Assembly: GCF_029873635.1 (NCBI RefSeq)
Contig: NC_080417.1
Span: forward strand, 31,050,214 to 31,114,213
DNA from: Malania oleifera
Taxonomy: Eukaryota > Streptophyta > Magnoliopsida > Santalales > Ximeniaceae
Length of the DNA: 64,000 nt
Direction: 5' to 3'
Both the position numbers and the translations under genes were made by a program. The notes beneath the pieces are model-generated. The model was given only the letters and a program-made list of their open reading frames with translations, was not told where the DNA came from and made no database searches. This document shows positions 1 to 64,000 of the stretch, one piece after another; position 1 is the stretch's first letter; each line of letters starts with the position of its first letter.

Positions 1-1158
1 TCCAACACTCTTCCAAAACTCAAATTTTAAATGAACTTTCAATTAATAAGTCTTGGGTGTTAATCAATCAACGTACTCCCTTATGATTTTCTCAAAAAGT
101 ATTGATCAACCAATGTACTCCTGTTTGGTTTCCGCAATCCCAAAGTCAAATTAATTTTGGCTCTATTTAATATCCAATCCATACAATTTATAGATTTGAA
201 ATTAACAACCATGCAGCTACATACGTGCAGAGTGAGATTGAGTTTTTTACGAGGTTCAGCTTATACCTAGCCTACGTCCTCGCCTTAGGCAAGACCATCT
301 AAGGATTCCACTATTGCTTTCCTTTGCAGGCAAAACAAACTGTTACAATGGAGCCCCCTCTCCAAGTGATACCCCACTCTCGGTACAACAATTCAACAAA
401 CCTTGAATCGTAAAAACCTACCAAAGAAACAAGAAACAATTTGGTGTACAATGACACTCTCAAAAGAATAGATCGGTACAATTGAAATCTATATACTTCA
501 ATTAAAATCACAATATAGAAAGATGAAGTTCAAGTATATAAATCACTGGGGTTCTTTCTTAGGTTGAATAACTCAGTAAAAATGCAAAGACCTATGAGCT
601 TTTCTCAACAAAATCGCAACAAGTAATTCAACAAGAGTATAAGTAAGGTAGCTTTGAAGAGTAGAAAGAATTTGATTGATTTGTTGCTTGTAGGTTGTTG
701 GTGTATTTGATTCTTGGGTTTAATCATGTATTTATAGAGTTTAAAGAGTATTTTTCGTGTTGCCCAAGTTTCTTGGAGTATTCCCCAAGTTTTCTCAAAG
801 TTTGGAGCCCAAGAAATCCCTTTTGAAAACTTTTATTAGCTATTAAAATTTGAATTTTGAAGAGTTAGGCGCCTGTACTTAAGGGGTCAGTCGCCTGGAC
901 TTTAAACTTTAGCGTATTTTTGAAGTCAGTATAGGTTCAAGTGCTTGGACTCATAGGGTCAATCACCCGAAGTGGTTCTGTCTGCTGTTCAGTCGCCTGA
1001 ATAGATAAGGTCATCCGCCTGACAGCTTCAAACCACCCTTCAGTATTTTGGTAATAACGTTCTCTATACAACTATAAATTAGACATTCTTTGTATCAACA
1101 TAAAGCTAAGATATTTTGTTATCATCAAAACAAGATTTTAAGTCTTGTAAGGCCAACA
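1..1158 (-). mobile_element. Family S copia LTR, partial (copy S1a)
   Basis: This is the U3 end and middle of a large LTR read on the minus strand, cut off by the window start. Its minus-strand start is at 1158 (TGTTGGCC, seen on the plus strand as GGCCAACA). A TATA-like TATTTATA lies at 729-736. The conserved block 'acgaggttcagc ... ctacgtcctcgcctt ... aaggattcca' at about 249-310 recurs in copies S2, S3 and S4. Positions 868-1020 hold short diverged repeats of a 'gtcgcctg' type upstream of the TATA on the minus strand. Assignment to copia rests on copy S3, which has a PBS and gag attached. Confidence 0.6.
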
Positions 1159-1789
1159 TACATTTTAATTAACAAAATTCTGCTCGTTGCGCAGTGGAGC
1201 GTGAGTCTACCCGACAGACTCATCGACTAGTGCACACGTTCATCGATGAGTGTTCAACACTTGTTCGTCGAGGAGAAGATGGGTTCATCAACGGGTGGAA
1301 TGTCTGAAATTTTTGAGCTCTCAATATTTTCTCGTTGATGAAAGTAGATCATTCGTCGCCAAGTGGCCTTTATGAATTTGTTGACGAGGCCAGGAGGTTC
1401 TTCGACGAGGCCTCTACTTTTCAAACTTATTTTGCCTCTAAAATGTTGATCCAACCTAGAACTAATGTAAATAGATTTTTCATGAAATTCATGAGTCCTA
1501 AAGTCATACTAAGGTCTTTTTGAGCTTCCAACTACATCATATGAGATATGTAAATACAACTAATACTAAATACCCATTACAATTGAAAACTTGAAGCTTC
1601 TTCATCCTTTTGCTTTTTTAATTCCATGAAGTGTGCCAGGTTGTATATGCTTGAAGTTCCTCATGGCTTCCATGACATCCTTACCTTCCATGTATGCTAA
1701 GTAATGATCTGTTCACAATTTCAATGCACAGGTAAGATACTATGTGATTTGTCATTATCAAAACGAGATTAGACTCATAGGGTCAATAG
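1159..1789 (-). mobile_element. Family S copia LTR fragment (copy S1b), interrupted by S1a
   Basis: A second family S U3 end. Positions 1500-1789 align by eye with the last 300 bases of copy S2 (4420-4721), including 'ttgtcattatcaaaac' and the terminal 'gggtcaata' (CA end changed to TA). Positions 1196-1420 carry repeats built on the palindrome TCGTCGACGA, the same motif as in the gypsy LTRs of this window. S1a appears to have inserted into this copy, so the rest of S1b is expected left of the window. Confidence 0.5.
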
Positions 1790-2040
1790 CTTTGCTAATG
1801 AAGGAGGAGATAAGTTGGAAATAAACAGTAAGGGTATAAAAGGTCAAATTCAATATATGCAATATTGGATTGGGGAACCAACGGGAACAAAGCAATATAG
1901 AGAAACTTTAAAAAAATATTACCAGGATAAAAGTTAAAACACAATTCAACTAACCTTGAACCTTTGCGCACATACATGTGCCCCAAGTTTGTACTTTTCC
2001 CCACCTCATCAATACAGTCATATCATCTTCCAAGTAAAAA
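1790..2040. other. Unassigned 250 bp before the hairpin
   Basis: AT-rich sequence between the end of S1b and the left arm of the inverted repeat. No gene or repeat was recognised in it. Confidence 0.4.
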
Positions 2041-2566
2041 ACCCTAGCCTCTAATTCCACAAACCGCTTCTTCCAAGACTTAACCTCAGCCTCGGCTCTT
2101 GCCTTCACACACTCCAAATCCTTATCTTATTCTTCAGATAAGCAACAACCTCCTTCTCACCTTCACGAGAACTCCTCGAACGCCCCAACAACCGTCACTA
2201 ATCCCTCATTCTTCCTCTTTTCCCTATCGCTCGTTACTCTGTTATCCTCTCGCAAATGAATGATCATTGGCGCTCAGTAAATACTTGCTTGAAGATCAAT
2301 TGGAAGACTTGAAGAAAAAGTACAAAGACGCTAAAGAGACAATCATTCGTTCACGAGAGGATAACAGAGTAACGAGCGATAGGGAAAATAGGAGGAAGGA
2401 GGGATTCGAGAGGTTATTGGGGCCTTCGAGGAGTTCTCGTGAAGGTGAGAAGGAGGTTGTTGCTTATCTGAAGAATAAAATGAAGGATTTGGAGTGCGCA
2501 AAGGCAAAAGACGAGGCTGAGGTTGAGTATTGGAGGAAGCGGTTTATGGAATTAGAGTCTAGGGTG
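2041..2566. repeat. Long inverted repeat (hairpin) from a coiled-coil gene fragment
   Basis: The left arm 2041-2264 is the reverse complement of the right arm 2341-2566, by eye about 85% identical over roughly 225 bp, with a 76-base spacer (2265-2340). Example: 'cgagaggataacagagtaac' in the right arm pairs with 'gttactctgttatcctctcg' in the left. The spacer plus right arm read as one continuous coding frame, so the left arm looks like an inverted duplicate of part of a gene fragment. A transcript across it could fold into a long hairpin. No matching intact gene is visible in the window. Confidence 0.85.
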
Positions 2567-2626
2567 ATTTTTTTAAGTGGCAATTGGCAAGTTGGTAAGA
2601 TACACCTTTGCATTTATCTTAAGTAG
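2267..2626 (+). pseudogene. Coiled-coil protein gene fragment (119-aa ORF)
   Basis: The ORF covers the spacer and right arm of the inverted repeat. It is rich in Lys, Glu and Arg with heptad-like leucines. It starts with LEDQLEDLKKKYKDAKET-type sequence and reaches 'YWRKRFMELESRV' near residue 95, after which the frame runs into unrelated sequence. This looks like a piece of a larger coiled-coil protein, possibly captured by a transposon. The first ATG is not supported by anything else, and I do not recognise the family. It may be transcribed only as part of the hairpin. Confidence 0.35.
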
Positions 2627-2673
2627 AACATTTGTAAGATATTGGTCATTAACTCTAGTAGGAGCAATGCATG

Positions 2674-4721
2674 TGTTGATTAAGGTGTAATCCCAAGAGG
2701 GGGGGTGAATTGGATATTAAAAACAATTAAGGCACTTAATTTCCTTTTACACACTTTTTATCAATTTACCAACTACTTCTTGTTGCTTAATTATGTATGT
2801 GTGTGGCAATCCTATCTATGCATGCAAAATACTCAATTTAAATATAATGCGGAAAATAAAGAGTAAAGGGAAGAGAGAAGACAAACGCAATTTTACGAGG
2901 TTCAGCCGACTTGGCCTACGTCCTCGCCTTGAGCAACCACTCAAGGATTCACTAAAAACCCTGCTCCTTAAAGTGGGACGGAGTTTCCCTTACAAACCAC
3001 TGCTTACAAGAGGTACAGCTCCCTCCTTATCCGCTGCTCACAAGAGGTACAGCTTCCTCCTCACACCCAGTTCACAACCCGAACCGTGTTTACAATGAAA
3101 TCTGAAAATAACACTCAAAACAATACTTCTAACAAAAGCTAGTGAGTACAATTCAATTTCCTAGCACACTAACATATGATATAACTTGAAGCTCGTGAAT
3201 GTATGAAAACGATAAACTCGTTTTATGTATGATATGCCTCAACACACGAATCCCTTTTTAACCAAAACTTTCAAGGAAAGATAAATTCAAAACGTTTTGG
3301 AATAATCTAGGGTTCTTGGTTCACTTTGCAAAAATGCACATTTATATAACTGAAGTGAACTTGTTGGCAAAAACTTATCAAAATCAGAAAATTTTATTTC
3401 AAGTACTCAACCACAAAACTGAGTATATTAATTTGCAGAAAAATATCCCTCAATTAAAATTATATTTATAAGTATCAAGGATATTAAATCAAGTTCTAAT
3501 GTATCTAAAGATAGATCCTTTTAGAAACCACACACTTGAATCAAACCTTTCAATGATTCACACACCATAAAACAAATAATGATCTTGTTTAAAATAGCTT
3601 GGTATATATAAAGATACTTTCAAGATCACTCTTTTGATCAAAAATTAGGTTTTTCAATAAGAAGCCCTTTGAGAAAATATATGTATATTTATATACTCTT
3701 AAACCAAGATTTAATCTACCAAGTTAGATAAACTTTCTCAAGTAATGATCTCTTAGAAAATTATTTTTTGTACGAAAGGCACACTCAAGATCAATACTTT
3801 TCAATACTAGTCAAGAACAACCAATGAGATGATATGTAAAAATCACAAAACTAATAACTTGAAAGATCAAACCTCAATACTAGATTGAAGTACAGTAGAG
3901 TAACCAAGTTCCCTTTGAAAATCTGAATTGATTTGCCCAAGCTTGAAGATATGAGATTGATGTATAGGCAAACGAATAGCACTAATCAACAAACTGGCAA
4001 CAAGGTGTGTTCTTCTCTTTCTTGTGTGTCTCTCTCTTTTCTAGGGTTTAGATATTCATAATATATAGTATATTACCCTTAGAATTAATCTCATCCGTTG
4101 GATCAATAAGATACCTCGCGTGTCTTTTTAATAAATAACTGATTTTTAGGCTTTCCCGCCAATTCAAGCAACCGAACTCGACTTCAGGCTCCTGAAGTGT
4201 CAACTTCAGGTGCCTGAGGTTCCAAGGTCAAGCGACCGAGGTACCTCTACCAGGTTCTGTCTTTCCCATTTAATTCTTCATGCTACTGAAGTGAAGTTCA
4301 GGCTACCGAAGTCCAAATTTTTATTTCCTTTTTCTAATTTTAGAAAATGTTTTGCTCTTTTTCTTGGACCTTTTATAAAACATATTTTCCATAATTTCAA
4401 AAACATTTCTAAGTCCATGAAGGTTCCCTAATGATATACATGAAATGCATGAATCCTAAACTCATTCTAAGTTATGTTGAGCCTCAAGATAAATCATACG
4501 AAAATGTAGATATATGAGTTCTAAATACCCTTTCCCAAGATATTCTTGAACTTTGCCACTTGCATCTTGATTCTCGTACTCTTTGAGTTCCATGGATCTT
4601 GCCAAGATTTTTTAACTCTCCGTGCATGCTTAGTGTAAGTCATGTTCACAAACTCAATGCACAGATCAAATATTAAGTGATTTGTCATTATCAAAACAAG
4701 ATTCAACTCGTAGAGTCAATA
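2674..4721 (-). mobile_element. Family S copia solo LTR (copy S2), TSD GCATG
   Basis: A 2048-bp LTR-like unit flanked by the exact 5-bp direct repeat GCATG (2669-2673 and 4722-4726). Plus-strand termini are TGTTGATT and GAGTCAATA (CA changed to TA). It shares with S3 and S4 the near-terminal 'cccaagaggggg(g)tgaattgg' at 2691 and the 'acgaggttcagcc' block at 2886. Its end also carries the 'ttgtcattatcaaaacaag' block. Positions 4150-4310 hold short repeats of a 'caggctcctgaagt / gaccgagg' type in the minus-strand U3. No internal coding region is present, so it is a solo LTR. Confidence 0.75.
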
Positions 4722-4726
4722 GCATG

Positions 4727-5120
4727 CAGTGACAATTCCAAAATCAGCAAGATTCTTTCGCTTCCAAGGACCTTAAACATTAGATAGATTCATTAGCACC
4801 AACCAAAAATTAACTTTATAAATACAAAACAAACTAGCCACAACCATAAATAACTGCATAAAGTCATAAAACAATCTTAGGGTGAAGGCTAGCCCCTCCA
4901 ATACAGAGTAAAAAATAACTGGCATGAAATAAATAACCAATTATTATTTCCTGTACAATTCAACTTACTGCTCTTTCAAACTTACACAAATTCATCATTC
5001 ACATATAGGACTCAACTAAACATGACATCAAATTTAGCATGCAATGTTTGTAAACTTTCATATAAGTGGTTCGAATATATATATAAGTAAGCTTTGAAAC
5101 ACTATGATCTATTTAAATAC
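4727..5120. other. Unassigned AT-rich DNA
   Basis: Sequence contiguous with 2627-2668 before the S2 insertion. No gene or repeat was recognised. Confidence 0.4.
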
Positions 5121-5131
5121 ACACACACACA

Positions 5132-5200
<69 letters not shown>

Positions 5201-5222
5201 GTACATATATACATACACACAC
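5121..5222. repeat. (CA)n / (CATA)n microsatellite
   Basis: An uninterrupted run of CA dinucleotides is followed by CATA tetranucleotides, about 100 bp in total. Likely length-polymorphic. Confidence 0.9.
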
Positions 5223-5249
5223 ATAAACTACCTTTTACATACCTTCCAA

Positions 5250-6330
5250 TGAGAGAAGGAGCCACCTGCATCATCTGGTCAAGATTGATGCATCATTTGT
5301 TCGAGATGAGCTTGCCTATTTATCATGGCTTCCAGCCGAGCTTTAAATGTGGACACCTTCTCTTTCAATTTTTGGTTATCCAGTTCCACCGTATGCACCC
5401 AGTGAGCCATCTCCACTGCACGATGCTATGTAATCAACTAGTGTACCTGTGTAAGTAACATCCACTTAAAATCTAGAAATAGTCATAAAAACGTAATGAT
5501 ATAGTGAAGCACAAAATGCAGGTAGAAACCAAAAGCACCATGTATTTTCATTAATTTCGAAGGCAATACAATGTAGATAGAAACATCAAAGCACACGTAC
5601 AGCCATTCAAAAACATGGTAAAATAGAATACAGGAAAAAACAAATAAAAGAAAAGAAAAGAAAAGAAAAGTGTGCATGAGCACAGTACATAGAAAAAGAG
5701 AAAGCACATCAAAACATCCTGAGAATCTAGCCTATCCTAATTAGAGTCAGAATCAGAATCAGAACTAGCCGAGCAAAGCAAGGCGGCTACTGCTCTAGAA
5801 GCGTCCCAGTCCTGTGCCATTTCCTCTAGAATATGACGCAAGTTAGGGGTAAGAGGGGAGGGTGGTTTGCATGATCAGAGGATACGAAGCGGCACCAGCT
5901 GGTCAAGCATGTTCGCCGGAGGCCCTGCAGCAGCATGCAGTGGCATGGTCAGCCTAATCATATGGAATAGCACCGGCTAAGCAAGCATGTCCTCTATAAG
6001 CCCTGGGTAACATTTAGGGACTGCTCTCTAATGGGAGGTGCAATAGAACGTGCCGGGGGAAACTGCACATCCTCAAGAGTCACCCTTGGTGCTCACGTCT
6101 CCTCCGAAATCCGTTCGTGCTGCCTCAGGGCTGCTCGACCCCTGGAAGAAGACTCTCCCCTTTGTGGGTCTTGGACCCTCTACTTCTTGGTAGCGAATTG
6201 TGGTGAGTGGTTGTGCTTTGAGGCAGCCCAAGGCTCCGTTCGCGGAGGCATTGGCGAGGAAAGATGAAACCTTAAGTGCACAGGGATGGGGCGTCGCACA
6301 AGGTGGGGCACAAACACCAACATCCATAAA
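5250..6330 (-). pseudogene. Degenerate ORF cluster, possibly CACTA-encoded
   Basis: On the minus strand two stretches look coding-like but broken. Near 6073-6260 one frame opens with MPPRTEPWAASKHNHSPQF, then stops; a neighbouring frame continues with a Ser/Arg-rich segment. Near 5265-5415 another frame gives a short coiled-coil segment (LDNQKLKEKVSTFKARLEA). The CACTA end at 9742 would place a minus-strand transposon gene here, and CACTA proteins often have basic N-termini and C-terminal coiled coils. That link is inference; no transposase domain was identified. It could instead be an unrelated dead gene. Confidence 0.25.
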
Positions 6331-8400
6331 AAAAAAGATTTAGTCGTTTGGTGCATTATGGATAGTAATTTGATAAGTTTAAATGATTTGATAGCAAAAT
6401 AATCAGACATTCGGACATAGTTAAAAAAAATGATACAATTTTAAATAGCTAAGTTTTATTTGTTTATAAAAATTTTGGCAGCATTTTGTCTGTAAATAGG
6501 ACATTTTCCATAGAGATATGCTCCAAACTGAGTGTTTACAACAAACAGTTCACAATAATCCAACCAGTAATGAATTTTATGAGTGCACAAAAGCTTCATA
6601 TAATAAGCATTTTCCCCTTTAGAATCACCTATGCACAACTCAGTCGTAAATCATCACCTAATTCATCCACATGATTCATTTAAAATTAAATTCAAGCATC
6701 TGATTCCAACAAAAATAAATAACAATAAGCAGTAAAAGACATTTACCATCCTAATTATCTTCATGAAGTTATATTGTATAACATGCATCTCCATCTTCAA
6801 CCATCGTGTTCTTGTTACACTATCCATGGGTTTTTTATCATTTTAGTAGAGGAAAATTTTTGTCTATGAATTAGAGATTCTAGTGCAGGCAAACCAAGGT
6901 AAGAAAACATTAGGAAAATGTAAAAGAATATGATCAAATTCTAACACAAAAATATAATATGTGTCTCTAATGGTTTTACTTCTATTACAAACTCAAGAAA
7001 AGAGCACATGAAGAATACTTGCATACATGGCATATACGGCTAACCTATACTTGTAGTAATCTAAACACGCAATGAGCACTGCCTCACAAGCTTGTAATAG
7101 ACAAATGTCAATACACTCAAATTCACTCCTAGCACATGGATTGAACAAAATGGTCATTACCTCACTCATATATAACTGAACAAATGGCAACTACACTTGA
7201 ATTCACTCCAAACACATGGACAAATCCACCCCATGCCATTTTATACTAGTATTAAATCTTTTAACCATTTTTCGATCTTCCAATCCTTTTACTCATATAA
7301 ATTTCTTTTGGGAAGTAAATTTCTTTAGGGGTATTAGTTATTTTTTAATCATAATAAAAGAAAAACGCAACAATATCTATACAAAACCATGCATTTAGAA
7401 GTAGTAATTAGACATAAACACATGCACCATGTTAACATCATATTATAGTATAAGTATGAAGAAATGCACAAAATAAAAAACATGAAAGTTGGAAACCTAC
7501 TTCCATAAAATAAAAAACTTATATGTTATATCGTTAGCAGCCTCAAAGGATTTTGTCACCCCACCCATAAAATAGAGCACATGCATAAGTTAAGTGGGTT
7601 GGTAAAAAAAAAAAAACCATTAACATACTACAATTTGTGCGTGTGAGCTTTTTCACAAGGTCTCAACTCGGACTAGCTAGTATTTCGGAAACAATACAAC
7701 CCATAGGTATTTCCAATAATCTCGTCCACTGTGATAACATCTAACCCGTAAAGCTTGATATGCACCTTTATCAGTAATTAGAAACTAAGAATGTGCCCAA
7801 TTTTTGGGTTTTTCTGCCTTACAAACCCTAGATATAAATCTAACACATTTGAAAAAGCTATTGCAGCTACCATTCATATTCATAAAATCTCCAATTAAAT
7901 TGCCAACATGAAATATAATATTTGGAATGCAGCTGCCATTCATATTCAATCTCACCACTTCCATTTCTAAAAATTTGCTTTCAAATTCTATTAAAGAAAC
8001 AAATGTGGAGCCTCAGCTCTACGGCATTCAAGCATCAAACAGTAACTAAATTGTGCCAAAAAATCACAGCGATCCAGAAAAAAATATCTAATATTAGAAA
8101 TCGCGATTAAAAAGCCAGATTACGAGCATCTCACCTACGACTCAAAGCAAACGAGACTCGAACTAACTTTGTAGCTGATAGAAAGAAATCGAGCGAAAAA
8201 TCAAAAAGCAACAACAAAATCTAATATAAAAAATATGAATATATTATTTATGAATTTAGATTTCAGACATCACCCACATTTGGGGCAAATCAGAAAAAAA
8301 AAAAAAAAAGAAATGTGATGAACCACATAAAAACAGCGTAGGAGAGGGTTTTTTGAGGACTCGAGTCAATGTGACGTACCGGCAACTCAGCAAGATGAGA
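6331..8400. other. AT-rich DNA without recognisable genes
   Basis: No domain-bearing frame or clear repeat is seen. If a CACTA element ends at 9742, this would be its intronic or interior DNA, but that is not shown by the sequence. Confidence 0.35.
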
Positions 8401-8640
8401 ACGATGGAGTAACTAGGGTTTGAAGAACCCTAAAGCTTCAACCACAATTGCGAGGGTCTGCCACTCGGCGAGAGGAGAACGACGAGGTTGTGGCGAGAGG
8501 GTGTTGCTGGGGAGTGAAGGAGGGAAAGGATGAGGATATTGGAGGGAAAGGAGAGAGGATCGGGTGTCATGGGCAGTGAAGGAGGGAGGATTGGAGGAAA
8601 ATGAGGGAGATTGGGGGAACCCGCACCAGTTTTTCATTGG
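8401..8640 (-). other. GC-richer leader-like segment inside the CACTA end
   Basis: A compositional island (pyrimidine-rich on the minus strand) lies immediately inside the subterminal repeat array, where the first exon or 5' leader of a CACTA gene usually lies. A minus-strand frame of 74 codons at 8413-8637 is Pro/Ser-rich and shows no domain. Its role as a leader is inferred only from position. Confidence 0.3.
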
Positions 8641-9742
8641 GAGACTATTAGTGACGAATCTTCTACATCATCACTTATAGTGTTAAATAAATTATTTTCA
8701 TATTTTTTAAATAAAAAAATTATTAATGACGGTTTCTTAAACCGTCACTAATAACCAGCTATTAGTGACGAATACACTAAACCGTCACTAATAGTGTTAA
8801 ATAACTTATTTTTATATTTTTTAAATAAAAAAACTATTAGTGACTGTTCAAAAACCGTCACTAATAACTTACTATTAGTAACAAATCTTCTAAATCATCA
8901 CTAATAGTGTTAAATAAATTATTTTCATATTTTTTAAATAAAAAAACTATTAGTGACGATTCCTTAAACCGTCACTAATAACTGACTAATAGTGACGAAT
9001 CTTCAAAATTGTCACTAATAGTGTTAAATAAATTATTTTTATATTTTTAAATAAAAAACTACTAGTGACGGTTCTCTAAACCGTCACTAATAAATGACTA
9101 TTAGTGACGAATTTTCAAAACCATCACTAATAGTATTAAATAAATTTTTTTCATATTTTTTATATAAAAAAAATATTAATGACAGTTTAAAAATCGTCAC
9201 TAATAACGTACTATTAGTGAGGAATCTTCAAAACCACCGCTAACAGTGTTAAATCAATTATTTTCATATTTTTAAAATAAAAAACTATTAGTGACGGTTA
9301 AAAAAACCGTCACTACTAACAAACTATTAGTGATGAATTCTCAAAACCATCACTAATAGTGTTAAATAAATTATTTTTATTTATTAATATAATAATAGTA
9401 GTGTGACAGTTACTTAATTGTCACTAATAAGTGACTTTTAGTGTCGAATTCAATTCGTCTCTAGTACCTTAAGAATCGTCGCTAATATTTTTCCGAAATA
9501 ATTTCTGAGCGAAAAATGGTTTCCCGTGATAGTTTGAGCGGGAAAACTGGTTTTTAGTGACGAAATTATTAGTGACGGTTTTAAAACCGTCACTAATAGT
9601 GCCGTATTAGTGACAGTTGCTCACTAATGCTTACACTATTAGTGGCGGTTCTTAAAAACCGTCACTAATACCCACTTTTAGTGATGAAATTGAATCCATC
9701 ACTAATACTTTCGTCACTAAAAATAAGTTTTTTTTTTTAGTG
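8641..9742. mobile_element. CACTA-type transposon end: subterminal repeat array plus TIR
   Basis: About 1.1 kb of repeats of 'attagtgacggtt' and its complement 'aaccgtcactaat', alternating in orientation at roughly 100-120 bp period around 'gttaaataaattattt' spacers. It ends at 9742 in TTTTTTTTAGTG, the complement of a CACTA-type terminus. Subterminal arrays of short inverted motifs next to a CACTA terminus are typical of En/Spm-like elements. The DNA beyond 9742 is copia gag, so the element inserted there. The opposite terminus was not found in the window. Confidence 0.65.
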
Positions 9743-9941
9743 TTGCATACACAAAACTAATGTCATTTTCATTCGTTTGCATACAAATTCCTCTATCAAT
9801 AACCTACCAAGCCCTCCAGTCCGTTGATTTTAAAAATATGTTCATTCTTTGTTTCCAGGTGGTGTAATCGACACCACAAAATAATGGAGGCCTGACACAT
9901 GACTGTCCCTCACTGAATGGGAATACACCAATGTGAGTCAT
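9743..9941 (-). pseudogene. Family S copia gag, N-terminal fragment
   Basis: Minus-strand frame from an ATG at 9941-9939. It contains RPPLFCGVDYTTWKQRMN, followed by IFLKSTDWRAW, the typical N-terminal gag signature of plant copia elements (RPPxFxGxxYxxWKxRM). The frame hits a stop after DWRAW, and the reading continues as gag-like sequence until it is cut by the CACTA terminus at 9742. It lies between that terminus and the PBS of S3. This fragment is what assigns family S to Ty1/copia. Confidence 0.7.
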
Positions 9942-9981
9942 CGCGATCTTTAACAAATGCGTTTGAGTTTTTTGTAACAAG

Positions 9982-9993
9982 GCTCTGATACCA
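9982..9993 (-). other. Primer binding site (initiator tRNA-Met), family S
   Basis: GCTCTGATACCA on the plus strand is the complement of TGGTATCAGAGC, the standard plant retrotransposon PBS. It sits two bases from the LTR edge at 9996 and fixes the element on the minus strand. Confidence 0.85.
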
Positions 9994-9995
9994 AT

Positions 9996-11261
9996 TGATG
10001 TGAATGATGTATTCCCAAAAGGACAATGAGTTGGATATTTCAAAAAAAATCCTAGGTCAATTATGTCCTAATTCCGAACCACAAACAATATTACACAATC
10101 TAGGATCTTTTTAAGCAATATCAATATCCCATAAATGTTTAAAGCATGTATGTAAAACAATTAATACAATGAATAATTAAGCATACATGTGCAGAAATTA
10201 AAGTGCAGAGAATAAATAGATGAAGGAGAGGAGAGAAAAAGAAAACACAATATTTGTTATCGAGGTTCGGCCAATCCTGCCTACATCCCCACCTCAAGCC
10301 TCATCTCAAGGATTCCACTATTTGCTCACTTAGCTGGGTGGACTGACGCCATTTACAATACTCCTTATGAGGCGGAGTCTCCTTGACTCACTTACGGGTG
10401 AAGCCAAACCAATTCTCCTTACGAGGCGGAGTCTCCTCAGCTCAATTCACTAAACTGAGTCAAACTAGTTCTCCTTACGATACGAAGTCTCCTCAGTTCA
10501 CTTACTGGGCGAAACCAAACCAATTGTCCTTACGAGGCGGAGTCTCCTCAGCTCACCTAACCGAGTTACAGTCAAACCGGTACACCTTACAGGATGATGT
10601 ATTCCTTTTCAGACCATTCTTGGAATACAAAGATATGAACTTTTGTGTGCAAACAAAATGCTTCTACAAAAGCAGAGATGTACAAATTGAAACTCTAAAC
10701 TGCACTCTCAGATGATATGATTTATGCTCAGTAGAGTAGGTGTTTTTCTCAATATAATTTTGAAATCTTAAAATAAAAATATATATGATGAATACTCAAA
10801 GATTCAAACCCTAATAAATATTTCTCCAAAATATTTTTCAATGAAAAGTGTAGGAGAAACTAGGGTTTTGCTTTCAAATGGTTTTTTTCCCAAAGAGATG
10901 TATATGATCTTTGATAAAAAGTTAAGTGCGCAATAAAAGCTTTCAAATATCTTAAAATCCCAAATGCCTTCTTCAAAAATAATATTCAAAAATGTTGTTC
11001 AAGAAAGCTAGGGTTTTTGCTCAAAAATATTTTTGCAATAAAAGTACAGTGAACTTTTGAATCTTGCAATGGATGTGCAAAAATTCATAAGCTATAACAT
11101 TCCCCTAAGAATATTTATCAAGAAAATATGTAGGATAAACTTTAAATTTACTCTCAAAAATTATTTTCAAACTAAAAGTTTAAGAGAGAGTAAGTGCTTT
11201 TTATGATAAACAAAATGCCCAAACAAAATAAATGCTCTCTTTAAAAAAGATTTTTCAAAGG

Positions 11262-11293
<32 letters not shown>

Positions 11294-12226
11294 TAAAATC
11301 AAGCACACAAATTTTTAGAGGATTTTCTATCTAAGCATTAGTTAAGAATTGAGTTATGAGGGGTATTTATAGATTTTTCTAAAAATATAACCGTTAGGGA
11401 CACTCTAGGTATTTTTAAAATTATTTAATTAAAAATTAAACATTTTTTAGTGCTAAAACATAGCCTGACCCAAAAGGGTCAGTCGACTGACAACTTCGTC
11501 GGTCAGTTGACTTAAGCCAAAATTTAAGTTTTTGTAAGGCTTGGTCGCCAAAAGAAGGGACTGGTTGGCTAACCTCAAGCGATTTCCCAAACCTTCGTAG
11601 GTTCGATCAGCTAGCCTAAAGGATTGGTCGACTGGGCCTTGAAAGGCCAGTTAGCTTAGGCCTTTTTGTTCTAAGATGGTTGGTTGGCTGAGCATGATAA
11701 AACTAGGCAAAGGTGTGGTCGGTCGGCTGGGCAAGATAAGGCTTGACGGTCGGTCGGCTGGGCACATACGACCAGTCTATGGATTGAGGCTAATTTGAAT
11801 GTCTAAGGGTCGGTCAATCGGGCTCACTAAAAATCCTAAGTATAGCTCTATTTTGACCCTAAAGTTATTCCAAAAACCTTTGTCTGATTTTAGTTTTTGC
11901 GAAAAGGATTTTTTATTAATGTTTAGGTCCCCTAAGGTCTGTTTATGGGTATTTGAGCTTTTAATCACATCATGCAAGTCATACATTATTACAGACATTT
12001 CTAAACTAAATGCAATTACAAATAAATATATGTCTTCTTCTTCTTCCGCTCTTCACACTTCTATGGAATACGCCAGAATGAGTGTGCTTTAAGTTCTTCC
12101 CTAGCTTCCATTTTCAGTTCCCTTATGTGAGTGTTGAATTATAAACATGTTCACATACTAAGTACACACATAAGATACTAGTGCTTTGTCAACATCAAAA
12201 CAAGGATCGGACTCAAAAAGTCAACA
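9996..12226 (-). mobile_element. Family S copia 5' LTR (copy S3)
   Basis: A 2231-bp LTR with plus-strand termini TGATGTGA and AAGTCAACA, next to a PBS and gag on the minus strand. It shares with S2 and S4 the 'cgaggttcggcc' block (10260) and the terminal 'ttgtcaacatcaaaacaagg' block. TATTTATA (11364-11371) is a minus-strand TATA. Four copies of a roughly 55-bp unit ('ccttacgaggcggagtctcc') lie at about 10361-10590. Positions 11460-11830 (U3) contain repeated 'ggtcggtcggctggg'-type motifs. The LTR abuts and interrupts copia X at 12227. The matching 3' LTR is absent. Confidence 0.75.
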
Positions 12227-12227
12227 C

Positions 12228-12789
12228 CTTTTTGCATGGAGACCTTTAAAAAGAAGTATACATGGAGTTGCCCCCTCGATGTAATATGCAGTCAGAAGGT
12301 GGAAAACATGTCTGTAGATTTAAAAAGGCCCTATACAGGAAGCAATCTCCGAGAGCATGGTTTGGAAGGTTTACGAAGTCAATGAAAGCTTTTGGATACA
12401 AGTAGAGTAACTCAGATCATACTTTGTTTGTGAAGCACAATAAAGGAATGATTACTTTTCTCATTGTGTATGTTGATGATATGATAGTAACAGGAAATGA
12501 TTCAGAAGAAAGGAGAGCATTGCAAAGCCACCTAGCCTAAGAATTTGAGATGGACCTTGGTCCATTGAAATACTTCCTTGGTATTGAAGTGTCAAGATCA
12601 AAGGAAGGTAACTTTCTATCTCAACGAAAATATGCCTTTGATTTACTAAGTGAGACTTGTAGGACGACATGTAGTCCAGTTAGCACTCCTATGGAGGAAA
12701 ATTTGAAGCTAGGCATATATCTAGATCAAGTTCCAACAAATAAGGAGAGATATCGAAGATTAGTTGGGAGACTGATGTGGCTTGCACAT
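12228..12789 (+). pseudogene. Copia X reverse transcriptase, C-terminal half of RT (split element)
   Basis: Plus-strand frame with the Ty1/copia RT series: LHGDL, MELPPR, FLIVYVDDMIVTGND (catalytic YVDD at about 12468-12479), FEMDLGPLKYFLGIEVSRS and RRLVGRLMWLAH. In-frame stops follow LHGDL, GYK and SHLA, so it is dead. The 5' part of the element is missing, cut by S3 at 12226. The frame breaks at 12789 within the sequence that normally joins RT to RNase H. The missing continuation is found 33.4 kb downstream at 46203. Confidence 0.85.
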
Positions 12790-12924
12790 TGTAACGACCC
12801 CAAAAATAATATGCATGGAAGTGTAAAAAATAATTAATTATTTATTTATTTATTTATTAAATAATATCATTTAATAATATAATATAATAATATATTAACA
12901 TAATATAATATTATAATATTATAC

Positions 12925-12959
<35 letters not shown>

Positions 12960-13653
12960 TCTTGAAGGATTGAGAACCTTCAGGATTCAATTTGAAATTG
13001 AATCCGAAGGACCCCCCCTGCGCCATTCTTCTCTCTCTCACTCTTTCTCTCTCTCTCTCATCAACCTCTCTTCCTCTCTCTAAGATTTCTTGGTCATTTC
13101 CTGGAAAAATCAAAAAATGATCATATTTGGGTCCTAACTCCGCTCTTGAACATTTTAACTAGAGTGTATTCGTCGTTGGGACGTCGTAAGCACCACTCTA
13201 ATGCTAAGGTAAGAGGATTATGTCAGGTTTTTAAGTAAAATATTCCCGATTAAATTTTGAGTGCGTGAACTTAATTAGATTTATGGTAAGTAAATATGCT
13301 CGATTTGAAATTGAGTATGTGGAATTAATTATATCTATGTTCAGATTTTATTTTAAAAATATGTGTGAGTTGAATTAAATTGCAGGGATTTGATTATATT
13401 AGATTTTTGGGGAATATTTTGGAAATAAATGAAACTGCGGGGATTTGATTTTATCAGATTATCAAGAATAATATATACGTCTCTCTAAATATTCAAGCTT
13501 ATGGAAATGGAAATTTTGAAATATTATTTTTAGTATGTTTTTGGGAAACCAGGTATTTTGAGTTGAGTATACCCTAGAAGATGATTTAATGTTAGTCCTC
13601 AGCAAAATATATTTTCCCCACACAGTTATTATATTATAGATTATCACTCAAAC
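12790..13653 (+). mobile_element. LTR G, left part
   Basis: Begins TGTAACGACC. It has an AT-rich front with a (AT)n run at 12929-12956, a CT-rich leader at 13028-13082 and 'aaggtaagagg' at about 13205, the layout of the other gypsy LTRs here. It is broken at 13653 by the start of a family C LTR. The rest of this LTR is probably 45482-46202, which would make G a split solo LTR; this pairing is inferred from the flanking CACAT repeats. Confidence 0.5.
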
Positions 13654-15058
13654 TATAGTAACACGGATAATTATAGGAATTAAATAATTAAGAAAAGAGC
13701 GAGAAGAGAAATTTTTCAAGGGGGTTCAATAGGGTCTCGTCAATGAATGTAGAGAGCTCGTTGACGAGTGGCTTCTTGGTAACGTCGACGAGGACTCGTA
13801 TCTCGTCGACGAGAGTTTACTAAGGGGCTATTTCGGGGCTTGAAACTCGTTGACAAGGGTTAGGTGTTCATTGACAAACTCCCTTTTTAGACTCGTCGAT
13901 GAGGTGACATGGCTCATCGACGAGGCCACGTGGACAGCACTCTATATATAGCCCCAAAACTGATTTTTAGCAAAAAATTTTCATTTTATCAATTTTATTT
14001 CTCTCTCTAACTCGGTTTCTCTCACTTCTCTCTACAAATCTGGCCCCTTCTCTCCCTGGTTCGACGATCAAAAGCCACCACAGTGATCCTGGAGAGATTC
14101 TCTAAAACCTAGCTGGAGCAGAAATTCGATTTGGGAAGTTTGGGAACCATCCCAAAATCAAGGTAAGTGGATTTTTAGGTATTTCCAGTATTACCAATTT
14201 TATCTGAGCTCGGATTTCGAGTTGTAAGGGTATATACTGGTGTTTTGTGGAATAAAATTAGGGTGTTATATTTTCAGAGTTAGGGTGTTTTTGGGACCCT
14301 ACAGGCATGGGTTGAGGACCCCAGTAGATATTTTTCCATGAGTTAGGTATATTAAAGTTTAAAAAATTGTGAATAGGCAGGTTCAGGAAATATGAGTGAG
14401 ATGATATTCTAGGGATTTCAGTGATCTACTAAGAAATTTGTATAAATGTATTATTTCAGCATTTTAAGGATAGTGCATCGCAAGCGTGAAAATAGAGTTG
14501 GAGGCGAGCCTCCCAGCCAGTTAGGTAAGAAAAATATGCTATGCTAGGAATTTTAATATGGTTGTCAGTAAATAATATGTTTTATCAGATTATTATTCAG
14601 TACACTAATTATTAGTATATTAGAAAATACAAATTTTATATCATGGGAATTTATTTAATTAGTTGTGCGGCATGACCTCGTAACAAATCTATGCAGAATT
14701 TATACAGTTTTCAGATATCGTGTTTTACAGTATATTAGCAAAAAATATCATTATACAGTTTTCAGACTATCATGATTTCCAATATTAACAGATTACCATG
14801 ATTTCCATAACTTTAAAGTCATAACACTATGATATTACAACTTATACAGTTCAGATATTACAGGCCAATTATTATAAATATTTTAATTCAGTTATTACAA
14901 CATTTTCATATCAGTTTACGGCGTTATGATTATTTTGAAATCATGATGAAACAGCAAGATAATACATATATACAGTATTAGACCCTCATGAATTAGATCA
15001 GTTATCAGCAGAGCACATTACCGTTGCTATTTCGGATCAGTTTAGCAGCTACTGTGCC
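13654..15058 (+). mobile_element. Family C gypsy 5' LTR (C0), first segment
   Basis: Starts TATAGTAACACGG, aligning with TGTAGTGACATGG of the solo LTRs C1 and C2. Clusters of TCGTCGACGA-like palindromes lie at 13740-13930. Then come a TATA (tctatatatagcc, about 13943), a CT-rich leader, and 'caaggtaagtgg' at 14160. Gypsy A interrupts it at 15058. Later pieces are about 24220-24489, 26614-26742 and 44181-44536. The four sum to about 2160 bp, which matches the 2119-2177 bp of intact family C LTRs. Confidence 0.6.
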
Positions 15059-15387
15059 TATAAGAACCCGAACCGTAGTACATGGATAAAATATTTGAAA
15101 GAAAAGTAAAGTCGTAATTTGGACAAGCTTTGTCGATGAAGTCAGAGTTCATCGACGAAGTCCCTTCAGTTCTCGACAATGAAATTTAGTGTCTCGTCGA
15201 CGAGGAGATCCCAAAGGATTTTGGGAAAAATCTGGAACCTTGGCTCGTCGACGAGGCCACCATCTCGTCGATGAAGGTAATGGCGGACTCGTCGACGAGG
15301 ACGCCAATTCGTCGGTGAATCCACCCGAGTCAAAGGGCTATAAATATCAGTTTCCATTACTTTGGAGCTAAGTAATCTCAAAATATC

Positions 15388-15458
<71 letters not shown>

Positions 15459-16947
15459 AAACTTAAAGAACTCTCTCTCTCTTGATTTCTTCGCCGTTTG
15501 TCACCTGATTCGTAAATCCAACGTTACTACGAGGATCAATGAAGGATTCTCTACATTTTTAGCAAATCGGAATCTCGTTTTAAGCGTTTTCGGATTTCGG
15601 GCTAAAATCGAGGTAAGGCTCGGTTTTCGTTTCTGATTTAGAATATGTGTAGTAGTTCGAATTGTAAGCATGTATTGTATTGTGGGTAAAATACGAAATT
15701 TTCATGTTACAATTTTTGGAAAAATTTGGGGATTTCGGGTATCGTCTCTGCTTTGTTTGGAAAACCATTTGTTTTGTTTAAACTATTTTATTGAGATGAT
15801 TGTTATCCATATTTGTATAAACTGTATACTTGAATTGGAAACGATATGATTTGTCGTAAACCAAATAAGCGTGGTATGTATGGTTGTATGTAATTGTTCC
15901 AGGTATTTTATAAAATAGCTATGGCTAATTACCGTACGCTGATATGTATAGGAGTGTGAGCTCCAAAATGATTCCAGGTTTTGTGAAATTGGCTAGTGGT
16001 AGCTAATTACCGTACGCTGAGATAGCTATGTGGTGGCTAATTACCGTACGCTGCGCCATGTAACGGTGTGAAAATCGTGGGCGAGAGTGTCCGGCTCTAT
16101 ATCCGAGGGTGTGAAATATCACTACGTATCTTGGCTAGTCACTGAGGGGTGTGAGCTACATTGTATTGGTAATGTAATCACTGTGAAGTTTCGGGTTTCA
16201 CGGAGTAGTTGCGTATGGGCAATGTAATCGCTGTGAGGCTTCGAATTCATGGAGTAGTTGCGTACTAGTGTGAGCTACATCGTATTAGCAATGTAATTGC
16301 TGTGAAGCTTCGGGTTTCATAGCGTAGTTGCGTATTAGTGTGACAACACTAACTGTATGTTTTGGGTATCTTATGTACTAGAACAAATTTGTGAAAATAC
16401 TGGAACTTTATGGAAATATTTTCGAACTGTATCGTATTGTATAGTGTTATGTTTTGCGTAAAATAACATTGGTATGCTACACACTGATATAACCTGCTTT
16501 CTTCCTTACTGAGAGGTGTCTCACCCCGAATGTATGTACAATGTTTTCAAGTCCATCAGGTAGCCGTGTTTATCAGAAGTGGGAGTGTCATTAGCTGCTG
16601 TTAGTACCGGATTAGGTACGAGATTTTGTAACCGGGTTGTCATGATGGTTTGTAGACACCCTGAATATATACTTTATTTATGGAATTGTATACCTTAGTA
16701 TTGTATGGGTTTGTGTTCCCTAGTTTTGTACAGACTCTGGTATGGTATGTTATATAGATAGATGAAACATTTCTCACTGCGTAACTGATGAGTATGGGTG
16801 TATATGTGTATCTGTATAGGGCATCTGTGCACCCCACGGGGTCGGACCCTTTTATTGTATTGTATCTTGTAAGTTTTAATTGATACAAATACAGGTTAGG
16901 TTACTTTAATCACACCTGGGATCCATCTGTAGGTTCGGGGCGTGACA
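15059..16947 (+). repeat. Gypsy A 5' LTR
   Basis: 1889 bp, from TATAAGAACC (TG changed to TA) to GGGGCGTGACA. The U3 holds about eight TCGTCGACGA-like palindromes (15125-15310), just upstream of TATAAATA at 15339-15346. A CT-repeat leader follows, then 'gaggtaaggctcgg' at about 15609. The U5 side has tandem 'taattaccgtacgctga' units (about 15927-16056) and roughly 65-bp 'gtgagctacat..ta' units (about 16150-16340). It lacks about 190 bp that the 3' LTR carries near 22780-22970. Confidence 0.85.
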
Positions 16948-16949
16948 GC

Positions 16950-16962
16950 TTAGTATCAGAGC
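16950..16962 (+). other. Gypsy A primer binding site
   Basis: TTAGTATCAGAGC differs by one base from the TTGGTATCAGAGC of gypsy B and lies two bases after the LTR end. It is complementary to initiator tRNA-Met. Confidence 0.8.
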
Positions 16963-17272
16963 TAACTAGGTTACTAGGTCTTGTAGACTTGGTTAGGAGT
17001 ATTGATGTGTACATACCAGAGTATAGAATATGGGAAATGGGTAGTGTTGGTCGAGGGTTGTTCTTTTGCTAGACCGGGATTTGTCGGCGATATTCCATGT
17101 TTTTCCTAGGATGACGATTCTAGTAAAGGCAGGGCAAACCATTGATGGATTCGTGTTGGTGTGACAGGGCAGGCTTAGACCTGTGAGAGCAATAGTTGAC
17201 ATGATTAGGTCTATGATTGTGTTAACTGTGCATAATATAGGAATTCTAACCGATTCCTATTCTGTTTTCAAA

Positions 17273-18300
17273 ATGGAGCCCAAGGATAATAACTTGGAGA
17301 GTGGCTCCGAGGAGACGGCAAGTGATGAGTCTCCTTCTGTGTCTCGTGGTTTGGTGAGACAAGTGATCCGAGAGATTGGGCGGAGTGTTAGAAGACACGA
17401 GAGCTCTCTTACTGATGCGGGGTGTACCATTGAGAGGTTCACATGCATGCACCCTCCGACATTTATGGGAGGACCTGATCCGATAGTGGCAGAGGACTGG
17501 GTCGAGAAGACCGAGAGGATTTTGGAAGTCCTCCACTGTACTGAGAAGCATAAGGTCTTGTACACTACCTTGTAGCTTACTAGGGAGGCAGGACGTTGGT
17601 GGACGACGGTGAGTCTGCTTGAGAGGAAAAGAGCTGCTCCATTTGGTATGATGTGGGGCCACTTTAAAGAGGTATTTTTTGAGAGATACTTTTCGGTCTC
17701 CACTCAAGATGCAAAGGCCGATGAGTTCTCGGGCCTGACGCAAGGAACTTTGACGGTGTAGAGGTATGCTGCCAGGTTTATCGAGTTGTCTCGATTTGCG
17801 CCTTGCTTGGTTCTGAATGAGCACGAGAAGACTCGGAGGTTTGAGCGGGATCTAAGGAAAGACATCCGCTGTCTTGTGGGGATGCTGTAGATCCGTGAGT
17901 TCTCTGTTCTGGTGGATAAAGCCACCATAGTTAAGACCGACCTTCGGAGAGATGAGGCAGTGCAGGATCAGGGGAAGAGGCCAATATCTTCTGGTCCTCA
18001 GGGTGGTCCTTGGCAGGGACAATGGAAGAAGAAGAAGAGCTACAGTTCCGGTTATCGGCAGAATACCAAGTGGCAGAGTTATCAGGGGGATCCATCCCCC
18101 GCACCATGCGCCAGGTGCCGTAAAAGGCATGATGACGAATGTCATCCGTTCTAGGGAAACTGCTACAACTGTGGCAAGTCGGGCCCCATGTCACGGAGTT
18201 GCCAGGCACCGAGGAGAGATACACCTGCACAGAGCCAGAATCGTGGGAGTAATCAAATGCCTAGGGGGAACTGCCAGGAAACCACAGCTCCGATGAGGGT
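17273..18300 (+). pseudogene. Gypsy A gag (broken)
   Basis: Starts at ATG 17273 (MEPKDNNLESGSEE). The Retrotrans_gag region contains FTCMHPPTF, EDWVEKTERILEVL, GRWWTTVSLLE and FFERYF. A zinc knuckle follows at 18161-18202 (CYNCGKSGPMSRSC) in which the usual His of CX2CX4HX4C is Pro. In-frame TAG stops occur near 17573, 17759, 17888 and 18152. Gag would form the particle and bind element RNA; this copy cannot make it intact. The Lys/Gln-rich stretch before the knuckle is typical of plant gypsy gag. Confidence 0.85.
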
Positions 18301-21300
18301 ATATTCACTGACTCCAGCAGATGCGAAACACGCTAGGAACGTGGTGACAGGTACCATGTTATTGTTTTCGAATAGAGCTATTGTTTTATTTGATTCGGGG
18401 GCAACCTGTTCATTCATATCTGCTAGTTTTGTGAAGTTTTGTCGGGTTGAAACCTGTGTGATGAATGAGATGTTGTTTGTGACTACACCGACTGGGAGTG
18501 TAACGATCTGTAGTAAGGTGTTAGGGAACTGCCTAGTGGAAATCCAGGGGAGGCTGCTATCAGCGAACCTTGTAGTATACGACATGTATGGTTTTGATGT
18601 CATACTAGGGATGGATTGGCTATTCTCTAGTTTTGTAGTGATTGATTGTCGTAGGAAGGTAGTAGTGTTCAGACCTCCTGGGGAGCAGGAGTACGAGTTT
18701 GTAAGACTGTGTGTGCATTCGACGCCACAAATTCTATCATAATTACAGTTGAGGAGGCTACTCTTGGACGAATGTCAGGGGTACCTAGCTTGTGTGAAGG
18801 AACCACCGCGGGAGGAGTTGAGGCTCGAGGATATTCAAGTGGTCAATGAGTTTCAAGATGTGTTTCCTGATGATTTACCTGGTTTACCTCCAGATCGTGA
18901 GGTGGATTTTGCGATAGAGTTGCTGCCTGGCAAGGCACCGATCTCTAAAGCTCGGTACCAGATGGCTCCAACAGAACTTCGAGAGTTGAACAAACAGTTA
19001 CTAGAATTACTGAACCTGGGTTTTATTAGATTGAGTGTTTCGCCCTAGGGAGCTCCAATTTTGTTTGTGAAGAAGAAGGACGATTCGACGCACATGTGCA
19101 TTGACTACCATGAGATCGATAAAGTGACGGTGAAGAACCGTTACCCTTTGCCTCGTATAGATGATCTCTTTGACCAGCTGCAGGGAACGCGGGTCTTTTC
19201 GAAGATCGACCTATGGTCAGGGTATCATCAGGTGAGGGTTAAATCGGAGGATGTAGCGAAAATTGCTTTCCAAACCAAATACGGCTAGTATGAGTTCTTG
19301 GTTATGCCATTTGGGTTTACCAATGCGCCGGCAGTGTTCATGGATCTGATGAACAGGGTGTTTCATGAGTATCTAGATCATTTTGTAGTGGTGTTCATCG
19401 ATGACATTCTGGTATACTCAAAGAGTTCGGAAGAGCATGAAAATCATCTGAGGTTGGTGTTACAAATTCTACGAGAGAGGAAGTTGTATGCTAAGCTAAA
19501 GAAGTGTGAGTTATGGTTGAATCAGGTCACGTTCCTAGGCCATGTGGTGTCTAAGGACGGTATCCCAGTTGATCCTAGCAAGGTTGAAGCTGTAGTTGAT
19601 TGGGCGAAACCGAAGAGTGTGCAGCAGGTTCGGAGTTTTCTAGGACTGGCGGGTTACTATCGTCGGTTCGTAAAGGGTTTCTCTAAATTGTCTGGACCTC
19701 TGACATGATTGACTAAGAAGGGAGTGAAGTTTGACTCGACTAGTGAATGCAAGCAGTGCTTTCTCGAGTTGAAGCACCGGCTGGTTACTGCTCCAGTATT
19801 GACCATTCCTTCGGGGGATGGGGGTTTTGTGATCCATAGCGACACGTCCCTGAAGGGTTTGGGATGTGTGCTTATGCAACAGAGTAAGGTAGTAGCTTAT
19901 GCTTCTCGAAAACTTAAGGAGTATGAGAAGAATTGCCCTACACATGATCTAGAATTGGCTGCTGTAGTTTATGCCCTAAAGATCTGGCGACACTACCTAT
20001 ACGATGGTCAGTGTGAGATTTTCACTAACCACAAAAGCCTCAGGTACTTTTTCACACAAAAGGATATGAATATGAGGCAAAGGTGGTGGCTAGAGTTGAT
20101 CAAGGACTATGATTGCACGATCAGTTATCACCCAGGAAAGGCTAATGTGGTAGCTGACACGTTGAGTCGGAAGTCAGAGCATGCAGTAGTATCTGCAGTT
20201 ATAGCTCAGCATCATATCTGGTGGGATCTGGAAAGCCTTGGCATTGAGTTGGTATCTGGTGATCATCAGGCTTTCATTGCTAGTTTGGTGATCCATCCGA
20301 CCTTGTTTGAGCATATTAAAGTCGCGCAGGCTAGTGATGCGGAGTTAGCTGAGACTGTGGAAAAAGTGCAGCAGGGTTTGGCTGCGGATTTTAACATCTC
20401 TGACGAAGGTGTGTTAAGGTTTGGGACCAGGCTGTGTGTTCCAAACGATGATGAGATCAGAAGGCCGATTTTGGAGGAAGCGCACCGTTCTTTGTATACG
20501 ATACATCCGGATAGTATAAAGATGTATTAGGATTTGCGCGAGTCCTTCTGGTGGAGTGGTATGAAGAGGGATATTACCCAGTTCGTGGAGCAGTATCTCA
20601 CGTGTCAGCAGGTGAAAGCTGAACATCATAGGCCAGCAGGGCCGTTGCAGCCTTTGCCTATTCCGGTGTGGAAATAGGAGCACATTTCCATGGACTTTGT
20701 TACCAGATTACCGCCAGCGCTTCACAGGTAGAATTCTATTTGGGTAATCGTGGACAGGTTGTTGAAATCCACTCACTTTGTACCGACAAAGGTTAGCTAC
20801 CCTTTAAGTAAGCTAGCGGACCTGTATGTGCATGAGATAGTGAGAACGCACGGAGTGCCAGTGTCCATTGTTTCATATCAAGATCCGAGGTTTACTTCTC
20901 AATTCTGGAAGAGCTTGCCAGAAGCACTAGGGACGAAGCTTACTTTCAGTACAGCATTCCACCCCCATACCGATGGACAATTGGAGAGGACGATACAGAT
21001 CTTGGAGGATATGTTACGAGATTGTGTATTGGATTTCGGTTGTAGTTGGATCCAGTTTCTGCCACTAGTGGAGTTTACCTATAACAATAGCTTCCAGGCT
21101 AGTATAGGGATGGCACCATTCGAGACTTTGTATAGTCGAAGGTGTCGATCTCCTTTGTATTGGAATGAGGTCGGTGAACGTCATGTTTTAGGACCTGAAC
21201 TCGTGCAGCAGGCATTTGAGAAGGTAGGTTTGATCCGAGAAAGGATTAGATAGGCTCAGAGTCAGCAGAAGAGTTACGCGGATGTTCGTCACCGTGAGTT

Positions 21301-21717
21301 GGAGTTCGAGGTTGGGGTAAGGTATTCCTTAGAATCGCTCCGATGAAGGGGGTGATGAGATTCGGGAGTAAGGGCAAGTTGAGCTCGAGGTTCATCGGAC
21401 CATTCAAGGTTATTGAGCGAGTCAGTCCGGTAGCCTATAAAGTTGCACTACCCCCAGCACTCTCAAGGATCCACGATGTGTTTCATATATCCATGTTGAG
21501 AAGGTACGTGTTGGATCCATCACATGTTATCAGTTACGATGAGTTGAAAATTGAGGATACTTTAGCGTATAAGGAAATACCTGTTCAGGTTCTGGACCGT
21601 AAAGTTCAGAAGCTTCGTACCAAAGATATACCGTTAGTGAAGGTATTGTGGCGAAACCACAAGATTGAGGTAGCTTCTTGGGAACTGGAAACGGAAATAC
21701 ATCAGAAGTATCCGTAG
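18301..21717 (+). pseudogene. Gypsy A pol (protease, RT, RNase H, integrase, chromodomain; broken)
   Basis: Domains in order: aspartic protease with an intact DSG (FDSGATCSFIS, about 18390-18425) and ILGMDWL. RT has [40 protein letters not shown] and the catalytic FIDDILVYS (about 19395-19421). RNase H has [32 protein letters not shown] and DTLSRK. Integrase has the first zinc Cys changed (QYLTCQQ instead of QCLTCQQ), a catalytic Asp changed to Tyr (20876-20878), and HTDGQLERT. The tail has IHDVFHISMLRRY, then LVKVLWRNHKIEVASWELE. Stops occur near 18739, 19046, 19286, 19706 (TGA), 20528, 20675, 20729 and 21251, plus a frameshift near 21315. Confidence 0.9.
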
Positions 21718-22136
21718 TTGTTCTGAGTAGTGGTTGGATAGCAGGGTTGGTATGAGTATGTATGCATATATGTAGTACTCTGTTATCGTATTAGTATGGT
21801 GTGGTTAGTCTCTGGGAGAGTTTTGTAGTATTGTGAGCTCCCGAGACCGTGTATGTATGTAACCACGGTATTCCTTTACCATAAGTGAGGGAATGTATGT
21901 ATGTATGTATATATCGTAACGGAGCTACGTATAAATGGCCGTCGTTTTCTCTAGAGTATGTATGTTTATCGTAATGGGGCTGCACACAAATGGCTACCGT
22001 TTTCTTTAGAATATGTATGTATCATAGAGGGGCTACGTATAAATGGCCGCCGATTCACCTCAGAGTGTGTATGTATGTAGTAGTATGAAAGTGTTCGCAA
22101 TGAGAGATTTCAAATTTCAAGGACGAAATTTTTGTA

Positions 22137-22148
22137 AGGAGGGGAGGT
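22137..22148 (+). other. Gypsy A polypurine tract
   Basis: AAGGAGGGGAGG-type purine run immediately before the 3' LTR start at 22149. It primes plus-strand synthesis in this element class. The same motif precedes the gypsy B 3' LTR. Confidence 0.85.
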
Positions 22149-22474
22149 TGTAAGAACCCGAGCCGTAGTATATGGATAAAATATTTGAAAGAAGGGTAAA
22201 GTGGTAATTTGGGCAAGTTTCGTCAACAAAGTCAGAGTTCGTCAACGAAGTCCCTTCTGTTCTCGATGACGAAATTCAGTGTCTCGTTGATGAGGAGATC
22301 CCGAGGGATTTTGGGAAAAATCTGGAACCTCAGCTCGTCGACGAGGTCACCGTCTCGTCAACGAAGGTAATGGCGAACTCGTCAATGAGGACGCCAATTC
22401 GTCGATGAATCCACCCGAGTAAAAGGGCTATAAATATCAGTTTCCATTACTTTGGAGCTAAGTAATCTCAAAAT

Positions 22475-22554
<80 letters not shown>

Positions 22555-24214
22555 AAACTTGAAGAACTCTCTCTCTCTTGATTTCTTCATCATTTGTCGC
22601 CTGATTCGTAAATCCAACGTTACTACGAGGATCTGGGAAAGATTCTCTACGTTTCTAGTGGATCGAAATCTCATTTTGAGCATTTTTGAGTTTCGAGCTA
22701 AAATCAAGGTAAGGCTCGATTTTTGTTTCTGATTTAGAATATGTGTAGTAGTACGAATTGTAAGCATGTATTGTACTGTGATTTGTAGGTTTTGGAGTCT
22801 CAGTTCGTAGTTTTGGGGACTGTATAGTTCGTAGTTGGAATTCAGGTTAAGGTAAGGGGATTCAGTTTATATCAATTTATTTTTGAAATCAGGATCGGTA
22901 AACTTGTAGGCTACGATCGTATGTATGTTTTGGTAACTTATTTGGGGAAATCTATTAGGTAAAATACGGAATTTTCGGGTTACAGTTTTCGAGAAAATTT
23001 GGGGATTTTGGGTATCATCTCTGCTTTGTTTGGAAAACTGTTTATTTTGTTTAAACTGTATTATTGAGATGACTGTTATCCATATTTGTATAAACTGTAT
23101 ACTTGAATTGGAAACGATATGATTTGTCGTAAACCAAATAAGTGTGGTATGTATGGTTGTATGTAATTGTTCTAGGTATTTTATAAAACATCTATGTGGC
23201 GGCTAATTACCGTACACTGATATGTATAGGAGTGTGAGCTCCAAAATGATTCAAAGTTTTGTGAAATCGGCTAGTGGCGGCTAATTATCGTACGCTACGC
23301 CATGTACCGATGTGAAAATCATGGGCGAGAGTGTCCGGCTCTATATCCGAGGGTGCAAAATATCACTACGCATCTCGGCTGGTCTCCGAGGGGTGTGAGC
23401 TACATTATATTGGTAATGTAATCACTGTGAAGTTTTGGGTTTAACGGAGTAGTTGCGTATGGGCAATGTAATCGTTGTAAGGCTTCAAATTCGTGGAGTA
23501 GTTGCGTACTAGTGTGAGCTACATCGTATTGGCAATGTAATCGCTATGAAACTTCGGGTTTCATAGCGTAGTTGCATATTAGTGTGACGACACTAACCGT
23601 ATATTTTGGGTATCATATGTACTAGAATGAATTTGTGAAAATACTAGAACTGTATGGAACTGTATGGAAATGTTTTCGGACTATATCGTATTGTATAGTG
23701 TTATGTTTTACGTAAAATAACACTGGTATGCCACACACTGATATAACCTGCTTTCTTCCTTACTAAGAGGTGTCTCACCCCAAATATACGTACAATGTTT
23801 TCAGGTCCATCAGGTAGCCGTGTTTAGCATCCTAGCAATCGGAAGCGGGGGTGTCATTAGCTGCTGTTAGTACCGGATTAGGTACGAGATTTTGTAACCG
23901 GGTTGTCATGATGCTTTTGTAGATGCCCGAACTATATACGGTATTTATGGGATTGTATACCTTAGTATTGTATAGGGTTGTGTACCCTAGTTTTGTACAG
24001 ACTCTGGTATGGTATGTTATATAGATAGATGAAACATTTTCTGCTACGTAACTGATGAGTATGGATGTATATATGTATGTGTATAGAGCATCTATGTACC
24101 CCACGGGGTCGGACCCTTTTATTGTATTGTATCCTGTAAGTTTTATTTGATACAGAGATAGTTTAGGTTACTTTAATCACACCTGGGACCCATCTGCGGG
24201 TTCGGGGCGTGACA
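22149..24214 (+). repeat. Gypsy A 3' LTR
   Basis: 2066 bp, TGTAAGAACC to GGGGCGTGACA. It has the same layout as the 5' LTR: a palindrome cluster at 22210-22410, TATAAATA near 22429, a (CT)n run at 22480-22552, and 'taattaccgtaca' and 'gtgagctacat' repeats. It is about 180 bp longer than the 5' LTR overall. Its last 234 bp (from 23981) were copied into the second unit of the tandem duplication, at 30142-30374. Confidence 0.85.
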
Positions 24215-24489
24215 GTGCCACAGAGTTTGTGTTAGGGCTGGGCTGAGGAGTAGTAGAGTGCAGTTTGACTTATCCTGGTAGGCCAACCAGTGTTAAGTCT
24301 TGCCTACGGGCCACACAACCTTGTCATGAGGGGTTAAATCATGATGTACAGTTTCCAAGGGTATTATCACAATTATTTTTATGTATATAGATTTACAAAA
24401 CAACGGCAAATATTCTATAGTACTAGAATTATGAATAAATAGTACTCAGAGATGTCAGTTGTATTTTAAACTATATGAGTGTATGATGT

Positions 24490-26608
24490 TGTAGTGACAT
24501 GGGGAAATTATGGTATTTAAATAATAAAAGAGGGAGGAAAATGGGAATTGAAAAAGGGGGTGACAGCAGGCCTCGTTGATGAACGCTTCGAATTCGTTGA
24601 CGAAGTTGCTTATTGGGCTCATCGACGAGTGCACATTTCGATGACAAGAAAATACCAAGAGGCTATTTTCCCATCTCTGAATTTCGTTGACAAGAAACAA
24701 ACGTTCGTCAACAAACTTCCTTCGTGACTTCGTCGACGAGGTAACGTGGCTCATCGACGAAGGTCAATGTATAAATAGCCCTAATCCGGATTTTAGCGCA
24801 GATTTTTAACCCAAAACAAATTCTCTCTCTCTCCACTTCGATTTCCACTCCTCTCTAATTTTCTGGGCTAGATTTTCATCGGTTCGACGATCTGAGGTCA
24901 CCACGACACTCTTGGGAGCGTTCTTTTCAAATCTTCTAGAGTGGATCGCTGGTTGGGCTAACTTGAACTCCATCCCAGATTCGGGGTAAGGTTTTATATT
25001 CAGTATTTGACTTTCCTGCAGTTGTAGAAAATGTAGTAGTCAAAGAAATACTGAATTTCTGTTCTGAGAGATGTTGTTTTCAGGGTATTGAACAAGGAAC
25101 CCTATAGGTGCAGGACTGGTTGTCGTAGGGGCTTTTCAAAAGTCAGGTAAGGGGATAAACTAAACTAATTGTTTTTATGAAAATATATGAATAATTTTAC
25201 AGCATTTAATTTCAGGAAAATATTATATATATATATATATATATATATTAGCATTATGTTTAGGAAATTACTGTAGTAAATGATGATATGTTTTAAATAT
25301 GTGTAAAACCCATTTTGTATGGCATAAGTAGAATTTATTATGAATTACTGCTTTCTGGAAAAATGTTAAATGATACAAAGTTTTACTATGATATACCGGC
25401 ATAGAAGCCAAGAGTTTTTATATGGTATATCGGCGTACGAGCCGAGAGTTTTATATGATACACTAGCGTACAGGCCGAGGATGTTCTCACATGATATGCC
25501 GGTGCATGGTCCAAGCCTTTTATATGATATGTCGACGTATGGGCTGAGCCTTTTATTTAATATGTGATACGGCATATGGGCCGTGATTGATAAAATATGA
25601 AATGCCGATGTTAGGGCCGAAGATTTTCATAATATGTTATGAAATGTGATATGATGATATTGATTTGACAATTATTATTATGGAATAGCAATGTATCACA
25701 ATTTAAAATATGTTATATATTATTAGAACCTGGTTGGCTTGGTTTAAGCTTACACGAGCACGGTACTGTAGCTATGTGATCGTGATCATTATCATGTTAG
25801 TGTTATCGCTGTCGTACGAGACAGCGGGAGGATGGATAGTCGATGTGGTTTATTGTAATGTTGGCGCCCCTGGTGTACGGACCAAGTCTAGCAGACCCAT
25901 CGTACTTAGAGACTTTTGCTTTTGACTTGACAGTGGTCGGCCAGCCATTGTCAGGTCCCGCCTTCGGGCCACACAACCCAGTCATGTGGGGTTAAGACAT
26001 GACACTAGCCAGCTAACCTTCCAAGGTTGTTTTTGTATTATTATTGTATGAGATGAGTTATGTTTATGGAAATCCAATATGTTCTATCATGATATGATTA
26101 TATATGTTTTCCCAGATATGATACGGACAGTTTCACTAAATATGTCTATGTATGGTTTTATGTATAACACGAAAATACTCATATTGCCACACACTGGTAT
26201 TAGTTTATTTCCCTTACTAAGAGGTGCCTCGCCCCAAATTATATGAACATTTTAGGAGCCTTAGATAGGAGAGCGGATAAAGCTCTGCGGCGCTAAAGTT
26301 CATTAGTCATACCCTATCTGAAAGGTAAGTCTTTTACTAGGGTCAGATGGATTTTTTTTGGGTGACAACCCTAGGACTGGTTTTGATTGTTTTGGGATGT
26401 ATACAATGGAAGTAGTAAACTCTGGTATTGTGTTGAATGGTAATATGAGATGTATATGATTTTATTTTTCCTATTACTTAGGCTTCTGTGGTATATTTCT
26501 GATGTATCTTTGGTACCCACAGGTTCAGGTTGATTATGATCTGCTAGGTTTATTATATCGGTTTTTTATTATCATGGGAAAAAAATGGTAAATAAGCAGG
26601 TCGTTACA
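24490..26608 (+). mobile_element. Family C solo LTR C1, TSD GATGT
   Basis: 2119 bp, from TGTAGTGACATGG to GCAGGTCGTTACA. The exact 5-bp repeat GATGT lies at 24485-24489 and 26609-26613. TCGTCGACGA-like motifs at 24575-24765 precede TATAAATA at 24770-24777, then a CT-rich leader, 'cggggtaagg' at about 24984 and 'tcaggtaagggg' at about 25143. No PBS or coding region is present, so it is a solo LTR. It lies within the family C 5' LTR (C0), an LTR inside an LTR of its own family. Confidence 0.85.
25388..25640. repeat. Tandem repeat inside LTR C1
   Basis: About six or seven diverged units of 35-45 bp with the core 'tatatgatatgccggcgtacgg' then 'gccgag'. Unit starts are near 25388, 25427, 25466, 25505, 25543 and 25585. 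The same array is present in LTR C2, where gypsy B has inserted inside it (31796-31834 and 40688-40880). Confidence 0.8.
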
Positions 26609-26742
26609 GATGTACTATAAGATGTTTTACCAGCTAAATTTCGTTTCATTATTTGTCAGTATAATATGTTTGTAAGCTTAGTTATCACACACTAGTAATA
26701 ACATTTTTCGTCTTACTGAGCGTTGTCTCATCCCAGTGATTT

Positions 26743-29700
26743 TGTAACGACCTGCTACTTATATAACATTTTTTTTCCATCTATACATATATAACATAAT
26801 TACCATCTATCTGAGATAGTACTAATAACATCCCAGGCTCAAAGGAGTACTGAGGAAACTCTATACATCATACATATCTAAACAATAGTATACAAGAAAC
26901 TGTAATCTGTTATATACAATATCATAAAACTATAAATCTCATAGTGTATGTGTTAGCTTTACCGTGATCCCAAGAGGGGGGGTGAATTGGTATTTTTAAA
27001 ATTTAACCCCTAGGTATTCCTCCTAACAGCAGTATGTTCACAATCCTATGGTCAATCTAATGCGAATAATATAAATATATCAGAAATTAAATGAAGCAAT
27101 TTAATTAATCACACAAGCACCAGAAAGCAATAAATAAAGGGTGACACACAGATATGCTATCGAGGTTCAGCCAACTGCCTGCGTCCCCGCCTTGGCTAAC
27201 CAGCACAAGGATTATCACACTAACTTGCTCACTTAAACCGGTGGAGCGGCACCTATACAAACCAGGTCAAATTATCACAGGGTTGACCTACAACCTTTAC
27301 ACCAATCCTTACCGGGCTGGATTACCGCCCCCTCAGGCCACACCTGGAATCTCTCAGATATACAATCGAAAGGTACAATATACGGGTGCTTTCATGTAAA
27401 GCAGATTTGTACCACAAATGCGCACAATATCAAATACACCACAGATGATTTAATAATGTAAGCTCAGTGTGGTCTAAGTAGTTCAACTCTCAAATAGATT
27501 TTCTATCAGTGTAGTACGTACGTGAGAGTGTCAATAATAATCTGTGTATTTCAAAATATTCAATCAAACGTGTTCACACAGAGTATCAAGCCTTAAGAAT
27601 ATCAACTCATAGAGTATCTTAATCATGTGAATATGTATATGCTTGGATTGCAAAGTAGATAATCTTTGTATTCAGCAAATGATATATACTTGAATAAATA
27701 TTGCCACAAAGATTAATGTAACAAACACGAATATCTTTTCACAAATATTTCAATAAAGATTTCAGAAGATATTTGAGTAGGTCTGAAAATATTTTTGCAA
27801 GCCAAAACCAAATACAAACCTCCTAAGTTATTGCAATGAGAATGCAACACTAGGAAGTTTAACACAAGTCTTCTTAGGGTAGGCTTATTAGAAAAGCCAC
27901 CTAAGAATACTTAGGTTATGCTCTCAAAGAAAAATTAATTCAAATACACAATAAATGAGAGAGCAAACCTTCTAAGCAATAACACTCAATACTTACAAAT
28001 GATGTAGATAGATGAAGAAGGTAAGCTTGAGTGGATTTTCAAAGAGTATGAGCAATGGGAAATATTTAGCTTGAGAGAGAGATTTTGATTTTGGTTTTTG
28101 CTAATCCACACTTAATTCTCCCAAATGAAATAGTATATATAGACATACAAAAATATTTGACCGTTGGGGACCTATTAGGGATTGTTGGAAAAGTTTAATG
28201 ACACTTAAACCATTTTAACTCTGTTTCAAAATTATTTATCCGCGGTAAAAATTATGGCAACCCGAGAGGTCCAGTCAACCAGAAATGTTTCGGTTGATCA
28301 AGTCTCAAATGGTTCGGTCGACCAGGGAAATATTGAACTAAGGGCACGGTCAACCAGGAGAGAGCGATTTCCCAATTTTCTGAGTTTTGGTCGACCAAGG
28401 CATTTTGAACTACCTGGTTCGGTCGACCAGACCGCTGGAATTTCTCCCGAGGACCCTCCGGTCGACCAGGTAGTTGTAGTACAAAAGTGGTCGGTCGACC
28501 AGATGGTCAAACTTTTGACCCAAGGAGGTTTCGGTCGACCAGGGCTTTTTGAACTACCTGGTTCGGTCGACCAGGTGGTCAAAAAGTTGACCAAAAAGGG
28601 TTTCGGTCAACTGAGGCTTTTTGAACTATTCTGGTTCGGTCGACAAAGGCCTTAGTCAACTATTGACCCAGGCCTGGTTTCGGTCAACTAGGCCAAAATG
28701 AACTAAATGTGTTGGTCGACCGAAAGTGCACCATGTGTGCATTTCGGTCCAATCTTGAAGCATATAAACCCTATTCAAGTGCCTAACAAACAAATGTGTA
28801 TATGTGAGTGTCCTAGGGTCACTTGGGGTCCAATTTGAAGACACCAAAAAAGTTTGATGTCAGTCGACCGACCTAAGGTCATGCTAAGGTCATTTTGCAT
28901 TATGATTTGATTTGAGCTTACAAGATAAAACATGCATGTGTTGTGTGTGCTTATTACAAATCAAATGTCCTAATTACTATTACAGACCAAATAGATCACT
29001 AAATATATTACAACTGAAAATACGAACTGGTCTTCAAGCTTTGAGCTTTCTCGTGCCATTGATGATATGCGAATATATACTTGCACATGAGCTAAATATT
29101 TATTAAATACAGGAGTATTTGTCATCATCAAAACCGGGCGTGACCTATAAGGTCAACAGTATGTAAATATTACAAAATACCCAGTGACATCACCAAAACC
29201 TGGAATCTGCCCCAAACCACTGGTATCGTAAAAACACCTTCCCTTCCAGTATGGGCAGTGCAAGATAATCTCTACCCGCGAGCTTGATCTGCTCGCCTAG
29301 CTGGAGCTCTTGAAAAAATTAGTAAGTCACTGAGATAATACAACGCTTGGTAAGAGGAAATATGCTATTACTAGTGTGTGGCGGCTGAGTTGCACATTTA
29401 ATATACTGAAATAATATTGATACTATAAAATGAGTAAGTTGATATATTGTACAAAACACATGTAATGTAGTTTAAAATACAACTGTGTATTTGAATTGCT
29501 ATCTGTACATACTGCTAAATGATAATATAAGTTGCTGCTGTATGATACTATACATAGGAACTTCTGCTAATACCCTAGAATCTGTATGTCATGATTTAAC
29601 CCCTCATGACAGGGTTGTGCGGCCCGTAGGCTGGACTTACTCTGGCTGGCCTACTAAGCAAGTCAATCTATCTCTATCATCTGATAATCTAGCCCACTGC

Positions 29701-30141
29701 AATCTCTCCGGACAATCTCCAAATCTAACATCATCTAACTGGCCACCTCAACCCAGCTTGCTAGGGAGACTGCAATCTCTCTTGGCATGGTTAGACGGAA
29801 TCCACATACTATCTAAGTTATTTGGTTGCACTCTATCTGTAATAGTAACGATAGCGTGCTCTGCTATCTATATCTATCTGAAATTTTCACAGAGTTCTGA
29901 TATAGTGTAATATTGTATACATATATAAATATATATTTATCTTACTGCTTTTAACATGATTTCAAAATAACCATAACACTATAATCTAAGCTGTAATATT
30001 AGAATTATCTGAATGAAAATTTTATAATATCTGTCTGAAATATCTGTAATATCTTTCTGAAATATCAGTAATATCTTTCTGTAATATCTGTAACATCTGG
30101 CTATAATATCTGTAATTTCTTTCTGATATGTTTGTAATTTT
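26743..30141 (-). mobile_element. Family C solo LTR C3, truncated copy in duplication unit 1
   Basis: Minus-strand family C LTR. Its 3' end is at 26743 (plus strand TGTAACGACCTGC), with GATTT before it at 26738-26742. Copy S4 interrupts it at 26951-29158, and it stops at the duplication breakpoint about 30141. The intact counterpart is 41999-44175. Landmarks shared with other family C LTRs on the minus strand include 'ccacacactagtaata' and the complement of 'tcatgaggggttaaatcatg'. Confidence 0.75.
26951..29158 (-). mobile_element. Family S copia solo LTR (copy S4), TSD GTATG
   Basis: 2208 bp, plus-strand termini TGTTAGCT and GGTCAACA. The exact 5-bp repeat GTATG lies at 26946-26950 and 29159-29163. 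The uninterrupted site (a single GTATG) is present in the other duplication unit at 42204-42208, which proves the boundaries. Near-terminal 'cccaagagggggggtgaatt' and the 'cgaggttcagcc' block (27161) match S2 and S3. Positions 28254-28870 contain over a dozen GGTCGACC-type palindromes. It has no coding region; the 133-codon frame at 28254-28655 is made of these repeats. Confidence 0.9.
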
Positions 30142-30370
30142 TGTACCCTAGTTTTGTACAGACTCTAGTATGGTATGTTATATAGATAGACGAAACATTT
30201 TCCGCTGCGTAACTGATGAGTATAGATGTATATGTGTATGTGTATAGGGCATTTGTGTACCCCACGGGGTCAAACCCTTTTATTGTATTGTATCCTGTAA
30301 GTTTTAATTGATACAAAGATAGGCTAGGTTACTTTAATCACACCTGGATCCATCTGCGGGTTCGGGGCGT

Positions 30371-30850
30371 GATAGTGCCACGGAGTTTGTGTCAGGGCTG
30401 GGTTGAGGAGTAGTAGAGTGCAGTTTGACTTATCCTGGTAGGCCAACCAATGTTAAGTCTCGCCTACGGACCGCACAACCATGTCATGAGGGATTAAATT
30501 ATGATGTACAGTTTCCCAGGGTATTATCACAATTATATTTATGTATATAGATTTACAAAACAACGGCAGATATTCTATAATACTAGAATTATGAATAAAT
30601 AGTACTCAGAGATAGTGCCACGGGGTTTGTGTCAAGGCTGGGTTGAGGAGTAGTAGAGTGCAGTTTGACTTATCCTGGTAGGCCAACCAGTGTTAAGTCT
30701 CGCCTACGGACCGCACAACCATGTCATGAGGGATTAAATTATGATGTATAGTTTCCCAGGATATTATCACAATTATATTTATGTATATAGATTTACAAAA
30801 CAACGGCAGATATTCTATAGTACTAGAATTATGAATAAATAGTACTCAGA
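30371..30850. repeat. 240-bp direct tandem duplication
   Basis: 'gatagtgccacgg' recurs exactly 240 bp apart (30371 and 30611), and the two 240-bp units are almost identical by eye. Only one copy is present at the matching place in unit 1 (24215 onward), so this arose after the large duplication. Confidence 0.9.
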
Positions 30851-31617
30851 GATCTCAGCTATTTTAAACTATATGAGTGTATGATGTTGTAGTGACATGG
30901 GGAAATTATGGTATTTAAATAGTAAAATAGGGAGGAAAATGCAAATTGAAAAAGGGGTTGATAGTAGGCCTCATCGACGAATGCTTCGAATTCGTCGATG
31001 AAGTGGCTTATTGGGCTCATTGACGAGGGCGCGTTTCGACGACGAGAAAACACCAAGAGGCTATTTTCCCATATCTGAATTTCATCAACGAGAAACAAAC
31101 GTTCGTCAACGAACTTCCTTCGTGACTTCATCAACGAGGTGACGTGGCTCGTCGGCGAAACTCAGTGTATAAATAGCCGTAATTCGGATTTTAGCGTAGA
31201 TTTTTAACCCAAAACAAATTCTGTCTCTCCACTTCGATTTCCACTCCTTCTCTCTAAGTTTCTGGGCCGGATTTTTGTCGGTTCGACGATTTGAGGTCAC
31301 CACGACACTCTTGGGAGAGTTCTCTTCAAATCTGTGGGAGTGGATCGTTGGTGGGGCTAGCTTGAATTCCATCCCAGATTTGAGGTAAGGCATTCTATTC
31401 AGTATTTGACTTTCCTTCAGTTGTAGAAAATGTAGTAGTCGAAGAAATACTGAATTTATGTTCTGAGAGATGTTGTTTTAAGGGTACTGAACAAGGAACC
31501 CTGCAGGTGCAGGACTAGTTGTCGTAAGGGCTTTTCAAAAGTCAGGTAAGGGGATAAACTAAGCTAATTATTTTTATGAAAATATATGTATAATTTTACA
31601 GCATTTAATTTCAGGAA

Positions 31618-31648
<31 letters not shown>

Positions 31649-31834
31649 AATTAGCATTATGTTTGGGAAATTACTGCTGTAAATGATGATATGTTTTAAA
31701 TATGTGTAAGACCCATTTAGTATGGCATAAGTAGAATTTATTATGAATTATTGCTTTCTGGGAAAATGTTAAACGATACAAAGTTTTACTATAATATACC
31801 GGCGTACGGGCCGAGAGTTTTTATATGGTATATC

Positions 31835-33764
31835 TGTAAGAACCCAAACCGTGATAAAGGGGTTAAATAAATAGGAGAGGGGCAAATTGGGAATTTGGCA
31901 CATTTTGTCGACGAACCTAGAATTCGTCAACGAAACCTTTGTTCTTCTCGTCAACGAAATTCAGAGACTCGTTGACGAAGAGAAGACGAGGAGTCTCGAA
32001 AAAACCTGAGATCCCAGATTTGTCGACGAGGCCATCGATTTGTCGACGAAGTCAATGAAAGATTCGTCGACGAGAACACCATTTTGTCGACCAAATTGCT
32101 CGAGGTCAAAGGCCTATAAATAGAAATTCCTTTACTTCCTCACTAAGAAACTTAAATTTTTATCTCTCTCTCTCTCTCTAAACCTCTCCCTACTCTCTCT
32201 CTCTCTCTCTAGATTTCTTCGCTGATCGTTGATGGAATCGGAAATCTGAAGTTACCACAAGGATTGTGGAAGGATTCTCTACAATTTCTATGGATCGAAA
32301 TCTCGTTTCGGAGATTTTGGGGTTTCAGTATAAAATCGAGGTAAGGCTTGGTTTTCAATTCTGATTTTGTAGTTTTGTAGGTAACTGTCTTGTGAGTATA
32401 TTTTGTATTTTGATTTGTAGATTTTTGAACTCGATTCGCTGTTTAGGAGCCTTGGAGTTCGGGATTTGGTATCCGGGGAAAAGGTAAGGGGAACTATGTT
32501 TATATTGGTTATTTTTGAAATCGAACTCGGTGGAACTGTGGTCCACGGTCCTGTGTGTGTTTTGACTACTCATTTGGGGGGGATCTAATAGGGAAAACTA
32601 TGGGTTTTTCATTATTACATTTTTGGGAAAAGGGGGCGACGAGCTGCATCCCTGGTTTTGTTGAAAACCGAGTATATGTGTGATTTATACTGTGATATTG
32701 GGATGGTCGTGCCTTGACTTGTTTAAACTGTATTTGTTTGAAAAACCATGATTTAAATTACCAAATGGGTGTGGTTTGTTTGGTTATATGAGCATTCATG
32801 TGTGTGTGATATGTTGAAATGCTAGTAGGAAAGCGGTTCCGAAATTATTTCAAGTAGTGAGAGTGTTCGGATCTATATCCGAGGGCGTGTATTTTATCGC
32901 CTGCCATGTGGGCAAGAGTGTCCGGCTCTATATCTGAGGGCTTGTGTTTATCGCCTGCCACGTAGGCAAGAGTGTTCGGCTCTATATCCAAGGGCGTGAG
33001 CCTATACCTGCAGATCAGACCGAAGGGTGTGGATCCACCAGTTAACGCCGGTACGATGCCATGGGAGTCGAGGACTAGCCATGTGCCAGTGGCGCAGTGC
33101 TTCGTGGGTTGGTTTCGAGCCAACGTCGTATGTCGCGGGACAGCTTTGGGCCGATGGGTGTGATGACACCAGGATTGTTGATCATGTGTTTGTGTATGGG
33201 TGCGTGTGTGCACTGTGGAAACTTGTGTATGTGTGCATGTATGCACTGTGAAAATTAGTACTGGAATGCATTTAACTGCGTGTATGTTGTATCATGATAA
33301 CACTCAAATTCCACACACCGATATAACATGTGTTCTCCCTTACTGAGAGGTGTCTCACCCCTACTGTACGTACATTTTTACAGGTCCTTCGAGTAACTGG
33401 AACTAGCATCCTGGTGTAGGAGCGTAGTGGCCGGTGTACTGCATTTAGTGCTTGGGTAAATGCTTGGACTGTATTTTTGGTGGGTTTCCATTTTAAGATG
33501 TATTTGGGCACCCAGTTTGTACGTTTTGATAGAGCCATGTTTTTCTCTTGTATAGACTCTGGTATGGTATTGTATATGATGTTATAGAATGACCTCTTTC
33601 CGCTGCGTATATGTTGGTGATTGGATGTGTATAGGGTGCCTGGGAACCCCACAGGGTCAGACCCTCATCCATTATACTGTATCTTTGGATGTTTAATCGG
33701 ATACAAGGACGGGTTAGATTACATTCTCACCCTTGGGTCCCATTTCGTGGTTCAGGGCATGACA
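31835..33764 (+). repeat. Gypsy B 5' LTR
   Basis: TGTAAGAACC to GGCATGACA. The U3 has about eight TCGTCGACGA-like palindromes at 31907-32095, then TATAAATA at 32115-32122, a CT-rich leader and 'gaggtaaggcttgg' at about 32338. A second donor-like 'aaaaggtaagggg' lies at 32479. Three units of about 57 bp containing 'tctatatccgaggg' lie at 32859-33000. Confidence 0.9.
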
Positions 33765-33766
33765 AC

Positions 33767-33779
33767 TTGGTATCAGAGC
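33767..33779 (+). other. Gypsy B primer binding site
   Basis: TTGGTATCAGAGC, two bases after the LTR end; complementary to initiator tRNA-Met. Confidence 0.9.
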
Positions 33780-34088
33780 TAACCAGGTTACTAGATCTTG
33801 TAGACTTGGTTAGGCTTAGTTATGAGTACATACCAAAGTATAGGATGTGGATATGGGTAGAGTTGGTTGAGGGTGGTTTGGTTGCTAAACCGGGATTTGT
33901 CAATAGTATTCTGTGTTTTTCCTAGGATGACAATTCCAGTAAAAGCAGGGCAGATCATTGATGACTTTCGTGTCGGTGTGATAGGACAGACCTAGACCTG
34001 GCAGGGAGTAGTTAACACGATTAGTGTAGATCATTGTGTTAATTGTATGTGTTGTAGGGATACTGATAGATTCCTATTGTGCAGCAGA

Positions 34089-35043
34089 ATTGAGCCCAAG
34101 GATAATGACCTGGGAAGTGGCTCGAAGGAGACTGCGAGTGATGAGTCTCCTTCTGTGCCTCGAGGTTTGATGAGGAAGGTATTACGGGAGATCGGGCGGA
34201 GTGTGAGGAGATGCGAGCACTCTCCTACTGCTGCGAGGTGCACCATTAAGAGGTTCACATGCATGCATCCTCCGACGTTCTCTAGAGGACCTGACCCAAC
34301 GATAACAGAGGACTGGATGGAGAAGACTGAGAGGATTCTGGAAGTCCTGCAGTGCACGGATAGGCAGCGAGTCCTCTATGCTACTTTCTAGCTGTCTGAG
34401 GAGGCGAGTCGATGGTGGACTACAGTGAGTCTTCTAGAGAAGTAGAGAGCCAGTTCTAAAGAGATGTCATGGAGTCGTGATGCGAAGGCAGATGAGTTTA
34501 CTGCGCTGACTCAGGGGAGTTTGACGGTGCAGGGGTATGCGGCTCGTTACATAGAGCTGTCCCGCTTTGCACCATGTATGATCTTGAGCGAGTATGAGAA
34601 GACTCAGAGGTTCAAGAAGGGTTTGAGGAGGGATATCCGCAGATTGGTGGGTATGCTTCAGATCCATGAGTTCTCAGTGTTGGTGGATAAAGCCACGATG
34701 ATCGAGACTGGTATCCGAGAGGACGAGGTGGATCGGGAATCGAGGAAGAGGACAGTACCTTCTGGTTCTCAGACAGGACCTCATCAGGGATCGTGAAAGA
34801 AGAGGAGCAAGGGCTTGGGTTATCGTCAGAATACCGAGCTCCAGGACTCTCAGATGAACTAGACTAGTGATCGTTGCACCAGATGCCACAAGTGGCACGA
34901 GGGTGAGTGTCGGTCGTTTGGGGGTAACTGCTACAATTGTGGCCAGCCAAGCCACATGTCTCGTGATTGTCAGGCACCGAAGCGAGATGTGCCTGCATTC
35001 AATGGGAACCAAGGGAGCAATCAGATACCTCGGGGAACCATTT
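34089..35043 (+). pseudogene. Gypsy B gag (start codon lost, stops)
   Basis: Homologous to gypsy A gag. At the position of A's start codon, B reads ATT (34089-34091). Recognisable parts: FTCMHPPTFSRGPDP, EDWMEKTERILEVL, SRWWTTVSLLE, and a complete zinc knuckle CYNCGQPSHMSRDC at 34929-34970. Stops occur near 34389, 34443, 34794, 34861 and 35041. A short deletion appears between LLEK and the DAKADEF segment, because the stretch matching A's FKEVFFERYF (17665-17695) is missing here. Confidence 0.85.
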
Positions 35044-35049
35044 AGACGA

Positions 35050-38000
35050 ATACAGCTCTAACCAAAGTATACTCTCTTACTCCAGCGGACACTAAGCATA
35101 CAGATAATGTGGTGACAGGTACCTTATTATTGCTTTTGAATAAAGCTTCTATTTTTTTTTATTCGGGTGCGACCCATTCCTTTGTGTCTATGAATTTTAT
35201 GGGTTGGTGTGGGGTTGAGACTTGAGACATGAATGAGGTGTTATCTGTTGTTACACCATCTAGGAATGTATCTTTCTGTAGGAAGATGTTGGTTGACTGC
35301 CCAGTGGAAATTAAGGGGAAGCTGCTACCAGTAAATCTTATTGTATATGACATGTCGGGGTTCGATGTCATTCTGGGGATGGATTGGTTGTTCTCCAGTT
35401 ATGTTGTGATCAACTATCATAAGAAGGTGGTAGTTTTTAGACCACCTAGGGAACAGGAATATGAATTCATGGGATCATGTGTGCGTCCAGTGCCACAGAT
35501 TCTGTCAGCTCTACAGGCAAGGAGGCTACTCTTCGACGGATGTCAGGGGTACCTAGCTTGTGTACAGAAACTGTCATGGAATAAGTTGAGACTCGAGGAC
35601 ATTCGAGTAGTCAGCGAGTTTTCGGATGTGTTTCTAGATGATTTATCCGGTTTACCTCCAGATCGTGAGGTGGATTTTGCAATAGAGTTGCTGCCTGGTA
35701 AGGCACCGATCTCTAAAGCTCCATATCGGATGGCTCCAGTAGAACTTCGGGAGTTGAACAAACAGTTGCAGGAATTCCTGGACAAGGGATTCATTCGACC
35801 TAGTGTTTCTCCCTAGAGAGCTCCAATATTGTTTATGAAGAAGAAGGACGGGTCGATGCGAATGTGCATTGATTTCCGTGAGATTAACAAGGTAACTGTG
35901 AAGAATCGCTATCCTTTACCTCGTACAGATGATCTCTTTAACTAGTTGCAGGGAACGCGAGTCTTTTCGAAGATCGACTTGCGGTCAAGATATCATCAAG
36001 TGAGGATTAGAGGGGAAGATGTAGCAAAAACTGCTTTCCGAACCAGGTATGGCCACTATGAGTTCTTAGTCATGCCTTTTGGGTTGACGAATGCTCCGGC
36101 GGTGTTCATGGATCTGATGAACAGGGTTTTCCATGAGTACCTAGATCGATTTGTAGTGGTGTTCATTGACGACATTCTGGTATACTCGAGGAGTACGGAA
36201 GAGCATGTGGAACATTTAAGGTTAGTGTTACAGATTCTGCGGGAGAAGAAGTTGTATGCTAAACTGAAGAAGTGTGAATTTTGGTTGAGTCAGATTGCGT
36301 TCTTAGGCCATGTGGTTACTGGTGATGGTATATCAATTGATCCTAGCAAGATTGAAGCTGTGGTCAACTGGGTGAGGCCGAAGAATGTGCAGGAGGTTCA
36401 AAGTTTTCTAGGACTGGCGGGTTATTATCGTCGGTTCATAGAGGGTTTCTCTAAACTGTCTGGACCTCTAACACGATTGACCAGGAAAGGAGTCCAGTTT
36501 GAGTGGACCAGTGATTGTGAGCAATGCTTTCAGGAGTTGAAGCACCGGCTAGTTACTGTTCTAGTGTTGACCATTCCTTCGGGGGATAGTGGATTTGTGA
36601 TTTATAGCAACGCGTCTTAAAGGGTATGGGATGTGTGCTAATGCAGCAGGGTAAGGTAGTCGCGTATGCCTCTCGGCAATTGAAAAAGTATGAGAAGAAT
36701 TATCCTACGCACGATTTGGAGTTGGCTGCTGTGGTATATGCACTAAAGATCTGGCGACATTATCTGTACGGGGTGCAGTGTGAGATCTTCACTGACCATA
36801 AGAGCCTCAGGTATTTCTTCACACAAAAGGAGTTGAACATGAGACAGAGGCGTTGGCTAGACTTGATTAAGGACTACGATTGCACGATCAGTTATCACCC
36901 AGGGAAGGCTAATGTGGTAGCTGATGCATTGAGTTGGAAGTCAGGGCCTACGGCTGTATCTACGGTTGTAACTCAATGTCACATCAGATGGGATTTGGAA
37001 AGCTCAGGTATAGAATTGGTGGTTGGTGAGCATCAGGCTTATCTTTCCAGTTTGGTGATCCAACCGACTTTGTTTGAGCGTATAAAAGCCACGCAGGCTA
37101 GTGACGCAGAGTTGGCAGAGGTTAGAGAAATGGTACAGTAGGGACTGGCTACAAAGTTTAACATCTCTGAGGGAGGTGTGTTGAGGTTTCGGACCAGACT
37201 ATGTGTTCCGAACGATGATGAGATTAAAAGGACAATTCTGGAGGAAGCGCATCGTTCTAGGTATACGGTACATCCTGGTGGTACAAAGATGTATCGAGAC
37301 TTGTGTGAGACCCTCTGGTGGTCTGGTATGAAAAGGCAAATTGCTCAGTTCTTGGAGCAGTGTCTAACGTGTCAACAGGTGAAAGCTAAACATTAGAGAC
37401 TAGCAGGGCCGTTGCAGCCTTTGCCTATTCCGGTGTGGAAATGGGAGCATATTTCTATGGATTTTGTGACCAGATTGCCGCCAACGCTTTACGAGCAGAA
37501 TGTTATTTGGGTGATTGTGGATAGATTGACAAAATCTGCTCATTTCATATCGATGAAGGTTAGCTATCCTTTAAGTAGGCTAGTTGATATGTATATGCAT
37601 GAGATTGTGAGAATGCATAGGGTACCAGTGTCCATTGTGTCAGATTAAGACCCAAGTTTACTTTCCGATTCTGGACAAGCTTGCAGAAGGCATTAGGGAC
37701 GAAGCTTACTTTCAGTACAGCGTTCCACCCCCAAACTGATGGACACTCGGAGAGGACGATACAGATATTGGAAGATATGTTGCGAGCTTATGTGTTAGAC
37801 TTCGGTGGTAGCTGGATACAGTTTATGCCACTTGTAGAGTTCTCTTATAACAACAGCTTTCAGTCTAGTATCGCGATGGCACCGTTCCAGGCTTTGTATG
37901 GTTGGTGGTGTCGATCTCCCTTGTGTTGGGATGAGATTGATGAACGTCAGGTGTTAGGACCTGAACTTGTGCAGCAAGCATCTAAGAAGGTGGGTTTGAT

Positions 38001-38484
38001 CCGGGAGAGGATTAGATCAGCTCAGAGTCTGCAGAAGAGTTATGCAGATGTTCTCCGCTGTGATTTAGAGTTCGAAGTGGGAGGTAACGTATTTCTGCGT
38101 ATTGCTCTGATGAAAGGGGTGATGAGATTTGGGAGGAAGGGCAAGTTGAGCCCGAGGTATATTGGACCATTCAAGGTACCTGAACGAGTGAGTCCGGTAG
38201 CCTACAGGATTGCATTACCCCCAACACTTTCAAGGGTCCACGATGTGTTTCACGTATCCATGTTGAGGAGGTACGTGTTGGATCCTTCACATGTTATTAG
38301 TTATAATGAGTTGGAAATTAGGGATACGTTAGCGTATAAAGAGATACCTATTCAGGTTCTGGACCATAAAGTTCAGAAGCTTCGTACCAAAGAGATACCG
38401 TTAGTGAAGGTATTGTGGCAGAACCACGAGGTTGAGGAAGCTTCTTGGGAACTGGAAACGAAAATACGCCGAAAGTATCCATAG
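35050..38484 (+). pseudogene. Gypsy B pol (protease, RT, RNase H, integrase, chromodomain; broken)
   Basis: Protease DSG is YSG (Tyr codon 35160-35162), so the catalytic Asp is lost. [43 protein letters not shown] and an intact FIDDILVYS (about 36161-36187). RNase H: YSNAS replaces the usual Asp, followed by a frameshift at about 36618. Then [24 protein letters not shown]. Integrase: the QCLTCQQ zinc part is intact, WEHISMDFVTRLPP, then a TAA and frameshift near 37647-37680. Tail: VHDVFHVSMLRRY and PLVKVLWQNHEVEEASWELE, a Tekay-type chromodomain region ending at 38484. Other stops lie near 35814, 35943, 37139 and 37394. Confidence 0.9.
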
Positions 38485-38748
38485 TTGTTTTGAGCACTTG
38501 TACATGATCCTACTGTGGGTTGGGATAGGTGGTTGGTCGTCAGGAGTGTGTGTGTATTGTGAATTCCTGAGACAGTTGTATATGTAACCACAGTATTCCT
38601 AGGCCATAAGTGAGGGTATGTATGCGTATGTGTATGATGGGGCTACGCTGTAGTAGTCGCCAGTTTCTTGTTGATAGTTAGTATGTGTGTGTTCCGGGTA
38701 TGATTTTGTGAATGAGAGATGGCAAATTTCGAGGACGAAATTTTTATA

Positions 38749-38760
38749 AGGAGGGGAGAT
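38749..38760 (+). other. Gypsy B polypurine tract
   Basis: Purine run AAGGAGGGGAGA directly before the 3' LTR at 38761. Confidence 0.85.
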
Positions 38761-40687
38761 TGTAAGAACCCGAATTGTGATAAAGGGGTTAAATAAATAA
38801 GAGAGGGGCAAATTGGGAATTTGGCACATTTCGTCGACAAACCCAGAATTCGTCAACGAAACCTTTATTCTTCTCGTCGACGAAATTCAGAGACTCGTCG
38901 ACGAAGAGAAGTTGAGGAAACTCGGAAAAACCAGAGATCCAAAATTTGTCGACGAGGCCATTGATTCGTCGACGAAGTCAATGAAAGATTTGTCGACGAG
39001 AACACCATTTCGTCGACAAAATTGCCCAGGGTCAAAGGCCTATAAATAGAAATTCCTTTACTTCCTCACTAAGAAACTTAAATTTTTATCTCTCTCTCTC
39101 TAAACCTCTCCCTACTCTCTCTCTTTCTCTCTAGATTTCTTCGCCGATCGTTGATGGAATCGAAAATCTGAAGTTACCATGAGGATTGTGGAAGGATTCT
39201 CTACAATTTCTACGGATCGAAATCTTGTTTCGGAGATTTTTGGATTTAGACATAAAATCGAGGTAAGGCTCGGTTTTCAATTCTATTTTTGTAGTTTTGT
39301 AGGTAACTATCTTGTGAGTATATTTTGTACTATGATTTGTAGATTTTTGAACTCAGTTCGCTGTTTAGGAGCCTTGGAGTTCGGGATTTGGTATTCGGGG
39401 AAAAGGTAAGGGGAACTATGTTTATATTGGTTATTTTTGAAATCGAACTCGGTGGAACTGTGGTCCACGGTCCTGTGTGTGTTTTGACTACTCATTTGGG
39501 GGGGATCTAATGGGGAAAACTATGGGTTTTTCATTATTACAGTTTTGGGAAAAGGGGGCGACGGGCTGCATCCCTGGTTTTGTTGAGAACCAAGTATATG
39601 TGTGATTTATACTGTGATATTGGGATGGTCGTGCCTTGACTTGTTTAAACTGTATTTTTTTGAAAAACCATGATTTAAATTACCAAATGGGTGTGGTTTG
39701 TTTGGTTATATGAGCATTCATGTGTGTGTGATATGTTGAAATGCTAGTAGGAACGCGGTTCCGAAATGATTTCAAGTAGTGAGAGTGTTCGGATCTATAT
39801 CCGAGGGCATGTATTTTACCGCCTGCCATGTGGGCAAGAGTGTCCGGCTCTATATCCGAGGGCGTGTGTTTATCGCCTGCCACGTAGGTAAGAGTGTTCG
39901 GCTCTATATCCGAGGGCATGAGCCTATACCCGCAGATCAGGCCGAAGGGTGTGGATCCACCAGTTAGCGCCGGTACGATGCCATGGGAGTCGGGGACTAG
40001 CCATGTGCCAGTGGCGCAGTGCTTCGTGGGTTGGTTTCGGGCCAACGTAGTATGTCACGGGCTGGCTTCGGGCCGATGGGTGTGACGACACCAAGATTGT
40101 TGATCATGTGTTTGTGTATGGGTGCGTGTGTGCACTGTGGAAACTTGTGTATGTGTGCGTGTATGCACTGTGAAAATTAGTACTAGAATGCATTTAACTA
40201 CGTATATGTTGTATCATGATAACACTCAAATGCCACACACCGATATAACATGTGTTCTCCTTTACTAAGAGGTGTCTCACCCCTGCTGTACGTACATTTT
40301 TACAGGTCCTTCGAGTAAACGGAACTAGCATCCTGGTGTAGGGAGCGTAGTGTCTGGTGTACTGCATTTAGCGCTTGGGTAAATGCTTGGACTGTATTTT
40401 TGGTGGGTTGCCATTTTGAGATGTATTTGGGCACCTCGTTTGTACTTTTTGACAGAGCCATGTTTTGCTCTTGTATAGACTCTGGTATGGTATTGTATAT
40501 GATGTTATAGAATGACCTTTTTCCGTTGCATATATGTTGGTAATTGGATGTGTTTAGGGTGCCTGGGAACCCCATGGGGTCGGATCCTCATCCGTTGTAT
40601 TGTATCTTTGGATGTTTGATCGGATACAGGGATAGGTTAGACTACATTCTCACCCTTGGATCCCATTTCGGGGTTCGGGGTGTGACA
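38761..40687 (+). repeat. Gypsy B 3' LTR
   Basis: TGTAAGAACC to GGGGTGTGACA, collinear with the 5' LTR throughout: palindrome array 38829-39020, TATAAATA near 39041, 'gaggtaaggctcgg' near 39260, and three 'tctatatccgaggg' units at 39779-39920. Confidence 0.9.
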
Positions 40688-41998
40688 ATATCGGCGCACG
40701 AGCCGAGAGTTTTATATGATATACTGGCGTACGAGCCGAGGATGTTCTCACATGATATGCCGGCGTACAGGCCAAGCCTTTTATATGATATGCCGATGTA
40801 TGGGATAAGCCTTTTATTTGATATTTGTGATACGGCGTATGGGCCGTGATTGATAAAATATGAAATGTCGGCGTATAAGATTTTCATATTATGATATGAA
40901 ATGTGATATGATGATATTGATTTGACAATTATTATTATGGAATAGTAATGTATCACATTTTAAAATATGTCATATGTTATTAGAACCAGGTTGACTTAGT
41001 TTAGGCTTACATGAGCACGGTACCGTAGCTATGTGATCACGATCATTATGATGTTAGTGTTATCGCTGTCGTACAGGGCAGCGGGAAGATGGATAGTCGA
41101 TGTGGTTTATTGTAGTGTTGGCGCCCCTGGTGTACGGACCAGGTCTGACAGACCCATCGTACTTACAGACTTTTGCTTTTGACTTGGCAGTGGTCGGCCA
41201 ACCATTGTCAGGTCCTACCTTCGGCCCTCACAACCCAGTCATGGAGGGGTAAGACATGACACTAGTCAGCTAACCTTCCAAGGTTGTTTTTGTATTATTA
41301 TTGTATGAGATGAGTTATGTTTATGGAAATCTAGAATGTTCTATCATGATATGATTATATATGTTTTCCCAAATATGATACAGACAGTTTCACTAAATAT
41401 GTTTATGTATGGTTTTATGTATAACTTGGAAATACTCATGTTGCCACACACTAGTATTAGTTTATTTCCCTTACTGAGAGGTGTCTCGCCCCAAATTATA
41501 TGCGCACTTTAGGAGCCCCAGATAGGAGAGCGGATAAAGCTCCGCAGCGCTAGAGTTCATTAGTTATACCCTATCCAAAAGGTAAGTCTTTTACTAGGGT
41601 CAGATGGATTTTTTTGGGTGACGACCCTAGGACTGGTTTTGATTGTTTTGGGATGTATACAATGGAAGTAGTAAGCTTTAGTATTGTGTTGAATGGTAAT
41701 ATGAGATGTATATGATTTTATGTTTCCTGCTGCTTAGGCTTCCATGTTGTATTTCTGATGTATCCCTGGTACCCACAGGTTCAGGTTGATTATGATCTGT
41801 TAGGTTTATTATATCGGTTTTTTATTATCATGGAAAAAAATGGTAAATAAGCAGGTCGTTACAAATGTACTATGAGATGTTTTACCAGCTAAATTTCGTT
41901 TCAATTGTTTGTCAGTATAATATGTTTGTAAGCTCAGTTATCACATACTAGTAATAACATATTTCCTCTTACTGAACGTTCTCTCATCCCAGTGATTT

Positions 41999-44175
41999 TG
42001 TAATGACCTACTACTTATATAACATTTTTTTTTTCCATCTATACATATATAACATAATTACCATCTGTCTGAGATAATACTGATCACATCCCAGACTCAA
42101 AGGAGCACTGAGGAAACTCTGTACATCACACATATCTAAACAGCAGTATGCAAGAAACTGTAATCTGTTATATACAATACCAGAAAACTATAAATCTTAT
42201 AGTGTATGTAAATATTACAAAATACCCAGTGACATCACCAAAACCTGGAATCTACCCCAAACCACTGGTATCGTAAAAACACCTTCCCTTCCAGTATGGG
42301 CAGTGCAAGATAATCTCTACTCGCGAGCTTAATATGCTCACCTAGCTGGATCTCTTGAAAAAAATAGTAAGTCACTGGGATGATACAATGCTCGGTAAGA
42401 GGAAATATGTTATTACTAGTGTGTGGAGGCTAAGTTGCACATTTAATATACTGAAATAATACTGATACTGTAAAATGAGTAAGTTGATATACTGTACAAA
42501 ACACATGTAATGTAGTTTAAAATACAACTGTGTATCTAAATTGCTATCTATACATACTGCTAATCTGATAATATAAGTTGATGTTGTATGATACTATACA
42601 TAGGAACTTCTGCTAATACCCTGGGATTTGTATGTCATGATTTAACCCCTCATGACAGGGTTGTGCGGCCCGTAGGCTGGACTTACTCTAGCTGGCCTGC
42701 TAGGCAAGTCAATCTATCTCTATCATCTGCCAATCTAACCCACTGCAATCTCTCCGCACAATCTCCAAATCTAACATCGTCTAACCGGCCACCTTAACCC
42801 AGCTCTCTAGGGAGACTGCAATCTCTCTTGGCACAGTTAGACGGAATCCACATACTATCTGAGTTATGTGGTTGCACTCTATCTGCAATAGCAACGGTAG
42901 CGTGCTCTGCTGTCTATATCTGTCTGAAATTTTCACAAGGTTCTGATATCGTGTAATACTGTATACATATATAAATATATATTTATCTTACTGCTTTTAA
43001 CATGATTTCAAAATAACCATAACACTATAATCTGAACTGTAATATTAGAATTATCTGAATGAAAAATTTATAATATCTGTCTGAAATATATGTAATATCT
43101 ATCTGAAATATCTGTAATATCTATCTGAAATATCTGTAATATTTTTTTCTAAGATCTGTAACATTTGGCTGTAATATCTATAATTTCTTTCTAATATGTC
43201 TGTAATTTCTGTCTAAGTGTTATGGTTTAGAAATCATGTTATTCAGACAAATGCTATAAATCTTACTTTCTGCTAATAAACTTGTATAACTGGATATCTG
43301 TAAAATTTCATAATCAACATATTAAACTATAATAAACTCAGGCCACACAACTGTGTAATTCAAATCTCGTGCTTCATATCTATAATTTCTCTGAAATAAT
43401 AATTCTCATGATATTCTGGAAAAATAAACTGATCAACATGCTTGAAAATATAAATACATAATTTTCTATTATACATTCTAAAAACTCCCTAACATAGCAT
43501 ATTTCCCTTACCTAATTTCTAAAAAGCCCCTACTGTATTCTAGTCTTACACCTGCAAGGTTCCCCACTCAACACCCTAAAAACAATATCTCCCAGAACAA
43601 AATATCAGTATTTCTTCGTATACTCTATTTCTTATAACTATGGAAAAGGCTAATATTGAATATAATGTCTTACCCTGAGATTGGGATGAAATTCAAACCA
43701 GCCCCACCAATGATCCGCTCCGGCAGACTTGAAGAGAACTTTCCCAGGAGAGTCGTGGTGGCCTCGAATAGTCGAACCAGCAAGAATTTGGCTCGAAAAC
43801 CTAGAGAGAAGGTGGGAGAAACAAACAAGAGAGAGAGAAAAAGGAGAGCTTTTGCATGAAAAATCTGCAGAAAATTCGAGTTTAGGCTATTTATACACTG
43901 GCTTTCGTCGGCAAGCCACGTCACTTCATCGACGAGGTCAAGAAGGATGTTCGTCGATGAATGCCTACTCCTCGTCAATGAAATTTAGAACTTGGAAAAA
44001 CAGCTTCTTGGTATCTTCTCGTCAACGAGACACGCCCCCGTCGACGAGGCCTTCGTGTGTGCTCGTCGACAAATCCCCTGTGTTCGTCTACGAGACCCTG
44101 TTTAATTTTTCAATTTTAATTCCTTTTCTCTCCTTATTCTATTATTAAATTATGAAAATTATCCGGCTCTCTACA
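41999..44175 (-). mobile_element. Family C solo LTR C3 (complete), TSD GATTT
   Basis: 2177 bp on the minus strand. The exact 5-bp repeat GATTT lies at 41994-41998 and 44176-44180. On the minus strand it starts TGTAGAGAGCC and carries TCGTCGACGA-like motifs (44100 down to 43905). A TATA (complement at about 43892) and a CT-rich leader follow, and it ends GTCATTACA at 41999. No coding region is present. It is inverted relative to C1 and C2 and inserted in C0. Confidence 0.85.
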
Positions 44176-44536
44176 GATTTAATATTTTTCAAGTGATCCA
44201 GTTAGGCGAGTGGATCAAGCTCGCAAATAGAGAGGGCGAGTACACTGCTCTATCTGTAAGGTAAATTTTAATAGGAGATTGTATTTTTGAGTAGTAACCA
44301 GGAGTTTTGGGTATATGATACTGGGATGATGTGTAATTATGTAATTATGTTTTGGGGAAAACTGGATTATGGTATTGTAAATATGGATATATTTTTTTAT
44401 GTTTTCCACTGCTTAGGTATGTAATATGAGCAAGGTTTCCTCAGTGCTCACTTGGGACCTAGGAGGTTATAGCAGATGATTCAGGGGTATCATAGTAAAT
44501 AGGTAAAAAAAAGGGTATAATTTTTAGGCCGTTACA
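44176..44536 (+). mobile_element. Family C 5' LTR (C0), last segment
   Basis: Continues the LTR interrupted at 15058, ending GGCCGTTACA at 44536 right before a PBS. Its first bases 'aatatttttcaagtg' resemble the matching place of the right-hand LTR G remnant (about 45890). Confidence 0.65.
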
Positions 44537-44538
44537 GT

Positions 44539-44552
44539 TTGGTATCAGAGCC
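44539..44552 (+). other. Primer binding site of the family C element
   Basis: TTGGTATCAGAGCC two bases after LTR end 44536; complementary to initiator tRNA-Met. It shows that C0 is a 5' LTR, not a solo LTR. Confidence 0.85.
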
Positions 44553-44862
44553 TAGGTTGCTAGGTTCTATAGGCTCTAGAGTGCAGTGGAAACAATACCA
44601 TGATATAGGAAAAGGATTTGAGGTTTTGTTCTGTGGTCTAAGTACAGAATTTCCGTGGTGGTTTCTATGTCTTTCCTAGGGTGACGATTTCAGGAAAGCC
44701 ATAGTAAACTATTGTCAGGTCGTGTGTCTAGGTTGCAGGATTGAATTTTGAATTAAGATTAGGGAGGGTAGTTAATTGTGAAGATGAGATTTCAGTTAGA
44801 AGAAATAAATTAGATTTGTATGGGAGATAGAGTCCTTAAATTATATTTATTGTCTTTTCAGG

Positions 44863-45317
44863 ATGGACCTAGGGAGTAGTGGTATGAATGTTGGGGATGA
44901 TGGAGCAGGACCTTTCAGTATGGAGGGCAGAGATTCCGATGCGGTACTGCACAACGTCACCCAGCAGGTGATGGCTGAGATAGCCAAAAGCTTAGGGGAG
45001 CGTAGCTGCACGATCGAGCAATTTACGCGGATAAGACCTCCATCATTTTCTAGAGGAGCAGACCCTCTAGTAGTTGAGAACTTGATTCAGGATATTGAGG
45101 ATATAATGATGGTCCTCCCATGTACTGACGAGCAAAAGGTATTGTTTGCGACATTGAAGTTAGCCATGGAGGCAAAACACTGGTGGAGATCAGCAAGGTT
45201 GATTGAGGAACAGAGGCTTGATCCGGTAGCAGTGACGTGGAGCCATTTCCGAGAGTTGTTTTTTGACCGGTACTTCTCTGCCACCGTTAGGAGAGCGAAG
45301 GCAACAGAATCTCTCGG
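44863..45317 (+). pseudogene. Family C gypsy gag, N-terminal part
   Basis: ATG at 44863 (MDLGSSGMNVGDDGAG). The gag domain is intact for about 150 codons: SCTIEQFTRIRPPSFSRG, IEDIMMVLPCTDEQKVLFAT, AKHWWRSARLIEE and WSHFRELFFDRYFSAT. After KATES the frame runs straight into an inverted LTR fragment, so the rest of gag and all of pol are lost. It is clearly related to gypsy A and B gag but diverged, and without internal stops over this stretch. Confidence 0.85.
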
Positions 45318-45481
45318 TATCCTCTCGTCGACGATCCTTTGAACCTCACGGACAAGCCACAGAAGAGACTTCGTCAACAAGAGAAGGAGTCTCGTCAACG
45401 AGCCTTGTTGTTTTCACCTTTTTAAATTCCTTCCCCTTTTCTTATTTTTTTAATCCACATTTCTCGGGTTGGGTTCTTACA
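45318..45481 (-). mobile_element. Inverted gypsy LTR fragment (U3 start)
   Basis: On the minus strand this starts TGTAAGAACCC at 45481 like the LTRs of gypsy A and B, followed after about 90 bases by TCGTTGACGA/TCGTCGACGA motifs. Only about 165 bp is present. It replaces the C-terminal part of the family C element, so a deletion or complex rearrangement joined the two. Confidence 0.6.
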
Positions 45482-46202
45482 AGTTTAGCGAGCCTAATGT
45501 CATGACAGTTCAGCCGGTTTTATGTCGTGATTAGTGATGAAATGACAGTTATACAGAAATTATGATATGACAAATTTTATGTAGAAATATGAAAAATGAG
45601 ATTATGTTATAGTTATATTATATGATTTTCCATCTAGGGGAAAAATTCAATTATCTATATGTATATAAGATGATTTACATATTCAGAGAAACTTATTATG
45701 ATAAAGTATGCTTATGTTGAAAAATATATATTTACCAGACTTACATATGTACGAGTACAAATTTACATGATTTACCAATTAAAGTTAGTTATTTACAGGA
45801 TATGTTTATGATACACTAGAACTCATGTTGCCACACACAAATTATAATCTATTCCTTCTTATTGAGAGGTGTCTTACCCCATGATTACCCAATATTTTTC
45901 ATATGCCATGTGGAATATAACAGTAGTCATAGTAGCGCAGTGGAAGCGTAGGTGAGATAGAAGGTTTTGTTTAGAATAGATATTTAATTTAATTAGGTTT
46001 TTGATGTATTTAGACTATTGTTTTAGGGATATATAAATTGTGATGTTGAAAATGATATTGTTGTTGTATTAGGATAATTAGTACTCTGGTAATTTGAATT
46101 TGAGGTCTTCCGCTGTCTGTATCAATGATTATTATAATTTTGAAATATTCAAATTATTACAAGTGGTATCATAGAAATTGAATGAAAATTTTTTGGTCGT
46201 CA
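45482..46202 (+). mobile_element. LTR G, right part
   Basis: R-U5-like sequence with 'gttgccacacac' and 'attgagaggtgtcttacccc' (compare gypsy LTRs), ending GGTCGTCA. It is followed by CACAT and copia X. Pairing with 12790-13653 as one LTR is inferred. Confidence 0.5.
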
Positions 46203-46846
46203 CACATACACTCGACCTAACTTGGCATATACACTAAGTGTCGTGAGCCAATTCATGCATTCTCCAAGTGAAGAACATATGAATGCAGTTTCCTGCATTT
46301 TGCGCTACTTGAAGTCATCTCCAAGGAAAGGGATTATGTTTAAAAAGGGGAATAATCTAGATGGCAAAGGATACACTGATGTAGATTAGGCTGGATTAAT
46401 CAAAGATAGGCAGTCTACAGCACGATATTTCATGTTTGTAGAAGGAAATCTGCTCACTTGGCAAAGCAAGAAGCAAGTTGTAGTTGCTTTATCTAGTACT
46501 GAATCTGAGTTCAGAGGAATGGCTAAAGCATTATGTGAATTATATATTATGAATCCATAACTTATTAGAAGATTTGAATATTAAGTGTGACAGCCCAATG
46601 AAGTTACATTGTGATAACAAGGCAACTTGTGATATTGCCCACAACCCATTTCAACACGATAGAACCAAACATTTGGATGTTGATAGGCATTTCATCAAGG
46701 AGAAACTAGAAGCAAGGATCATTGAAACACCTCATGTCTCGTCTCAAGAACAACTTGCTGATCTACTCACCAAGGTCATATCAAGTCGAGCATTTCATGA
46801 TGGTCTCAACAAATTGGGAATGAGCAACATCTATGCACCAACTTGA
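46203..46846 (+). pseudogene. Copia X RNase H (second half of the split element)
   Basis: Directly continues the RT at 12789. Text in frame: TRPNLAYTLSVVSQFMHSPS, then EEHMNAVSCILRYLKSSPRKG, then KKQVVVALSSTESEF (RNase H core), CDNKATCDIAHNP, and RTKHLDVDRHFIKEKL. It ends LADLLTK ... APT with a stop at 46844-46846. There are stops after YTDVD and IMNP and a frame change near 46560. A one- or two-base offset at the rejoining point (46207) adds a frameshift. The match of both halves shows the 33-kb block entered a copia element. Confidence 0.88.
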
Positions 46847-46853
46847 GGGGGAG
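46843..46853 (+). other. Copia X polypurine tract
   Basis: TTGAGGGGGAG directly before LTR start TGTTGAAG, a standard plant copia arrangement. Confidence 0.85.
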
Positions 46854-47082
46854 TGTTGAAGATTCTAGAAATTTTGACTTTCCAAGTTGGTATACTTCCG
46901 TATATAGATTGATTGTAAACATGTTTCCTAGATTAGAGATATGCTCTAGTGGCTGAGAGATTTGTAGTCCTAAACTTTAACATTCCAATTATATATAGTG
47001 GCTACTTATGCCCACAATATTGTAAAGTAAAGAAAAAATGAATAATACCAAGTTTTGACTTTCATTGCTTATAGCTTTATCA
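46854..47082 (+). repeat. Copia X 3' LTR
   Basis: A short LTR starting TGTTGAAGATTC after the polypurine tract. The end is placed at TTATCA (about 47082); with no 5' LTR in the window, this edge is uncertain. Confidence 0.65.
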
Positions 47083-47098
47083 AGATTGAGATTGCAAC

Positions 47099-47608
47099 CA
47101 TGGTTCGAAAATGTGGATTAGAGCAACTGGTTTAACCCAATTCAATCGAAATTGGTTGAACCCAAGCTAATAAATTATATCTTCTTCCAAAAAAATAAAT
47201 AAACTAATAGAATGGTTGCGCACTTAGGACAACAAATGCGCCAACTTCAGCTAAATTTTTTGATTAAAAACAAAAGATTAAATTATAAAGAATATTTTAT
47301 GAAAACAAGAAAAGGAATTCAAAGTTCTAATTAATTAAGATGGTCGTTAGTTTTTATTTTTTTACTTTCAATGAACTAATATGTTTGATTCCCATTAACA
47401 TCTTTATAATATTTATATATGTAAATGTTATAATATTATTTTTTGTAAGAAAATATTATTGCATATAATATTAGGCACATATATACATTTTACATATTAT
47501 ACCATATTCATATTACCAGTTCGACCACCAGTTCAATCACCGGTCGTACTAGTCGGGTCGACCTAGTGGCTTCATCGATTAGTCACCCGATTGTGTTTTA
47601 AAACCATG
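47099..47608. mobile_element. hAT-like MITE 1
   Basis: 510 bp with imperfect terminal inverted repeats CATGGTTCGAAAATG and (complement) CATGGTTTTAAAACAC. Flanks ATTGCAAC (47091-47098) and ATTATAAC (47609-47616) match at 6 of 8 positions, as for an old 8-bp hAT target duplication. Its right-hand sequence ('agttcgaccaccagttcaat') resembles MITE 2. Confidence 0.6.
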
Positions 47609-47616
47609 ATTATAAC

Positions 47617-48869
47617 CTAAACCACATTCTTTCTTACTAACTTCTAAATTATTAGGCAAAACAAGGTACTTTGTATATTTGGGATTTTAGTTGCTCTTCT
47701 AGTTTTTCACAATTACTATTAGTCGATGCCTCTAATACATGCTTTGCCTTATTTCTTTTATATATATTCTTATACCAAATCACACATATTAAGATAAAGT
47801 GTAATTAAAAATGGAAAAAAAAAATTGTAAATAACAAAATTAAAAGGCAACTGTATTTTTTAACAAATTTTAAAGCTAATTGTAGGTGGATGAGGGTTTC
47901 AAAGAGAATTCTTCAAAGAAAAAGTTTAATTCTCTAAGAAATTTAGTATTTTTTTTTCAAATAATTGGTTGTGAGCACATGATAGGCTCGCTTTCCATGT
48001 TTTTGTTGGTGGGGTCATCACCACTAATGTTCATAGAACTAGATTAGATTTTAAGTAACTAATGTGCTTTGTTTTAATTGATTACCTAATATTCTACCAA
48101 ATTATTCACAGCCAATTTCGAAAACAACAAAAATGTGAAAATCCTGTTTTTCATTTTCTTAATTGTAGAGATTAAAGTCTAAAATTATTTAGATTGACTT
48201 TGTAATTATGAAGCATGAGTAATTTTAATCATTTTTTTTCCTTACACCAGCTTGATTACATTTAAGAATAATTTGAGATAACTTGGAGTCAAAGTGATTT
48301 CTCATTATGAAATTGCTTTTAAGTTAACATATAACAACTTAATTAACTCTAACACAAACTTTCATTTACAATCAACGTGAGTAGAAGTTTTGTAAATTAA
48401 CTTACCTATAAAAGTAATTTCAAGTTCAAAATCACTATCTACTATAAGAATGATATTTACGAAGAAATTGGTTAATACTACGAAACCAGTTGTCTTGAAC
48501 AAATAATTTATTGAGAACGACAGACAAAAAATGAATAAGTAATGCGATGAAATTTAATTCGAACAAATTATATTTTAATATAAAATAGTAAAATAATTAA
48601 TTATATAACTCATAAATCTTTTTCAAATTAGGGAGAGAGTGACATAAATAGAATACGTAAAGAAATAGAAAAGCTAGCACGAGGGATATAAAATATAAAT
48701 AGCAGACATCATCCAAAATCAACCCATGCAGCTGGCACAGTGCATTTGCTCTACCTTAATTATTTTTTAAAAATGAATAAAATGCCATGCAGCCTAGTTG
48801 ATCAAATGATAAGAGTTGACCATACCCCAAATCATGATAATAACGGGTGTGGCCGTTCATCCATGATAC

Positions 48870-48871
<2 letters not shown>
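47617..48871. other. AT-rich intergenic DNA upstream of the P450 gene
   Basis: No coding frame, repeat family or RNA gene was recognised. This is the candidate distal promoter region of the CYP90B1-like gene. Confidence 0.5.

Positions 48872-48931
<60 letters not shown>
48872..48931. repeat. (TA)n microsatellite, about 60 bp
   Basis: A perfect TA run about 200 bp upstream of the TATA box of the P450 gene. ORFs on both strands across it are artefacts of the repeat. Confidence 0.95.
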
Positions 48932-48937
<6 letters not shown>

Positions 48938-49133
48938 TGGCGGTCGTCCTCACCCGTCACACACACCCGTCACTCTAGAATACCTCTAACTTATCTGTAA
49001 AGCCGAAACGATGTCATTATTGGACAGAAGCCATTATTTTATTAAAAAATATATAATTTTGGAGAAGTATAGGAAAAAAAAAATTCAAATTTTTTTTAAT
49101 TGGTATATTCGCTAAAGGACAGAAAAAGAAGCC

Positions 49134-49140
49134 TATAAAA
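49134..49140 (+). promoter_or_regulatory. TATA box of the CYP90B1-like gene
   Basis: TATAAAA within 'gcctataaaaaggc', 274 bp before the ATG. The predicted start would fall near 49165, giving a roughly 240-base leader with GA-rich stretches (49260-49290) and no upstream ATG. I saw no CGTG(T/C)G brassinosteroid-response element between 48700 and the ATG; E-box-like CAGCTG (48730) and CATTTG (48743) are present but weak evidence. Confidence 0.7.
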
Positions 49141-49392
49141 AGGCTTACAGGGTTCAAAGCTTCCATTAAGTTTTTGGTTTCTTCGAAACCACTGCTTAAG
49201 CGCCTTTATAACGCCCCAGAAAACGAAAGTTCCATTTTCCAAACTGAATATTTACACAGGGAGAGAGAGAGTTTATCAGAGAGAGAAAAAGTTGATTTTT
49301 GATTTCATTCTGTTTGCAACAAAGCAATTACGAGAAGCAACAAACAATCTGTGAGCAAAAGCGAAGGGTAGAGAATCTCAGTCAGCTGGTAG

Positions 49393-54574
<5,182 letters not shown>

Positions 54575-55190
54575 TTCTCTCTCTGTTTCTCCATCAGTCT
54601 CTCTACTGGGTTTGCATTGTATGGCGTACGTGTACGTAGGTGCACGCATGAAGACGAAGGCCATAGATAGATAGATAGATAGATAAATTAATATTTAATT
54701 AATCAATTAGAGTTTTCACAGGTGTAGGTGATGAGGTAGTGTAGTTTCTTTTTCTTTTTCTTTTTGTGAATTTTACTGCGTAGGTTGTCATTCATATGAA
54801 TTATTATTATTTTGAAGAAAAGGGAAGATAAATACAAAAAGATTTTTATTAGGAGTACTACTACATGTTTATCCTTTTCTTTTTTCTTTTTCTTTTTTAA
54901 ATTCTCCTCCCTCTCAATATTGTAAATCTTAGACCTCCTCCCCTCTCTTATTTGAGGGACTTTGGATGTCCAGTAATTGATTATTCGATTATATTTGAAA
55001 TGGTTTCACTTTTTTCCCACTTTGCTTACTTCAACATTCACTCTCTCTCTCTCTCTCTCTCTTAAAGCATAGTTTCTCCCAAACATTTGTGCATTCATAG
55101 TTTGGTTCATAATGCCTTTTAATATTTTGAAAATGTGATACTCGTAAATAAATTATTTTAAATTTAATGGGGTAATGACGAGTAATCTAA
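54575..55190. other. 3' flank of the CYP90B1-like gene
   Basis: Contains the likely 3' UTR, a GATA microsatellite (about 54664-54685) and a CT run (55040-55062). No perfect AATAAA signal stands out close to the stop, and no other gene is seen. Confidence 0.5.
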
Positions 55191-55680
55191 CATCTTTTGT
55201 AGATAAATAATTTTCATAAAATATAGAAATCTCATCCTCCTATGGTTTGAATATGATGAAAATTGCATAAATTTCTTCGAAACTAGATGGTCGCCACCAT
55301 TTTAGTCAATTGCTCAACTGAACCTTACCACCGCGTCTTATGTGCCTCGAATTGCATTCTACGTGCCTCCAAACCAATCCTACCTCACATGTCTTGACCC
55401 TATTCGAATCCATCTTCCAAGCATAGATGATCCGCCTCGACTTTTTCTATAATATCACTCACCCATAGTTACAAACCGGCGGCTCTGATACCAATTGTTA
55501 GCATCGAAGGAGTCCATGGGTAGCCTTGATACACATGAGTGAGCACCAACTTGATCTAAAAACTCAAACTTATTAAGTCTTGGACCCAAACATGCATGTA
55601 TATAAGGTTCCATTATTCACTCAATTTTTTCAATGAGCGAGGGGTAAACTTACAAGTGAAATCCTCAATAGTGTATATCA
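55191..55680 (-). mobile_element. LTR-retrotransposon relic with PBS
   Basis: GCTCTGATACCA at 55482-55493 is the complement of the initiator tRNA-Met PBS. Two bases later, at 55496, comes TGTTAGCATCG, matching an LTR edge on the minus strand; the arrangement is the same as in S3. Leader-like sequence extends left to about 55190. No gag or second LTR was found, so this could be a small non-autonomous (TRIM-like) element or a truncated copy. Confidence 0.45.
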
Positions 55681-56748
55681 ATAAAAAGGTATTATGATGC
55701 TTAAAGTTTTAAGAATGGATTGAATTCGATACATAAAATTAGTAGATTTTTGTACTAAAAATATGATTACACATCAAGTAATTAATAATAATCTTGTTGA
55801 AATATATATATCTATCATGTATAATTTGTTTTTATTAAATTAAATATTAACACGGTCATTTCTCATACATTCTTAAAAATTTTATTACGAGAATTGAACA
55901 AAAATATTCTCACACGACCACGTCATTTCAAGAATAAAATTTATAAAAATGTAAAAAAGAAAAAATGATTGCACATGGATGTTTATTTGGTCACGGGTTG
56001 CTTTATAAATATTTCTGTATATGGAGATGGAGGGAGGTGGGAAAGATTAATGAGTGAGGTAAAAATCTCTTCAATTTAATTACTACAGCCGACCCTATCT
56101 TATATTATATATAATTCACTTTGCCACGCTTAAAAACTATAATCTTTTTTTAGAGAGCATATTTAATTTACGATGCATTGAATAATGCAGAAGACAGAAG
56201 GCACGAGGGAGGGGTGGCTAGCTATGGTATACCCACTTAGCCCTACGCAAAATGCCATTCCATAAAAAAGCATTACAAGTTTTAGGACCTAAAAAGAATT
56301 TATTAATGGCTCTTGCTCATGCCTATTTAGGAATTATTCTATTTGCCTGGTAGCTGTTTTTTGGCACACCTTTATTAAATTATTATTATTATTTTTTAAA
56401 CTCTTCCCTAACCTTTAAATTACTAGCTACTAATCAGCATTGTTTTTTTTTTTTTTTTCCCCCATTGAGCAAGCATTTTTGGAATTTTGTACGAAACGTT
56501 TTCAACCATTAGAATTTGGAGTTTTCATGTTGAAGGGTTTCAAATTATTTAAACGTTATATGCTCTCATATTTTTGTTTTGGGATTGGTATGAACAATTC
56601 TCGCAATGGGAATGAACCACAAGTAGGTGTGGATTATATGGCGCCCAAGAGAGATGGTAAATTATTGCATGATAAAGATCTTCACAGATTTAAGCAATCA
56701 AAAGAATATTGCAGCACATAAAATCAAATAGTTAAGCACAACCAAGTT
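55681..56748. other. Unassigned AT-rich DNA
   Basis: A 93-codon open frame at 56440-56721 begins in a poly-T run and shows no domain, so it is not called a gene. Nothing else was recognised. Confidence 0.4.
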
Positions 56749-56818
56749 ATAATGGTTCGATCAATAATGTGATACATCCGCTCATAATGGTTCGATCAAT
56801 AATGTGATACATCCGCTC
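56749..56818. repeat. Perfect 35-bp tandem duplication
   Basis: Two identical 35-bp copies (56749-56783 and 56784-56818) containing 'ggttcgatcaataatgtgat'. Perfect identity points to a recent event. Confidence 0.9.
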
Positions 56819-57506
56819 TACAAGTAACAAGTTAAGAACTCACTATAATAAAAAAGTAAAAAAAAAAATGTAGAAATATTTTTTTAAGTATAAGACTGTT
56901 AAATTAGAAAGGCTTCACTCAAGTCATGTTTGAAGAAGCTTTAACAATCTTCCAAACCAGGTAGAAACCTAGTCGGGCCAAAAAGGTACTAACAAATTGT
57001 GCTAAAGAACACTAGGACTACCTGTCTTTAAGGATTAAAAAACTTTAGATAACGCTTCTAGTATATCATATTGCATATGTCTTATGTTTCGTCTTGCTCA
57101 TGAAGACCATGTGCAAATTTATTGGTGCAACCAACCAACCAAGTTAATGCAATAATTTAAATTTGGAGCTTTGAAACTCAAAGGGCAAAGCATGCTTTAC
57201 ATGAGACAACAAGAAATCAATTATTTCAAGACTCGACAACTATAGTCAATGTACAAGAAAGAAATTTTAAATTCAAATTTAGAGTAATGGGAACACAAAG
57301 AACAGCACATGCTGCTATCATAGACAGTGAAAGAGCATAATATTAAAAACCAATAACCATAGTTAATTTATAAGTAGTTAACTAAATACACTCAAATTAA
57401 GATATAATACCCATGTCGATGCTAAATAATTATAATTAACAGAATTTCAATAGCAACCAAATCATTCTCTGAATTTTCAGACAACAAACACAAAATAGGA
57501 GTATTA

Positions 57507-57716
57507 GAGAACAGATTCTCTTACTGCATTTAAGAAGGTACTTTGTGTTTATTGAAAGTATGACGTGTATTTGTAGGAGAACAAATTTACTTACTACATC
57601 TATTGGAACTATTTTGTGTCTATCAAAAGTATGATGTGTCTATTAGAGAATAGATGCACTTACTGCGTCTATAGAAGATATTTTGAGTCTAATGGGAGTA
57701 TGACGTGTTTATTCAG
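57507..57716. repeat. 70-bp tandem repeat, three diverged units
   Basis: Units at 57507-57576, 57577-57646 and 57647-57716 share 'gagaacag', 'cttactgc', 'tttgtgt' and 'agtatgacgtgt' at fixed spacing of 70 bp. Confidence 0.85.
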
Positions 57717-58294
57717 AGTTTAATGAAGAAAACAAGCAAACTCAAATCTTATTATCAAACACATTCAATCATAAGATATAGTACAATTCTAATATTTTGA
57801 AGATTATCAAACAAACTTATTATAATAATACAAGCACACAAGGTGTTTCATAGTAAATTTCATGAGAATTTTATTTTTTGATCAAATTGTCCTCAGTATT
57901 TTGGCTAGATAAGCAATAATATTTCATAATATTATTACACGCTATTATTAAATTTCAATAATAAACTATTAACGATAAAAAATTTTAGGATGTGCATTTA
58001 ATTAAGTACATATTTGAGTAGATTTTTTAGCTAAAGTATAATTATTTTATGTATTGTTTCTCTTAAATACATGTTTTTAGTAGATTTTTGTACCAAAATT
58101 GCAATTATTTACCTATAGTCTAAAAAGCTTCCAAGAGTTGGCTCAAACACACAAGAGCAAGCTACAAGGTTTTCTAGTGCTATGAGGTTTTTGAGTTTGA
58201 ATTCACATAAAAGTCAATTCTTGATTTACCAAGAGGGAGCTATGGGTTGGTCACATCTTTCCCTAGTTTTGATACCATGAAGGAGAGTCCGAAG

Positions 58295-58861
58295 CAAGGT
58301 TTTAAAACTCAGACCGGACCGGCCGATCCAACCCAATCAAACTGGAACTGGCCATTATACTGGTCTAATCATATTAAAGAATAAAAAATTTCAAGAATTG
58401 ACATCAACCTAATAGAACTCGAACAACTCAGTCTGAACCGGTAGAATGTAACCACTATGCCACCAATGTTTATTTTAAGGATAAAAAAAAAAAACTTTTG
58501 AAGCTATCAAGTAAAATCCTTAATCTATGATTAAGATTTTGAATGCAAAATTTTTAAACTTAGAAAAAAAAAATGTGTCATAAAATTTATATTTAATTTT
58601 ATTCAAGTGCATAAAAATTGATATATATGAAATATGAAATTCATTCATAAACACAAACTTAAAGTAAATTTTAATTAGATCAAACAATTTCTCACACTTA
58701 CTTTATATTAACTATTGCTAACTAATGATAATTAATATAATCACCATCACCATTAAATTCTCTTGATGATATATATCACTAGTTCCACCACCGGATCAAC
58801 TGGTCTGACCGATCCAGTGACTTTGCCGGGTTTGATCATCGGTCCAATTTTTAGAACTTTG
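58295..58861. mobile_element. hAT-like MITE 2
   Basis: 567 bp with termini CAAGGTTTTAAAACTC and (complement) CAAAGTTCTAAAAATT. Flanks GTCCGAAG (58287-58294) and GTCTGAAG (58862-58869) match at 7 of 8 positions, as expected of a hAT 8-bp target duplication. The subterminal regions are rich in 'accggaccggcc / ggtctgaccgatcc'. Related to MITE 1. Confidence 0.7.
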
Positions 58862-58975
58862 GTCTGAAGGGTTTCTTTGGGTTAGAATTTTGACAGCTCA
58901 GAAAAAGAAAAATTCTAAAAACAAAATCCACTGGCTGCTTATGAAAATTAAGAAATTGTCTGCTTCAGAAAGAGC

Positions 58976-59120
58976 AACGAGACAGAGTGGGCTGTAACCG
59001 GAGGTTATGGAGAACTGGGCCCCCAACACGAGGAAGGATTAATGGTAGAGTGGGCCGGGCTCAGGCCCACAATGACTGCTGAACATTTCTCAAGAAGGGA
59101 ACAGCGCCGGCCCGGCTCAG
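58976..59120. promoter_or_regulatory. Cluster of TGGGCC/GGCCCA motifs
   Basis: Motifs at 59016, 59051 and 59064 (site II-like, bound by TCP factors in plant promoters) lie in a short GC-rich patch. A 64-codon frame at 59042-59236 follows but shows no domain. No gene downstream could be confirmed, so promoter function is speculative. Confidence 0.25.
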
Positions 59121-59339
59121 ACGTGACGCGACAGCAGCTGCTTCTGAGCCTTCCTCTGTTCCAACTTGCACTCTACGTGCGTGTCCATGGAGAAAAAGTA
59201 ATTTATTCCAAATTTGACTATTTATTTTTGTTATAGGGATAATATTCTTCTCAAAGCAATACTATGAAATGATAAAAATCTAGCAAAACCAATTTAATAA
59301 TGAAGGTGAATGCAAGAAATTTCCTTCTCCATCGCCAAG

Positions 59340-59666
59340 TAGGGGTGTATAATCGGTTGAATTCTCGGTTAATTTGGTTAAATCTAGTTAACCGAATAAA
59401 ATTATAATTAATTATGAAAAAAAATATGATTGTATAATTTATATGCTTTCAATATAACTTTATAATTTATATTTAATTATTAATTAATTACATAATTCGG
59501 TTAAATTGGTTAACCGAAATTCACTTTCTTCATAACCAAATTGAAAATGGAACAGCCGAATTTACCAAATTATAAAGTCAAACAAAATTGAAGTAAAAAT
59601 TAATCGAACCAAACCAATCGAATTTGGTCGGTTAATTCAATTAAAACCGAATTATGCTTGTCCCTA
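59340..59666. mobile_element. hAT-like MITE 3 (different family)
   Basis: 327 bp with termini TAGGGGTGTATAATCGG and (complement) TAGGGACAAGCATAATTCGG. Subterminal 'ggttaaccgaa' motifs occur in both orientations. Flanks TCGCCAAG (59332-59339) and CCTCCAAG (59667-59674) match at 6 of 8. The interior is AT-rich and non-coding. Confidence 0.65.
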
Positions 59667-59674
59667 CCTCCAAG

Positions 59675-60370
59675 AAAAGGAGATTGAAAAGAAAATTCAA
59701 AAATATATTTTCACGACAATGTCTATTTGATTATGTAAAGTTGGTCAAAGAAAGTGTCTATATTAATTTTTCCCTATATGATTGTATGCTGTGTTACTAC
59801 TATTGATCTTATAATTAAAAAAGTTTTTGATTTTAGGTTTAGGGAGAGAAATATTAAAACTTATTTAATTGTGTAAATTATTATTTTTTTTAATAAAATT
59901 AAAGGCAACTTTTTTCTTCCCAGTCTACCTAAATTAAATTATACCAAAGAATTAGGATAAATCCAATAAGACATAATTAAAGACTAAAAAAAATTTAAAA
60001 TGTGCATGATTATCTAAGCTCATAATTTTTGTAGGTAGTAGCATAGATATTATTCCAACACTATTTGTGATGTCTTTTAGTAGTTAGAAAGATCAGAGTG
60101 CTTTCAAAAATAGCAAGCACAACAAACTTAAAAGACACAAATTTAGGCAAAAAAATGTATGGACAAATGTTCAACCAAAGTTTTAGTCATGGATGAAAAT
60201 GAAAACAATTAGGTTAGGAGATCCAAAGTTGGCATAGGAACAAACAAATATTGTCAAATTATTTTCTTTGATGAAAGATCACATATGGTCGGATAACAAA
60301 AACCTAGGGTTTAAGAGTTTTTTTCACAAATATTAAGATTTGCGCAACTATCAATGGCCTCATTTCTTAA
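59675..60370. other. Unassigned AT-rich DNA
   Basis: No gene or repeat was recognised. Confidence 0.4.
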
Positions 60371-60429
60371 ATGCAACTTCCTAGATATATATATATTCTA
60401 GCATCAATCTTCTCTCTTCAACAAATTAA

Positions 60430-61108
60430 AGGTGGTAACCGGAATGATTGGGTTAAAAGGAAGCATTTTGAGATTATGGCTGAGTTCGTGATGTTTTCTG
60501 AAATGACGATTCTAAGGATTCAGGGTGGAAAAAATGAAGATCAGTTGGATGGAATGTCTTTTGATGGCGATTGCAACGTGTATTGTGATTCTGAGTGTGA
60601 GTCCGAAGGGATTCATCCTGTTGAGAAGGAGAAATCCACTGGAGTCGCTTCCGTTTCTGTTGGAGGCAAAAGCCTGTGGTTCTGGCACTCACCCACCAGT
60701 TGTTCGACGAAATGGCACTAAGGAATTGGAAAGCATGTTTGCACCAAAGGACGCAACCATTGATTGTCCATATGCTCCTAGTAGCTCCGGAAAGGATGGT
60801 TTAGAATCGAGGCCTTTGGGGGATGGAGTTGCTACTGGTTGTTCTGGTAAAGCCATCACCCCACCAGCTACTCGTACAATTGTCTCTAAGGGTTGTGGAA
60901 GCTCATTTGTTGCAATGGCTGGGCGTGGCAGTAGGCACTGATGTGCTAATGCGCCAAGTGTTTGTCAGAATGCCACAACAGGAGGAGTGAAAGAATTCTT
61001 CATGAAAGGGAACAAGAAGGTGTCGTGGTGGGCTGAATTGTTTGCTAAGAACAGACATCAAGAGAATTGTGGTGCCCCCCCTATCTTTGATTCGCATAAT
61101 TTTTGATT
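60430..61108 (+). pseudogene. LINE ORF1-like or related retroelement fragment (frameshifted)
   Basis: Coding-like GC content in an AT-rich setting. One frame (60430-60720) gives FEIMAEFVMFSEMTILRIQGG and an acidic CNVYCDSECESEG segment. A second frame, entered near 60680, runs KSLWF/ACGSGTHPPVVRRNGTK through VAMAGRGSRH, a stop, then KKVSWWAELFAKNRHQENCG and FDSHNF before a stop near 61106. A 'SWAxLFxxNR' motif occurs at the front of DUF4283-type ORF1 proteins of plant LINEs, which suggests the call; no RT was found. Confidence is low because the family match is from memory of a short motif. Confidence 0.3.
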
Positions 61109-61110
61109 TG

Positions 61111-64000
61111 CAGAAACAACAATAAATCTACCTCCACGCACATTCTTGCACCCATAACCCTAGTTTGGTTAAGCGTAGCATTGTCAGTTCCTGATATCGA
61201 TCAAACCTCATGGCTAGAATTTGTAAACAATCATGCCTGCCCATGTGCATCTGAAGAGCAAGGAGAAATAACCATTAAGGGGCTAAGGATGGTTCCTGCT
61301 TCATATTGAAATCCTTCTCTATCGAAAAAGGCGAAACGAAAATTCAGCCAAAATTCTTCCTTCACAAGACCATTCATGAAGAAAATCTTGTTCATTATTC
61401 ATCTGAACCAGTACGTAAAAATCATCTATAAAACTAACAGAAGGGATTTTCGAAAGATTCCATCACTATATGATATTCAAACGGATAACGTCAATGGATG
61501 GCCTAGAGTGTAAGAATTTCAAAGCCACTTTGTTCATCTCAGCCTAAGAGAAAATGAATCCAATATCTCCATCTGATTAATTATTCTATTTCTAAGATGG
61601 TACCATCTAACACTATATATATATCAAAGGCTGCAGTACCTTTGATATAACTGCTGCCTTCCAATTTTTATTTTCATTTCTGGGCCGAGCTCCATGGGCC
61701 AAGCAAAGAAAAAGGGAAGATGGGCTGAACTCAATGGGCCAATTATATGGATTCTTTAGGACCCGTTTTGGAACTTATAAAATATTACAGAAAAAAAATA
61801 TATCATAAAATTATCATTTTTACATTTGATTATAAAAAAAAAAAAAAAACAATGAGAAAGGAAATAAAAAATATATTAAATTTTAAAAAAAAATTTACAC
61901 ATCATTAATAATTAGTTTTTTCTAATTTTTAGTCATATTAAAACAAGCTTCCATTTTTTATAGCATTTAATAGAGAATAAAAATATAAGACAAAATATAT
62001 TTCCTCATCATTTTTCTTTCCTTTTCCCACACAAAACCATTGATTCAAATGGACTTGAAAGTTTTTAGAATTTTTGAAAAAAAAATCTATACGTAATTTG
62101 ACATTCTATATTTATTTTTTAGATTAAAAGTCACTAGCCATTTTATGGTTCAACAATAAACATAAGCCTCTCTTAAAGTTTTAAATATCACATAGGGCCA
62201 ATTTTTTGAAATTTGACTGAAAGATGTGAACCTCCCATAAAATTTCAAATAAATCTCTAGGATTTTTCACATAATTTGATTTTTTGGAGACTTATACCCA
62301 TAGTAATTTGGAATTAAGTTTAGAAAGGCGGTATAAATGTTTTAAAAATCAAATGACAATGGAGATCTTAAAAAAATTTGAAACCTTAGGAGAGTTTTAA
62401 GAAAATTTTGAAATCTCAAGTAGATTATCGTCTTTTGGTCAAATCTCGAGAGAGATTAACATCTTTTCTCCTTTTCAATATACTAAATAATAATTTTTTT
62501 TACACATTTATTTTTTTTAAAAAAAAGTTAATAAGTAAAGGGAATAAATTCATCATTTTATTGTATAAAAATAACTAAATGGCAACATTTTTTGTGCCCT
62601 AGTAAGAATTTAAAATTTTACTTCAAATCAGCTGGGCCTAAAAAATATGTAATTTAAAATTTTCAATTTTAAAAAATAAATACACTAATTAACGGATGCT
62701 TAAGTGTCCGATTAAATGATATGTAATAACAAAATAATAAGTTTAAATATTTAAACAAATTTTGAAAGTTAAGCTTTTGATTAGACGCTTCCCTACATTG
62801 GGAGCATGAATTTTAAACCTTAGATTTAGATTTGGATAAATTTTGAACAAATTTTAGTACAATATTATATTACGATTTATCTAAATCCAACAAAAATTCA
62901 AATTTAAATTTTCTCCAAACATAAAATTACAGTAATTTTAATTTAAACTTATTGTTATATTGTGCCAAATTTTGTTCTTCAATGCCTAACTTTGCTCTAA
63001 ATTACGAAATTTTTCAGATCTCATGAACAATAAGATAATTCACAAGTTTTCGACCGAGAGTCTTATGAATGTGGATCATGGTGAATTTCTTATGCACGTT
63101 CTAACTTCTTAAGAGTGTACCACATCTACTAGACTGCTATGTTTGCCAGACATTAGTTGTCCCGAATTTCTAGGTGCTGTATATTTAAGGCCCAGCATCT
63201 AGATTTGTTGTAGTAGTTAGATATGTTGAAATTCATCTTATTTTTGGTTTGAAGATTCCTTAATACTACTGTCGAGGAATCATCAGGCATCAATTTATAG
63301 TTGAATGAAGAAAATGTATCACTAGGGTATATATATATTATAGTCAAACCCATGCTTCAAAACTAAACTTGAACTTGAATATGTATTAACGATGCCTTAT
63401 CTGTAAATAAATATTGACAAAAATATAACACGACCCCAAGAGCCCTGAAATAATCCTAAATTTCTTTTATTGATGTATATATATTTTGCCACATGAACTA
63501 TCCATAAATTCCTTTTATTAATGATTTTCAATTTTCTTTCTTGTAATTTTGAAATGTTATTCATTAGGACATTTATTGTGCTTGAATTAGGATATATCAT
63601 TCTCAATCTCATTTTCACCTTACCCTAATCCCGACGGTCCAAATAAAAATATAAACTTTAGTCATTCAAATATTCACGTAGAACATGCCTCAAACGTCAA
63701 AGTTTGAACCATGTTTATTGAAAGCGGTGAAAGAGATAGGAGATATTTCATATTGTATAGTCAAAATTCATTATGGATTTCTAATTAATTAAAAAAAAAT
63801 CAATATAAAAATAAAATAAAAATAAATAAATAAATAAAATTTATCACCTATTTTATTTTTTTTAAAGAGGCCACCTATTTATTTTCTTTATCTCCATTTT
63901 TTAATTTTTAATTTTTATTCCACTTTTACAATATTTCATTCAACGACAGGATATATATATATATATAGTACAAAATAAATACGCGCCGACACCCATTATT
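61111..64000. other. AT-rich intergenic DNA to window end
   Basis: No gene was recognised. Three TGGGCC motifs lie at 61681, 61695 and 61735. Short poly-A/T runs and a small (TA)n run at 63951-63967 are present. Confidence 0.5.

Follow-up and report, generated by a model that had tools for sequence, protein, structure and literature searches.

Palindrome arrays in LTR promoters have so far been described mainly for Sireviruses. The repeated motifs (RM boxes) of these elements comprise 8 to 32 palindromes per element, and 12 of the 13 published RMs carry a CGG-CCG signature (Bousios et al. 2010; PMC2829016). In the portions of that article drawn on here, RMs are said to be confined to Sireviruses and lacking in the classic Ty1/copia elements compared, and a test of their function is called for. 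For gypsy elements, 5′ CpG islands have been reported in the Del (Tekay) lineage; according to the sections consulted, they were not found in eudicot elements (Cruz et al. 2014; PMC4029996), and the word "palindrome" is absent from the text of that article. Judged by titles and the beginnings of abstracts, the open-access papers listed in our literature searches show no comparable palindrome array in gypsy LTRs, and the available parts of PMC6911290 and PMC10794571 hold nothing bearing on such arrays. Here, a common array appears in copia and gypsy LTRs, suggesting, from sequence, a promoter switch used by both and possibly recognised by a DNA-binding protein. The function of such arrays becomes open to testing, since the 12-bp site is defined, its number and arrangement are fixed, and two superfamilies seem to carry the same array.

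Palindrome Site and Array Layout

Nine full arrays were found in the window (the whole stretch of DNA analysed, 64,000 nucleotides). Each contains the 12-bp site YTCGTCGACGAR eight times within a total of 189–191 bp, arranged in a 4 + 4 layout at intervals of approximately 21, 25, 21, 46, 21, 25 and 21 bp. Four arrays lie in the LTRs of gypsy insertions A and B, four in related LTR-like sequences (family C) and one in the Sirevirus-type copia LTR S1b. They are not all independent: the 5′ and 3′ LTRs of each element represent one insertion, and a single segmental duplication seems to have produced C2 and C3.

The gypsy A insertion (15059–24214, forward strand; target duplication GTGCC) has LTRs at 15059–16947 and 22149–24214, a PBS at 16954 and an RT fragment at 19289–19705. 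The array in its 5′ LTR (A5; 15129–15319, forward) has eight sites at intervals of 19, 24, 21, 51, 20, 24 and 20 bp, with TATAAATA 19 bp downstream, and that in its 3′ LTR (A3; 22219–22409, forward) has the same layout. This layout recurs in both LTRs of gypsy B (B5, 31904–32094; B3, 38830–39020; both forward), an insertion at 31835–40687 on the forward strand with LTRs at 31835–33764 and 38761–40687, target duplication ATATC, a PBS at 33771 and an RT fragment at 35946–36617. Both elements have the Ty3/gypsy order of RT followed by integrase (A: RVT_1, 9e-22, with SH3_Tf2-1, 3e-24, downstream; B: RVT_1, 1e-29, with SH3_Tf2-1, 1e-24, downstream). They may be Del/Tekay chromoviruses; no Pfam chromodomain was detected at E 0.001 in the two A/B pieces scanned, a similar tail being recognisable by eye only.

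Within family C, the C1 array (13736–13924, forward) has eight sites at intervals of 21, 24, 21, 44, 21, 25 and 21 bp, with TATATATA 18 bp past the last site. C2 (24572–24761, forward; 21, 25, 19, 46, 21, 25 and 21 bp) and C4 (43904–44094, reverse; 21, 25, 19, 47, 21, 25 and 21 bp) each have TATAAATA 8 bp downstream. Two arrays were missing from the initial annotation of this DNA, namely the full array C3 (30970–31159, forward), a duplicate of C2, and the half array C5 (45324–45402, reverse). The C5 sequence starts with TGTAAGAACCC at 45481 and is broken off past its four sites (sites 1–4 only; intervals 21, 25 and 21 bp).

Sites in the full arrays scored at least 9.8 of 12. Beyond the arrays there were five further matches, with scores of 8.2–8.6 (B5 and S1b, two each; B3, one). 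With up to two mismatches, TCGTCGACGA matched 88 times in the window versus 8.0 ± 2.4 times across 10 Markov-1 simulations, whose densest 200-bp stretches contained two matches at most; the nine full arrays held 7–9 each and the half array three. Position 1 was Y and position 12 was R in 95 of 96 letters from six arrays, a pattern that the scoring partly favours. The initial annotation had proposed about eight palindromes in under 200 bp upstream of TATA in gypsy A, gypsy B and family C. Both points were confirmed: the observed count was reached in none of 500 local simulations for the seven intervals, and all eight gypsy/C arrays precede a TATA box by 8–20 bp from the last site. The helical phase of the A/B arrays differs from that of the C arrays, and the intervals of 25 and 46 bp correspond to no whole number of helical turns. 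Growth by recent duplication of a four-site unit was rejected, given that spacers within one array are unlike each other (tandem likeness, z −0.6 to 1.1).

Site Constraint and CpG Decay

Between gypsy lineages, transversions affected 1%–3% of site bases versus 12%–19% of spacer bases, with site and spacer positions defined from one sequence of each pair only (A3–B3, 1/96 vs. 18/95; C1–C2, 3/96 vs. 16/91; C2–C4, 2/96 vs. 13/94; C4–C1, 3/96 vs. 11/91). The sites were also lower than the 400 bp downstream of the arrays (0.075–0.253 transversions). The sum of transversions and gaps was minimal at register 0 in A3–B3 (both ways) and C2–C4, tied between 0 and +1 in C1–C2, and minimal at +1 in C4–C1. 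With few site transversions and a minimum no further than 1 bp from the site register, the sites are constrained and the spacers are not.

Each site contains three CpGs, and the observed/expected CpG ratio was 1.27–2.17 in the nine arrays versus 0.72 for the window. The earlier statement that the motifs vary mainly at CG/TG positions agreed with the 72 sites, whose 432 CpG bases showed 76 transitions and five other changes; 11 of the 288 T/A bases were changed. In raw identities, A5/A3 and C2/C3 differ more at sites than at spacers, whereas B5/B3 show the opposite (sites 0.92, spacers 0.88). The arrays show promoter-site selection acting against fast CpG decay.

Comparison of the S1b Array With the Gypsy Arrays

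The S1b array (1219–1409, reverse) has eight sites at intervals of 21, 25, 21, 47, 20, 25 and 20 bp, and the LTR start was placed near 1790 on the same strand from S2 and S3 homology over 1469–1793. The motif reported for S1b at 1196–1420 is indeed present, as none of 500 local simulations reached its count; exact GTCGAC does not occur in S1b. S1b and the gypsy arrays agree in core, count, span and layout, and their spacers differ. Added up across the seven intervals, S1b and C2 differ by 5 bp, an agreement expected at 5e-7 to 1e-5 under random spacing with equal span and found in 6 of the 630 orders in which the S1b intervals can be arranged. Because the copia and gypsy arrays share this layout, which was absent from the initial annotation, the idea of a common binding factor is strengthened. 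The claim that the same core occurs in copia and in unrelated gypsy LTRs holds for a single copia-type array of this motif, the old S1b; families A, B and C are related to one another.

Spacers of S1b scored z −0.2 to 1.8 (mean 0.9) against the eight gypsy/C arrays. The 16 A/B-versus-C pairs gave similar values (z −0.6 to 2.6, mean 1.0) despite the alignment of these two groups outside the spacers, and the spacer test is therefore powerless at such depth. The site-specific outer letters of S1b did not agree with the gypsy arrays (39/80, null 41.1); for A/B versus C the agreement was also non-significant (52/96, p 0.22).

Clear Sirevirus homology of S1b stops approximately 60 bp before the array. 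The 110-bp flank before the array matched S2, S4 and S3 at z 8.0, 4.3 and 3.0, respectively, but the signal sits in the far 51 bp (9.3, 6.0 and 0.7), and the near 60 bp gave nothing significant (S2 1.6, S3 1.5, C1 1.2), which weakens the notion of a Sirevirus-like flank right up to the first site. The 58 bp past the array gave nothing significant either (best S3 1.7, S4 1.5, C2 1.2). Against gypsy sequences, the flanks scored z −0.3 to −0.7 (110 bp before), −0.2 to 1.2 (nearest 60 bp) and −1.2 to 1.2 (after), and a search for the TGTAAGAACCC start beside the S1b array found none. Approximately 60 bp separate the array from the start of another LTR near 1160, and no TATA box was found there.

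Other Sirevirus-Type LTRs

The S4 LTR (26951–29158; target duplication GTATG) carries an array at 28254–28870 on the reverse strand that differs in motif and layout, with GGTCGACC palindromes alternating at approximately 32/40 bp in its middle part. The related core proposed for S4 was present as 10 GTCGAC copies; these occur mostly as GGTCGACC, their spacing differs and there is no excess of TCGTCGACGA (a single match, a level attained by 119 of 500 simulations). The proposed variants in S1a, S2 and S3 were not recovered: GTCGAC counts were 0, 0 and 2 in stretches that we assigned ourselves, the initial annotation having given no coordinates. GTCGAC is absent before position 11482, and so no exact copy lies in S1a, S2 or S1b. 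The remaining perfect or near-perfect palindromes in S1a, S2 and S3 are of other kinds. A motif common to all S LTRs was thus rejected; the four others use other palindromes, and therefore no single factor would serve them all.

A TTTTGATGATGACAAA-like inverted-repeat arm, a feature of Sirevirus LTR starts, was searched for in S1b and S4 and found near the LTR start in both (S4, 29118–29133, no mismatch; S1b, 1748–1763, one mismatch). For the polyC-rich integrase signal expected near a Sirevirus LTR end, CACCCCCCCTCTTGG was found in S4 (26976) and S2 (2699), and no end of the S1b LTR was recognised in the window. Neither the PPT AGGGGGAG-AT/TG nor the PBS TATCAGAGC was matched beside the S1b LTR near 1790, as would be expected if this LTR were solo or broken. 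RM boxes are defined by at least eight palindromes from 200–400 bp inside the LTR; S1b has eight, the first approximately 380 bp from the inferred start, and its site lacks the CGG-CCG core signature; S4, by contrast, has CGGTCGACC.

Proposed Function and Alternative Explanations

We see about an even chance that the array is a U3 enhancer with sites for a dimeric host protein. Each of the eight palindromes would be a predicted site for a dimer-binding protein, and each group of four just before TATA would comprise two pairs approximately 21 bp (two helical turns) apart. Occupied sites would promote transcription from the LTR. As elements from two superfamilies appear to share both site and layout, the reader would most likely be a transcription factor of the host. 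With three CpGs per site, methylation after insertion would first silence the sites and later degrade them through C-to-T change. Counting against the enhancer are the intervals of 25 and 46 bp, the phase difference between A/B and C, the presence of just one, old, copia-type array, and the greater divergence of sites than of spacers in A5/A3 and C2/C3. The shared host factor or methylation targets suggested by the initial annotation gain from the common layout and the CpG-type decay, and lose from the occurrence of the motif in just one of five S LTRs. That one host protein reads a fixed 4 + 4 code (ca. 21/25 bp) on which copia and gypsy converged independently, the geometry itself being selected, seems rather doubtful.

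It is quite possible, though short of probable, that S1b acquired its array from a gypsy LTR in an ancient capture, or that the transfer went the other way, or that the array marks a junction with an unrecognised gypsy-like piece. Template switching between co-packaged RNAs, with the repeated sites as microhomology, would be one route; the layout would be inherited and the spacers saturated, and this account, concerning origin only, is compatible with enhancer function. Capture would explain the close match in layout, count and span, and the S1b spacer scores resemble those of A/B versus C; yet the spacers have no significant match, the outer letters do not agree, the adjoining sequence is unlike the gypsy one and shows no TGTAAGAACCC start, and the array occupies the position of Sirevirus repeat boxes. 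Since clear Sirevirus homology ends early, which favours capture, and the adjoining flanks match neither group, ancient capture and convergence both fit S1b. Gene conversion or recombination between elements had been named as evidence against a shared signal; no recent event of this kind is indicated, the spacers and array-adjoining sequence of S1b being unlike those of the gypsy arrays.

It is improbable that the palindromes persist because of structures formed by RNA or single strands that feed small RNAs, as proposed for maize Sireviruses. The layout is symmetric, and folding energy was below that of dinucleotide shuffles in all nine arrays on both strands (z −1.5 to −7.8), weakly so in S1b (−1.5, −1.9); this low energy arises because palindromes are present at all. 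When the same sites were combined with spacers in 150 random orders (one strand), the real order was in the most stable 5% for one of nine arrays (C2, 0.03; C1, 0.19) and in the less stable half for seven. A layout serving a hairpin was thus rejected, with C2 as the exception. More improbable still is a mere CpG island from tandem growth without a sequence-specific reader. Such an island would account for the high CpG observed/expected ratio, and grass Del-lineage LTRs have a 5′ CpG island, but the published islands vary in length with low conservation, as far as the consulted text describes them (PMC4029996). Here, the 12-bp site is the centre of constraint, its non-CpG bases included, and the spacers within arrays bear no sign of duplication. 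We give the least weight to the sites being targets of an element-encoded anti-silencing protein resembling VANC of the Arabidopsis VANDALs, which are DNA transposons, with the copia element borrowing the protein via the motif. VANC motifs are arrayed in non-coding regions, and the unrelated element AT9TSD1 likewise contains VANC6 motifs, but the portions of the report used here describe target repeats that vary considerably between related elements (PMC5735166), against a count fixed at eight here. Among the listed frames and nine scanned window pieces, no additional gene came to light in either gypsy element, which argues only weakly against such a protein.

Comparison With Known Systems and Wider Searches

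A four-site pattern scan of viral_contigs and genome_contigs gave no loci in either, with a pattern so insensitive that it matched only twice in its own window. An RT search yielded none in viral_contigs and 12 loci in genome_contigs, none with a TCGTCGACGA array (at most two matches per 200 bp, but five in one contig rich in G+C). A blastn search of plasmids with the C2 region (241 bp) gave no match. The array provides a precise query for plant genomes.

As far as the consulted parts of the sources allow comparison, the arrays resemble RM boxes in having multiple CpG-rich palindromes shortly upstream of TATA (PMC2829016). The Vitis RM CGGTCGACCG includes the GTCGAC core and comes close to S4, and S4 is of the GGTCGACC type already published for a Vitis Sirevirus (PMC2829016). 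Unlike nearly all published RM boxes, the S1b and gypsy arrays have TCGTC-GACGA rather than CGG-CCG; here, such boxes also lie in gypsy LTRs, and the arrays follow a fixed 4 + 4 layout, none being described for RMs in that text. They share a CpG-rich 5′ part of the gypsy LTR with Del islands, whose length varies and whose conservation is low in the account used here (PMC4029996), whereas length is fixed and sites are conserved in our arrays. VANC target arrays (Hosaka et al. 2017; PMC5735166) likewise consist of a short motif repeated in the non-coding DNA of TEs, with a sequence-specific protein reader and one motif also in an unrelated element; in the portions cited, the motif differs, the repeats are variable and the protein is element-encoded. 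The maize Copia palindrome CACCGGACNNNGTCCGGTG is a different motif, treated in the text consulted as RNA secondary structure tied to small RNAs (PMC10760457). It nevertheless offers a parallel for one palindrome common to two superfamilies, there Copia and Helitron.

Arrays of a 12-bp palindromic site

Matches to TCGTCGACGA with at most two mismatches numbered 88 in the window, against 8.0 ± 2.4 in 10 Markov-1 simulations. Ten clusters held at least three such matches: four in the LTRs of the gypsy elements A and B, five in the LTR-like family C (four full arrays and one half array) and one in S1b, a Sirevirus-type copia LTR. In the cluster at 38729–39147, two stray matches lie outside the array of the gypsy B 3′ LTR (B3). 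When 12-mers were scored with CG-to-TG/CA-type changes counted as 0.6 of a match, every one of the nine full arrays contained eight sites, scoring at least 9.8 of 12; one or two weaker matches beyond the array in B5, B3 and S1b (8.2–8.6 of 12) were left out. Intervals between successive sites were 19, 24, 21, 51, 20, 24 and 20 bp in A and B; 21, 24, 21, 44, 21, 25 and 21 bp in C1; 21, 25, 19, 46, 21, 25 and 21 bp in C2 and C3; 21, 25, 19, 47, 21, 25 and 21 bp in C4; and 21, 25, 21, 47, 20, 25 and 20 bp in S1b, with 177–179 bp from first to last site in all nine. The initial annotation had placed GTCGAC-centred palindromes upstream of the TATA box in both copia and gypsy LTRs; a TATA box follows the end of site 8 by 8–20 bp in all eight gypsy and family C arrays. 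Long CT runs lie 3′ of this box in the gypsy A LTRs (15388–15457, 35 repeats; 22478–22553, 38 repeats), and a shorter one occurs in the gypsy B 5′ LTR (32163–32210).

Elements carrying the arrays

Nested LTR retrotransposons occur in the window (G+C ca. 37%). Gypsy A (15059–24214, target duplication GTGCC) and gypsy B (31835–40687, ATATC) both have RT and integrase-region matches and the PBS TATCAGAGC; their LTR pairs diverge by 8.8% and 6.1%, respectively. Family C is LTR-like, being alignable to the A and B LTRs (60–65% in places) and having a TGTAAGAACCC start in C5; no C sequence was found as a complete element with both LTRs delimited. The segments 23978–30144 and 30138–43212 match each other collinearly, an apparent tandem segmental duplication starting within the gypsy A 3′ LTR, with 7.9–8.6% divergence in the two stretches measured. 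The copia LTR S4 (26951–29158, target duplication GTATG) interrupts one copy and the gypsy B insertion the other. Because of this duplication, C2 and C3 would be a single array copied, so that the nine arrays represent roughly six independent LTRs (A, B, C1, C2/C3, C4 and S1b).

A 240-bp unit is tandemly duplicated at 30371–30853 (97.5% identity), inside the second duplication copy. Another tandem repeat, at 8644–9449, has 7.1 copies of a 113-bp unit containing inverted ACTATTAGTGACGG / CCGTCACTAATA parts. Reading-frame pieces at ca. 49400–54700 resemble plant cytochrome P450 by eye, in what looks like its heme-binding signature; the one piece scanned (49634–50092) had no Pfam match.

Conservation of sites and turnover of spacers

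Across six arrays, information content was 0.97–1.82 bits at the 12 site positions but did not exceed 0.33 over six flanking positions on each side, a contrast that is partly built in through selection of sites by 12-mer score. Substitutions were counted with site positions taken from one sequence only, the other being read through a MAFFT alignment, in four comparisons (A3–B3, read both ways, C1–C2, C2–C4 and C4–C1). Transversions affected 1/96 to 3/96 of the site bases versus 11/91 to 18/95 of the spacer bases; outside the array the rate was 0.12–0.22 upstream and 0.075–0.25 in the 400 bp downstream. Sliding the frame off the sites raised the rate, the minimum lying at 0 (tied with +1 in C1–C2) and, in C4–C1, at +1. 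The gap was smaller for transitions (sites 0.15–0.20, spacers 0.23–0.34), which is what post-insertion decay of the CpGs within sites would produce. Between the copies A5/A3 and C2/C3, sites were less identical than spacers (0.83 vs. 0.91 and 0.82 vs. 0.91), unlike in B5/B3 (0.92 vs. 0.88). Over 72 sites, the 432 CpG bases showed 76 transitions and five other changes, and 11 of the 288 T/A bases were changed. Since transversions at sites are rare between lineages and the sites show CpG transitions, the sites look as if they were maintained during element replication and eroded once the element was silent; we infer methylation as the cause of this erosion.

Binding sites or RNA structure

The palindromic site, its fixed count and spacing, its nearness to the TATA box and the turnover of spacers make protein binding a better fit than RNA structure. 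The arrays did fold more stably than dinucleotide shuffles, but the layout is not accounted for by folding: in eight of nine arrays, random spacer orders placed the real one outside their 5% most stable. The sites would then be putative binding sites for a reader protein, and a host protein is the favoured reader, given that the site is seemingly common to two superfamilies; we know of no tested binder of the 12-mer. An element-encoded reader is also possible by analogy with VANC, the VANDAL-encoded anti-silencing protein (PMC5735166).

The copia-type array in S1b

The copia side is represented by one eight-site array in one 64-kb window, that of S1b (1219–1409, minus strand). S1b aligns with the Sirevirus-type LTRs S2 (67% over 314 columns) and S3 (66% over 337 columns) down to ca. 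1469. Neither the 60 bp from there to the first site nor the 58 bp after the array had a significant match to Sirevirus-type or gypsy LTRs. No TATA box is left after the array, and the next Sirevirus-type LTR starts ca. 60 bp past it. Measured from the inferred start of the LTR, the array begins ca. 380 bp in, at the LTR position of Sirevirus repeat boxes (PMC2829016), and we take S1b to be a Sirevirus LTR carrying its own array; alternatively, it may be joined to an LTR fragment that was not recognised. Other palindromes occupy a similar LTR position in the Sirevirus-type LTRs S1a, S2 and S3 (840–1040, 4150–4330 and 11460–11840); several palindrome types thus coexist at one locus.

The seven intervals of S1b and C2 differ by 5 bp in sum, an agreement with a probability of 5e-7 to 1e-5 under random spacing over the same span. 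It was matched by 6/630 orders of S1b's own intervals, the more cautious figure because it grants the interval lengths. S1b spacers did not match gypsy-array spacers (z −0.2 to 1.8, mean 0.9). Since A/B and C spacers score much the same against each other (z −0.6 to 2.6, mean 1.0), an ancient common origin of the S1b and gypsy arrays is possible. Site-specific outer letters agreed within A–B (12/16, p 0.02) and within C (32/48, p 0.01), with no agreement between A/B and C (p 0.22) or between S1b and gypsy arrays (p 0.73).

Comparison with known systems

Twelve contig loci found in an RT search and filed as bacterial assemblies (Streptomyces, Solirubrobacter, Robertmurraya and others) carry gypsy RT 46–69% identical to that of gypsy B; eukaryotic contamination probably accounts for most of them. 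One of them (L009), a gypsy relative on an unrelated contig, has its own CG-rich 19-bp repeat, AGACTTACGCAAGTGCGCA (5.6 copies, 701–805), upstream of a PBS at 1238; from this candidate LTR, it seems that LTRs of this kind may also contain arrays built on different motifs.

Among the matches listed in full-text searches of the open-access literature, no description of an eight-site array in gypsy LTRs was found. Some grass Del LTRs carry a CpG island of variable extent at their 5′ side, with none found in the eudicot Del elements studied (PMC4029996), and in maize a single palindrome is frequent among both Copia and Helitron elements (PMC10760457). In Sirevirus LTRs, palindromic repeat boxes precede the TATA box, with a CGG-CCG core in 12 of 13, and they are reported to be Sirevirus-specific among the elements compared (PMC2829016); S4 is close to the Vitis Sirevirus repeat box published there.
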